A stretch of 64,000 nt of DNA from Euphorbia lathyris (taxonomy: Eukaryota > Streptophyta > Magnoliopsida > Malpighiales > Euphorbiaceae): NCBI RefSeq assembly GCF_963576675.1, contig NC_088918.1, positions 56,625,501-56,689,500 of the forward strand. The letters are read 5' to 3'. Numbering within the stretch: the stretch's first letter is position 1; every line of letters starts with the position of its first letter. Position numbers and translations under genes: made by a program. The notes beneath the pieces are model-generated. The model was not told where the DNA came from. It did no database searches and worked only from the letters and a program-made list of their open reading frames with translations. This document shows, piece by piece, positions 1 to 64,000 of the stretch.

Positions 1-641
1 TTTTTTTGTTTATTTTATTTTTGTTTTTGTTAATGCAAAACAAACTGTAAGTGCGGGGTTGCACGGCCCTCCGCGTGATTAAAATGACGTGTATTCCAAA
101 GACGTCGCAGCAGAAAGGAAAACAAAAACAAAATGAAAAATAAAGAGGGAATTAAAGAGAAACAAGGACCGTATAGGTCTGTTCTTACGCGAGGCGTACC
201 TAAGGGAACGCTCCGCATAAGAGGTGTATTTTGTGTGAGTTTTGGGCAGAGACTCGGATACGCGGGGCGTGCCCAAAGAGACGTTCCACGTAGACCGAGG
301 AGAAAGCCGTTATTGATTGGACAAGGTGGGTCATGCAGGGCGTAGGCAGGGGTACGCCTCCGCGTAAACCTTATTAATGCACACAAAAACAGGAAAAACG
401 AACACGTAAATAACGAGTCAGTGCAAAATAAAATAGAAGGGCGGAAAATAAACGAACAAAACACAAAATAGAGACCGAAGAAAAGAGATATATATATGAA
501 GACAATAAAAACACCAAATAGAAACAGGAAACGGAAAACATAAAAAACCGAAATGTAAAAACTCAGAAATTACAAAAAAAAGAAAACACAAGGACAAAAA
601 ATCATAAAAACATAAAAACCGAAAACAAAAACATAAAGAAA
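1..641 (-). other. R1 3' noncoding region
   Basis: No credible coding sequence. The DNA is A-rich on the plus strand next to the accessory ORF. It contains three inverted motif modules (187-365) and, near the window start, a block that includes TAAGTGCGGGGTTGCACG. That block recurs at about 14750 (R2) and, in reverse complement, at about 36890 (R3). The 3' LTR of R1 would lie further left. Confidence 0.7.
187..365 (-). repeat. Three inverted two-box modules (R1, downstream of the accessory ORF)
   Basis: Modules start near 187, 259 and 334. Each has a box like ACGCGGGGCGT, 10 bases, then the reverse-complement box like ACGCCCCGCGT, with one or two substitutions per box. In RNA each module could form an 11-bp GC-rich stem with a loop of about 10 nt. 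R3 has three modules at the same place (36586-36763). Confidence 0.85.
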
Positions 642-1898
642 TTATAGCGGAGGCGGAGGAGGATGGCCATAAATGTTGAAGTGGGCGAAGAAGGTGTTGG
701 TGAAGGCGTCGAAGTTTTCCCGGTCCTCTCGCCTTTGGGCCTCGAATGAGTCGAAGCGAGTGGCGAGGGCGACTTGGTCCATGAGGCGATGAGCCTCCAA
801 GGTGTCGAAGCGGGTGGCGATGTTGGCTTCAAGGGTGTCAAATCGGGAGTTGAAGTGGGCCCGATCTTGCCTTTGGTTCCCCTCCAAAATGTCCAACCGG
901 GCATAGATCGATTGGAAGTCGGGGTTGGGTGGTGGGCTAAAGTTGAGGCCAAAGTCCGAGTCCCATTTGTCATCCGCTTGTTGTTGTCCAGCCCTCGAAC
1001 TTTCACCCGGTCTGGAGGGACGGCGTTTGAGGGTTTGGAAGGCATTTTTCTCCAAGGGGCGGGGGTCATAGTGGGGAAGGCGATCAAGGGCGGCGACGCC
1101 AAGAGCGGAGGCGGCATAGATGGTGATTAAGTGCCCCAACCCGAGTTTGGCACGCTTCCGTGAGGGAATTTGGTGGAGCATGGTGGCAACAAGGTAGGAG
1201 AGGTCGAAAGTAAGGCCGTTCTCACAATAATAAAGGGCAAGAAGCTCAAGCTTGTTGACCTTGTTGGCCTCGGATTTCCCCGAGAAGTAGTAATTGATGA
1301 AGCGATGGAGGAGGTAGAGGACGGGATCGCGGATGCTGCCCAGGTGGAGATTGGAGATGTCATAAGTGTCCGACCCGATGATGGTCGTCCAGAATTCATG
1401 GGCAGAGGCATCGGTGGGCCAATGGGTGATGCCGGGATCCATTTGTATGGTGAAATGGTTGCGGATCTAAGACGTGTCGATGGAGTGGGGTCGGTTTTGA
1501 AGGCGAAAGGTGAGGAGTGCGCCACCGGGGACACCATTGGAAGTGAGGGAAGTGTAGAATTCTTAGACCAACGAAGGGTACATGCGGTGGCGTGCACAAT
1601 AATGGTCGTGCCATCCGAGGGCATGAAGGAGATCCTCGAAGGCATGACGAACATCATAACGGTCGAGCACACTGGGGTCGATGTAGGGGAAAGTAATGAC
1701 GGTGGAAGAGGAGATAGTTTGGTAGGTGATCGCCTCCCTTTCAGTGAGAATGTGAAAGGGGGCGTTGTATTGGCAGGTGAGAGGTGGTGTTGCCTCTCGT
1801 TCGGGTGGGGGTGGTGATTGTGTTTGGTTGGAATGGGAGGAGCGGGCACGAGTGGACCGCGGGGGACGGTTATCGGCGAGTCGCTTACTTCGGGTCAT
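642..1898 (-). pseudogene. R1 accessory ORF (Athila ORF-1-like), broken by two stops
   Basis: A single reading frame of about 419 codons runs from an ATG at 1898 to a stop at 642. It has an in-frame stop at 1563-1565 and a second one near 1470 that changes a Trp codon relative to R3. The protein resembles the plant gypsy accessory protein of the Athila ORF-1 type; this is a pattern match, not a search result. Visible parts are a Pro/Arg-rich N-terminus, a central globular region with DFW- and LHRFI-type motifs, and a C-terminal stretch of repeated RFDxLEA-like units that should form a coiled coil, ending in a run of prolines. I see no signal peptide or transmembrane helix, so calling it an envelope gene would be speculative. 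The R3 copy (35186-36387) is better preserved. Confidence 0.7.
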
Positions 1899-2613
1899 GG
1901 TGAGAGGGAGTGAGTGAGATTAGGAGGGAATTAGGAAGTTGGAGTGAGTGTGAGGGAGGAGGGGGGAAGAAATAGGGTAGTTTATATAGGGAAGGCGTGG
2001 GGATCCAGGTAATTTACGAATTCCCAGGGGGTACGCGTGGCGTGAAGGGGCCACGCCACGCGTATCCCACCTCCTGACCAATTTTGGTCCAATAGGGCTG
2101 AGGCACACGGGGCGTGCGTGGGAGCACGCCACGCGTACCTTGGTCTCTGACCGAAAATGATTGGAAGAATGGATAGCACGCGGGGTGTGCATGGGGGTAC
2201 GCCCCGCGTGGAAGACGGTGATTGAATCATTTTTTTTTCGTTTTTTAAAGATATTTTTAATGTTTATGGGTTTTAATGGTTTTTAATTTTTATGGGTTTT
2301 AATGAGTAATTAAGGTGGTGGTTAAATGAAAAATTAATTATGGAGGGAGGTTAATTTATTTTTGAATTTGAAATTAAAGGAAGTGATTGGGGGGAGAATA
2401 GGTAGAGTGGGAAAATGGTGAAAGAAATGGGGAAATGGGGAAAGTGATATGAGTGGTGTTAGAGAGAGGTGGAGTGTTAGAGTGGTGAATAGGGGGTAGG
2501 GTGTCATGGGGAGTTGATTTTCGCAACTCCCCAAGGATACGCGGGGCGTAGCATGGGGAACACACGACCATTTATTTTCACTATGGATGAAGGGGACCTA
2601 AAAACACGCGGGG
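1899..2613 (-). other. R1 spacer between gag and accessory ORF, proximal part
   Basis: No gene. On the element strand this is the region just upstream of the accessory ORF. It carries inverted motif modules at about 2033, 2109 and 2178, a degenerate one at 2539, and half of another at 2606-2613 that was split by S1. A TATA-like run lies near 1982 (TTTATATAGG on the plus strand, read in reverse). The short GGGGAGTTG-type block near 2510 recurs in R3 near 34595. Confidence 0.65.
2033..2613 (-). repeat. Inverted two-box modules (R1, upstream of the accessory ORF, first part)
   Basis: Modules begin at about 2033, 2109 and 2178, each ACGC-type box, 9-10 bases, then the inverted box. A fourth (2539) has one good box and a decayed partner. 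A fifth starts at 2606 and is cut at 2613 by solo LTR S1, continuing at 4225. With the module at 4294 this makes six modules upstream of the ORF, the same number as in R3. Confidence 0.8.
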
Positions 2614-2931
2614 TGATAGCTCCCATTTATATAGGGTTTTTAGGATTAATTTAGTTTGTTTTCCCTTTGTTTCTATTTAATTTTAGTATCGTTTTATTAC
2701 TTTTTAGTTAAAATTAGTAATTTCCTTTATTTATGGTATTTTCGGTGTTTTTAGGGATTTTCAGGGACCTTTCGTGCATTTCCGAACCAGACCCAAGCCT
2801 ATTGGAGCATTTCCGGATCATTCAGGGACCATCAGAGCACTTTTGGGATTCATCAGGGACCATTAGAGCACTTTTCGGAAGCCCATGGACCTAAACAGAT
2901 AAAAGCCGGAGCCACAGTTCCTCAAATAGGA

Positions 2932-3016
2932 CCTGTCTCGGCGAGACATCACCTGTCTCGTCGAGACAGGCCCTCGTCTCGTCGAGACAGGCCTTGTCTC
3001 GACAAGACGAGGCGGC
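2932..3016. repeat. Palindrome array in S1, period about 20.5 bp
   Basis: Four units of the palindrome TGTCTCGTCGAGACA or close variants start at about 2934, 2954, 2975 and 2995. The spacing of 20-21 bp is about two helical turns. The array lies about 95 bp upstream of the TATA box of this LTR, in the U3 region. Confidence 0.85.
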
Positions 3017-3107
3017 TGAAATTCGCGGATCAGGGCCCTAAAAGCCCATTTAACACTTTGCAAATGCCATTTTTACCCCTGAGGCATTAGGGTTTCCTTC
3101 CTAACTC

Positions 3108-3115
3108 TATAAATA
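3108..3115 (+). promoter_or_regulatory. TATA box of S1
   Basis: TATAAATA followed by GGGAG, placed mid-LTR downstream of the palindrome array, as expected for the U3/R border of a plant LTR. The call is by consensus only. Confidence 0.55.
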
Positions 3116-4224
3116 GGGAGCTAATCCTAATCTTTTAGAGGGGATTAGCCACTTAATAAATTAGAGAGCCGCTAGGGCTTTCTCTCCTCCACAATGTAGA
3201 TTTAGCTTTTATTTCAGTTTTATTTTCCTGTTTCTAGATTAGGTTTATTTCAGTTTTTATTTTCTTTTGTCAAGAACGATTGATGGGAGAAGCTCCGCAT
3301 CTTCTATTTTTATAATTGGAATCGGCAAAACGGGTTTTGGATTTCTATCTCTTTCCCTTTCATCTTTTGCGATTATATTCAATTGAAGCTTTTTCCATTG
3401 TTCCTATTTTCCTATTGCTATGATTGGTTTGTCTATGAACTGATCTCCATCCAATTTGGGATGGGGATGAAATTGATTGTATGAATATGTATGATTAGGG
3501 ATCTAGGACCCTTGATTGATTAGTTTATGCATGCTTAATGCCTAGAAATTGTTAGGAACATGATTTATGCTAGAATGAACATTGATAATGATCAACTAGC
3601 CTGTTTATGTATATAATGTGCTTAATTCCTGTGACCCTGACATTAAATATGATTATAGATAGATGAGAACCTGACCATGGAATCGTCTATACCGAAATTG
3701 TGTAAATCTGACTTCGCTAGAGACCACTAGGAATGAGGCTTTGTGGCTGGGCTACGGCTTTAGCCTTAGTTGTCAATAAACCTAATGCTTTGCATGACCT
3801 AGGGTATATGCCTAATCAAGCTGTCACCCGAATGCATGTGAATAGGTTAGACAAATCCCGTACAAATTTGTCTTTCACTTAGGAGAATTACCTTCAATCA
3901 TTGGTAAAACATAAATCTGAAGTCCCTAAACCCATACATATGATTTAATCAAAGGATTCCTCAACCTATATTGTGCCATCCGTCAATTCACCTTCTACCC
4001 TGTCAATTGTTCACTTTATTTTGTTATCTTTATTGCTTTCAATTAGTTAATTACTTATCAAAAACCCAACTTTTATCCAACCCTCTAAACAATTAGATCA
4101 TTCTAGGTAGATTTGCTAGTTATAACTAATAGTCTTTGTGGTTCGATCTCGTGCTTAGCACAATATTACTTGTTGCGATAGGATACACTTGTCTTATTAA
4201 ATGCTATATATTTTACGAGCATCA

Positions 4225-4324
4225 CGGGGCGTGGTATGGGATACACCCCGCGTAACGTGCTTTTTAGCATCAAAACTGAGCAGAAGCTCATCTACGCGGG
4301 GCGTATCGGTGTGTACGCTCCGCG
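4225..4324 (-). repeat. Inverted two-box modules (R1, second part)
   Basis: This is the continuation of the module split by S1 (its target duplication CGGGG is part of the box) plus a complete module at 4294-4324. Both pairs are inverted with 10-base spacers. Confidence 0.8.
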
Positions 4325-4630
4325 CAGATGTTTGGATTAAAAATGGGATTTGTTTTTTCGTATTGTGGTTTTTATGATTTTTTTTACGTTTTGGGGTGTA
4401 TTTAAAAATGGACGAAACGATCTCGAAAGAAAGGAATGTGGGAAGTTTGTTTAAAAACCGAATGAAAACGAAAATAAGAACAAAATTTTTGAAGGAAGAT
4501 GAAGATACACACGAAGAAAAATAAAAATAATCTGAAAAACGTATATGATACATATAGACAAAGGGTTCGAAAAATGCAAACCGATGCTACGTTTATAGTC
4601 AGAGTAGCTCGACTTTCTCGGCGGGTGTGC

Positions 4631-6169
4631 TTATTGTAAGATATCCGAACCGGAGCCCGATGGATCCGAGCTGTGACTGTTAAGAAGAGTTATTGCTTGC
4701 CCGGATTCTCTATTCTTAGCCCGCGGGTTTTGCTCGGTATTGGTCGGGAGAGTTCCTAGTTGTCTCTCCTGTTGTTGTCGGTTCAAATGAGTCACTTGGT
4801 GACTCAAATCCCTGCAAAACACTTCATTATCGGCAAGACGGGTTAGAATGTCCTTTAACAAGGAAGTTACCGATTGGCCTTGCACATTGTTGGGAGGTTG
4901 GGCATTTCGACCGCCGAGGGCGCTTTGGGATTGCCCTAGCCTGTGCTCCCTATATTCTTGGTGGAACTCGGGTGGGGGCCTCAATATGTTATTGTTATTA
5001 CCGTATGACAGATTAGGATGTTGGTATCGAGGTCTCCACCCGTTATCGTTATTATTGTGGTGGTTAGGATAAGAGTTTGAGTTAGAGTTGTACCTTCGGT
5101 TACCTCCTACGTAACTTACGTTCTCGGTATCACCGACAAAAGGGGTGCCGGTGTTGCAATTTCTTCCGTCGTGATCACCACCACAATGGTTGCACATCAG
5201 GACATGTGCATCTTTGTTGAAGCTCAATTGTGCTATTAAGGCGTCTAGTTTCTTGTTCATCTCAACCATGGAACCCTTTGGAGCCTCCTTTTCCATCGCG
5301 AACGTTTGATGTCTCGGAGATCCGGTAAGCCGATCTTTTTGCCATTGAACGCTTTTTCTCGCGAGCTCATTGATGAGCTCATATGCTTCGCTTGCTGATT
5401 TCCTGAACAGGTCCCCACCTGCTGCGGAATCCACGGTAGCACGATTAGTAGGCGTTAAACCATGATAAAAAAGTACTTACAAGATCGTGCTTGGGGATGT
5501 CGTGGTGTGGGCAACTTTGAAGCAATTTTCGGAACCTCGCCCAAGCCGCATGAAGGGCTTCGTACTCGAGTTGCCGAAAGGAAGTGATATCATTGCGCAA
5601 CTTCACCGTCTTAGAAGGTGGAAAGTAATAAGAGATGAACTCCTTTTCGAGCTCGACCCATGATGTGATAGTTCCGGCTTCCAATGAGTGCAACCATTCC
5701 AACGCTTGGCCTGTCAAAGAGAAAGGAAAAAGTTTTAGACGTACAGCCTCAACCGGGACACCATTTTGCCGAGAAGTATCGCCACACATAAGAAATTTAT
5801 CAAGATGTTCGTTAGGGTTCTCATGAAGTTCTCCTCCGAATTGACTGAGTTGTTAGATCAATTGGATCATGCTAGTCTTTATCTCATATGTGTTGGCCGG
5901 GATGGCGGGGCGACGATTCCATTGTGATTTTGTGGTCTATGTGGAGCTAGGATCTCCATCATTGTTCGGGTGTCGTTTCCCCCTCCATTCGGGACGTTTT
6001 GTTTTGATTAAAAAAAATGAAAGAGTTTGTCATTTTTTGTTTTCTTGTTCACCGATGGGTTGGTTTCATTGTTGACGTTGGCCATCTTTTCTCTCCGAAT
6101 CCTACAAAGAGTTCGTTCAATTTCAAGATCAATAGGAACGAGAGTATCACTCCGAGATCGGATGTGCAT
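4631..6169 (-). pseudogene. R1 gag, frameshifted
   Basis: Gag should form the particle that packages the element RNA. The start is the ATG at 6169, in the same MHxRSxSD context as R2 and R3. The N-terminal part decays after about 50 codons, the capsid block resumes at 5789-5445 (GQALEWLHSLEAG motif), and after another shift the C-terminal part is open from 5434 to 4631. That part holds a zinc knuckle of form CX2CX3HX4C (CNHCGGDHDGRNC) and an Asn-rich stretch. The frame stops right after the AITL motif that precedes protease in R2, so no protease is encoded. R3 gag stops at the homologous codon, which points to a shared, inherited gag end. Confidence 0.8.
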
Positions 6170-6324
6170 AAACTCAAGAAGTAAACAAAGAAAATATGAA
6201 CAAGAAAAAATATTGTCAGTAAAAGTGTATATAAACAATTTATACAAAGATAATGCTTAGACTAACAATAAAACGTTTTGGACTAACAATAAAACGTTTT
6301 GGTCTAATATTGCAAGAAAATATA

Positions 6325-6344
6325 AATCCCCGGCAAAGACGCCA
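6325..6344 (-). other. R1 primer binding site (tRNA-Asp type), mutated
   Basis: On the minus strand the sequence just downstream of the 5' LTR is TGGCG-TCT-TTGCCGGGGATT. It matches the tRNA-Asp-complementary primer site of Athila/Tat elements (seen intact in R2) except for two bases. Confidence 0.7.
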
Positions 6345-7292
6345 AAGACTTGATGCGTGTCCGGTAGAGTGGTAAAATATGATGATAATAAGTGTGTGCT
6401 AGTGTTATGGATATGATCTTTCTAAGTGCTTTAACTCTACTAGACGCTACTACGTAGGGGCAAGTGTACCTCGTCGTATCAAGTAATAATCCGGTTAAGA
6501 CCGGGTATCGAATCCACGGGATTTATAACTACAAGTATTAAACTACTCGGTTTTATACGTTATCTAAGCGGTGAATACTTTAGTTTGGTTGGGTGACAAC
6601 TATAAACTACTCCTAAACTATGGGTGAGACAATTTTCATGTATTTCAAGCCCTCTTAGATTGATACGGGTGATGATAAGTTATAACCTATGATAAACAAC
6701 ACGAAATATATACGATTAATGATTTACTCTCGCAAAGACGACTATTTATAGACCGAACAACTCCGTGAGGTTCTAAAGTCGTGATTTCCCCTTAAGGCGA
6801 CTCTAATTCTTAGGATCAGAAACTAGGGCCCGTAAGTTCCGTGGCTCGTCAATTCCTACGGTTTCCGGTTTATCAACTCCGGTGAGGCAACACCTATGTG
6901 ATTCCTAATAGATTTCGGAGCTCGTAAACGTCCTACACAATAATCAATTATAAGTATCAGAACAAGCAGTAAACATCAACACGTATAGTGAAAATGGAAT
7001 CATAAATCATATGTTATAAATATGGAATACGAGAATACCGGATACAACCAAGCCTAGTACATAGAAAGAGTACAAGCTAATTAACAAGTAGAAAGGGAAG
7101 AAGAATCGGCCCTTAAGACTAGCTAACCGGACTCAAAGTCGTCTCTTAGGACTTGGAGGTGGAACTCTCGAGCTTGGTGAATGCGAATGGAGCAGAACTT
7201 CGGCGGAGTAACGGGAGGATTATCAAGCTCTCAAGGTGTGAGGAACTCTAATACATAGAAAATTGAATACTGAAATGAGTGCTAATCACTCT

Positions 7293-7300
7293 TATTTATA
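7293..7300 (-). promoter_or_regulatory. TATA box of R1 LTR
   Basis: TATAAATA on the minus strand, at the same place relative to the module array as in the R2 and R3 LTRs. Confidence 0.55.
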
Positions 7301-7364
7301 CATCAAGCTCGGGGGTAGAATCGTAAATACACAAGTTACATTATTTCTGCAGTTTTCCCATGAC

Positions 7365-7801
7365 ACGCCCCGTGTGGACAGGCAGGCGCCCCGCGTGTTT
7401 TCCCATTCCATTGACAATTTCCTGCATGAGGATCAGATTCAGGCCTGATGTCATAAACACGCCCCACGTGGATAGGCAGACGCCCCGCGTGTTTGCCCAT
7501 TCCGTTGATAATTGACTGTGTGTGGATCAAATTCAGACTGGTTGTCATAACCACGCCCCACGTAGCTTGGAGTGCGCCCCGCGTGGTTGAGCCTCTGGGG
7601 TTCAATAGCTTGAATCATGCCTTTGACGCCACGCACGGCTTGGAACATGCCCCGCGTACCTGAGCTTCTGAAACTTAGATTGAAGAATTGCTCATGTACG
7701 CCCCGCGTATAAGTGGAAACGCCCCGCGTACCTGAGCTCCTGAGATTTAGATTGAAGAATTGCTCCTGTACGCCCCGTGTATAAGTAGAGACGCCTCGCG
7801 T
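7365..7801 (-). repeat. Six direct two-box modules in R1 LTR
   Basis: Modules start near 7365, 7459, 7554, 7628, 7690 and 7770. In each, both boxes (consensus ACGCCCCGCGT as printed on the plus strand) have the same orientation and are 10 bases apart. This contrasts with the inverted pairs inside the element. Confidence 0.9.
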
Positions 7802-8042
7802 GTGTCGGTGGATTTTACTCCTTTGCTCGTCCCTTCGAAATACAATTCTCGAGAGCCGAGTTAGCTTGACGTTTATTTTTCCGAAATTAACTGAAAACAA
7901 AGGAAATTAATCAAAAGAATAATATTTATTTTTATTTTGTTATTTTATTAAAAACACATTATTTTTGTAATTAAACTCACTTATTTAGTCCACAATTAAA
8001 CCGTAATTCACGCTAAAAGATAGGGACGAAATGCCCCTATCA

Positions 8043-8599
8043 ACAAGTTATTAAAATCGGTTGCCTCTCCCTAATATTATAATTCAGCCAGCAGTACTGG
8101 CGGCCTTTGGGTTGTTGAGTAAACTCAAGCTCAAGGTCTTATGGTAACACCTGAATTATCGAAAATCGTTTTCATGAATATGGGGTAATACTTAAATTAG
8201 ATTATGATAATTGGATGGATAAACTCATGTTGTCATAAACTAATGGGCAATATGGTTGGGATTAATATGAACACATATTAGTTACTAATGTGGTTAGTAA
8301 CCCAATAACCTAGGAATCGCATTGTTGATGTGATTGATTGTACGAATCTACCTAACAAATGGGACTAGCTTGTTGAGTAAACTCAAGGTGAAATTTCAGG
8401 AGTTAGGATCCTAGCTCACTAAAGGATTTGTGAAATTCTTTGAATTAATATGGAGGGTTATTAATTTGGCAAAATAGTGAGAGCAATTTAAAATGAAATT
8501 AAAAGGCCTATAATTTTAGATTGATATACTTTAAAGAAAATGAATAACATACGTTTACTCTTTCTCACTCTCAAGTTAAATTAAAACACTCGTAAAATC
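8043..8599 (+). other. C1 leader, noncoding
   Basis: AT-rich sequence between the R1 LTR and the C1 gag start. No ORF or primer site is visible. It contains a partly repeated phrase (GTTGAGTAAACTCAAG near 8114 and 8373). I infer that it is the untranslated leader of C1, separated from its 5' LTR by the R1 insertion. Confidence 0.5.
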
Positions 8600-11500
8600 A
8601 TGACTAAAACCAATCTGCAAAATATACTTACCGATAACAAGTTGAACGGTTCAAACTTCACCGACTGGTATCGTAACCTCAAAATTGTTTTGAAGTTCGA
8701 TAAGATAGGGTATGTACTTGATACATCGATACCCCCCTACCCCGGCTGATGATGCTCCCATCGAAGAGATCGATGCTTACCAGAAGCATAAGGCTGATGA
8801 TGATCATGCGGGATGCATCATACTTGCATCGATGACACCAGAATTGCAAAGGCAACATGAGGAGATGGATGCCTATTCCATCATCGTGCACCTGAAAGAG
8901 TTGTTTGGGAAACAAACTCAGTGCGAACACTATGAGATATCAAAACTGTTATATCGTTGCATGATGCAAAAGGGCACATCTGTGATGACACATTGTGTCA
9001 AGATGATAGGCTTTATTACCAAGCTTTCTAGTATTGGATTCGCGATGGATCACGAGCTAAGTGTGGACTTACTTCTTCAATCCCTCCAGAGAGTTATTCA
9101 CAATTCATCATGAACTACCAAATGAATGACTTGCAAACCTCTCTTGAAGAGCTTACAAACATGCTCAAGACAGTTGAGCCCAATATGAAGAAAGACAAGG
9201 CAATATCAACTCTTGTCATAGAGGGATCAAAGAAGAGGAAAAGGAACTTTCCCAATCCTAAACATCCCAAGAAGGGCAAGAGGGCCATGCCCACTAAGGG
9301 GAAGCAAGTGAAGAAGCCCAAAGGAGAGTGCCACTTCTGTGGTAAAGACGGGCATTGGAAAAGGAACTGCAAGGAGTACCTAGCATCCCCCAAGAAGGGA
9401 AAAGACGGTGCTTCAACATCTGGTATCTTTTATATTGAAATAAATACAATTTCACAGTCTGAATCTTGGGTATTGGATACCGGGTGTGGATCTCATATTT
9501 GTATGAATATGCAGGAACTAAGTCGGACTAAGGAATTGAAGAAAGGAAGCATAAACTTGCGAGTAGGAAATAGAGCAAGAGTTGCCGCACTCGCGATTGG
9601 AGATTATGCTTTGAGTTTGCCCTATGGGCTTGTAATAGAATTAAGGAACTGTTTGTATGTTCCAGAGATGTCCAGAAACATTATTTATATTAGATGTCTT
9701 GTTGATGACGGCTTTCATATTTCAATAAAGAACAAGTATTGTGAGTTTTATAGAGATGGGATTTTCTATTTTTCAGGAATATCATTGAATGGCATTTATG
9801 TATTAGATGATAAAATTTCTGTATTCGCAATTGATACCAAAAGACATAAGCTAGATAATACAACTTACTTGTGGCATTGTCGTTTAGGCCATAAAAACAA
9901 AAGACGCATGCTTAAGCTACATCAAGATGGACTTATAGATTCAATTGATTGTGAATCATTGGAAACATGCGAAGCTTGTTTAAAAGGGAAAATGACAAAG
10001 GCACCCTTTAGCAATAAAGGTGAGCGTGTATCAGACACTCTAGGATTAATACATTCAGATATATGTGGTCCTATATCAGTCCAAGCAAGAGGAGGATTCA
10101 GATACTTCATTAGCTTCATAGATGACCATACCAGATATGGTTAACTTTACTTGATGAAGCACAAGTCCGAAGCTTTTGAGAAATTCAAATGCTTCAAGAA
10201 TGAAGTAGAAAATCAAACGAGAAAGAAAATTAAGATTCTTCGATCCGATCGAGGTGGTGAATATCTTTCAGATGATTTTCTGAGTTATCTAACTGAATGT
10301 GGAATATGCTCACAATGGACGCCTCCTTATACACCATAACACAATGGAGTATCCGAAAGGAGAAACCGTACCTTACTAGATATGGTACGATCCATGATGA
10401 GCATAGCATCACTTCCAAAGGCATTCTAGGGCTATGCCTTAGAAACTTCCCTCTTTACCCTAAATCGAGTACCAACTAAGTCCGCCAGTTCCACACCATA
10501 TGAATTGTTCATTGGTAGGAAACCTACTTTCTCATTCATGAGAATATGGGGTTGTTCAGCGTTTGTCAAACGCATAGCATCACATAAATTGGATGCTAAA
10601 TCTGATAAATGTTTCTTCATAGGATACCCTAAGGAAACTATGGGGTATTACTTCTATCACCCAGATGATGAGAAAGTAATAGTATCCAAGCATGCAACCT
10701 TCTTAGAGAAAGAGTTTCTCGAAGAAACACAAACGGGAAGCATGATTGAACTTGATGAAGTTCAAGAAGAAGAAACACCAGCTGAAACAACAGAGGCGAT
10801 AGAGGAACCCGAAGCAGTCCAATCAGATGAGACTCAAGTGCCACCACCTACTCGTAGATCACAAAGAGTTCGTGAACTCCCAATTAGATACGGTTTTCTA
10901 GTGGGAGATGATGAAGAGGTTCCCGTGTTAGACGATGAACCCGAGAACTACGAAGAGGCTCTCACCAGTCCAGATTCTAAAGCATGGCTTGAGGCTATGG
11001 ATTCTGAAATGGATTCCATGTACACTAACCAAGTGTGGACTTTGGTTGATCCACCCGAAGGGATAAAACCCATTGGGTGAAGGTGGATCTTCAAGAAGAA
11101 TACCGACATGGATGGAAAGGTTAGCACCTACAAAGCTAGGTTAGTAGCGAAAGGATACCATCAGAAACAAGGAGTTAATTATGACGAAACTTTCTCTCCA
11201 GTAGCCATGTCCAAATCAATCAGAATAATGCTTGCTATTGCCGCTCACTACGATTACGAGATTTGGCAAATGGATCTGAAAACAGCTTTCCTAAATGGAA
11301 ACCTGCTTGAGGATGTATATATGATGCAGCCTGAAGGTTTCACGTCAAAGGATGCAACCAAGGTTTGCAAACTTTAGAGATCCATTTATGGACTCAAGCA
11401 AGCATCAAGAAGCTGGAACAAGCGTTTTGACGAAACCATAAAACAGTTTGGTTTCGAACAAAATTGCGAAGAAGCTTGTATTTACAAGAAAGTTAGTGGG

Positions 11501-11627
11501 AGCTCAGTAGCATTTCTCATATTATATGTGGACGATATATTACTAATGGGAAATGACATAGCTCTGCTACAGTCGGTGAAAGTATGGTTATCAGGTAACT
11601 TCTCCATGAAAGACCTTGGTGAAGCAG
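8600..11627 (+). pseudogene. C1 gag-pol, first part (gag, protease, integrase, RT start)
   Basis: The polyprotein starts at the ATG at 8600. Gag has two 1-nt frameshifts (about 8749 and 9085). A CCHC zinc knuckle (CHFCGKDGHWKRNC) lies at about 9331-9372, and a protease-like LDTGCGSH at about 9475. A pre-integrase zinc region (WHCRLGH, then CEACLKGK) and the integrase start follow. From 9110 on, one frame is used but is broken by stops at 10142, 10337, 10427, 11078 and 11375. Several of these fit C-to-T or G-to-A change (for example CAA to TAA before HNGVSER). The RT motif YVDD is present near 11527. The frame is cut at 11627 by R2, with AGCAG (11623-11627) duplicated at 22631-22635. No function is expected. 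Confidence 0.88.
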
Positions 11628-12637
11628 TGATGCGTGGTTCGTCTAGCTGTGTTTACGGATGTAGTGTGATATGAGTGTGCTATGGGACTATGGATGTGGT
11701 CTTTATAATTTCTCTAAATTCACTAGACGTCACTACTTAGGGGCAAGTGTACCCCATTGTATCAAGTAATAATCCGGTTAAGACCGGGTATCGAATCCAC
11801 GGGATTTATAATTACAAGTATTAGACGACTCGGTTTCGTATGTTATTTAAGCGGTAATTACTTTCGGGTTAAGTAAGACTCAACTACACACTATTCCTCG
11901 ATATTGGCGACACTGATTTATGTAGCTAATACTCTATGAAGTGAGATGAATATGATAAGTTATAACCATGATAAATAATGATTCTAAATGTATACGGATA
12001 ATAGTTTACTCTTGCAAAGACGACTAAGTGTAGTAGAACCGACCCGTGAAGTACTTAGACTACGTGGTTCCTAGTCAAGGCGTGTCTAATGCGGGGGAAT
12101 TAGAAACTAGGGCCCGTAAGTTCCGTGGCTTATCAATTCCTACGGTTTCCGGTTTGTCACTTCCGGTAAGGCAACACCTATATAACTCCCTAAAGATAGC
12201 CCGAATGGCGGCGGTAATCGCATTCTCCTACACAATAATCAATTATCAATATCAAAACAAGCAATAAACATTAACACATAAAGGGAAATAGAGATTATAA
12301 ATCATAAATTATAAATATGGAAAGTGATTAGATGAAATACAACCAAGCCTAGTACATAGGAAGAGTACAAGCTAATTAGCAAGTAAAAAGGGAGAATCCG
12401 CCCTTGGAACTAGCTAACCGGACTCAAAGCCGTCTCCTAGGTCGTGGAGGTGGAACTCTCGAGCTTGGTGACGAATGGTGGAATGGAGCGTCAATGGAAT
12501 GCCGGAACAACGAACAAGCTCTCGAGGGGGGGGGAGAGTTTAACTTACAAAATCTGAATCTAAATTACAAAGAAAGAAAAGAGTATAGTGTAGCTCTCTA
12601 GTATGTAGTTGGTGTTAAATGAAGTTCAAAAGCTTCT

Positions 12638-12645
12638 TATTTATA
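12638..12645 (-). promoter_or_regulatory. TATA box of R2 3' LTR
   Basis: TATAAATA on the minus strand, downstream of the module array in element orientation. The matching box of the 5' LTR is at 21840-21847. Confidence 0.5.
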
Positions 12646-12724
12646 GACATCAAGCAAGGGCAAGTTTGTAATTTCACAAAGCACAAGTATGGAGCAACAT
12701 TATTTGGTGCAGAAATCCCATGAT

Positions 12725-13173
12725 ACGCCCCGCGTAAATTGGTCTACGCCCCGCGTAAATGCCCATTCCGTCAGAAATCTCCTGCATGTGGACCAATTTG
12801 TTGTCTTGTTGTCTCAAGCACGCCCTGCGTAAGGGATTGTACGCCCCGCGTCTTTGAGTCTCTGGAGTTTTATTGCTTGAATTGGTACTTTTACGCCGTG
12901 CGTAGCTGAAGTACGCCCCGCGTAAAAGAGTCTCTGATCTTTTTATGTTGAAGAACTGCCTTTTACGCCCCGCGTATATGGTGGTACGCCCCGCGTAAGG
13001 AGAGTTGACTCTGGGAGACAATGCAGTCTGACTTTCAGGATTAGGCCAATTATTGTCGACATGTGTCATACGCCCCGCGTATGCTGAGTCAGTTCCACAT
13101 GGCTTCTGCGGATAAGGCAATCATTACCGACACCATGTTTCACGCCCCGCGTAGGGGATTATACGCCCCGCGT
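12725..13173 (-). repeat. Direct two-box modules in R2 3' LTR (one module halved)
   Basis: Pairs of same-orientation boxes ACGCCCCGCGT (as printed) are separated by 9-10 bases. Five full pairs are present plus one single box near 13070, where the other LTR has a full pair. The missing 21 bases are flanked by CGCG, suggesting slippage or recombination between boxes. Confidence 0.9.
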
Positions 13174-13410
13174 ATGGAGTGGATTTTTGCTCATTTCTCG
13201 TACCTGAAATACAAAACTTGAGAGCCGAGTTAGCTTGACGTTTTTATTTCCTAAACTAATCAAAAACATGGAAAATAAACTGAAAGTACGAGATTTATTT
13301 TTATTTCTTTATTTTATCAAAACACTTTATTTTTGTAATTAAACTTATTTATTTTATCTAAAATCAACCCCTAAATCACGCTAAAAGATAGGGGTAAAAT
13401 ACCCCTATCA

Positions 13411-15352
13411 AACCTCCTCGGACTTTAAATTTTTACTTGTCCTCAAGTAAAAGAAATCGAAAGACAAGGGATTGAGAAAATTAGGAAACAAACCGAAGGT
13501 TGGTTTTGCCAAGTGCGTGATTTCAAAGTTATGGTTTTGTGCAAAGGTTCCGGTAAGTACCTACGCAAACAATTGAGTACGAGACTTTTCTGAAACCTCC
13601 ATGATCAAGATTTAATAGGCAATATTAACGGGGGTTGATTATCTTTTGAGAACCCGATAGTACCTCACCAAGGGATTTCGCTCTTACGCTCAATTTTAGG
13701 TGGGTCGGTGTTTTTTCACTCTTCTTTACACTTACTCGAGACCATATTGAATTTGCATTTTTATCCGGGTTTTTCCTCCTAAATATGGTTAGGCAATATT
13801 AAAAATGAACCCGGAGGGGGGTTGTAATGTGGGTGGCTTCTTTAGTGGTTAGTTTAAAGAAACTCGAGTTCAAAAATACCGTTTTGTGATTGCACCGTAT
13901 CATTGCTTATTTTGGCCTTAGCGAATTTTACAAGACGTACTTCAAAATTGCTCGGGTGGAGCTTTGAGAATGCCTTATTATTTATTGTATCATTTGTTTT
14001 GATAGAGGCACAAAAACAATATTTTGAGAGCTAATGGTGCTCATTTGCTAAGGCCGTGACTTATTTCGGGTAATTCGGGTGCAACTTGATTATGTCGGTA
14101 ATTGGACAAGAGGAAAAAGGGTTAAATGTTAAGAGGGTATTAACAAAAAAAGTTGGTTAATAGGCTTGAGGGGGTTTCCTAATGTTTAATGAAAACGAGA
14201 AAAATAAATTAAGAAAAATTAGCCTAAGTGGGTTCGGTTTATCATCTATTGCCTTTTTACCACAATAAGTGTACTTAACCCGGTATTAGATGCAAATACG
14301 ATGAGTCGAGTGAAGTCAAAGTTCTCGAAAAAGTGTGAAAGAATTAGAGTTCTCGTACGAACTCTTTTAGGCTCAAAATACCTCACAAAGATTCGGGTTT
14401 AAATTGTGTACTATCAAGTCTTCGCTAAATTCTCAACTATCCCATTTTTATTGCCTTTTCAAAGTTCATTATGGAGATAACATTCGGGTTTAAGACTCAG
14501 TGCCTTAGTTTAGTACTAATCCTAAGTTTGCACAAATTCCCTAACTTTAAGATCAAGTCTAAAATTTCTTAATCGAATCATTCCTTTATGTTCCGACACT
14601 TTTATTTTTGATGACAAATAACGGAACTTTAATTAATTTTCGAGGGAGGGATAGCATGTCGGGAAAATTTAAAAGAGTCAATAAATTAGTTTAATTATTT
14701 TGTTGTTATTAAATTTTTATTTTTGTTTTTGGTAGTGCAAAACAAACGTTAAGTGCGGGGTTGCACGTCCCTCAGCGTTATTTAAAATGACGCCTATTCC
14801 AAGGGCGTTGCAAAAAGAAATTAAAACAAAAACAAAAATAAAGCTAAGGAATGGAAAGAAGAAGACCCTAAGTGGCCAGGGGCCCTACGCGAGGCGTGCC
14901 CAGGGGGGCGCTCCGCGTAGGGTGGCGTTTAAATCCTTTATTTGGGCAGAGACTTAAGTACGCGGGGCGCAATAGGGGAGGCGCCCCGCGTAAGTTGTTG
15001 TTTTTATTATTGATGGAGTCAGAGACTCAAATACGCGGGGTGCAATAGGGGACGCCCCGCGTATTTGAGGTTCTGAATTTTAGGAACCACGGAAAGGAAC
15101 TTATACGCGGGGCGTAAGAGGGGGTACGCCCTGCGTAAAAGGTGTCTCTTGCAGAGTTTTGGATCAGAGGCACAAAGACGCGGGGCGTGCATAGGAAAAC
15201 GCCCCACGTATTATGTCGAATTGGGATTTGGCTTTCCGTGGCTGGGAAGCGAAACGAAGAAAACAAGGGAAAATTGAACAGATATATACAGGGAGTTTGA
15301 GAGAGTCAAACCAATGCTACGTTTTCTCGACTTTCCTTTCTGATGTGCAAGC
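13411..15352 (-). other. R2 post-pol noncoding region with purine tract
   Basis: There is no gene here, although R1 and R3 carry the accessory ORF in this interval. Next to pol are five inverted motif modules. The remaining roughly 1.4 kb is AT-rich and homologous to the tail of R3 (about 36840-37705). The last bases before the 3' LTR read GAGGAGGTT on the minus strand, the likely polypurine tract that primes plus-strand DNA. R4 has the same tract at 53861. Confidence 0.75.
14887..15209 (-). repeat. Five inverted two-box modules in R2
   Basis: Modules start at about 14887, 14960, 15033, 15104 and 15178. Each is an ACGCGGGGCGT-like box, 8-10 bases, then its inverted partner. They are spaced about 72 bp apart and share flanks of CAGAGACT type. 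Confidence 0.88.
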
Positions 15353-18300
15353 TTACGGTGGTGCGAGGAGTGTGGTTTCGCCTTGTTGTGGAAAAACGCC
15401 GCCGCGGTATATCTTTAGACGGTGGCCATTGACCCGTAGGGTTGCATTGTCGGAACCTTGGATTTCGCATGCCCCGGAGGGGTGCACATTGATGACGGTG
15501 TATGGTCCCGACCACCGACTTTTCAATTTTTCGGGAAATAACCGGAGGCGAGAATTGTAGAGGAGAACTTGATCCCCGTTGCTGAACTCCTGAATTTGGA
15601 TGTGCTTGTCGTGCCACCGCTTGGTACATTCTTTGTAGAGTTTGGCATTTTCGTATGACCCCAAGCGGAGTTCATCAAGAGTATTGAGTTGGAGGAGGCG
15701 GTGTTCTCCCGCAGCCTGCATGTCAAAATTTAAAATTTTTAGCGCCCAATAGGCTTTATGTTCCAATTCCACGGGTAAATGGCATGATTTTCCAAAAACT
15801 AGACGATAAGGGGACATCCCGATGGGCATCTTAAACGTCGTGCGGTAAGCCCAAAGAGCATCATCGAGCTTCAAGCTCTAGTCTTTTCTAGAGGAGCTAA
15901 CCGTTTTTTCTAAAATACGTTTTAACTCTCGGTTAGAAACCTCAACTTGCCCACTAGTTTGCGGGTGGTAGGGTGTAGAGACCCGGTGTGCAACCCCATA
16001 TTTAAGTAAGAGTTGATCGAATTGTCGGTTGCAAAAGTGGGAACCCCCGTCGCTAATGATAGTCCGAGGGGTTCCGAACCGAGTGAAAATGTTTTTCTTT
16101 ATGAATTTCCCTACCGCCTTAGAGTCGTTTGAAGGTAGGGCGACGGCCTCCACCCATTTGGAGACATAGTCAACCGCTACAAGAATGTAAGCGTTGTTAT
16201 GCGACTTAGGGAAAGGTCCCATGAAGTCTATCCCCCAAACGTCAAAAAGTTCGCAAACTAAGATTCCTTGTTGGAGCATTTCGTGGTTTCGGGAAATGTT
16301 TCCGCTCCTTTGACAAGCGTCACATGATTTGACGAAGTCTTGGGAATCTTTGGACAAAGTAGGCCAATAAAACCCACATTGTAAGACTTTTGCCATAGTC
16401 CGACTAGGGCCAAAATGGCCCCCCGGCTCTTGGGTATGACACATATGTAACACATGATTAACCTCTTCTTCCGGTATACACCTACGAATAATGTTATCGG
16501 CACAAGATTTGAACAGATAGGGTTCTTCCCAAAAATAATGCTTAGCATCGTGAAAGAATTTCTTACGCTGCTCATATGTAAGGTGCGGGGGAAGAATATT
16601 ACCGGCTTTGTAGTTTGCCATATCGGCATACCAAGGTAAAGATGTTACCGCGTAAAGTGCTTCATCGGGAAAGGTCTCCTTAATCTCAACAGCTTCCGAA
16701 GATTCGCCTTGCTTGCCTTATAAGCGAGAGAGATGATCAGCCACAACTCCACTCCTTTTTTATCTTTGATCTCGATGTCGAATTCTTGTAGGAGTAGGAT
16801 CCACCGTATCAAGCGTGGTTTGGTGTCCTGCTTAGTCATCAAGTATTTGAGAGCTGCGTGGTCAGTGTATACGATAATTTTGGATAACACAAGATATGAC
16901 CTAAATTTATCGAAAGCAAAAACAACGGCAAGCATCTCCTTTTCCGTGATGGAATAGTTTTGTTGGGCCTCATTGAGCGTTTTGCTCGCATAATAGATAG
17001 GGCGAAAGAGTTTATCCACCCGTTGGACCAAACAAGTGCCTACAGCCAAATCACTCGCATCACACATGAGTTCAAAGGGGAGGTTCCAATTGGGTTTCAC
17101 CATGATAGGTGCATTAACTAGTTTTTCCTTTAGCGTATTAAATGCAAGTAAACATTCGGGGGAAAAACTAAATTCCGCATCCTTTGCAAGGAGTTGGGTC
17201 AAGGGGGTTGCTATCTTAGAGAAATCCTTGATGAATTGTCTATAGAACCCCGCATGACCCAAGAAACTCTGAATTCCCTTAACGTTGATTGGTGGAGGTA
17301 GTTTTTCAATTACCTCGATCTTGGCCGGGTCGACCTCGATCCCCTCCCCGGACACCTTGTGTCCCAAAACAATGCAATCTTGAACCATAAATTGACATTT
17401 TTCCCAACTTAGCATAAGGTTAGTGTCTTCGCAACGTTGGAGGACCTTATCAAGATTACTTAAACAAATTTCAAAGGACGACCCAAAAACAGAAAAATCG
17501 TCCATGAAGACTTCCATGAAATCCTCAATCATTTCGGAGAATATAGCCGTCGTGCACCTTTGAAAGGTGGCGGGGGCGTTACAAAGCCCAAATGGCATCC
17601 GCCTATATGCAAATGTCCCATACGGACAAGTGAATGTCGATTTTTCCTGATCCGAAGGATCGACGGGAATTTGCATATAACCGGATAAGCCATCGAGGGT
17701 GCAAAAGAATTTATGACCCGCCATTCTTTCCAACATTTGGTCGATGAACGGCAAGGGAAAATGATCTTTTCGGGTGGCTTCGTTAAGTTTTCTATAATCA
17801 ATGCATACTCGCCACTCGGTTACTTTCCGTGTGGGGATTAATTCCCCTTGATCATTTTCCGTCACCGTTGTGCCCCCCTTTTTGGGAACACATTGGACCG
17901 GGCTAACCCATGGACTATCGGAGATAGGAAAGATTATACCTGCGTCGAGGAGTTTGATTACCTCGGCCTTCACTACCTCTTTCATATTGGGGTTAAGCCG
18001 TCGTTGCGGCTGCACGGAGGGCTTGACTTTATCCTCCATAAAGATGCGGTGCGTGCAAATGGTGGGGCTGATCCCTTTTATGTCGTGAATGGTCCACCCA
18101 AATGCGCCTTTATGTTTTTGTAATACCGCAATTAACGCCTCCTCCATTTCCACTGTCAAAAGCGAAGAAATAACAACCGGTAAGAAATTAGGAGGTTGCA
18201 AAAATACGTATTTTAAATTAGGAGGCAAGGGTTTGAGTTCCAAAGTTGGAGGTTCCTCAAGGGAGTTCTTCAGCTTTACTTTGCTATCCCGGTCTAAACC

Positions 18301-18471
18301 CTCAAACCGGCTCCTTGCCAACAGACATCGTTCTATTTCGGAGGAGTATTCAAACGGCTTGTTCAATGGCTCCTCATCCAAATGCTCAATACCATCCATT
18401 TCCGAAGAGGTTCCCGCGGAAGACCTCTTTGTCTTGCAACCGTAGGATGAGCTTACCTTCATGGACGTCAA
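15353..18471 (-). pseudogene. R2 pol: RT, RNase H and integrase with frameshift and stop
   Basis: Read on the minus strand, the RT block (18471-16645) contains [12 protein letters not shown] and the active-site FMDDFSVFG. RNase H follows with MCDASD, a [11 protein letters not shown] motif and YTDHAAL. The frame shifts near 16750, just before the ADHLSRL-type end of RNase H. Integrase (about 16700-15353) has the HHCC zinc site (HMCH, GGHF, CDACQ) and the D,D,E residues ([25 protein letters not shown]). A TAG at 15878-15880 replaces the Trp codon seen in R4. A further shift separates RT from protease near 18400. The domain order is Ty3/gypsy. This copy should not make a full polyprotein. Confidence 0.92.
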
Positions 18472-20674
18472 TGAGAGTCCTACCTGTTGCAGGGAATGGT
18501 CGTCCTAGGAGGATCGGTACCGAATCGTCTTCCGCCATATCAAGCACTACAAAATCGGCGGGGAAAATGAACTTGTCCAGTTTCACTAAGACATCCTCCA
18601 CAATTCCTTTTGGCCGGGCAATGGATCTATCGGCCAGCTGAAGCGTCATATTGGTAGGCTTAGGTTCTCCCAAACCGAGCTTCCTGAATACAGATAAAGG
18701 CATTAGATTGATGCTAGCACCTAAATCACATAAAGCTCTCCTAAACTCAACATTACCAATCGTGCAAGGGATAGAAAAACTACCTAAATGCTTGAGTTTA
18801 GGTGGGAGTTTGTTCGTTATAATCGCGGAGCATTCCTCCGTGAGCGCTACCGTTTCATTATAATCCAACTTCCTCTTTTTGGCGAGGATTTCTTTAAGAA
18901 ACTTCGCATATGTGGGCATTTGCTCCAATGCTTCCGCAAGTGGAATGTTAATGTGAAGTTTTTTAAAGATTTCCAAAAACTTGCCGTATTGGTGGTCCAA
19001 TTTTTCCTTTTTAAATCGTTGTGGAAAAAGGAGCTTCGGCACGTAAGCTCCAATTGGGTCACACACATTTTTATTCTTATCCAAGGAAGTTGAGGGTTTT
19101 GGATCTGAACCGGGGTTGCTTACCACTTCCGGTTCATTACTTACATGTGGAGTAGGTGGAGTCGCCTTTGGAACCTGTGGTTCCAAACCCTTACCACTAC
19201 GGAGAGTTATTGCTTGTGCGGTCTCCCAATCTTTTGGTTTCGGGTTTTGTTCGGTGTTAGTCGGGGGAGACCCATGTTGTCTCCCTTGTTGTTGGCGGCT
19301 TAATTGGGCCACTTGCTGTCCCAAGTCCCTGTAAAATGCTTCGTTGTTAGCAAGACGGGAAGATATTTCTTTAAGGAGATCAATTACCATTGCGTCTTGC
19401 GCATTGCTAGGGGGTTGTGATTTTTGCCCTTCTTGGTCATGAGGGAATTGGCCCAACCCTTGTTCCACAAATTTACCATGGGGATCGGATGGGGGCTTCA
19501 ATACATTCCGCTCGTTATCATAAGATGGAATGTGTTGAAGCCTCCTTCCGTTATTATTATTGTTATGGTGGTGATAAGCATGCGTGTTAGGATAGGAGTT
19601 ATAATGAGAATTATACCTTTGTTGTCCCCCTACATAACTTACACTTTCGGTGTCACCGGAAAAAGGGCTTCCGGCTTGACAATCCTTACCTTGGTGGCCA
19701 CCACCACAGTGAGAGCACACCAAGACTTGTGCTGAATTTTGGAGGCTCATTTGCGCCATTAAGGCGTCTAGTTTCTTGTTCATTTCGATCATGAAGATTG
19801 TGGGAGCCTCGTCTTCTACGGCAAAAGTTTGATGTTGCGAGGGTCCGACAAGCCGATCTTCTTGCCATTGGACGCTTTTCCTAGCTAATTCGTGAATGAG
19901 CTCATACGCCTCGCTTGCCGATTTGCGAAACAAATCCCCACCTGCGGCGGAATCAACGGTTGCACGATTAGTCGGTGTTACACCATGATAAAAAGTACTT
20001 ACTAAATCATGCTTAGGGATATCGTGATGGGGACAGCTTCGGAGCAGCTTTCGGAACCTAGCCCAAGCTGAGTGGAGGGCTTCGTATCTAAGTTGCCGAA
20101 AGGAAGTGATATCTTTTCTCAATTTAACCGTTTTAGAGGGCGGGAAGTAGTAAGATAGGAATTCCTTCTCGAGTTCCTTCCATGATGTGATCGATCCCGC
20201 TTCTAACGAGTGCAACCATTCCAACGCCTGTCCTGTCAAAGAAAAAGGAAATAGTTTTAGTTGGACGGCCTCAACTGGAACATTATTTTGCCGTGAAGTT
20301 TCGGCACACATAAGAAATTTATCAAGGTGTTCGTTAGGGTTTTCATGGGGTTCCCCTCCGAATTGACCGAATTATTGGATTAATTGGATCATGCTAGTCT
20401 TTATTTCAAATGTGTCGGCCGGAATGGTGGGGGCAACGATTCCGTGGTGGTTTTGAGGACGATGTGGAGCAAGAATCTCCAACATCGAACGCGTGTCGTT
20501 GCCTTCACCATTACGGTCGTTATTCACGGGTTGTTCCGGCACCCTTTGGTTGAGCTCGGGCTGGTTAGCTTCATCATTGAGATTTGCCATTCTCTCTTTT
20601 CGAATCCTACAAAGAGTACGTTCAATTTCAAGATCAATAGGAATAAGAGAATCACTTTTCGATCGGGTGTGCAT
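18386..20674 (-). pseudogene. R2 gag-protease, one nonsense codon
   Basis: One frame from the ATG at 20674 to 18386 encodes about 760 residues. A single TAA at 20372-20374 stands where R3 has CAA. In order it holds an N-terminal region (PIDLEIERTL), the capsid block (GQALEWLHSLEAG, then RSCPHHDIPKHDL), a zinc knuckle CX2CX3HX4C (CSHCGGGHQGKDC), a His/Asn-rich stretch, the AITLRSG motif and a retropepsin domain. The protease has CDLGASINLMPL as its active-site region (DLGAS rather than the usual DTGAS/DSGAS) and VPILLGRPF downstream. This is the reference for judging the pol deletion in R1 and R3. Confidence 0.9.
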
Positions 20675-20807
20675 AAAGTAAAAAGAAGTATAAAAGGTTA
20701 TCAACAAGAAAGAATAATGTTAGTAAGAGTATATATAAACAATTTATAAAAAAAGAATGCTTAAACTAACAATGAAACGTTTTTGTCTAATATTGTAGGA
20801 AATTATA

Positions 20808-20827
20808 AATCCCCGGCAACGGCGCCA
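20808..20827 (-). other. R2 primer binding site (tRNA-Asp)
   Basis: The minus strand reads TGGCGCCGTTGCCGGGGATT six bases after the 5' LTR. This is the site described for Athila/Tat elements, complementary to the 3' end of tRNA-Asp. Confidence 0.88.
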
Positions 20828-21839
20828 AAAACTTGATGCGTGGTTCGTCTTGCTGTGTTTACGGATGTAGTGTGATATGAGTGTGCTATGGGACTATGGA
20901 TGTGGTCTTTCTAATTGCTCTAAATTCACTAGACGTCACTACTTAGGGGCAAGTGTACCCCGTCGTATCAAGTAATAATCCGGTTAAGACCGGGTATCGA
21001 ATCCACGGGATTTATAATTACAAGTATTAGACGACTCGGTTTCGTATGTTATTTAAGCGGTAATTACTTTGGGGTTAAGTAAGACTCAACTACACACTAT
21101 TCCTCGATATTGGCGACACAGATTTATGTAGCTAAAACTCTATGAAGTGGGATGAATATGATAAGTTATAACCATGATAAATAATGATTCTAAATGTATA
21201 CGGATAATAGTTTACTCTTGCAAAGACGACTAAGTGTAGTAGAACCGACCCGTGAAGTACTTAGACTACGTGGTTCCTAGTCAATGCGTGTCTAATGCGG
21301 GGGAATTAGAAACTAGGGCTCGTAAGTTCCGTGTCTTGTCAATTCCTACGTTTTCCGGTTTGTCACTTCCGGTAAGGCAACACCTATATAACTCCCTAAA
21401 GATAGCCCGAATGGCGGCGGTAATCGCGTTCTCCTACACAATAATCAATTATCAATATCAAAACAAGCAATAAACATTAACACATAAAGGGAAATAGAGA
21501 TTATAAATCATAAATTATAAATATGGAAAGTGATTAGATGAAATACAACCAAGCCTAATACATAGGAAGAGTACAAGCTAATTAGCAAGTAAAAAGGGAG
21601 AATCCGCCCTTGGAACTAGCTAACCGGACTCAGAGCCGTCTCCTAGGTCGTGGAGGTGGAACACTCGAGCTTGGTGACGAATGGTGGAACGGAGCGTCAA
21701 TGGAATGCCGGAACAACGAACAAGCTCTCGAGGGGGAGAGTTTAACTTACAAAATCTGAATCTAAATTACAAAGAAAGAAAAGAGTATAGTGTAGCTCTC
21801 TAGTATGTAGTTGGTGTTAAATGAAGTTCAAGAGCTTCT

Positions 21840-21847
21840 TATTTATA
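21840..21847 (-). promoter_or_regulatory. TATA box of R2 5' LTR
   Basis: TATAAATA on the minus strand, followed by AGAAGC. It is the likely promoter for R2 genomic RNA, placed just after the module array. Confidence 0.55.
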
Positions 21848-21926
21848 AACATCAAGCAAGGGCAAGTTTGTAATTTCACAAAGCACAAGTATGGAGCAAC
21901 ATTATTTGGTGCAGAAATCCCATGAT

Positions 21927-22394
21927 ACGCCCCACGTAAATTGGTCTACGCCCCGCGTAAATGCCCATTCCGTCAGAAATCTCCTGCATGTGGACCAATT
22001 CGTTGTCTTGTTGTCTCAAGCACGCCCTGCGTAAGGGATTGTATGCCCCGCGTGTTTGAGTCTCTGGAGTTTTATTGCTTGAATTGGTACTTTTACGCCG
22101 TGCGTGGCTGAAGTACGCCCCGTGTAAAAGAGTCTCTGATCTTTTTATATTGAAGAACTGCCTTTTACGCCCCGCGTATATGGTGGTACGCCCCGCGTAA
22201 GGAGAGTTGACTCTGGGAGACAGTAGTCTGACTTTTAGGATTAGGCCAATTATTGCCGACATGTGTCATACGCCCCGCGTAAAGTGGTATACGCCACGCG
22301 TATGCTGAGTCAGTTCCACATGGCTTTTGCGGATAAGGCAATCATTACCGACACCATGTTTCACGCCCCGCGTAGGGGATTATACGCCCCGCGT
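21927..22394 (-). repeat. Six direct two-box modules in R2 5' LTR
   Basis: Six pairs of ACGCCCCGCGT-like boxes have the same orientation within each pair, with spacers of 9-10 bases. The fifth pair (about 22269-22300) is the one halved in the other LTR. Confidence 0.9.
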
Positions 22395-22630
22395 ATGGAG
22401 TGGATTTTTGCTCCTTTCTCGTACCTGAAATACAAAACTTGAGAGCGAGTTAGCTTAACGTTTTTATTTCCTAAACTAATCAAAAACGAGGAAAATAAAC
22501 TGAAAGTACGAGATTTATTTTTATTTCTTTATTTTATCAAAACACTTTATTTTTGTAATTAAACTTATTTATTTTATCTAAAATCAACCCGTAAATCACG
22601 CTAAAAGATAGGGGTAAAATACCCCTATCA

Positions 22631-23519
22631 AGCAGCTTATATACTAGGGATAAAGATCTATAGAGATAGATCAAGAAGACTGCTTTGTCTTTCATAGGCT
22701 ACATACATTGAAAAGGTGTTAAAGTGGTTTAGCATGCTTGAATCGAAAAGAGGTAACTTACCCATGGTACATGGGGTAAAGTTAAACAATCATCAATGTC
22801 CTAAAACAGAAGATGATAAGAAACGCATGGCTGTAATTCTGTATGCCAGCGCGATTGGTTCTATTATATATGCTATGATATGCACTAGACCTGACGTAGC
22901 ATTCGCGTTAAGCATAATGAGTCGCTATCAAGGAAATCCGGGTGATGAGCATAGGAATGCCATCAAGAAAATTCTTAAGTACTTGAGAAGGACTAAAGAC
23001 ATGTTCCTAGTGTATGGAGAAGGGGATCTGAAAATAGAAGGATTTTCAGATGCCAGTCATCTCACAGATGAGAACGATTTTAGATCCCAATTAGGATACT
23101 TGTTTATCTTGAATGGGGGCGCGGTCGGTTGGAAGAGTTCCAAGTAGGGAAGCGTGGCTTTCTCTACGACCGAGTCTGAGTACATAGCTGCTGCGAAGGC
23201 AACAAAGGAAGCAGTTTGGGTTAAGAAGTTCATTACCGAACTTGGTGTGGTGCCTGACATTGTGAATCACATTACTCTGTACTGTGATAACAATGGAGCC
23301 ATTGCACAAGCAAAGGAACCACGGTCTCATAATGCATCCAAGAATTACCTTAAGCGATACCACCTTGTAAGAGAGGTTGTTGCAAGAGGAGATGTGAGAA
23401 TAGAAAGAGTACCTATAGAGGACAACGTATCTGATCCATTGACAAAGCCCTTAACCCAAAAAGTACATTATCGTCATTTGAGTTCTACTGGGATAAGTTG
23501 TAGAAACAATTGGCTTTAG
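22631..23519 (+). pseudogene. C1 pol, second part (RT end and RNase H)
   Basis: This continues the C1 frame after R2, starting with the duplicated AGCAG. It includes the copia RT tail (CTRPDVAFALSIMSRY), the RNase H region (SDASHL, then STTESEYIAA and YCDNNGA) and the end of the polyprotein at 23517-23519. In-frame stops near 22694 and at 23145 break it. The second fits CAG to TAG in the KSSKQG context. Nothing suggests activity. Confidence 0.88.
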
Positions 23520-23520
23520 T

Positions 23521-23533
23521 CCAAGTGGGAGTA
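23521..23533 (+). other. C1 polypurine tract
   Basis: The sequence CCAAGTGGGAGTA directly precedes the TGTTGGGG start of the 3' LTR, the position and composition expected of a copia polypurine tract. Confidence 0.7.
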
Positions 23534-23634
23534 TGTTGGGGTTTAGTGTCCTATAGACAATTGTTCCAGGATATAAACCTACTGTAAATGAATTGTTCTT
23601 TATATCATTTGTTTTAATAAGATATGGTTGCATA

Positions 23635-25907
23635 TGTAACCCCCTCAGTAGGATCACATGATATCTCACACAACATCAGTTACAGACATGCTTTCAATTC
23701 TCATTCATATAAACTTCAATCTCATATAAACTTTACATATTATACATAAGAGAAAGTATTTACAATTTACAATTCACGTTTAAGTCATTATCCTACATAG
23801 AGGATTTACAAAACAAAAGTACATCACAATACTCCAAATTGCCTAGATGAGAATGGACTAACATTACCGGTGCGACCTTAAGCAAGAAGAACTCTGCCTA
23901 ACCTGTAAAATCTGTTGGCAAGGGGTGAGCTGCCTACTCAATAAACATATTACGCATATATGTATGTACAAAAGTAATGTAAAGAACACATATCAAAATA
24001 TATCATCAGTACCAAGTTAGAATTTATTCACTTGTTTCACTTATTATAGTAATACTTATTTCAGTAAGTAGGCCTTGATGTACTTAGACAATATATATAA
24101 AATGGTCCTTGGGCCCAATCTGTATTCCGGCTCACTAAATTTGGAATACAATCATCTGTGCTACGGAGGAGTTAAACTCAACTCACGTACTCATATATCT
24201 CAACACATGTGCTTCCGGCTCACAATATTCGGATAGCACTCTCAACTTGGACCATTTCACATATCCATCTAAGCAAGCTCATATTCATATCTTATCCAAC
24301 CATTATTCAGTTCCAGTATGTGCACAAGGCTCAACATGTCGTATTTACTCATAACACTGCAACATACTCAATCATATCACTTTATTATCAATCATAACGT
24401 ATCACAAACACTCAAACATTATTCACATCATTCACATCAGATTCAACCACATCTCACACTCAACAAGTCACAAGGCACAATACATCCATACACATATATA
24501 AGCAATATGCTTACCGTCGCACTCAGTTCGATCTATTTTACACGATCGGGTGTACGTTCAATTGCACCTTGTCCTCCTAATGTCACATAACATTTATACA
24601 ATTAGCCATAAGATAAACTTAATGAAAATATAAACTAATGAATGCTATATGATTTACAAGACACTAACTCCACAAAGGTCATGCAATCTAATCCTTTTGT
24701 CTTAGATCATCACATGACCTACTTGCACACATTCTGCCATAACTTTCTCTATATGAATCCAAATTCCTTGTTTCTTGAACCTACTGAAACTAGACATATA
24801 TGGGTATAACATATCCAATATTCACATTAATATCACTTCTACACAATATATGGCATGCAAAATGATTCTTCCCTATTTCCAGCCAAGAAACAGACTATCC
24901 AGATTTGCATCTACCATAATTCACTCCTTCTAGCTCACACTAAACACAATGGATTCCCAAATCCTTTTACAGACATATACTTCAAGTAGTAGAAACACGT
25001 TTGTATAAATAAACTTTCCCAAATTATGAATCTAAGGTCCTCAAAATGCTACATCAACATGGATGCCTCACATGACATTCAATTTCGATGCAGTCATGTT
25101 CCATCTAGGTTTTCTTCATCTATATATGGATCTAAAGTCCCATATTTTAAAGATGGTTTCATAACATATATAGAAACATAGTTTATTCTTTATGTATCTT
25201 CAAATCCAAACAATATCAAGATGAAAAACATGCTCCAAGATGACTGAAAGCAGTACCCTTTATTTCTGTTTAGGGAACTTGATACATATCTTTCATTTCG
25301 ACAGCCTATAACCACTTTAAACAACACAAAAACTCAACAAACTCAATCACAACTCATCCAAAACAAATCCTATGATCATACCTAGGTATTTCAGAATCTC
25401 AAACTCATAAAAAATAAGCTAAAACAACATACTAACCTTCAACTTGTGTCTATCACCTAGTATGCTTCCTAACTTGACTTGTTTGGCTTGAAAATGGAAG
25501 AAATTGGAAGATTTTTCTTTGGAGGGTGTTAGGGTATGAAAAAGGAAGGTTTGGTGAAGCTTCGGTCGAAATTGTGGCTGAATATCATAAGGATTGAGTT
25601 GTGCACATCCTTTTTAAAATGAAGAGGTGTATTTTGTCTTAATATTGGGTGACACCTCATGCTTGCTCACAAACCTCAAATTCAGCCCTCCTAAAGTGTA
25701 AGTTAATCAATTTAGGACATATTAATTCATTCATTCATTTAAGTCCTAACTCAATTAACCAATCGTTACATCTTAACGACACATTAATCGCATTATGCAT
25801 ATGAAACTTCTAGTGACAATGAGATGAATCTAAAATGTATGTATTCAATTATGAAAACATATATGAATGTGGGAAGACTCATATATTAGGGTTTTAGGGA
25901 TGTTACA
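23635..25907 (-). mobile_element. S2: solo LTR, probably gypsy, 2.27 kb
   Basis: The ends are TGTAACCCCC and GGATGTTACA, a TG...CA pair. On the minus strand it begins TGTAACATCCC, a common start of plant gypsy LTRs, so I place it on minus. The flanks GCATA (23630-23634) and TCATA (25908-25912) are a 5-bp duplication with one mismatch. Removing it rejoins the C1 LTR. It has no ORF of note. AT-rich DNA fills about 24000-25800. Confidence 0.7.
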
Positions 25908-27236
25908 TCATAACTGTATAAACGCAACCTCTTTTAAAGAACTAAATAAGTCTAATAAAAGGAAATCCCTAAGTTTATTTAAAGTGATTATAAAGTGTTC
26001 ATACAAGCATGAAGTGAGACAAAACATTATAATAAACTAATAAACTTAAAACCACCCCAAGTCAAGTGATATGTTTTGAATAGGGATTGACATAACACTG
26101 TTAAGACTTGCATGTAACAATGTTTTCTGTCGAGACAAAGAGCTGATCTCACAAGCTTCAGATATGCAGATATCTGTACAGTTACATGGATCCAATGAAA
26201 GGGTTCATTAGGATTGGGGGCCCGACTTGAGATAACAGGATGGGTAGATTTATCCTTGTCACATGTTCATCTCATTGGTATTAATAGGTATAAGTAATCC
26301 TAAGACTTAAAGGAATGTTAATTAGTGATTCTGGATTATGGAATGTGATGCTTTGATCCTGTTGTAACACGATCCATAACAGGGATGACTTTGGGGTGTG
26401 TACGGCAGACGTTGGGTATCACAGGAAGTAATTGCAAGATAGTTAACATTGGATTGAGCATTTGTCACTCCTGGTAAATGGGAGATACGTCCAAGGATCG
26501 CTTGTCGAAGACTTGACTCTAAATCCTTGCAAGGTGATAGCTTAAGACTTGAAATGTAGATTTCACTTAACCTATCTAATTAGAGTTAACTCGGCCTGTA
26601 CAAGTAAAACGAACGTCTCGCTATATGTGACTTGACATTATCCATAGTCCTAAGATTATGTTCAAGGATGTAGTTGATAAAAGATCGAATTATACTGTAA
26701 CTAATACGGAAAGGTCAACGACGGAATCAACCTGTCTTCTTAGAGCTCTGAGGGAATGTTTCGGATCTGCCCATCACAGTTCGTGTACTCATTCCGTTAT
26801 ACGAAGATTGAATGTATTTTTGAGAAATTAATTTAATGGTTGTATACGGCTAGAAGCAATAAGAACCTAATGGTTCACACATAAGACTTGGAACCCAAAA
26901 GAGAAACATATGTTAATTAATTGATGGAAGTCCAACTGAGTCCACTAAGGCCCATTAATAGAGGGGGGCGATTTTTATGTGTTGTGACACATAAGGAATT
27001 AATTTAATTTTAAACAATTATAATTAGATTATGATTATGGATTAAATTAATTATAGGATAAATAAGTTAGGAGGTTTATTGAGATTGAATTGCATCTAAT
27101 TATTATCCTATTAATAAGTTATTATTATCTTTATATTTAGATATAATTATAGATAATAACAATAAGAGTATTATTCCGAATACAACTCTTATGCAATAAC
27201 CTAATTCTATCTGACTAGGGTTTAGATAGAAGAGGC

Positions 27237-27244
27237 TATATTAA
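27237..27244 (+). promoter_or_regulatory. TATA-like box of C1 LTR
   Basis: TATATTAA followed by CCCCCTC, late in the LTR as usual for copia promoters. Consensus match only. Confidence 0.4.
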
Positions 27245-27678
27245 CCCCCTCTTGTTGTAAATTTCGACCAAGCCAGACTATCACGAAGAGAGAGAATTTC
27301 GACCCCCTACCGTAGTGGATCGTCTTTCACCGCTTGCTTCCGAATCAATTGATTTCATCTCTTTCTTTTATTCCTTGATCTTGTGTTGATTAATTAGAGG
27401 CAATCTATCTTGATTGCTATTATTCGGTTGAGTTCTAATATCGTTTTGATTTGTGTTTTTGCTTTGTGCTCGTGAACTCGGATTAAGAGTTGAGGGCACT
27501 TCGCTTGTAACGGTAGATAGTTCATCAAAAGGTATTTCCTTCTATCCCTCTTTATATGAAATAACGATTAACGGATCTTGGTTTAAAGGAAATAGGTTAA
27601 AATTTTTATATTTCCGCTGTCAAACGTTTGCCTATTTTCCTTCGATTTGAAACATAAAACAAGATTAAAAAATGATAC

Positions 27679-28085
27679 CTCCCCATCAGACGCACCATGT
27701 TTTTTGAGGCTCCTGATGTTTTGAGTTAATAATTTAACAATAGATGTTCAACGGCAATATAAATATTTAGTAGTAGAAGTAAAAAATTCCTTATGTAAAT
27801 GATGGAAATAAAGGATACTCGAGAATTTTTCTGATTGACTGAGGATTTGTATAATAAGCACCGGTCTTTGCATACTGCAATGCCTGGTCAAATGACCTGA
27901 AAATAATATGGAAAAGTATACGGCGTAAATATATTTCTACTTGTGAATAGTAGCTTAAAGATATTTTACTCACACATGAAGTTTGATTTTAGGATCTTGA
28001 GACAATAGAACCATTTGCTCATGGATTCCTTGTAAGATTTGTGCAGCCTCACAGTCCATCATACATACGGCAGTCTTTGGAAGTT
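27679..28085 (-). CDS. Three exons of an NRPD4/NRPE4-like gene (RNA polymerase IV/V subunit 4), partial
   Basis: On the minus strand there are three exons. Exon a (28085-27974, 112 nt) reads ELPKTAVCMMDCEAAQIL and onward. Exon b (27896-27819, 78 nt) includes YYTNPQSIRKILE. Exon c (27712-27679, 34 nt) reads SLKKHGASDGE. Acceptors are TTTGTAG, TTTTCAG and ACATCAG; donors are GTGAGT, GTATCC and GTATCA. Joining them keeps one open frame of about 74 codons without stops. The string matches my knowledge of the Rpb4-type domain of plant NRPD4/NRPE4, the shared subunit of Pol IV and Pol V, which act in RNA-directed DNA methylation in the nucleus. It is the middle of a protein of about 200 residues. 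The 3' exons would lie left of C1 (off-window). The 5' exons would lie right of C2 and its nested insertions. It could instead be a pseudogene fragment. Confidence 0.72.
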
Positions 28086-28214
28086 CTACAAATAGAAACA
28101 ACAATCTATATTAGATGGCACTAGCTACCAAAAGGCACCTAAGAATCCGTTCATCACTCAAAGGCGGTGATTAATTATAATTAACCGCTCCTGGAAAATT
28201 AAGCATGTAAATGA
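28086..28214 (-). other. Intron-like sequence upstream of exon a
   Basis: AT-rich, with a pyrimidine-rich run leading to the TTTGTAG acceptor. It contains a near-palindrome around 28165-28190 (GCGGTGATTAATT with AATTAACCGC). It ends where the C2 LTR begins (28215). No further exon is convincing here. Confidence 0.5.
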
Positions 28215-28889
28215 TGTTGAAGCACCTTTCCACATGATTTTGATTTGACAAAATTATTTAAGTTAATCCCATGATTAAGACAATTAAATTTAAGTGCTTT
28301 GATTTAATTGTACTAATGTGTTTGTTCAATGTTGAGTATATTAACTAATGAGAACAGAAACTAAGTGTTCATAAAAAGAAAGACAGAACAAAGTCAGCAT
28401 AAGTCAAGACACCCAGCAGAAGCTGAGTTGAATGTAACTTAGCCTCGTTAAAAGAAAAGTCTTCTTCAAAATAACGCTTGAAGGTGAAGCCGACCAAAGA
28501 AGCTGAGTGAAATATAACTCAGTCTCGACAAAGGAAATCTTAAAGGCAAAGTCGAACATTCAAGCTGAGTATTCATCAGCACAGCGCCAATGATCTGTTT
28601 ACTAAAAGACAAGGTCCGACAGATCTCTGCAACAAATCAGAAGCCCCGAAAATGTGATCAAAGACCTTTTCGAGACGCATGGACCGTCTGGCATTTGGCA
28701 AGAAGACAAACCTGGCGCTAGAAGACGAAACCTGGTGCAAGAAGACGAAACTGGCAAGCATGCCTCCTGCGCAAATCAGAAGACAGGATTGGCCTGCGAT
28801 TCTGGAAGCTGACCATTCAATGACGAAAGAAGACTGTTACTCCCAACGGATATGTCGGAATTCAAATGATTTGAAGCTTCAGAATTCAC

Positions 28890-28897
28890 TATAAAAG
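28890..28897 (+). promoter_or_regulatory. TATA box of C2 LTR
   Basis: TATAAAAG in mid-LTR, the best promoter candidate in this LTR. The C3 LTR has TATATAAA at the comparable place (38438-38445, minus). Confidence 0.55.
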
Positions 28898-29640
28898 TAC
28901 AAGTTCATCACTTGGATCCTTACAACACATACAAGAAAATACAGATAGAAAAAGCAAATCTTCACAAGAGTGAAAATCCAAAATAGAAGCTGTCTCAAAA
29001 GAAAGCAAGTTCTTACATTCAATTTCCAATCATTGTGTAAAAGTCTAGAGTGAATTTGTATTCATCTAAAGTGTTCTTCGTTTTGTGAGAACAATCTTGT
29101 ATCAATTGTAAAGGTTAGAAGAGTGGTGCTGAGTACTCGGTTTTAGTACTCAGTGGTAGAGAAATTCTGAATACTCGGTTATAGTATTCAGTGTGAGATA
29201 GAATTGAGTAGACGAATAGAGGACGGTACTCTTGCATACTCAGTTGCTATTGTAAACGGTTTGTGCTCTACCTTTAAAGAGCTCAGTAGTGGATTGAAAA
29301 AGCCCGGAGGGATTTTAGGGACTGGACGTAGGCTGTGAGGCCGAACCAGGATAAGACTGATGAGTAATCTCTAAACCTTTCTCTTGATATATATGTATGT
29401 GTTGCTTGCTTAAATTACTCAATATATAATTTGTACAAGCCGACGCTGAGTAATCAGAGTGCTGAGTTGGAAGCTGATCTAAAGTGTTATTTCCCAACTC
29501 ACAATTGAAACAGTTCTAGTCAGTTTCTGACTAAAGCTGTCTCACACTTCACTCAGCCTTGCTGACCTAAAGTTGAGTTAAATCATCAAAGAATTAATTA
29601 AGTCAGCATTATTAAGCGAAAAAGTTATATTAGTTCCTAA

Positions 29641-29654
29641 CCCCCCCCCCCCCC
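29641..29654 (+). repeat. Homopolymer run of 14 C
   Basis: A C14 tract close to the 3' end of the C2 LTR. The homologous G tract in the reversed C3 LTR (about 37742) is about eight long. Its length may be affected by sequencing error. Confidence 0.7.
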
Positions 29655-29692
29655 TTGGAACTAATCATATTAAGTTACACGGGACCAACAAG

Positions 29693-29705
29693 TGGTATCA
29701 GAGCT
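29693..29705 (+). other. C2 primer binding site (initiator tRNA-Met)
   Basis: TGGTATCAGAGCT lies two bases after the LTR, the standard plant copia primer site complementary to the 3' end of initiator tRNA-Met. Confidence 0.9.
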
Positions 29706-29753
29706 CAGTAGCTCACTATCCGAGATAAAACTATCTTGAGCTAATCCCTGTAA

Positions 29754-30714
29754 ATGGCTGAGACCAGCACTCATTTCCTTCCAGGAAATCGAACAACACA
29801 AATACTCCCTATGGGATTATCAATTAGTCGACCTCCTCTATTCTTCGGGTCAAATTATATATTTTGGAAGAATAGAATGAAAAAATTCATTCAGGCTACA
29901 AACATGAGTGCATGGCTGGCTATAGTCCAAGGCCCGTTTGTTCCCTATGAAATTATTGACGGAGTAAAATCTATCAAGAGTGAGTCTAAGTGGTCAAAGG
30001 ATGACCTTAAAAAATTACAAAATAATGCTTCGACTATCAATATGCTTCACTGTGCGTTAGATGCTGCAGAGTATAATAAAATTTCAGATTGCGAGTCAGC
30101 ACAAGAAATCTGGAAGAAGCTGGAGGTGACCTATGAAGGAACTGGCAAGGTCAAGGAATCTAAAGTGAATCAGCATATGCGACTATACGAGCTGTTTGAG
30201 ATGAATGACAATGAAGACATCTCTGAAATGAATGCAAGATTCACCAACATCATAAATGAGCTTAAGAGACTCGGCAAGAACTTCACAGAAAAAGAACATG
30301 TGAAGAAAATCTTGAGAAGTCTCCCCAAGAGCTGGCAAGCTAAGAAGAAAGCTATGGAAGAAGCTCAGGACCTGACCACGTATAAATATGATGAGCTCAT
30401 TGGATCTCTGCTGACCCACGAGATCTCCAAGAAGAATTTTGAGGCCAAAGAAAAGACTGAGGACAAGAAGCAAAAATCTCTTGTCATGAAAACTGACTCA
30501 ACAGAAGCTGACTCATCAGACGATGAGGAAATGACCACGTTCACAAGAAAGATGAAAAAGCTGTTTAAGAAAAATGATAAATACATCAAGAGGCCATTCA
30601 AAAGAAGTGACAAATACAAAGCTGAGTCGAGCGACAGCAGACACAAAAAGGACAGCTCAAAGCCAGTCACCTGCTTTGAATGCCATCAACCTGGGCACAT
30701 CAAGTCAAGCTGTC
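29754..30714 (+). CDS. C2 gag (copia type), truncated by R3
   Basis: The start ATG is 48 bases after the primer site. About 320 codons are open with no stop. The N-terminal two thirds resemble the copia gag polypeptide (UBN2-like) fold, with SRPPLFFGSNYIFWKNRM and EIWKKLEVTYEGTGKVKES. A Lys/Asp/Ser-rich linker follows. A CCHC zinc knuckle CFECHQPGHIKSSC is at residues 307-320, with the normal CX2CX4HX4C spacing. R3 enters immediately after the last Cys of the knuckle, so protease and everything downstream is missing here. The open frame continues a few codons into R3 by chance. Its function would be the nucleocapsid of the C2 particle. Confidence 0.9.
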
Positions 30715-30951
30715 TGATAGGGGCGTTTCGTTCCTATCTTTTAGCGTGATTTACGGATTAATTTTAAGAGAAATAAATAAGTTTAATTGCAAAAATAGAG
30801 TGTTTTAATAAAATAACGAAATAAAAATAAACTCCGTACTTTCGGTTAATTTTCCTTATTTTTGACTAATTTAGAAAATAAAACGTCAAGCTAACTCGGC
30901 TCTCGAGAATTGTATTTCATGTACGAGCAAGGAGTGAAATTCCACTGACAT

Positions 30952-31422
30952 ACGCGGGGCGTATCTCCCTTCACGCGGGGCGTGGAACACTTGGTCAGAA
31001 ATAATTGACTCAATCCACAGGCACCACGTGGAATCTACTCACCAATACGCGGGGCGTATCAACAACCACGCGAGGCGTGGAACATGTGTCAGAAATGATA
31101 AGCCTAATCCTGAAAGTCAGACAGCATGGTCTCCCTGAGTCAACTACCCTACGCGGGATGTACCACCTTACACGCGGGGCGTGTAAGGAGGTTCTTCAAT
31201 CCAAAAAGCTCAGAGACTCATTTACGCGGGGCGTACTTCAGCTACGCGAGGCGTAAAAGACCCAATTCAAGCAATAAAATCTCAGAAACTCAACCACGCG
31301 AGGCGCACCCAAGTATACGCGGAGCGTGGTTGAGACAACAAGATCTGGATTTGGTCCATATGCAGGAGATTTCTGACGGTATGGGAAACTACGCGAGGCG
31401 TACTCCACCATACGCGAGGCGT
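30952..31422 (+). repeat. Six direct two-box modules in R3 LTR
   Basis: Modules start near 30952, 31046, 31151, 31223, 31297 and 31391. Both boxes of each pair are ACGCGGGGCGT-like in the same orientation, 9-10 bases apart. Substitutions are mostly GGGG to GAGG. Confidence 0.92.
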
Positions 31423-31501
31423 GTCATGGGAAATCTACAGAAAATCATGTTCCTCCATGCTTGTATTTTATGAATTACAATTCTACCCCTAGCTTGATGT
31501 G

Positions 31502-31509
31502 TATAAATA
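31502..31509 (+). promoter_or_regulatory. TATA box of R3 LTR
   Basis: TATAAATA followed by GGGG, about 80 bp downstream of the module array, the same layout as R1, R2 and S1. Confidence 0.55.
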
Positions 31510-32531
31510 GGGGCTGAATCTTAAGTTTTAGATACACCATTGATATACAATTTTACTATAGTTAAAGCTCTTGTTATTTTTGTTTGAGATTGTATTTATA
31601 GAGCAAAACTCTTCCACCTTGAGAGCTTGTTCGTTGATTCCGGCGTTCCATCAAAGTTCCGGTCCATCTCCGCTCACCAAGCTCGAAAGCTCCACCTCCA
31701 AGTCCTAAGAGACGGCCTTGAGTCCGGTTAGCTAGTTCCGAGGGTGGATTCTTCCCTTTTTACTTGCTAACTAGCTTGCACTCTTCCTATGTACTAGGCT
31801 TGGTTGTATTCCATATTTACGTTTTCCATATTTATAATATATGATTTGCAATTTCCGTTTCTATATACGTGTTGATGTTTATTGCTTGTTTTGATACTCG
31901 TAATTGATTATTGTGTAGGAGAATACGATTTCCGACGCCATTCGGGCTATCTTTAGGGATTCATATAGGTGTTGCCTTATCGGAAGTGACACTCCGGAAA
32001 CCGTAGGAATTGACAAGCCACGGAACTTACGGGCCCTAATTTCTTATCCCGAGCATTAGACACGCCTTGACTAGGAACCACGTAGTCTAAGTACTTCACG
32101 GGTCGGTCACACTACACGTAGTCATCATTGCAAGAGTAAACCGTTAACCGTATATATATTGGGAGTCATTGTTTGTCATATTTATAACTTATCGCCATCC
32201 GCATCATTTCGTAAAGTTTTTGTTATATAAATTTGTCTCAACCGTATTTAGGAGTAGTTTGTAGTTGTTCCCCGAATCAACTCAAAGTATTCACCGCCTA
32301 GATAATGTATAAAACCGAGTCGTCTAATACTTGTAGTTATAAATCCCGTGGATTCGATACCCGGTCTTAACCGGATTATTACTTACGACGGGGTACACTT
32401 GCCCCTAAGTAGTGGCATCTAGTAGAGATAGAGCATTTAGAAAGATCACACCCATAGTCGTAACGCACTCATCATAATATACATTTCGTCGTTAAAGAAG
32501 CTCTACCTAGTCGTACGCCTCATCAAGTTTT

Positions 32532-32550
32532 TGGCGCCGCTGCCGGGGAT
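32532..32550 (+). other. R3 primer binding site (tRNA-Asp type)
   Basis: TGGCGCCGCTGCCGGGGAT, one mismatch to the R2 site, six bases after the LTR. Confidence 0.85.
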
Positions 32551-32696
32551 TTATAATTTCTTGCAATATTAGACAAAAACGTTTTATTGTTAGTCTAGGC
32601 ATTATTTTTGTATAAATTGTTTATATATACTTTTTATATATACTTTGTACTAACAACATTCTTTCTTGTTTATAATTCCTTTCATTTATTTACTTT

Positions 32697-34141
32697 ATGC
32701 ACACCCGATCCCGGAGTGATACTCTCGTTCCTATTGATCTTGAAATTGAACGTACTCTTTGTAGGATTCGGAGAGAGAAAATGGCAAACCTCAACAATGA
32801 AGCTAACCAACCCGAGGTCAACCAAAGGCCGCCGGTGCAACCCGTGAATAACAACCGTAATGGTGGAGACATGCGCTCGATGATGGAGATTCTTGCTCCG
32901 TATCGTCCTCAAAACCGCAACGGAATCGTTGCCCCCGCCATCCCGGCCAACACATACGAAATCAAGACTAGCATGATCCAACTCATCCAACAGCTCGGCC
33001 AGTTCGGAGGAGAACCTCATGAAAACCCTAACGAGCATTTAGATAAATTTCTTATGTGTGCCGAAACTTCTCGGCAAAACGGTGTACCGGTTGAGGCCGT
33101 CCGACTAAAGTTGTTTCCTTTCTCTTTGACAGGACAAGCGTTGGAGTGGTTGCACTCATTGGAGGCAGGTTCGATTACATCATGGGTGGAACTTGAGAAG
33201 GAGTTCCTTTCTTACTACTTCCCGCCTTCCAAAACGGTCAAGTTGAGGAACGACATCACTACCTTTCGGCAGCTCGAACACGAAGCCCTTCATGCAGCTT
33301 GGGCAAGATTCCGAAAGTTGCTACGAAGCTGCCCGCACCACGATATCCTCAAGTTGGGGACCTGTTTAGGAAGTCGGCCAGTGAAGCATACGATCTCATT
33401 CACGAGCTTGCAAGGAAAAGCGTACAGTGGCAAGAAGATCGGCTTGTTGGACCTTCGCGACATCAAACGTTCGCCGTGGAGAAAGAGGCTCTGAAAAGTT
33501 CCATGGCAGAAATGAATAAAAAACTTGACGCTTTGATAGCCCAGTTGAGCCTTAATAAAGTTGCACATGTCCTGATGTGCAATCATTGTGGAGGAGACCA
33601 TGACGGACTTAATTGCCAAGCCGGTAGTCCTTTCACCGGCGACACCGAAAATGTAAGTTACATAGGAGGCAATCAAAGGTACCATCCTAACCCGAACTCC
33701 TATTCACACCACCACAATAATAATAACAGCGGATGGAGGCCTCGGTACCAACACCCTAACTTGTCGTATGGCAATAATAACAATGTATTGAGGCCCCCAT
33801 CCGACTTTGATTAAGAATATCGGGAAAATGGGCTAGGGCAATCACAAGCCATGCCCGGTAATCGGAACGCTCCACCTCCCGATAATGTGCATGGCCAGTC
33901 CGTAACATCCTTGTTAAAGGATATCTTAACCTGTCTTGCCGATAGTGAGGTGTTTTGCAGGGACCTTAACCGCCAGGTAGCTCACTTGAATCGTCAGCAA
34001 CAGGAGAGGCCATTAGGAACCCTCCCGGCAAACACCGATCAGAACCCGTGAGGCAAAAATAGAGAGTCCGGACAGGTGATAACGCTCCTAAACAGTAGAA
34101 GTTCGGACCCGTCGAGTTCCAACTCGGACAACCTACAGTAA
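32697..34141 (+). pseudogene. R3 gag with internal deletion and two stops
   Basis: The start ATG is in MHTRSRSD context. The frame is open through the capsid block GQALEWLHSLEAG to about 33345. There about 70 bases present in R2 (after HHDIPK) are missing, and the frame changes. The second frame carries the RKSASEAYDLIHELARKSVQ stretch, the zinc knuckle CNHCGGDHDGLNC and an Asn-rich region. It has TAA at 33812 and TGA at 34049, where R1 has CAA and CGA. The frame ends at TAA 34139-34141, the stop also used in R1. No protease follows. Confidence 0.85.
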
Positions 34142-35185
34142 GCCGCCGAATGAGAAAGTCGAGCTACTTCGACTCTAAACGTAGCATCGGTTTGAATTTT
34201 TCAAACCTTTTGTTTATATGTATCATAACCGTTTTTTAACTTATTTTTATTTTTATTTATTCTCTCTTTTATGTTATTTTTAGTTTTCCTCTTTTAGTTA
34301 TTTTTATTTTTTTATTGTTCTTTCTTATTTTTATTTTTATTTTGTTCTCATAAATCAAAAGAAAAACAAATCCCATTTTTAAATCCAAATTTTTTTAATC
34401 ACGCGGGATGTACAACCCAGTACGCCCCACGCATCTTCGTGTCTGACCCATTTTCACAATAAAAGACACGTTACGCGGGGCGTCCTTCCTACCACGCCCC
34501 GCGTAACCTTCGGCAATTGACCCCCTCTCAAGTAAACGCCACGTATTGGACACGCGGGACGTGCCCTAGGGCACGCCTCGCGTATCCTCGGGGAGTTGTG
34601 AATTGCAACTCCCCATGGCAGCCTTTCTCTCTCCCACCTTTCCCATCACTCTCTCCTCTTCCCCAAAAATCTTTCCCACTTCTCCACTCCACCTCCTCTC
34701 TCCTCCAATCACCCTTCACCTTTTCAAATTCAAAACTTCCCTCTTCATTATTTTTGTAACCACCCTCTTAATTGTTCATTAAAATAATAAAAACATTAAA
34801 GCAATTAAAACCCATAAAAAAATTCAAAAAAAAAAAAACTCCTTAAAACCGAAAAATTGTTCGTTCCACGCGGGGCGTACCACCATTTACGCCCCGCGTC
34901 CTCGCCCCTCTCCTTTCAATTTCGGGCCAGGAGGTGCGATACGCGAAGCGTGCTTCCCTACACGCCCCGCGTACCGTGCCATTTTTGCGTCAAATAATGG
35001 GCAGAAGGTGGGATACGCGTGGCGTGGCCTCTTCACGCCCCGCGTACTCCTCTGGGAATCCGAGTTTTACTTGGATTCCCCACTCCTCCCCTATAAATAC
35101 TCCCCCTTTTTCCCTCTTCTTCCTCACAACTCATTCTAACTTCCCACACCCTTCCTACACACTCTCTCAATCCCTCACTCACACC
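34142..35185 (+). other. R3 spacer between gag and accessory ORF
   Basis: No pol and no other gene. The first 60 bases match DNA just past the R2 integrase. A T-rich stretch follows, then six inverted modules (34401-35045). A TATA-like TATAAATA at about 35092-35099 lies roughly 90 bases before the accessory ORF start and may drive it; R1 has a less clear counterpart. Confidence 0.6.
34401..35045 (+). repeat. Six inverted two-box modules in R3, upstream of accessory ORF
   Basis: Modules start near 34401, 34473, 34551, 34868, 34940 and 35013. Each is box, 9-10 bases, inverted box. The orientation rule is the opposite of the LTR arrays of the same element. Confidence 0.9.
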
Positions 35186-36387
35186 ATGGTAAGACGAAAA
35201 CAGGTTGTCGACATGCGCCCCCCACGGTCCACTCGGGCCCGTACCTCTCGTACCCAACTACGCCAATCACCACCACCCCCGAACGGGAGGAAACACCACC
35301 ACTCACCTGCCAATACCGGGCTCCTTTCCATCTTCTCAGCGAAGAAGAAGCCCAATCCTACCAAACACTCTCCGCCGCCCACGTAATGGAACTCCCGTAC
35401 ATTGAACGTAGTGTTCTTGATCGCTACAACATTGGAGGTGCCTTCGAGGACCGCCTCCGTGCTCTAAATTGGCTCGATCACTATCGGGCACACCACCACA
35501 TCTATTCTTCATTGGTCGTGCAGTTCTACACCTCCCTAGAATCCAACAATGTTCCCGGAGCCGCCCTCTTCAACTTCCGCCTTCACAACCAACCTTTCTC
35601 CATTGACACCCAGTGGCTCCGCAAGCATTTCACCGGTCAAGCGGAGGCGGGCATTGCACATTGGCCCGATGATGTCTCCCCTCATGATTTTTGGACCTCC
35701 ATCACCGGGTCCGATGATTACGATATCTCCAACCTACGCCCGGCATGCATCCGCGATCTAATCCTCCAACTTCTCCACCGCTTCATCTCCTTCTACTTCT
35801 CGGGGAAGTCCGAGTCCACCAAGGTCAATAAGTACGAGATTTTGGCCCTTTACTATTGTGCAAACGGCCTCACCTACGACCTTTCCTACCTCGTGGCCGT
35901 CCAACTCCACTACATGCCTACCCAAAAACCTGGCAAAATCGGGTTGGGCCATCTCATCACCATCTTCGCCACTTCCGCTCTTGGCGAAGCTGCCCTTGAC
36001 CGCCTCCCCAGCTTGGAGCCGCGACCCTTGGAGAAAAATTCCTTCAAATCACTCAAGCGCCCTACCTCCGGCTCGGGTGAAACTTCGGGGGCGGCCCACT
36101 CAAACGAGGAGGAAGGCTCGGACTCGGACATGGGGCTCAATTTCAGTCCACCACCCCTCCACGACTTCAACTCCCTCTATGCTCGGTTGGATATTTTAGA
36201 GGACAACCAACGCCAAGATCGGGCCCACTTCGACTCCCGCTTCGATTCCCTCGATGCTCGCCTCGATGCCTCTGAGGTTCAAAGGCGTGAGGATCGGGGC
36301 CATCTCGATGCTCGCTTCGACGCCCTCACCAACTCCTTCGCCTCCTACTTCAACATCCACGGAAATCCTCCCCCGCCTCAACCTTAG
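35186..36387 (+). pseudogene. R3 accessory ORF (Athila ORF-1-like), near intact
   Basis: The ATG at 35186 (MVRRKQVVDMRPPRSTRA) corresponds to the R1 start. A single-base loss in a C-rich run near 35275 shifts the frame, after which it is open to 36387. From the internal ATG at 35386, 333 residues are continuous. The protein has a globular middle (HDFWTSITGSDDYDISNL, LLHRFISFYFSGKSEST, LALYYC) like the Athila ORF-1 family. From about residue 255 it has repeated RFDxLDARLDA-like heptads that predict a coiled coil, then a short tail of prolines. No transmembrane segment is evident, and the role of the family is unknown. Codon use is GC-rich compared with the gag and pol nearby. The coiled coil suggests self-assembly, which is inference only. 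Confidence 0.72.
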
Positions 36388-37705
36388 TTTCCCTTTCTTT
36401 GTTTTTATGTTTTCCTTTGTTTTGTGTTTATTTTAGTTCGTTTTCATTTTCTTGTTTTTGGTATCTTTTTTGTGTTTTTATTGTACTTTCTTTTTTCTGT
36501 TAATATATTTCCCTTTTTGTTTCGTTTGATTTATTTCCTCTTTTCGTGTTCCTTTTTCTCTGTCTATGCACCTTTAATAACCTTCACGCAGGGCGTACTC
36601 CATTTTACGCCCCGCGTGCTCATCATTTTTCTTGAATAAAACTCTCAGAAACTCAAACACGCGGGGCGCCCCTCTAAGCACGTCCTGCGTATTTGAGTCT
36701 CTGGCCAAACTTCGTTTAAAATATATCTCCTACGCAGGGCGCACCCCTGGGCACGCCTCGCGTAGGACCTGACCTTCAAGGGTCCTATTTGTTCATTAAA
36801 ATTCCTTCTTTATTTTTGTTTTTGTCTTTCTTTTCTTTTGCGACGTCCTTGGAATAGACGTCATTTTAATAACGCAGAGGGCCGTGCAACCCCGCACTTA
36901 CCGTTTGTTTTGCACTAACAAAAACAAAAATTAAAATTAAATAAACAACAAAATAATTAAACTAATTTATTGATTCTTTAATTTTTCCGACACACTACTC
37001 CCTCGGAAATTAATTAAAAGTTCCGTTATTTGTCCTTAGATGTAAAGACATTAATACAAAGGATCGGTTTTAGTAAGAAATTTTAGTCTTAATTCTGAAG
37101 CTCTAGAATTTATGCAAAGCCTAGGTTCGTACTAAACAAAAGCATTGATTCCTAACCCACAGGTCATCTCCATAATGAAATTCAAAAAGGCAATAAAAAC
37201 AGGATAGTTGAAAATTTGAACAAGAACTTGAACGTACACAATCAACCCGAATTTTGTGAGGTAATTTTGAGCCTAAAAGAGTTCGCACGAGAACTCTATT
37301 TATTTCACAATTTTTGAGAGCTTTGACTTCACTCGACTCATAGAGTTTGCACCTAATACCGGGTTAAGTACACTTATTTTGGTTAAAATGGCAATAGATG
37401 ATAAAACGAACCCACTTAGTCTAATTCTTTTCTTAAATTATTTTTCTCGTTTTCATCAACCGCTAGGAAACCCCCTCGAGCCTATTAACCGACTTTTTTT
37501 TTGTTAATACCCCTTTTTAACATTTAACCATTTTTTTCCTCTTGTTTAAATACCAACAAAATCAAATCGCACCCGAAATAAGCCAAGGCCTTGAAAAGTA
37601 AGCACCATAAGCTTTCGAAATCATTTTTGTGCCGCTCTCAAAACAAAAAAAAAAAGAAAAGGAAAAAACACAATAAAGAGAAAAAGGCATTCTCAAGCTC
37701 CACCC
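36388..37705 (+). other. R3 noncoding tail
   Basis: T-rich DNA after the accessory ORF, then three inverted modules (36586-36763). Next comes the conserved block with GCAACCCCGCACTTA (about 36890) and AT-rich sequence matching the R2 tail. It is cut by C3 at 37705. No gene seen. Confidence 0.7.
36586..36763 (+). repeat. Three inverted two-box modules in R3, downstream of accessory ORF
   Basis: Modules are at about 36586, 36658 and 36732, spaced about 73 bp, with inverted boxes and 10-base spacers. The flanks include CTCAGAAACTCA and GAGTCTCTGG. This matches the three-module group of R1 at 187-365. Confidence 0.88.
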
Positions 37706-39031
37706 TGTTGGTCCCTTATAACGTGACAAGTTAGTTCCAAAGGGGGGGGATAGGAACTATTTAAAATTTTTGTCCGTTAAGGCTGACTTCTTTTCTTATG
37801 AAAAGGATTACACAACGTCACTAAGTAGATTCAAGACACAAGCTTAGTCAACTTGTGACTAAGTCTGCTTCTTTACTTGAGTCAGAAAATAGCACTTAGA
37901 GTCTATTCCTGAACTCAGCTTCTTAGTAAACTTAACTCAGCGTGAGTTCTTTACTTAGTCAGTTTTCACAGCAAGCAATATATATTAAAGGAGTTTAAGG
38001 GTTAGAAAGATATTACTCAGCAGACTTATCCTGGTTTGGCCTCTCCGCCTACGTCCAGTCCCTGGAACTCGTTCCGAGCTTTTTGAATTCTCTACTGAGC
38101 TCTTTAAAGGTAGAGCACGAAACCTTTTACAAATAGAAGCTGAGTATAACAAGAGTACCTTCCTCTATACCTCTACTCACTCCTATATCTACGCTGAGTA
38201 CTATAACCGAGTACTCAGCCTCTCCTTTCTATTCTTCTAGAAATGATAAAGTGTTTGTCCTAAACAACGATTGCTAAGACACTTTAGATGATTGGAAATC
38301 ACTCTAAACTTTTACACAATAATATGGAAATTGGTGTAAGGTATTTGTTTTGCTTTTCTCACAGAATCTTCGAGTATGAATTTGGTCAGCATTTCGACAA
38401 CTTGAAGTTCTGCATCGATTGAAGCAAATGGATGGCCTTTATATAGTGACACTTGAGGCACCTGGTCATTTCGAATTTCGAAATAACCGTTGGAGGGAAA
38501 CGGCTTCCTGTCGTTGTCACTCTGGGCGTGCTCAGCGTCGTTGGCCAATAGCATTCTTGCATCTTCTGTCTTCGTTAGTCTTCGGCAGAATGTTTCGCTA
38601 TTTAAGGAAAAGTCCACGAGATAGCTTTCTACGCCTTCTGAACTTTTCCCAAAGCAGAAATACTTTGTCTAGAAGTTGAACATTGTCTGCCGCTGTCCAG
38701 ACTGCTTTGTCGTCCAACTCAGCAACTTCTTCTTGAAGCTTTTGCCACGAAGGCTTCTCGATCCTTCTCTTGCTGAGTCGTCGTTTTAGTTGATACGGCT
38801 ACGTTTTGTACTCTTAGGCCGAATGGTATTGATGTGTTGACTTGGGCTTGACTTCCACTTTATGGGCCTTTGGCCTTTTTAATCTCAATGTCTTATACAC
38901 AATTAAACTCAACATTGAACAAACACATTAGTGTAATAAATCAAAGCATTTAAATTTAATGTGTTAAAATATTTTTATCATCACTTAAATAATTTTGTCA
39001 AATCAAAATCATGTGGAAAGGTGTTTCAACA
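37706..39031 (-). mobile_element. C3 3' LTR, 1.33 kb
   Basis: On the minus strand it starts TGTTGAAACACC and ends GGGACCAACA, like C2. TATATAAA is at 38438-38445. It is directly preceded, on the element strand, by a purine tract. The ORFs in it (38312-38679) are not conserved in C2 and are not genes. Confidence 0.9.
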
Positions 39032-39610
39032 AACTCCCCCATTTTGATGTTGGCAAAAATATTCAGTCGAAGAACTCACTGTTGAGCTCCCCCATGATAG
39101 TTGACCTTATTTTATCAAATGACTCCCCCGTAAGGTTTGAGCTACTGACTTAGTTTTACTCTAAACATTTCAAGGTTTAATTGAGTAAGTCTAAGGTCAG
39201 TTTTCAGAGATAGATCAGCTCATGGAACATATTCTATTTAACTCAGTTTTACGCGGAAGGTTTAAATATCAGAGAGCGCTGAGAATGCTTTGTTCAATGA
39301 GTTTTAGTTAAATGGACATATAAGAAGTGGTCAACATGCATGATCAACACAGCAGACATATCATCAATTAATATAGACAGTGTAGCACAGTTGATTTAAT
39401 GAAGATGCGTTTTAACAAATTATATTAATTACTTAAGTAAACATCGCATAAGAGTGGTCATTATGAAAGAGATATAGATGCAATATAATTTGTTTTGAAT
39501 TTAAAGTCAGCACAACAGGGTTCACAAAAAGAACACAGATATAAAGGTTCAGAACACAGATATAAAGGTTCAAAAACAAAAGCTAGCTATCCTAGTCAAT
39601 ACAAGTTAAG
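39032..39610 (-). other. C3 tail with purine tract
   Basis: The first bases next to the LTR read AAAATGGGGGAGTT on the minus strand, the likely polypurine tract. The rest up to the ORF end is AT-rich and noncoding. Confidence 0.75.
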
Positions 39611-41879
39611 CTACTTTTGTTTGCCCTTGCCCTTGTGTTGCGGCTGACTAACTGCGGCTTGCTGAGTTCGTGGGGCTTGTTCTTTCTCCCCCGTTTTTCC
39701 ATCATCAGGTTTAGGAATGAAGGTGGCTTCAATTGCAGCTTGAGTGAGGCGCTGAGAAAATGCCTTTAGCTTTCTCGTGCTTTCATTCATTCCGTCGAAA
39801 ATTGGAACACCATCATCCACAATGGATCGAGGAATTTCGATTGATGCAGCACTTAGCATACTTAAGACAGCGGCTTGAGACTTGCCAATCCGGTGCATGG
39901 TTTCAGTGAGCATGGCAAAGGCTTGATGAAACATCTTTAGCAAAGAGGAGTCATAATACTCACGCTGAGCGTTGATTTCGCGCACATTGCTAAAAGTTGC
40001 TCGAGAATACTTCAGAATCTTGTTGGTTTTAAGCTCGTCAGTTGCCATCTCTTGTCTGTTTAAGTTTAGCAGATGCACAACCTCGCTAATTTGCTCAATA
40101 GAGCATTGAGAGGAGGTGGAAAGCTGGTGATTGGTTTTCTCTTGCTCGGTGTGAAGCTGGCTGAAGAGATGTTATACTTCGGCAGAAGTGGCATATGCTG
40201 AATTCACAGCTGATAGTTGATGAAACTCCCTTTGCAGTGAGTTTATATGGTTGACCATGGTCAGCTGGAGTTCGGCCAGCTTCAGTATATAGTCCTGCCT
40301 GGGCTGTTGAGATTGTAGTGTAGTCATGACACTCAGAAGATCCTTCATACCTTTGATCTCCGTAAGAAGCTGAGTGTCAGACGAAAATGGAGTTGTCTCA
40401 ACAGTGGTAGATTCAGCGGCATTGGTACTTGATTGATGGAGGTCCTGGATGAGAGCTTGAGCTGAGACAATGATTCTTCGACCAGACTCAGAGGCAATAA
40501 GGTAGCTAAAGGATCCATCTTGTGTTGGCCTAGATGTCGGAAGTGGAGTATAACCGAATAAGGGCATTGTTTGGTTCTGCTCGTCATTGGAAGGCCCAGC
40601 ATTGTCAGCGGCTGGCCTGGAATTAGTATTGTCAGTGGAAACTGACTGAATCTGATTCTGCTCATTTAGTTGGGGAAATGGAGGATCAGCAGAAAGAGTT
40701 GCTTGCTCAGTGTCAGGCTGAAGCTGACTAGGTGATGGAATGTTAGGAAGTTCAGTGTCCACCTGAGCAGGAAAATCCTTAGCTTGCTCAACAGTTTGAG
40801 GAGCGGAATCTTCGAGCACTTGCTCGGCATTACTTTGGTTGGCAGAGGCATTTAAGTCGGCATGTTCCTTTGGAGAAACAGAGGCTTGATTTTCTAGTTG
40901 CCCTTGTTAAGACTCAGGAGGGATTGAGAAGTATTTAAGTTGGACATCTGTAAGATCAGGAATCTCATCCCTCAGCGGTGAGTCACCCATGAGGTCAATG
41001 ACGGGTGTTTTGAAGGCTTTCTTCTTCTCAGTCTCCTAAGCTTCGGAGGAGTAGGGTCACACGGAATAGACTCAATGGAGTCGGTGGGTGAGGCATCCCT
41101 TTGAACAGCAGGATCATTTTCTTGGTTCTCAGTTTCTTCTTCATCAACCAACTCAGTGTTGATTGGTTCAAGATGCTCATCATCTGCTGGTTCCTCAGTG
41201 TCATCCTGACCACTTTCTTCTTCTTCAGACTCATCATCTAGTTCTTCTTCTTCTAACTGGTCATCCAACTCTTCCTCATCAAACTGACCACCCAATTGGT
41301 CTTGGTCTTGTTCTTCCTCAACCTGTTGCTCAGCGTCAATCCCTTGACTCTGTGCATAGTGTGAGTTAGGAGGAACGACGATATCTGTTGGCATGGCCTT
41401 AATAGGTCTTAACTCAAACTTAAGTTGTTTCTTCCTCTTCCTTAATGGTTGGTCATCAACCTCTCTTTCTTCTGTTTCAAGCTCAGCTTGCCTAGGTCGT
41501 TTCGCAGCTGACCTAGATCCACCCGGACTTTGTTGAGTTTGCGGCTTTGTTCCTTTACATACAACTTTGATCCTCTTTAGGGTAGAGGCAGCTCCTTTAG
41601 ATGTGCTTTGCACAACTTTCCTCTTTCTTTGTGTTCTTCCCTTTCTAGTCACTACCCCCTCGACGTTCTGGACAGCTGTAGACACCGAGTCGGAGGACCT
41701 GTGACGAAAACCTATAACAAAGCGGTCGAAGCGGTTGGTTCCGGAAAAATTTAAAAAAAAAGAGAGAAGAAAAATATATAATAAGAAAAAGAAAGAAAGA
41801 AAAAGTCAACGTAAATCAAGGTCGTCAAGTGGACGGCTCGCGAGCGCTCAGCGACGTGGTGCAAGAGCCTAGCGGCAGC

Positions 41880-42115
41880 CGACGTGTGTCCGACGACAGT
41901 TGGACGCGCGCCCGGCAGCGCGGGGCGTGCGCTCAACGTCCGGCGGCGTGCGCTCGACGACCGTTGGGCGCGCGCGCCCGATAGCGTGGGTGCACGCCCG
42001 ACGGCCGCTGGGCGCGCACGCCCGGCAGCCGTCGGGCAAACGCCCAACGATAGTTGGTCGTTCGCCCAACCTGTTTTGGGCGACGCCCAATCTTAGTTGG
42101 GCGTCGCCCAAAACT
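41880..42115. repeat. Palindrome-rich array in S3
   Basis: Many copies of a TTGGGCG-type word occur in both orientations, often as TTGGGCG, centre, CGCCCAA, mixed with GCGCGC-rich runs. It ends 18 bases before the TATA-like box. It is unrelated in sequence to the ACGCGGGGCGT boxes and to the S1 array. Confidence 0.75.
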
Positions 42116-42132
42116 TTCCGGGACCCGTTGCC

Positions 42133-42140
42133 TATTTAAG
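42133..42140 (+). promoter_or_regulatory. TATA-like box of S3
   Basis: TATTTAAG followed by GCACGG, directly after the palindrome array. Weak consensus match. Confidence 0.4.
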
Positions 42141-45100
42141 GCACGGATCCCCATGCAATTTAGGAGGAGGATTTTTTGGAGAGCTTTCTCACTCTAGACA
42201 TTTTTAGAGAGAGAAAGTGAATTTTTTTGAGAAAAATATTTTTTTTTCTCAAAAAGTCCGAATTTTCCAAAAGTTAAAATTTTTACTAAAAAGACGAAAA
42301 ACAAAAAAAACCCGGCAAATCACAACTCGTGGAACCGACCGACTTCGACTGTCAGATACCGATCTTGAGGTATTATCCGAGGACTAGACTCGTTTTATTT
42401 TATTTAATTTATTTCCTTTATTTATTTATTTTTATGTTATAATTTTATTTATTTAGTTATTTATTTATTTATCACGTTTTACTTAATTTTTCGTATTTAT
42501 TTAATTTTCGTCTCGTATTAGATAAACGTTCGGTTTTGTTTTAAAATAAAAACCTCGTTTTAATATCCCAATATGAACCATGATCTGATTCGAAGGTAGT
42601 TCGGGTATTAAAAACGTTGTAATTATAAGTTTTAAAAATATTTCAAAATAACGTTTAAAATAAAAACGTCGTTTTAGGAACTTCTGTTATAGACTATGAT
42701 CCATTTTTGGTAGTTCGGAAGTCCAAAACGATAGAATAGATCTAATCTAAAGCTTTTGAATAAATCTGGAAAGTTGTGGACTGTTTCTGTAATTTTACGT
42801 TTTCTGTCACTAAAGGCTGTTTACCGACGGATTTTCCGTCGGTAAAGCTGCTGGAACCTTAAATACCCATTTTGTGAGTCTTTTTCTTATCTTTTTGGCA
42901 TTTCTTTTTAAGTATATCTCTATTTAATTATGTAAAATACTTGATAAATATATTTTTGGTTTATATAATTATTATCTATATATTATATGTATATTTATGT
43001 TATGTTAGAAACTTAATTTATATTGATTTGGTTTTGCAAATTATATAAATATATATGTATAGTTTTTGTGACTTTTTGGGATGATTAATTGGTTTTTGGG
43101 TCATGATGTAAATATTGTTTTTGAATCAAATGTTATTTTCTTATTTATGAGCTTACCTCATCATTTTTACATGTTTTGATTATAATATATCATACTTAGT
43201 GTTATTTTCATTATTATACATATACTTAGTTATATTATATGGTATTCTTTACTTAGTTTTCAAAGTTATATGTATATCATTATTTTTATCTAAAAATATA
43301 TATATATGTATATATGTACATATTCTTTTCCTTATTCTTTTGGCATTTGGGGACATGTGTTTTAAATTGGTTTTCAATTGATGAATTTTGGTTTAGTTGG
43401 TTTATTGTTGTAATTATATTCAAGTAAGGATTAATTGAGTGAAAAAAGGGGAAAATAAATCACAAAAAAGAGAGTTTAATTTGCTTATTTAAACTTAAAG
43501 TTTTCTAGATATTCCTAAAAGTGTAAATAACGTTTTCTTGACATTTTTAAACCATTTCTTAAAACATCACGTTTTAAAACCTTAATTCGTTCCAACGACG
43601 GATTAAGCGATCCTTGTAATTAAAATTGCTTTTAATTGTAAATAATAGAGTTTTTGAATTGTTTTCCCAACTAAATGGTTTTTGAACAAAATAAATTGAC
43701 TTGTATGCTTAATCACGTTTTCTTGTTAAAACTTTTATCTCAACATTTTCCAAACGCTCGAGTCGTTCCAACGGCGATTCGAGTGAACGTCATTAAACGG
43801 GGTTTTGAAACGTACCTAAATCGTTCCAATGGCGATTAAGGTACGAACCATGTAAATAAACTCGTTTTTGGGAAGTGAGCTTAGTTTAGAGTTAGTATGT
43901 AATACGAAGCATAAATCATATTGTAAACCAATCAATTCTTTCTTCTCCCCATCTCTCTCCTATGTATTTTGAATTGATGTAAATGGGTGATTCTTTACCA
44001 AAATGGCTTTCCATAATATATGCTCAAAACGGTTTTCAAAACGAGAAAGAAAAGGTTTCAAATGAATTTTAAACTTAAAGAAATATGCGATTAGTCCGTT
44101 ATCGCCTAACACGCTGAGTAGGAGGCCGGTGGTTCATAACCGGGCGATGTCGGGGTGCCTAGTAGCCTTTCTCCGGAAAGGAGCTAGCCTTCTCGGCTCG
44201 TACCTAAGTTTCCCGAACCCTCACCGGTCTCCCGCAAGGGATCGGTGTTCATTTTCCCATTCGTGGGTGGCGACTCTTCCATACTCCGAGCTCCGGTCCT
44301 GCCGAGCAGCTTGATTCCATGATTGGTTGCTTTCGGCGCCAATCACCGCTTACGTCGCCATGAGGTGTCCACCCCCCAGTCCGCCCGGGAGATTAGGCCG
44401 CGACACCTCGTCTAACAACAGCGTCCCCTTTTCCTTCCTTCGCCACAATTGGTAGGTCATGTGCCAAACCAAATAGGGCAGCAGCTGTAATTTCGGTTCC
44501 CCGAACTTGGATTTCTGAAACCGTGTCTACTTTGTGATCCTGGAGGATTCGAGTGATAAAGGAGCCCAGCCTAAGGGTTCATGTACTTCGTAGAAACCCA
44601 CCAATTACGAAGATAGGCATATTTATCGGTGTGTAGGTCAGCATGTGCCATATGAAACACTGCTCGAAGTTGGTTGCTGAGTTGATGCAGTTGATTTTGG
44701 GGTAGAGGAAATTTGTCAGTATGAAATTTCACCTACATGACCCTCAGGTTTGCAGAAGGTCTGAACGTAGTCGGTTTTGGTATGGTCACCAGATTTACGA
44801 AGTATAGCTCCTTCGTTTTTCAGCTTGAACAGTGAGGCTAGATATGCTGGGTTGATGGAGATGTTCTTTCCTCGAACATGAGTTGCTAGGTAGTTCCTGT
44901 TATCATTGGCGACTTTCAGGTTGGCGTAAAATTCTCGTACCAACTCAGGGTAAGTGGGATCCCGAACTGAGAACAGCTCGGTCCAGCCATTGTTCTTGAT
45001 CCACTCACACAAAGGCTGCTTGGCATCCACGAATCCTTGTGAGAACCACCACGAGTGGTCAATCTTCCACCCCCTCACACTCTCGAAGACTTGAGTGTAG

Positions 45101-45395
45101 GTGCGTTGTACTACTTTCTTACCCTTGTCCTTTTGCTGCTGTTTCCCTTTGGAAGAGGTGGCTTGGGCAGCTTAAGCTTTCTTGCTCGGCGTAGTAGCTC
45201 CAGTGAGATTACGCTGAGTAGGAGAAGTGGGATTATCATCGGAGCGGTTATGGGAAAGACCGGCACCGAAGATGTTCAGAGAAATTTTAGTCATTTTCTC
45301 AAATAAGTTTTTAGGAGATTTGGGAACATTGAGAGAGAGAGTATAAATGCCAAAGATTTCTAAGCGTAAAGAAATAGACGTGGGAATTCATCCAC

Positions 45396-45403
45396 TATTT
45401 ATA
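45396..45403 (-). promoter_or_regulatory. Internal TATA box before the C3 envelope-position ORF
   Basis: TATAAATA followed by GTGGATGAATTC on the minus strand, about 100 bases before the ATG at 45294, with a CTCTCTCTC leader between. C4 has the same box, downstream bases and spacing (60773). Confidence 0.6.
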
Positions 45404-45766
45404 GAGATGTTGAGTTAATCCATGGCGTTGAGTAGTCCGTTTTGCCTTGAGATTCTCAATCGACAAAGATTTTGGCATTTATGACACATACGGCGCGTGT
45501 GTTTTCTAATTATAGCCTATACGTCATCCTAGGTGGCTATTTAATTCGCGTGGTTTGCGTTAAAGTTTGCAACGGCTCTTTACTCAGTGTTAAGAATTTC
45601 AAGCGTTTAAAATTCTGAGTAATCAGTGTTAGGCAAAGGAATAGATCTTATGCGTAGAAGCTCAGCTTGAGGTAAATACTCAGCATGTATATTTATCTAC
45701 TCGGCATGTAATAACACAAATCATTCAGCATGGTAATTCACTCAGCATGCATACTATGCTTGGAAT

Positions 45767-46955
45767 TTATTGAAGAGGATTAAACATACCAATGGCTTCT
45801 CTAAGTATGTTGAATTGCTCGCGAGCCAGTGGCTTTGTGAAGATATCAGCAAGCTGCTCATCTGTTGGGACATAGGTCAGCTTGATCTCTCCCTTGAGTA
45901 CATGATCTCTAATGAAATGATGTCTTATGCTGACATGCTTCATCCTGCTGTGTTGGATTGGGTTCTTTGATAAGTCAATGGCACTTTTGTTGTCACATTT
46001 GACTTCAATTGTTTTAGTCCGAACGCCAAAATCTTCAAGCTGTTGCTTAATCCATAGGACTTGAGCAACACAGCTTCCAGCAGCAATGTACTCAGCTTCA
46101 GTGGTTGACAGGGCTACTGACTCCTGCTTCTTGCTGAACCAGGACACAAGACAGCTCCCAAGGAAGTGGCATCCTCCTGAGGTGCTTTTTCGTTCAAGCT
46201 TGTCTCGTCCGTAGTCAGCGTCAGTGTATCCAATGAGTGTGAAGTCATGAGTATTGGGATACCACAAACCTGCATTCACTGAGCCTTGTAAATATCTAAG
46301 GATTCTTTTTACATCTATGTAATGAGATTCCTTAGGGTTAGATTGATATCTAGCACAATAACATACTGAGAAGTGAATGTCCGGTCTACTCGCTGTTAAG
46401 TAAAGTAGAGATCCTATCATACCTTGATACAGTCTGCTATCTACCGACTTACCATTCTCATCAGCGCAGAGGACAGTGTCAGTGCCCATTGGGGTAGATA
46501 TTGACTTACAATTCTCAAGTTCATACTTCTTCAATATCTCCTTAGCATACTTAGTTTGACTGATGAAGATGCCATTTTTCCCTTGTTTGATTTGAAGTCC
46601 AATGAAGAAGTTGAGTTCTCCCATCATTGACATTTCAAACTCATTCTGCATCTGCTTACTAAATTCCTTGCACATTGACTCGTTAGTGGCACCAAAAATA
46701 ATGTCATCAACATATATTTGAGCCAGCATGGTATCTTTACCCTTCCTCTTAATGAATAAGGTTGTATCAGCTTTACCTCTGACATAATTTCTAGTCAGCA
46801 GGAAACTGGTCAGCCTCTCATACCAAGCACGTGGTTTGGGAATTTAGGATCCTCAAACCCTGGAGGCTGATTAACATACACTTCCTCGTTTATAACTCCA
46901 TTAAGGAATGCACTCTTAACATCCATTTGAAACAGTTTAAAGTTCATATAGCTTG
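45767..46955 (-). pseudogene. C3 RT (rest) and RNase H
   Basis: This continues RT on the left side of R4. The first part ([18 protein letters not shown]) loses about 50 bases that C4 retains ([12 protein letters not shown]), shifting the frame near 46845. From 46729 to 45767 it is open for 320 codons: IYVDDIIFG active site, [45 protein letters not shown], and the RNase H end [13 protein letters not shown]. The copia-type end NPLQ is followed by the stop. It could not be expressed as part of a whole polyprotein. Confidence 0.9.
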
Positions 46956-46960
46956 CATAT

Positions 46961-47687
46961 TGATAGGGGTCAAAAACCCCTATCTTTGGGTACGGTTTTA
47001 GGACGGTTTTTAGGGTTATTTGGCTAATAAGCGAGCAATTCTCGCATTTAAATGCTTTTGTGTGAGTAAGTTAGGAATTGAGAACATTCTATTTACTTTT
47101 CGTCGTTTAGGCTTGTTTTGTAATCAATTTAGGCAAATACAGCCGAAATAGCATGCGTATTAGAATTTCGTTATCTTTTGAAGCTAATTGGTCCGTCAAA
47201 CGTCGCACCAAACGAAGCGTTTGCTCAAAATAAGCGATTGACGGATCAATTTGGCTTTTGGACTAATGTTTTCTGGAGTTTTTATGCGTGTGCAGGTGTG
47301 AAGTCAGACGAAAAAGGTCGCGGAACTCATCGAGCTTGGATCGAGCGTGCTTCGGGCAAAAACGCTCGGCGAGCAGGGCCCTACGGGCCATTTCTGCTAG
47401 CCGAGCAGGCCTCTGGAGGCCTGCTCGCCGAGCAGGCCGCCAGAGGCCTGCTCGCCGAGCAGGAGCCTGCTCGGTGAGCAGGAGCCTGCTTGCCAAGCAG
47501 GCCACCAGGCGCCTGCTCGGCGAGCAGGGGGCTGCTCGGCGCGAGCAGCCTTTCCTGCTCGGCGAGCAGCCCTGCGGGAATTGGTCAAAAAGACCAATTC
47601 CGCCCCCACGAAGCCACGCTCGGCCCCACGTCTTCCTACACCAACTAGGACACGAAAATAGGTCAAAACGAGGCCCGAGACGCATCA
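46961..47687 (+). mobile_element. R4 5' LTR, 727 bp
   Basis: It begins TGATAGGGGT and ends GACGCATCA, with a terminal inverted repeat GATAGGGGT, CAAAA, ACCCCTATC. Its last third is the palindrome array at 47364-47572. No clear TATA box lies between the array and the end. ATTTAAATG at about 47046 is a weak candidate upstream. Confidence 0.93.
47364..47572. repeat. Palindrome array in R4 5' LTR
   Basis: About nine copies of CTGCTCGCCGAGCAG or close variants start near 47364, 47396, 47423, 47450, 47469, 47488, 47515, 47534 and 47557. Intervals are 19, 23, 27 or 32. The 3' LTR array (about 54270-54432) has fewer units, which explains the 48-bp length difference between the LTRs. Confidence 0.85.
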
Positions 47688-47693
47688 AGTTTT

Positions 47694-47713
47694 TGGCGCC
47701 GTTGCTGGGGATT
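47694..47713 (+). other. R4 primer binding site (tRNA-Asp type)
   Basis: TGGCGCCGTTGCTGGGGATT, one C-to-T change from the R2 site, six bases after the LTR. Confidence 0.85.
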
Positions 47714-47858
47714 TATTTCTTCTGCAATATCAAACCAAAGGTCGACTTGTTAGTTTAGGCATTCTTTGTGAATATTCTTTGTTAATATCATTTATACTTG
47801 TATATATAAATACTTGTTGATATACTATTACTTAAATTCGATCGTTCTTCCAGCGACT

Positions 47859-49648
47859 ATGGACAACAGAGCGTCGAACCCGTCCATGAACGATCTTAAC
47901 ACAAAAATGGACTTCCTTGTGGCCTCATACAACCAAAATAACCAACCAAGGATACCATTCTGCGAGAGATGCGGCCAGAATCACCCCGGTAGGGTATGCC
48001 ACATCAACTATTACGTACCTAGAGGTGAGAATGTAAGTTATTTGGGTAATCGTCAAAGGTATAATTCTGAACCCTCAACTTACAACTACTACGATCAGGA
48101 GCATACACGATATCCACCGGCGCCCTACATGGCACCCATGGATACCCTTCCATGTCCTCATTCTAACTCTGATTTTTATGGCAGGCAAACAGAGTACTCA
48201 GAAGGAATAATGACTCTCCTAAAAGAGATATCCGTCCGACTGGCAGCCAACGAGGAGGCATGCAGGACCCTGAGTGACCAGCTCGCCACAATCAGACAGG
48301 AAGAAAGGGAATGCCACGAGGCGTTCCTCTTGCAAGAAGAAGAGGCTCAAACCATCGCCCTAAGGAGCGGCAAGGAAGTGGACACACTCGTGGCATCTCC
48401 ATCGCAAATGCCTCTGTCATCTCAGGTAAGTAGGGAACCGGAAGTGGTAAGCAACCCCGGTCCCGCATCTGAAACTTCAGCCTCTGAAAAAGCTGTAGAA
48501 AAAGTGGTTAGGCCTTATACACCAAAACTGCCACTCCCTCAGAAGCAGAAAAAGGCCAACCTAGATAAGAAATTTGCCCGGTTCTCGAAAATCCTTAGTA
48601 GATTATAAATAAACATTCCATTAATGGAAGCACTAGAGGAGATGCCGAACTATGCAAAATTTCTTAAAGACATGTTGTCGAAAAAGAAAAAGTTTGGGGA
48701 AAATGAGATAGTGGCTTTAACAGAACAATGCTCGGCCATAATCACCCATAAATTACCCCCCAAGCTTAAAGATCAAGGGAGCTTTACCATCCCGTGTAGG
48801 ATAGGCAACATGCACATAGATAGGGCATTATGTGATTTAGGAGCGAGTATTAATCTTATGCCTCTATCAATTTTCAGGAAATTAGGGCTCGGAGAACCTA
48901 AACCAACAAACATGACACTGCAGCTAGCGGATCGGTCAATTGCACGGCCTAGAGGCATAGTTGAAGATGTGCTTGTAAAGGTGGACAAACTGATCTTCCC
49001 GGTCGATTTTGTGGTCCTCGACATGGAAGAAGATGACTCCGTCCCCATTCTCCTCGGGAGACCGTTTCTTGCAACCGGTAGGACACTAATAGACGTCCAT
49101 TGAGGTAAATTGGTCCTAAGGGTGCAGGACGAAGAGGTAACATTTATGAATCCATGAAATTTCCTCAAGAACGCTCCAAAAGTTGTAACTTTGTGGATGC
49201 ACTTATAGATGAATGTGTTGAGGAAGTTGATCTCGATATAAGAAATGCCTCTTTAGAACTCGGTCTAGGTGGTGAGGAATGTGAAAACTCAAGTGAGCCA
49301 TTTGAAGATCTCCCACCTGAAAAATGTTATTGGGTTAAGGGTAGAAAAGAGGACCTTGACCGTGAGATCAAACCTAAACCTAAGACCTCGTTGGAGGAAC
49401 TTCCAAAATTGGAGCTTAAACCCTTACCCAACAACCTAAAATATGTTTTTCTTCAACCTCCCACAGATTTACCCGTTATTATTTCTTCTTTGTTGACAGT
49501 TGAACAGGAAGAAAAATTGGTGGAGGTGCTGATGGAACATAAAGGAGCCTTTGGATGGTCAATCCACGACATCAAAGGTATCGACCCTAAAATCTGCAGA
49601 CATAGAATTTTTCTTGAGGAGGAGATCAAGCCATCTGCCCAACCTTAA
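47859..49648 (+). pseudogene. R4 shortened gag and protease with stops
   Basis: The ATG at 47859 (MDNRASNPSMNDLN) opens a gag that starts just before the zinc knuckle (CERCGQNHPGRVC, CX2CX3HX4C). The roughly 250-residue capsid region found in R2, with GQALEWLHSLEAG, is absent. An AIALRSG-like motif and protease ([21 protein letters not shown]) follow. Stops are TAA 48606-48608, TGA 49101-49103 and TAA 49646-49648. The last is CAA in R2. A frameshift near 49145 precedes the RT linker (49154-49648, [14 protein letters not shown]). Without capsid this copy could not form its own particle. Confidence 0.85.
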
Positions 49649-49666
49649 CGACGGCTCAACCCTAAC

Positions 49667-52300
49667 ATGAAAGAGGTGGTAAAAGTCGAGGTTATAAAAC
49701 TCCTCGACGCAGGTATCATCTTTCCAATCTCTGATAGCCAATGGGTAAGCCCGGTTCAATGTGTGCCCAAAAAAGGGGGAACAACGATAATGGAAAATGA
49801 AAAAGGAGAATTAATCCCAACTAGAAAGGTTACGGGTTGGCATGTATGCATAGATTATAGGAAATTAAACGAGGCCACCCGTAAAGACCACTTCCCCTTA
49901 CCGTTTATTGATCAAATGTTGGAACGGTTGGCAGGGCATGAATTTTTCTGTACTTTAGATGGGCTATCCGGCTATATGCAAATTCCTGTGGACCCTTTGG
50001 ATCAAGAGAAAACCACATTCACTTGCCCCTATAGGACTTTTGCATATAGGCGAATGCCTTTCGGATTATGTAATGCCCCTGCCACATTCCAACGTTGCAT
50101 GATGGCTATGTTTTCTGACATGGTCGAGGAGTTCCTAGAAATTTTCATGGATGATTTTAATGTTGTAGGACCTACTTTCGACCAATGTCTTGAAAACTTG
50201 GACCGAGTCTTAGAACGTTGTGAAGATAAGAACTTGGCACTTAATTGGGAAAAATGCCAGTTCATGGTCCAAAATTGTATAGTATTAGGACACAAGGTGT
50301 CAGGGAAGGGGATCGAGGTCGATCCGGCGAAAATTGAGGTGATTGAAAAACTGCCACCTCCTACCAATGTGAAATTGGTTAGGAGCTTTTTAGGACACGC
50401 GGGGTTTTATAGACGATTTATAAAAGACTTTTCAAAAATCACTAAACCCCTCACTCAATTATTGCTAAAAGATGCTGATTTTAATTTCAATGAAGAATGT
50501 ATGCTTGCATTTAAATTACTGAAAAAGAAATTAATTGAAGCACCCATTATGGTAAGCCCGGATTGGTCCCTTCCCTTTGAGTTAATGTGCGATGCCAGTG
50601 ATCTGGCTGTAGGAGCCTGTCTTGGGCAGAGGGTGGATAAACTTTTTTGCCCAATTTTCTATGCTAGCAAAACCTTAAATGATGCACAACAGAATTATTC
50701 AATAACTGAAAAGGAATTGCTAGCCGTAGTATTTGCCTTTGACAAATTCAGATCTTATTTGGTGTTATCTAAGGTAATTGTTTTTACTGACCATGCAGAC
50801 CTGAGATATCTGATGAGCAACCAGGATGCAAAACCTAAGCTGATCCATTGGATCTTACTACTCCAAGAATTTAACATCGAGATCAGAGACAAGAAGGGGG
50901 TAGAAAACGTGATAGCGGACCATCTATCCAGGTTAGAGTCAGATCGTCAACCCTTAGAGCATGAGGCAATCAAGGAAGTATTCCCGGATGAAACGCTGTA
51001 TTCGGTAAAAACTCTCCCCTGGTTTGTAGACATCGCAAACTACAAAGTCGGTAACATTCTTCCTCTTGATTTAGATGCAAACAAAAGACGTAAGTTTTTG
51101 TTTGAAAGCAAACAATATTTTTGGGAAGAACCCTATTTATTTCGATTCTGCACTGATGGCATGATTAGGAGATGTATACCTGAGGAAGAGGTAGAGTCAG
51201 TGATTAACATGTGCCACTCTAGGGAACCAGGCGGCCACTTCGGGCCAGATAGGATAGTGACTAAAATTCTCCAAAGTGGACTTTGGTGGCCACAAATGCA
51301 TAGTGATGTCAATAATTATATTAAATATTGTGATGCATGTCAGAGAGTAGGGAATATTTCTAGGAGGAATGAGATGCTTCAACAAGGCATACTCGTCTAT
51401 GAGCTATTTGATGTTTGGGGCATAGACTTTATGGGACCTTTCCCTATGTCACACACTAACCAATACATTCTTGTTGCGGTTGATTATGTCTCTAAATGGG
51501 TAGAAGCCGAAGCCCTACCCACAAACGATGCTCGAGTAGTGATAAAATTCCTGAAAAAGAATATCTTTACCAGATTTGGTACACCCCGGACTATCATTAG
51601 CGATGGGGGATCCCATTTCTGCAATAAGCAGTTTGACACATTGCTCCAAAAGTATGGCGTAGCCCATAGGGTCGCAACACCTTACCACCCTCAGACAAGT
51701 GGTCAGGTAGAAGTGTCAAACAGAGAGCTAAAACGCATTCTTGAGAAAACGGTAGGGAATGCTAGAAAAGATTGGAGTCTTAAACTGGACGATGCTCTCT
51801 GGGCATACCGGACAGCATTCAAGACTCCCATAGGAATGTCCCCCTACCGTTTGGTTTTTGGGAAATCTTGTCACTTGCCTGTTGAATTAGAGCACAAAGC
51901 TTATTGGGCGCTAAAATTTCTAAACTTTGACCCTAAACTTTCAGGTGATCTACGGTTAACACAACTGCACGAACTGGATGAGCTCCGATATAACTCTTAC
52001 GAGAATGCCAAATTGTACAAAGAACGAACCAAGCGGGTGCACGATAAAAAAGTACAGCGGAAAACCTTCCAAAAAGGCGACCAAGTGCTACTTTATAACT
52101 CCCGACTGAGATTCTTCCCGGGCAAGCTCAAGAGTAGATGGTATGGACCATTTTCAGTTCTTGCCGCACATCCCTCCGGTATGGTTGAGATCATGTTGAA
52201 TGATGGAACCACCCAGAAAGTTAATGCACACCGACTTAAACTTTATCTCGGTAAAGACACCTCGGGTGTCCAAATCCTCCGGCTTCAGAATGATCAGTAA
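49667..52300 (+). CDS. R4 RT-RNase H-integrase, 877 codons open
   Basis: Uninterrupted from 49667 to 52300 in the frame of the upstream RT linker; the only break is the TAA at 49646. RT has [12 protein letters not shown] (Asp 98) and FMDDF (160-164). RNase H has Asp 309 (MCDASD), Glu 350 (TEKE), Asp 375 (FTDHAD) and Asp 418 (IADHLSRL). Integrase has the HHCC site (His 517, His 524, Cys 555, Cys 558) and Asp 587, Asp 646 and Glu 682. A C-terminal [12 protein letters not shown] region resembles the usual integrase tail. All catalytic residues are present. The start shown is only the first Met after the stop; in an intact element this is part of one polyprotein. It is the best preserved pol in the window. 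Confidence 0.93.
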
Positions 52301-53869
52301 GTTGTCTTCTCCACCCTAACTTTTTACACCCGTACTTCATGATTTATGATACAATGTTGGAACTTATTGCATATTTTTAGTGTGAGGAGGAGGGGTAGAC
52401 AAACTTACAAAAATTGTATAAATTTTTAAATTTTTGTTGCGTCGTGTCTAGTTTAGGTTTGCGTTTTGGTGTTTTATTTTTTGCTTTATTTATGTTTTTG
52501 CATGTTTAGGACCTAAAACCGTGAACCTCCTTCGAATCTAAACTTCGTTATTTGTCTTTGAGGGCTGAAAACCGAATCTAAAATTGCATGACAACTAGTT
52601 TAGGCGTAAGACACAACTCTTGTATTTGTAAAAGCATGAGCTACAGTTTGCATTTAGACCCTACTTTTGAAGAAATGCTAAAATCATTACTTAGGTAGAT
52701 AACTTAAGAATTGAAGGCATGTAATATTAAACTTGAGTTTGGGGAAAACTAGTAAACACAAAATTGAAACCCAAAGAATTGTGAGCTGAATTTGAGCCTA
52801 AGAGCGAACATCAAAAAGCTCTTTTTCTTGACATTTTTTGTGTGAATGCTTTGACTTGTGGAAGATTACAGATTTTGCACCTAATACTGTGTTGAACCTA
52901 CATGCAATGATTTGAGATGATAAACGATGAATCAGCCTCATTAGAATTAACCCTTTTCTTTACCTTGTTTTTCTTTTTCATCCACTCTAGGAAGCCCCTT
53001 TGAGCCGACATTTTTGTAGTTTGTAGATTTTTCTTTCGTTCTAACCGGTTTTGCGAACCACAACTTGGTTCGCCACTTAACCCTTGTTTTTGCAAAGCTC
53101 GAACTGAGCCTTTGTTTTCTTCTAGCGCTTTATCTTTGTTTATGGCATTACAGTAGCAAGCCAAAAGGCTAAGAAGTGAATGAGCATCACTATCCCAAAA
53201 AGAAAAAAAAAGGGGGGAGAGAAAAACAGAAAAAGAAAAGAAAAGAGACGAACAAAAGGGAAAACAAAACTTCATTCCCCAGTTCCTAAAAATCAAAAAC
53301 GTCTCAATAAAACATCCCAAAAGAAAAAAATAAGGGATGAATAAAAAGCTCAGTCACTTCATATTTGCTAAAGCCATTTTAACTCCGTTTTTGTAGCGCT
53401 AGAACATTTAACCCTTGTTGTACCTTTAACCCTCTAACCACATTACAATCCCAATTAGAGGTTGTTTTTGATATCATCGGAGTTATATAGCATAGTAGAG
53501 GAACTCGGATGAACGTGCAAAATCAACGTAATCCTAAGCAAGAACATAAGCCGAGAGTAAACACCTTAGCCACCAAAAATTGTGTGAATGAGTGAACTAC
53601 CTATGGTGAGGTGTTTTACTTAGCGATCCCCTCAAGCTCGTTTAATTGAACATGTGTCCATTTGCTTAAAACTATAACCCATGATAATTGAAATGCGGCT
53701 TTTGGATATCGTGTCTCTACTTTGTACTTCCGAATGCATATAATTACAGATGCTCGAAATTATGTCAAGCACCTAGTCAAACTGGGAAGTTTTCTAGCTT
53801 GCTTGTGATGGCGGGTTTAGTTTTTTTAGTTTACTTGGGGACAAGTAAAGTTTTAAGTGTGAGGAGGTT
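52301..53869 (+). other. R4 noncoding tail with purine tract
   Basis: No gene. AT-rich, with T-rich and A-rich runs (for example about 53190-53240). It ends GTGTGAGGAGGTT directly before the 3' LTR, the same purine tract as R2. The ORFs at 52898-53320 and 53688-53936 are not conserved and overlap low-complexity DNA. Confidence 0.75.
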
Positions 53870-54548
53870 TGATAGGGGTCAAAAACCCCTATCTTTGGGT
53901 ACGGTTTTAGGACGGTTTTTAGGGTTATTTGGCTAATAAGCGAGCAATTCTTGCATTTAAATGCTTTTGTGTGAGTAAGTTAGGAATTGAGAACATTCTA
54001 TTTACTTTTCGTCGTTTAGGCTTGTTTTGTAATCAATTTAGGCAAATACGGCCGAAATAGCATGCGTATTAGAATTCCGTTATCTTTTGAAGCTAATTGG
54101 TCCGTCAAACGTCGCACCAAACGAAGCGTTTGCTCAAAATAAGCGATTGACGGATCAATTTGGCTTTTGGACTAATGTTTTCCGGAGTTTTTATGCGTGT
54201 GCAGGTGTGAAGTCGGACGAAAAAGGTCGCGGAACTCATCGAGCTTGGATCGAGCGCGCTTCGGGCGAAAACGCTCGGCGAGCAGGGCCCTACGGGCCAT
54301 TTCTGCTCGCCCAGCAGGCCTCTAGAGGCCTGCTCGCCGAGCAGGCCACCAGGCGCCTGCTCGGCGAGCAGGGGGCTGCTCAGCGCGAGCAGCCCTGCTC
54401 GCCGAGCAGCCTTTCCTGCTCGGCGAGCAGCCCTGCAGGAATTGGTCAAAAAGACCAATTCCGCCCCCACGAAGCCACGCTCGGCCCCACGTCTTCCTAC
54501 ACCAATTAGGACACGAAAATAGGTCAAAACGAGGCCCGAGACGCATCA
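53870..54548 (+). mobile_element. R4 3' LTR, 679 bp
   Basis: Homologous to 46961-47687 except for missing palindrome units around 54330 and scattered, mostly transition, differences. It ends GACGCATCA and is followed by CATAT. Confidence 0.93.
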
Positions 54549-54553
54549 CATAT

Positions 54554-56442
54554 GCACATAAAATTCTAATAGCCTCTAGCCTTGCCACTGGGGCAAAGGT
54601 CTCACCGTAGTCAATACCTTCTTGCTGACTGTAGCCTTGAGCTACAAGTCTTGCTTTGTTTCTGACCACGTTCCCTTGTTCATCCAGCTTGTTGCGGAAG
54701 ACCCATCTTGTTCCTATGGTCTTATGGCTTCTTGGTTTTGGCACTAGATCCCATACTTCATGTCGTCTGAACTGATCAAGTTCTTCTTGTATTGCATTCA
54801 TCCAGAATTCGTCATGCTCAGCTTCAGCCAAATTCTTTGGTTCCTGGATTGAGACGAATGCTACGTTGCTGAGGTATCTCCTGAGTTGATTTCTCGTCAT
54901 CAGGGTATTCTCAGCGGCATCAAGAATGGCACTCTCTGACTGACCTCTTGGTATCCTAATCTCCTTTGGTAGATTGATGTCTTGCGCTGGTTTTGTTTCA
55001 ACAATCTCTGCAGGTGTAGATTGGTCAGTGAAAGTAATTTGAGTTTCACTTTTACCTTTGGTAAGCCCTTGAGGAAATGACTCAGTGGCTGTTTCTTGGT
55101 CAGCGGGTGCTGAGTGAGGGTCATCCTCGGTCAGCAGCTGGTATCTACCTGCAGGGTTAGTTTCATCGAACTCAACATGTACTGACTCTTCTAAGACTTG
55201 AGTTCGTTTATTGAAAACTCTGTATGCTTTGTTGTTTGTTGAGTAGCCTAAAAAGATAGCTTCATCAGCTTTTGAGTCAAACTTAGCTAGGCTATCTTTG
55301 GTATTTAAGATAAAGCATTTACAGCCAAAGGCACGAAAGTATCCAATGTTAGGCTTTCGTCCTTTCCAAAGTTCATAGGGGGTTTTCTTTAGTATAGGTC
55401 TAACAAGAGCCCTATTAAGAATATAGCACGATGTGTTGACAGCTTCTCCCCAAAAGTACTTTGGAAGCCTATGCTCACTCAGCATTGTCCTGGATATTTC
55501 AACCAAGGTTCTGTTTTTCCTTTCAACAACCCCATTTTGTTGAGGCATTCTAGGAGCAGAGAAATTATGGTCAATGCCGTTGGTTTCACAGAATTCAACA
55601 AACTGTTGGTTCTTGAATTCTCCACCATTATCACTTCGGATGTGAGCTAACTTAAGGTCTTTATCATTTTCAAGTTTTCTTACCAAATTTGAAAATGTCT
55701 CAAAGGTTTCATCCTTGCTACTCAGCAAGATGATCCAAGTGTACCGAGAAAAGTCATCTACAATGACTAAGGAAAATCTTCTTCCACCCAAGCTCAGCGG
55801 CTGGACTGGATCGAAGAGATCCAAGTGTAGTAATTCTAATGGACGCTTAGTTGAGACAATGTTTTTACTATGAAAAGATTGTTTGGTTTGTTTTCCAGCT
55901 TGGCAAGCGTGGCATAGTTGATCTTTTTCAAATTTGAGTTCTGGCAGTCCCTCAACCAATTGCTTTCTTGCTAATTTGGCCAGGAGGTCCATGCTTACAT
56001 GACCAAGTCTCCTGTGCCATAGCCAGGAATTTTCTTCCTTTGACACTAAGCATACAGTTTTTGAAAACTTCTTTTCTAAATTCAGCATAAAGACATTATC
56101 AATACGAGGGGCAGTTAAAATTAACTCATTTGTTTTACCCTCGAATATTTTACATCCAGTGTCATCAAATATAACTTTTCTCCCATTGTCACATAACTGA
56201 GCTATGCTGAGTAAGTTATATTTGAGTCCGCTGACTAGGGAGACTGACTCAATAGTAGGATTACCACCAATGGTTCCTGACCCTACTATCTTACCCTTCT
56301 TGTTGTCTCCAAAACATACACTTCCTCCTCGTTTACGCACAAACGTGATGAACTGAGTTTCATCACCAGTCATATGCCTCGAGCATGCGCTGTCAATGTA
56401 CCACATCTTTGACTTCTCAGCACACCTCAGGCTTACCTGCAA
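54554..56442 (-). CDS. C3 protease, integrase and RT start (copia), cut by R4
   Basis: Open from 56442 to the R4 insertion, about 630 codons. The protease region has [12 protein letters not shown] and related sequence. A pre-integrase zinc motif follows ([11 protein letters not shown], then [11 protein letters not shown]). The integrase core has [24 protein letters not shown] (second Asp) and [13 protein letters not shown] (Glu). A Ser/Thr/Glu-rich linker leads to RT ([28 protein letters not shown]) up to ILCAY, where R4 enters. The apparent frame then runs into R4 to 54322. This side has no stop, so before R4 inserted C3 may have been fairly intact here. The usual GPV of the core is DPV. The frame is offset from gag (see 56448-56845). 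Confidence 0.9.
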
Positions 56443-56447
56443 TATAG

Positions 56448-56845
56448 CTAGTTGCTTTTAGGTACCCAATTCTTTTTGGGTCCTTGCTTGTTAGGTTCAA
56501 CAGGTAAAGCATCATATTTCATTTTATGACGACACACTTGGACAGTGTGTCCATTCTTTCCACAGAAGTCACAGATGACCTTCAGTTTAGGATATCTCAC
56601 TGACTGGTCAGCACCCCAGTGTTGAGCGTGCCAGCACACCTTTGTGGTGTGTCCTTTCTTCCCACAGAAGTCATACTAGACATTCCGCTGAGGATTCCAT
56701 CTCTGCTGACTAGTACTTCGGTACTCAGTGTTCAGAGGATTATTTCTTTTATTCGGAACCTTAAGTTGGTTCTGAATTGATGTGACGTCCTTCCTCAGTT
56801 TCTTAGAATCTGATTGGACCTCAGTGACAAACTTTCTAATATTGG
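56448..56845 (-). pseudogene. C3 gag C-terminus with zinc knuckles
   Basis: The minus-strand frame holds EVQSDSKKLRKDVTSIQNQL, then a stop near 56674, then two CCHC-type knuckles (the first partly before the stop as YDFCGKKGHT, the second CDFCGKNGHTVQVCRH). It ends [14 protein letters not shown]. The main capsid part of gag, as seen in C2, is missing because the element ends here at the inverted junction with C4. The pol frame begins a few bases after the TAG in a different frame. C4 shows the same arrangement. Confidence 0.75.
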
Positions 56846-56905
56846 ACCTTAAGTTGAGGTCGGAAGTCCAATCAGATTCTAAGAAACTGAGAAAGGACAT
56901 CACTT
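56782..56905. repeat. Head-to-head inverted-repeat junction of C3 and C4
   Basis: The phrase TTTCTTAGAATCTGATTGGA near 56806 recurs in reverse complement as TCCAATCAGATTCTAAGAAA near 56867, with homologous gag sequence continuing outward on both sides. The centre (about 56830-56862) holds a short unpaired segment with GACCTTAAGTTGAGGTC. This creates overlapping look-alike ORFs on both strands. Confidence 0.85.
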
Positions 56906-57237
56906 CAATACAGAACCAGCTGAGTTCATTGGCTAAGAAAAGATTCTATCCAAATCCTGAGTATTCAGGTACTAGTCAGCAAAGACAGTACACTCAGCAG
57001 AACAGTCAGTGTGACTGTTGTAGAAAAAGAGGACACACTGTAAGTGTGTGTTGTTATGCTCAGCACCATCGTGCTGACCAAAAATGGAAACACCCTCAAA
57101 GGGTGGTTTAATGTGACAATTGTGGGAAAGATGGCCACACCATAAATGTATGTCGTCACAAAATCAAATATGATGCATCACCTGTTAAATCTAACAAACG
57201 AGGACCCAAAAAGAATTGGGTACCTAAAGATAACTAG
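56860..57237 (+). pseudogene. C4 gag C-terminus with zinc knuckles
   Basis: It starts at the junction with VQSDSKKLRKDITSIQNQL. The first knuckle CDCCRKRGHTVSVCC is atypical, with Cys in place of the usual residues. A TAA at 57109-57111 follows, then a good knuckle CDNCGKDGHTINVCRH. The end [11 protein letters not shown] plus TAG matches C3. It lacks the N-terminal two thirds of gag. Confidence 0.75.
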
Positions 57238-57242
57238 TTCAA

Positions 57243-57815
57243 TTGCAGGTGAGCCTGAGGTGCGCGAAGAAGTCAAAGCTATGGTACATTGACAGCACAT
57301 GCTCGAGGCATATGACTGGTGATGAAACTCAGTTCATCACACTTGTGCATAAACGAGGTGGAAATGTAAGTTTTGGAGACAACAAAAAGGGTAAGATAGT
57401 AGGATCAGGTACTATTGGAGGTAATCCTACTATTGAGTTAGTCTCCCTAGTCAAGGGTCTTAAATATAACCTATTGAGCGTAGCTCAGCTGTGTGACAGC
57501 GGTAGAAAGGTTGTATTTGATGCCACTGAGTGTCGGATACTCGAGGGTAAAACAAATGATTTAATTTTAACCGCCCCTCGTGTTGATAATGTTTTCATGC
57601 TGAGTTTAGAAAAGAAGTTTTCAAAAAATATATGCTTAGTGTCAAAGGAAGATAATTCCTGGCTATGGCATATGAGACTTGGTCTTGTAAGCATGGACCT
57701 CCTAGCCAAATTAGCAAAAAAGCAATTAGTTGAAGGATTACCCAAACTTAGATTTGAGAAGGATCAATTATGCAATGCTTGTCAGCAAGGTAAACAAACC
57801 AAAAAGTCTTTTTAA
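57243..57815 (+). pseudogene. C4 protease and pre-integrase region
   Basis: Open for 190 codons. It has [12 protein letters not shown], the LNLLS-type stretch, then WLWHMRLGLVS where C3 has the His of the zinc site (RLGH), so one zinc ligand is lost. CNACQQGKQTK is intact. The frame is lost near 57812, where a few bases present in C3 (FHSKNIVS) are missing. The true product continues in the frame that starts about 57815. Confidence 0.85.
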
Positions 57816-58745
57816 AAATATAGTCTCAACCAATCGTCCATTGGAATTGCTACACTTGGATGTTTTCGGACCTGTCCAGCCGCTGAGCTTGGGTGGTAAG
57901 AGATTTTCCTTGGTCATTGTAGATGATTTCTCTCGATATACTTGGGTCATCTTGCTGAGTAGTAAGGATGAAGCTTTTGAAATGTTTTCAACACTAATTA
58001 GAAAACTTGAAAATGACAAAGACCTAAAATTAGCTCACATCAGAAGTGATAATGGCGGAGAATTCAAAAACAAACAGTTTGATGAATTCTGTGAAGTCAG
58101 CGGCATTGACCATAATTTTTTTGCTCCTAGAACTCCTCAACAAAATGGGGTAGTTGAGAGGAAGAACAGAACCTTAGTTGAAATAGCTAGGATAATGCTG
58201 AGTGAGAATAGGCTTCCAAAGTATTTCTGGGGTGAAGCTGTCAACACAGCTTGCTATATACTCAATAGGGCTTTAGTTAGACATATACTTAAGAAAACCC
58301 CCTATGAACTTTGGAAAGGACGAAAACCCAACATTGGATATTTTCGTGCCTTTGGTTATAAATGTTTTATTCTTAATACGAATGACAACCTTGCTAAGTT
58401 TGATTCAAAAGCTGATGAAGCTATCTTCTTAGGGTACTCAACAAACAGCAAAGCATATATGGTGTTTAATAAACGAACTCAGGTCGTAGAAGAGTCTGTA
58501 CATATTGAAATCGATGAAACTGACCCTGCAGGGAAGATAAGTCAGCCTACCGAAGATGACCCATGCTCAGCTTCCGCTGACCAAAATGGAGCCGCTGAGT
58601 CATTACCTCAAGGACTGACCGAAGGTAAAAGCGAACCCCATATTACCTTTACTAACCAATATAATCCGGCAGAGATTGTTGAAACACCAACTTCTAAAAA
58701 CTCAACACTGCCAAAAGAGATCAAGAATCCTAATAGCACACTCAG
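57816..58745 (+). pseudogene. C4 integrase core and linker
   Basis: [20 protein letters not shown] starts the core. [10 protein letters not shown] and [13 protein letters not shown] supply the remaining catalytic residues. [13 protein letters not shown] and IFLGYS are typical copia C-terminal integrase motifs. The frame is open to about 58745, where one shift moves into the RT frame; the apparent stop at 58759-58761 is a consequence of the shift. Confidence 0.87.
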
Positions 58746-60367
58746 AGAAGTCCATTCTTGATGCTGCTGAGAACACCCTGATGACCAGAAATCAACTCAG
58801 GAGATATCTTAGTAATGTTGCGTTCGTCTCAGTTCATGAACCGAAAAACTTCTCAGAAGCTGAGCACGATGAATTCTGGATCAATGCTATGCAAGAGGAA
58901 CTTGATCAATTCAAGAGAAACGAAGTATGGGATCTAGTGCCTAAACCTAAGAATCAAAAGACCATAGGAACAAAGTGGGTATTTCGCAACAAGCTAGACG
59001 AACAAGGTAACGTAGTCAGAAACAAAGCCAGACTTGTAGCTCAAGGTTACAGTCAGCAGGAAGGTATTAACTATGGTGAAACCTTTGCACCCGTAGCTAG
59101 ATTAGAAGCAATTAGAATACTGTGTGCATATGCTAGCTTTATGAATTTTAAATTGCTCCAAATGGATGTAAAAAGTGCATTTCTTAATAGAGCTCTAAAT
59201 GAAGAGGTTTATGTTAGTCAGCCTCCAGGGTTTGAGGATCCGAAATTCCCAACCTATGTTTATAAACTCAAAAAGGCTCTGTACGGCCTGAAGCAAGCAC
59301 CACGTGCTTGGTACGAAAGGCTGACCAGTTTCCTGCTGACCAGGAACTATGTCAGAGGAAAAGCTAACACAACCTTATTCATTAAGAAAAAGGGTAAAGA
59401 TACCCTATTGGCACAAATATATGTAGATGATATTATCTTTGGTGCTACTAACGAATCCATGTGCAAGGAATTTAGCAAACAGATGCAAACTGAGTTTGAG
59501 ATGTCAATGATGGGAGAACTCAACTTCTTCCTTGGGCTTCAAATCAAACAAGGTAAAAATGACATCTTCATTAGCCAGACCAAGTATGCTAAGGAGATAT
59601 TGAAGAAATTCGATATGGAAGGATGTAAGCCAATATCAACCCCCATGGGTACTGACACTGTGCTATGTGCTGACGAAAAAGGTAAGTCAGTAGATAGCAT
59701 ATTATATCGAGGTATGATTGGCTCTCTACTCTATCTAACTACAAGTAGACCAGACATTCAATACTCAGTATGTTATTGCACAAGATATCAAGCTGACCCT
59801 AAGGAATCTCATTACATAGCTGTAAAAAGAATCCTTAGATATTTGCATAGCTCAGTGAATGCAGGTTTATGGTATCCAAACATAAGTGATTTTACACTCA
59901 TCGGATACACTAACGCTGACTATGGACGAGACAAGCTGGAGCGGAAAAGCACTTCAGGAGGATGTCAATTCCTTGGAAGCTGTCTAGTGTCTTGGTTCAG
60001 TAAGAAGCAGTCGTCAGTTGCCCTGTCAACAACTGAAGCTGAGTACATTGCTAATGGAAGCTGTGTTGCACAAGTCCTATGGATCAAGCAGCAGCTGGAT
60101 GATTATGGAGTTGAAACCAAAACGATTGAAGTCAAATGTGACAACAAAAGTACCATTGACTTATCTAAAAATCCAATCCAACACAGTAGAATGAAGCATG
60201 TCAGCATAAGGCATCACTTCATCAAAGATCATGTACTCAAAGGTGAGATCAAGCTGACCTATGTTCCAATAGGTGAACAGCTTGCGGATATCTTCATGAA
60301 GCCACTGGCTCGTGAGCAGTTCAGCATACTAAGGGAAGCTATCAGTATGTCTAATCCTCTTCAATAA
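58746..60367 (+). CDS. C4 RT and RNase H, open
   Basis: About 540 codons without a stop. Near the start are [20 protein letters not shown] and the RT entry [16 protein letters not shown] motifs are [39 protein letters not shown] and the active site YVDDIIFG near 59425. RNase H shows [19 protein letters not shown] (C3 has TDAD, so the first catalytic Asp position reads Asn here), STTEAEYIA, and [13 protein letters not shown] at the end. TAA is at 60365-60367. The Asn change may impair RNase H. The protein would be released from a polyprotein that is broken upstream. Confidence 0.9.
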
Positions 60368-60886
60368 ATATCTGAGCTAAATGAATATTGAGTGATTATA
60401 ATATACCGAGTGATCATTACATGTTGAGTAACTATTATATGCTGAGTAAAATTGAATACTATGGAATCACTGCATGCTAAGTTGCTATACATATTAAGTG
60501 ATTACGAAATGCTGAGTTACTCCACATACTAGGTATCCCTTCTACGCTAAACTGAGCACTCAGAACACCAAACGTTTAGTATTCTAGATGCTGAGTAAGA
60601 CAACTTGCGAAATTTAATGTTTGCACGCGAATTTAAGTAGCCACCTAGGATGACGTAAGTATAATGATTAGGAACCCATGAGCCGAACGTGTCATAAATG
60701 TCAGAATTTAAAGTCGTTGAACGTTTCGAAATCAAACCGCCATTCTGACCTATCAGATCGAAGCGCTCCGACTATAAATAGTGGATGAATTCCCACTAAC
60801 TTCCCTTTACGTTTGAAACTTATCGCATTCGATCTCTCTCTCTGAAATCCCTAATCTTTTGCATTTCTCGAATCTTTAAGAACACC
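60368..60886 (+). promoter_or_regulatory. C4 spacer with internal promoter-like region
   Basis: Noncoding. The first 230 bases repeat words like TGCTGAGTAA many times. TATAAATA is at 60773-60780, followed by GTGGATGAATTCCCAC, a CTCTCTCTCT run near 60835 and AACACCATG at the ORF start 60887. The order TATA, CT-rich leader and ATG, with about 107 bases from box to start, is preserved in C3. I infer a separate promoter for the downstream ORF. Confidence 0.6.
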
Positions 60887-63800
60887 ATGTCTAGCGATTC
60901 CCAGAACCACTCCAACGAGCAATACGACGATGATCGCTCAGATATAAATCCTCCATCTCCTGTTGAGCAGGAATATAAGGAGACATCCTCTGAGTCTCAA
61001 GGACAAATCCATGGTCAGTATGACCAAGCTATGCCCGAGGTCAGCATCCTCGGTGAAAACCCTCACACTGACCAGTCGACTCCTTCGAAGAAAAAGAAGA
61101 AGAAGAAGCAGCCTAAGGAAAAGAAGTTCTTCAAGGTCTTCAATAGCATTAAAGGCTTTAACGTGTATCATTCCCGATGGTTTTCCGGGAGCTTCATAAA
61201 TGAAGAGAAACCCTTCTGTGACTGGATTTCCAAGAATGGGTGGACCGACCTCTTTTCTATGCCTACAATGACCTACCCAACACTGGTGAAGGAGTTCTAT
61301 GAAAACCTAGCGGTCTCTGAGGATGATGATGACTATTTGATCACCAAGGTCAAGAATAAGGCAATCACTATCACCCCTTCTTACCTTGCTACCCTGCTGA
61401 ATCTTAAAGCAGAAGGTACAGAGTTGCAATGCACGAATGACTACAAAAGGGTTCAGTACGTCGTTGAATTCTGCAAACCCAAGAACCACAAAGGAGAAAT
61501 CGCCAGTACGTATATGGGTCAGGCTCAAAAGCAAGCACACTACATCCTGACCAACTTTCTCTTTCCTAAGGTCAAGTCCTCCTCGTCAGCCTCTAACTTT
61601 GAGCAGTGTTTCATCTGGCACATACTGAATTACAAGCCACTCAACATGCCCGTCTTCCTTATCGGAGCTTTTCAACGCAACACCGGGATCCTTCGGATGG
61701 GTTCACTCATCACTAAAATACTTCAGGATTTCCAGGTCAGCCTTAAGGGAGAAATTGACATAGAGGGGACTGAAATCACCTCGGGAATTCTATTCGCGCT
61801 GGCCCACAGTCAGCCTATCAAACCTAAGAAAGGGAAGGGGGTTGTGACTGAAGAAGATGATGCTGAGGATAATATGGTTGAGGAAGCAGATGCCAAGGTA
61901 ACCAAGAAGGGAAAGAAAGTTATGGTTGAAGAAGCACTGGCTGAGCGCACTAGGCAAGAAAGAAAGAGGAAAGCTGACCAATCCTCAACCCCTAAAACCA
62001 AAGACATCAACATAGCTCCAAAGAAGATCAGGATATTGTCTAGTGCGAAGAAAGATGCTCATGCTGAGTCAGCTCAAGGGGAACCTAAGTCAGCCGAAGG
62101 CAATAAGAAGAGAGCTAAGCCTGAGGAAGAAAGTGAGGAAACACCAGATCAGCCTCTAAAGAGGAAGAAAACCTCTGGGTTGAAGCCAGTAGATGCTAAC
62201 CCTCTTGACTTTGTGATTTTTGCGGACTCACACTTTGTACGAAGTTAAGAAATTGACCTGGAAAAGACACCCTGTGATCAGGAGGAAGAACTGGGCCGCA
62301 CTGAGGAATAGGTACAAGGTGATAAGATGGGCTCTGCTGAGCCAAGTAAAACAGCTGTTGCTGAGCAGACTGATGAGCAAGGAGTTAAGTCTCCAGTAAA
62401 GGACAAGGTCGATGAGAACCTCTACACTGACTTAGGCCTCAACTTCTCTTCTAAGTCACTTGACTCTCATGCAACTGACCCTTCTCCTCCAACCAAAACT
62501 CCAAAGGGCAGTGCCGATAAGAGATTTAAGAAAAAGGCCCTAAAGTAGAGCGTAATAGATTTACTGGATGAATCACCTTTGAGGGACCCAATCACAGACC
62601 TAACTGGGCTCCAGTTTCAATTCTTCACCACCATCACTGAGCCTACTCCAGCCCAAGCAAAGGAAAAACAAGCCTCTGTTTCTCAAACTGAGGAATAAGC
62701 CACTAAAGGTCCCATTTCTGTCGACACTTCCGCTCAACCTTCAACTGAGCAAGTGCTCAAAGTTCCTGCTGCTCAACATCCAGAGTTAGCTAAGGAAACT
62801 CAACCTGTTAAAGTTAGTGCTAAGTTGCCTAAATCTCCAATTCCGACTCAACTTCATACTGACACTGAGCAGGTAAATAACACTGCTGAGCAAATACTTC
62901 CATCATCTTCTGAGCAGCATCTAGATCAGTCAGCTCCTGCTGCTGGTCTAAATAAACAAAGTGTAGCTGCTGACCAGGCTGGCACTTCTACTTCAGGACA
63001 GCACCCAACTCCTCCATCTGGTGCTGACAACAATACGGCCCCTAAGCATCACACTGATGAATCCTACACTTATCTGAATGCTTCTGAGTCTGGAAGGAAA
63101 ATCATCGACTTAGCTCAAGCTCTACTTCAAGATATTCATCAGTCTCACGCCGATGCTACTGGGTCTATTCCTGCTGAGCCAACATAATTCTCCTCTGTCA
63201 CTCAACTTCTGACCGAACTTAAAGGTCTTAAGGAACTGATGAGTGTCATGACTTCCTTAGTCTCTCAGCAGCCCAAGCAAGAATTCATAATGAAGCTGGC
63301 TGAACTTCAGCTGATGATGGTGAATCACATGAACTCCATTGAAGGAAAACTTAATGCCTTATCAGCTGCAAACTCAACATCTGCAACCTCTGCTGAGGTC
63401 AATCATCTTTTCTCCCAGCTGTCTTCCGAGCTGACCGGGGCTCGTGAACTTATCTCCTCCTCTTCTCAGTGCTCTATATTGAACAGATTGGTGAAGCCAT
63501 TCGCCTACTCAACTTAAGCAAAGAAGAGATGCACACTGACCAGGTCAAGACAAATGACATTTTACACTGCACCAGGTCAACCCTTGCACATGTCCGGCAC
63601 ATTAATGTTCAACGTCAGTCGTATGATTCTGCATTGCTCAAGATGTATTATCAATCTTATGCCCGAATGACGGACTCAATTACTTGGATTGGGAAATCTC
63701 TTGAGTATCTACTCAGCATGCTCAGCGCCAATATCAAAATCCCTGCTTCGACTATGGTTGATGGCATGCAAGTGTTTAAAGGTCTTAGGAAGAGTACGGG

Positions 63801-64000
63801 TCACATGCAACACTATTCCTCTATATTGACTCGTGCTGTTCAACAAGAGAAGTTCCTTGTACCTCCCCTACAATCGACTGATGCTGGCAAAACGGGGGAG
63901 AAAGGCCAACCTAGCCAAGCTAAGCAAGCTGCCGGAACTCAGCAAAAACCAGGGGAGAAAGCTAAGGATAAACAGCCAGCTGTCAGAACTCAACAGAAGC
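60887..64000 (+). pseudogene. C4 envelope-position ORF, broken by in-frame stops
   Basis: From the ATG at 60887, 453 codons are open to TAA 62246. The same frame then resumes with further stops near 62309, 62546, 62696 and 63185, and a frame change after about 63500. The protein starts with a Ser/Asp/Gln-rich region and a Lys run at residues 68-74 that could be a nuclear signal. A conserved domain follows (RWFSGSFINEEKPFCDWI, YLATLLNLKAEG, FLIGAFQRNTGILRMG) that resembles the putative plant transposon protein domain. Long Lys/Glu-rich and Ser/Gln/Thr-rich regions come after. No signal peptide or membrane helix is obvious. SIRE elements carry an ORF here that is often called envelope-like; its function is unproven. 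It continues past the window. Confidence 0.78.

Follow-up and report, generated by a model that had tools for sequence, protein, structure and literature searches.

The 11-bp boxes that recur in the Athila elements of the Euphorbia lathyris genome are probably parts of DNA-binding arrays, aligned along the same side of the DNA helix at the LTR promoter and at a putative internal promoter of the accessory ORF, rather than RNA hairpins. The paired-box modules described in a first-pass annotation of a 64-kb stretch of this genome (64,000 nucleotides, hereafter the window) are confirmed. The rule that assigns direct pairs to the LTRs and inverted ones to the element interior is not a general one.

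Box motif and the elements carrying it

The box is a quasi-palindrome (ACGC-GGG-GCGT), and its ‘orientation’ therefore resides in the middle three bases only. Exact copies of ACGCGGGGCGT number 41,448 in the whole 1.02-Gb genome as compared to 158 for the reversed control, and the majority of these copies are paired, with 21 bp between starts. At two mismatches or fewer the window holds 99 box sites, against 3-7 in six first-order Markov simulations. A recurrent LTR box, ACGCACGGCGT, lies 20 bp from its partner and has an unclear orientation. One of four 10-kb stretches sampled at random (L019-L022) contained a box array, of the LTR type and with ten boxes. The box 11-mer is also included in the lettuce FISH probe Oligo-ls350, as given in the available part of PMC11598091, which may be chance.

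R2 (11628..22631, reverse strand) is a type A Athila element with 96.4% identity between its LTRs, and it encodes gag and pol but no ORF-1; its domains (Retrotrans_gag, aspartyl protease, RVT_1, RNase H, H2C2 and rve) constitute the Ty3-type set. The end of the LTR is followed, in R2 and in further elements, by TGGCGCCGTTGCCGGGGA, a candidate for the tRNA-Asp primer binding site expected of Athila. The accessory ORF of R3 (35386..36387, forward strand) matches ATHILA ORF-1 (PF03078, E 6.9e-5; 22.3 bits at a cut-off of 20.2), presumably an envelope-like gene, and the homologous ORF region of R1 (642..1697, reverse strand) gave by itself no hit in the domain search. ORF-1 is also present in L009, which has neither a gag nor a pol match, and no ORF-1 match was obtained in type A Athila or in a non-Athila Ty3 family (L025). 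The type B elements R1, R3 and L012 (the second copy of the latter being L013) have a gag match and no pol match, and in this respect resemble TR-GAG, non-autonomous LTR elements with gag and without pol, but differ in the addition of ATHILA ORF-1 with a putative promoter of its own. TR-GAG elements are named in the accessible text of PMC6696364.

Orientation and spacing of the paired boxes

In all four LTR arrays of the window the gap-10 pairs are of one orientation, i.e. direct, as first annotated: in the R1 LTR (U3; 7365..7801, reverse strand; 11 boxes at two mismatches or fewer, all oriented alike), the R2 3' LTR (12725..13173, reverse strand) and 5' LTR (21927..22394, reverse strand), each with one undecided box, and the R3 LTR (30952..31422, forward strand). 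The internal arrays of the window are inverted, their gap-10 pairs always consisting of a G-box followed by a C-box. R3 has three such arrays of three modules each on the forward strand, one ORF-distal (34401..34583), one ORF-proximal (34868..35045) and one downstream of the ORF (36586..36763). R1, on the reverse strand, has two ORF-distal modules (4222..4325), an ORF-proximal array of three modules (2033..2209) and a downstream array of three modules with decayed boxes (187..365), and in R2 a downstream array of five modules without an element-sense TATA (14887..15209, reverse strand) lies between pol and the 3' LTR. The proposed layout of six modules upstream and three downstream of the ORF holds for R3 and fails upstream of the ORF in R1, where five inverted modules are clear and two boxes (at 2539 and 2606) stand alone.

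Among 377 pairs at 19-23 bp in Athila loci, 194 were direct, 162 inverted (+-), none inverted (-+) and 21 undecided. The reported peak at a spacing of 10 bp was recovered, starts being 21 bp apart in 172 of the 194 direct and 130 of the 162 inverted pairs. Genome-wide, exact pairs with a 0-30 nt spacer gave 3331+3528 direct and 856 inverted (+-) matches, with none in either control, and among the matches listed the spacer was exactly 10 in 95 of 100 direct pairs and 45 of 50 inverted-pair places. All 20 inverted Athila seeds sampled were internal and all 20 direct ones lay inside LTRs; the direct sample omits clusters examined before, including five neighbouring direct clusters (L023, L024, L026, L027 and L030) which are non-Athila, three of the five being mixed. 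In the Ty3 family of L025 direct and inverted arrays are mixed within the LTRs, and the direct/inverted rule is thus not general: orientation set by element region stands in Athila, and other families of elements in this genome depart from it.

Before counting, L001-L008, L015 and the first 6 kb of L013 were dropped (the latter two overlapping L014 and L012). Pair counts and the compensation test below exclude the non-Athila loci L023-L027, L029 and L030 as well as the Athila LTRs in L024 and L025; phasing counts include these two Athila LTRs, and the conservation values omit that of L025. Lone boxes and clusters of fewer than four boxes were left out of the layout and TATA tabulations.

Helical phasing and the two proposed promoters

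That boxes two helical turns apart share a face of the DNA, as suggested, is supported, and the alignment also holds over longer distances within the arrays. The distances between modules are regular as well, and box distances cluster at 21, 52, 73 and 84 bp, which correspond to whole helical turns. For the LTRs (42 arrays, 455 boxes) the phasing peaked at 10.4 bp with an R of 0.913 (jitter control maximum 0.472), and similar values were obtained for ORF-proximal (18 arrays, R 0.945 at 10.45; control 0.703), downstream (13 arrays, R 0.942 at 10.4; control 0.648) and non-Athila arrays (10 arrays, R 0.921 at 10.35; control 0.642). The ORF-distal arrays are phased least strictly (R 0.807, peak 10.15, control maximum 0.717) and also show box distances of 49-50 and 57-60. 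As the copies are related, both the phasing and the TATA distances described below represent few independent events.

TATAWA, for which the chance expectation is about 0.011 per 6-nt window, is found 76-82 bp after the array end in 38 of 41 Athila LTR arrays. In the window TATAAATA lies 79 bp from the array end in the R2 3' LTR (12638..12645, reverse strand), the R2 5' LTR (21840..21847, reverse strand) and the R3 LTR (31502..31509, forward strand), and 64 bp from it in the R1 LTR (7293..7300, reverse strand); in L023 and L024 the array is 192 bp from the TATA. The ORF-proximal inverted arrays, which adjoin ATHILA ORF-1, are followed by TATAWA at 43-48 bp in 14 of 18 cases and by TATTTAWA at 45-47 bp in the other four, giving 18 of 18 if the latter is counted. 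TATAWA was found after none of the 22 ORF-distal arrays, that of R3 included, and after none of the 12 downstream arrays; as a candidate antisense promoter, TATATACA occurs 73 bp from the downstream array on its antisense side, but solely in two type A copies that are related to each other. The putative internal TATA of R3 (TATAAATA, 35092..35099, forward strand) lies 46 bp after its array, with a dyad (GGGAATCC...GGATTCCC, 35054..35080, forward strand) in the interval, and that of R1 (TATATAAA, 1981..1988, reverse strand) 44 bp after.

An exact C-box followed by TATAWA at 35-60 nt has 500+810 (1310) matches genome-wide and none in the control. Of 100 matches listed, 55 are of the internal type, representing 39 places (16 being a further TATA at a place already counted), and 45 lie in other contexts; the distance at the 39 places among these matches is 46 in 31, 47 in three, 45 in three, 44 in one and 55 in one. 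A pyrimidine-rich leader and an ATG follow the internal TATA in all five copies read. In two of the five, the second L012 copy (390 aa) and L009 (418 aa), this ATG starts a reading frame that continues through ORF-1, and in three the first ATG runs into a stop ahead of ORF-1; in R3 it (35186..35188, forward strand) is followed by 66 codons and then a stop.

It had been suggested as possible that the two orientations serve different jobs, protein binding in U3 and RNA structure or packaging inside. Such a division is not supported: the ORF-proximal inverted array is placed upstream of a TATA like the LTR array, is equally well phased and displays no significant compensatory change. We propose instead that the box is the binding site of a sequence-specific protein, probably a host factor that would bind the quasi-palindrome as a dimer and occupy boxes facing the same side of the DNA. 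From their promoter-proximal position the arrays would then activate transcription at two sites, namely at the LTR promoter, from which the full-length RNA is made, and at the internal promoter, which in the pol-less elements would yield a short mRNA encoding the ATHILA ORF-1 protein. The box and its lattice are common to a Ty3 family of another lineage, and the lack of an ORF-1 match there and in type A favours a host binder, for which we would regard CAMTA (CGCG core), VOZ and NAC half-sites as candidates, none of them being claimed; a box common to separate lineages could instead stem from exchange of LTR sequence. The DNA-binding model gives no account of the direct/inverted split, nor of the ORF-distal and downstream arrays.

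Alternative explanations

One alternative, in our view unlikely, is an anti-silencing function, in which a factor bound to the boxes, encoded by the host or by the element itself (perhaps the ORF-1 product), would protect the CpG-rich promoter arrays from methylation, as do VANC proteins on the tandem motifs of VANDAL. The arrays are indeed rich in CpG (observed/expected 1.2-1.4 in the four measured, as compared to 1.04 in the R2 LTR outside its array and 0.81 in the window), they lie on both sides of ORF-1, two of the array positions lack a TATA, and the sister Athila R4 has an LTR array of a different palindromic box, CCTGCTCGSCGAGCAGG, with no phasing at 10.45 bp (0.16 and 0.49). A sunflower Athila (cluster 2) shows a drop in LTR methylation and high GC, according to the available part of PMC12844716. 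Like the boxes, the targets of VANC are short, family-specific tandem motifs in dense non-coding arrays of an element with its own accessory gene; however, VANDAL is a DNA transposon with an AT-rich motif and a known binding protein, and no promoter-distance rule is given in the portion of PMC5735166 consulted. The anti-silencing reading is countered by the same boxes in elements without an ORF-1 match (type A and L025), and the structure model of ORF-1 (mean pLDDT 36.4), which suggests a C-terminal helix alone, is too poor to show a DNA-binding fold; a protein search with ORF-1 gave 3873 candidates, none at E<=0.001.

It is distinctly improbable that the polarity of the second box acts as an address, one factor (host or element-encoded) reading direct pairs as the LTR promoter and inverted pairs as the internal one, the lineages having converged on a helically phased code. 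If so, genomic and ORF-1 RNAs could be switched separately.

Neutral tandem expansion, by which a 73-bp unit was duplicated so that spacing and polarity are inherited rather than selected, appears quite doubtful. It agrees with arrays being repeats of related modules, a minority of which have a flank such as GAGACTC in common (23 of 171 direct and four of 120 inverted modules), and with box layouts common to related LTRs. However, conservation is higher in the boxes than elsewhere in the array (LTR 0.901 versus 0.779, ORF-proximal 0.913 versus 0.698, ORF-distal 0.855 versus 0.685, downstream 0.846 versus 0.589), given a definition of box columns biased towards conserved ones. Moreover, spacers retain their length but not their sequence (98 distinct spacers in 171 direct and 100 in 120 inverted modules), and the same lattice recurs in a different lineage.

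Least credible, and very improbable, is that the inverted modules form 11-bp hairpins in the genomic RNA, which would serve in packaging or give rise to small RNAs: complementarity is perfect in 30 of 162 inverted pairs and 22 positions are doubly changed (17.5 expected), with pairing regained at 14 of the 22, but pairing overall does not significantly exceed that of shuffled partners (0.8586 versus 0.8549, sd 0.0036, 14% of shuffles being as high, or 7% with G-U as written; likewise in an earlier test of 53 pairs), hairpins need neither helical phasing of modules nor a fixed TATA distance, and the L025 LTRs mix direct and inverted arrays.

Relation to known systems

The nearest known system is the repeat boxes of Sireviruses (Bousios et al. 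2010, PMC2829016), and the initial statement that no such case had been described is thus incorrect for the general arrangement; for the direct/inverted split, no description was found in the available parts of the literature searched. The repeated-motif (RM) boxes of these Ty1/copia elements are, in the sections seen of that study, palindromic, CpG-rich and repeated 200-400 bp into the LTR, upstream of the TATA, and a further cluster lies upstream of the envelope-like gene, envelope-less elements being without this linker cluster. Athila likewise repeats a palindromic box (here a quasi-palindrome whose middle is polar) in the LTR upstream of the TATA, and has boxes upstream of its envelope-like gene (18 ORF-proximal and 22 ORF-distal arrays). 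It differs in its Ty3-type pol and ATHILA ORF-1, in a box that departs from the CGG-CCG core reported for all Sirevirus boxes but one (PMC2829016, in part), in an internal TATA at a fixed distance and in that type A elements without ORF-1 still keep the downstream array. As Sirevirus boxes are palindromic, polarity is hardly defined there, and neither a helical lattice, 21-bp paired modules nor a direct/inverted split is mentioned in the accessible sections of PMC2829016. According to the same sections, proposals for how the envelope-like ORF is expressed include splicing, suppression of a stop codon and an internal promoter, the internal promoter of Sireviruses not having been conclusively identified by the authors.

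With the arrays described here, the proposed internal promoter of the envelope-like accessory ORF gains a concrete address, a putative TATA 44-47 bp after the box array. Whether a single DNA-binding factor acts on both promoters of an element can be tested cleanly with these phased, polar arrays, and their occurrence in a second lineage is indicative of a host factor exploited by several elements.

Abundance of the boxes and the elements bearing them

At up to two mismatches, the 11-bp box, a quasi-palindrome whose G-box or C-box polarity is set by its middle three bases, occurs at 99 sites in the window, compared to 3-7 in six first-order Markov simulations. In the 1.02 Gb genome, of whose contig 9 the window is part, exact boxes number 20,359 + 21,089, compared to 87 + 71 for the reversed control. 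Box pairs spaced 21 bp apart predominate. Among the listed pairs, all from the first part of contig 1, the spacer is exactly 10 nt in 95 of 100 exact direct pairs (0-30 nt allowed) and in 45 of 50 places with exact inverted pairs. The paired boxes reported in the first-pass annotation are real and were for the most part accurately described. The spacers themselves differ in sequence, with 98 distinct among 171 direct and 100 among 120 inverted modules in the loci examined.

The retrotransposons of the window are of plant types, and three Athila elements among them bear boxes. R2 (11628-22631, minus strand) has gag, pol and an LTR pair of ~1.8 kb (96.4% identical); its primer-binding site, TGGCGCCGTTGCCGGGGA, follows the end of the LTR. 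R1 (minus strand) and R3 (plus strand) contain gag and an accessory ORF, and no pol match was found in either. The two accessory ORFs share 66% identity; that of R3 matches Pfam ATHILA ORF-1 (E 6.9e-5), while that of R1 gave no Pfam match. Both types recur outside the window, gag-pol without an ORF match in L014/L015, and gag with the ORF, without a pol match, in L012, which holds two copies, the second of them also covered by L013. In L009 the ORF is present, with neither gag nor pol matched within the stretch examined. Pol-less elements with gag and ATHILA ORF-1 (window 1-7801 and 30707-38000; L012, L013) coexist with ORF-less gag-pol elements, and a division of labour is possible. Elsewhere in the window, an ORF at 60887-62248 carries PF20167 (putative plant transposon protein).

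Helical phasing

Distances between successive boxes are mostly 20-21, 51-53, 71-75 and 82-85 bp in the LTR, ORF-proximal and downstream arrays, with additional distances of 49-50 and 57-60 bp in the ORF-distal arrays. Relative to controls in which long distances were displaced by up to 5 bp, clustering of the boxes on one shared phase peaks at 10.4 bp in Athila LTRs (R 0.913, 42 arrays, 455 boxes; control maximum 0.472), at 10.45 bp in ORF-proximal arrays (R 0.945, 18 arrays; 0.703), at 10.4 bp in downstream arrays (R 0.942, 13 arrays; 0.648) and at 10.15 bp in ORF-distal arrays (R 0.807, 22 arrays; 0.717), these events not being independent since distances are inherited within families. The phasing agrees in another lineage, the non-Athila arrays peaking at 10.35 bp (R 0.921, 10 arrays; control maximum 0.642). 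The sister Athila R4 lacks a box array (pol 80% and gag 51% identical to R2), and its LTRs (window 46961-47690 and 53870-54560) carry another palindromic box, CCTGCTCGSCGAGCAGG, eight and six times at a spacing of 19-42 bp, for which helical phasing was not found.

Polarity follows the region in Athila

The proposed split between direct pairs in LTRs and inverted pairs internally was borne out in Athila by a sample of 20 inverted-pair places and 20 direct-pair clusters, each set taken consecutively along contig 1. Previously chosen places were excluded, among them, from the direct set, five unusual-looking clusters of the same stretch (L023 and L024, direct and non-Athila; L026, L027 and L030, mixed). 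Every one of the 20 inverted seeds falls within internal Athila sequence, either around or past the ORF or past pol, where pairs are inverted, and all 20 direct seeds in Athila LTRs, where pairs are direct except for a recurrent undecided box. Over all loci minus seven non-Athila ones, 194 pairs are direct, 162 inverted (G-box then C-box) and 21 undecided, with none of the opposite inversion. Inverted pairs occur in 53 of 53 internal arrays, and an opposite box in six of 50 LTR-class arrays, namely twice in L025 and once each in L029 and L030 (non-Athila), and in L054 and L055, where an overlapping two-mismatch match is spurious. The recurrent LTR box, ACGCACGGCGT, is intermediate between both polarities and lies 20 bp from its partner (window 12893 and 22095; L009 7142; L011 7490). 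A CAGAGACTC-type flank, confined to a minority of modules, adjoins some LTR boxes and, in some inverted modules, recurs in mirror image next to the second box (window 12820-15209 and 36659-36700).

Two putative promoters

TATAWA follows 76-82 bp past the array in 38 of the 49 LTR-class arrays with sufficient sequence. The other 11 comprise eight arrays in non-Athila loci, that of R1, whose TATAWA stands at 64 bp, and those of L018 and L071, with none found at 76-82 bp. Of the 18 inverted arrays adjoining the ORF, 14 are followed by TATAWA at 43-48 bp and the remaining four by TATTTAWA at 45-47 bp, while no TATA at the corresponding distance was found in 22 ORF-distal and 12 downstream arrays. 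In the five copies read, the internal TATA leads into a pyrimidine-rich leader with an ATG 90-111 nt on, which, in the copies as they now are, opens a frame through ORF-1 in two (390 aa in the second L012 copy and 418 aa in L009), whereas in R1, R3 and the first L012 copy a stop intervenes before ORF-1. Genome-wide, an exact C-box is followed by TATAWA at 35-60 nt in 500 + 810 matches, including places counted twice and other contexts, and in 0 + 0 for the control. The internal leader is present in 55 of the 100 listed rows, representing 39 places with box-TATA distances of 46 (31), 47 (3), 45 (3), 44 (1) and 55 (1). A conserved dyad, GGGAATCC-GAGYTTTRCTT-GGATTCCC (window 35054-35080), lies between internal array and TATA; its fold over 15 copies (10 pairs, two with a kept double change) hints weakly at a structure.

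Probable DNA-level binding

The boxes most likely serve promoter-proximal DNA binding at two promoters, with the same job for both polarities. Separate jobs, protein binding in U3 and RNA structure or packaging inside, had been suggested, which finds no support as TATA stands at a fixed distance after LTR and ORF-proximal arrays alike. If inverted pairs formed RNA stems, partner boxes would be expected to change in step; complementarity over 162 pairs is 0.8586, against 0.8549 (sd 0.0036) with partners shuffled, an excess that is not significant (equalled by 14% of shuffles, or 7% counting G-U as written). Boxes are better conserved than the remaining array sequence at all four positions, in columns picked by box presence, a choice favouring the boxes. 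Together with the phasing and the fixed TATA distance, this points to action through binding at the DNA level. Barring LTR sequence exchange, the putative binder is likelier a host protein than ORF-1, since boxes occur in another lineage and in elements without an ORF-1 match.

Exceptions and other families

Nine loci were chosen for unusual-looking direct pairs. L023 (657-4155) and L024 (673-4072) hold small elements with direct box arrays, LTR-like repeats of ~760 bp (98.6% identical in L023), TATA at 192 bp from the array and no gag or pol match. In L025 a 763-bp LTR pair, with direct and inverted modules mixed in its array, flanks a Ty3 gag-pol with 34% identity to Athila pol (1413-1889, 3689-3976 and 8785-9547, one LTR being split by an inserted Athila LTR). 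It is a Ty3 element of another lineage, presumably chromovirus-like, with no chromodomain detected by Pfam. Arrays in L026, L027, L029 and L030 are also mixed, their LTR placement being putative, and the Athila rule holds in L028, in L031 and in the Athila LTRs within L024 and L025. The lattice is thus more widely shared than the polarity rule, which is Athila-specific. A further box context, GGTGCCGGACTC...TCTAGAAAATATAAA (contig 1, e.g. 16299748 and 43735809), probably represents a further family. The table of probes in PMC11598091 lists a lettuce FISH probe, Oligo-ls350, that includes the box 11-mer, which may be coincidence or point to a related Asteraceae repeat.

Relation to known systems

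Short tandem motifs are bound by the element's own VANC protein in VANDAL transposons (PMC5735166). For Sireviruses (Ty1/copia), PMC2829016 describes CpG-rich palindromic boxes both in the LTR, upstream of its TATA, and upstream of the envelope-like gene, with an internal promoter proposed, though not conclusively identified. In literature searched largely as open access and mostly at title level, no report was found of phased box pairs, a direct/inverted split or the box motif in Athila.
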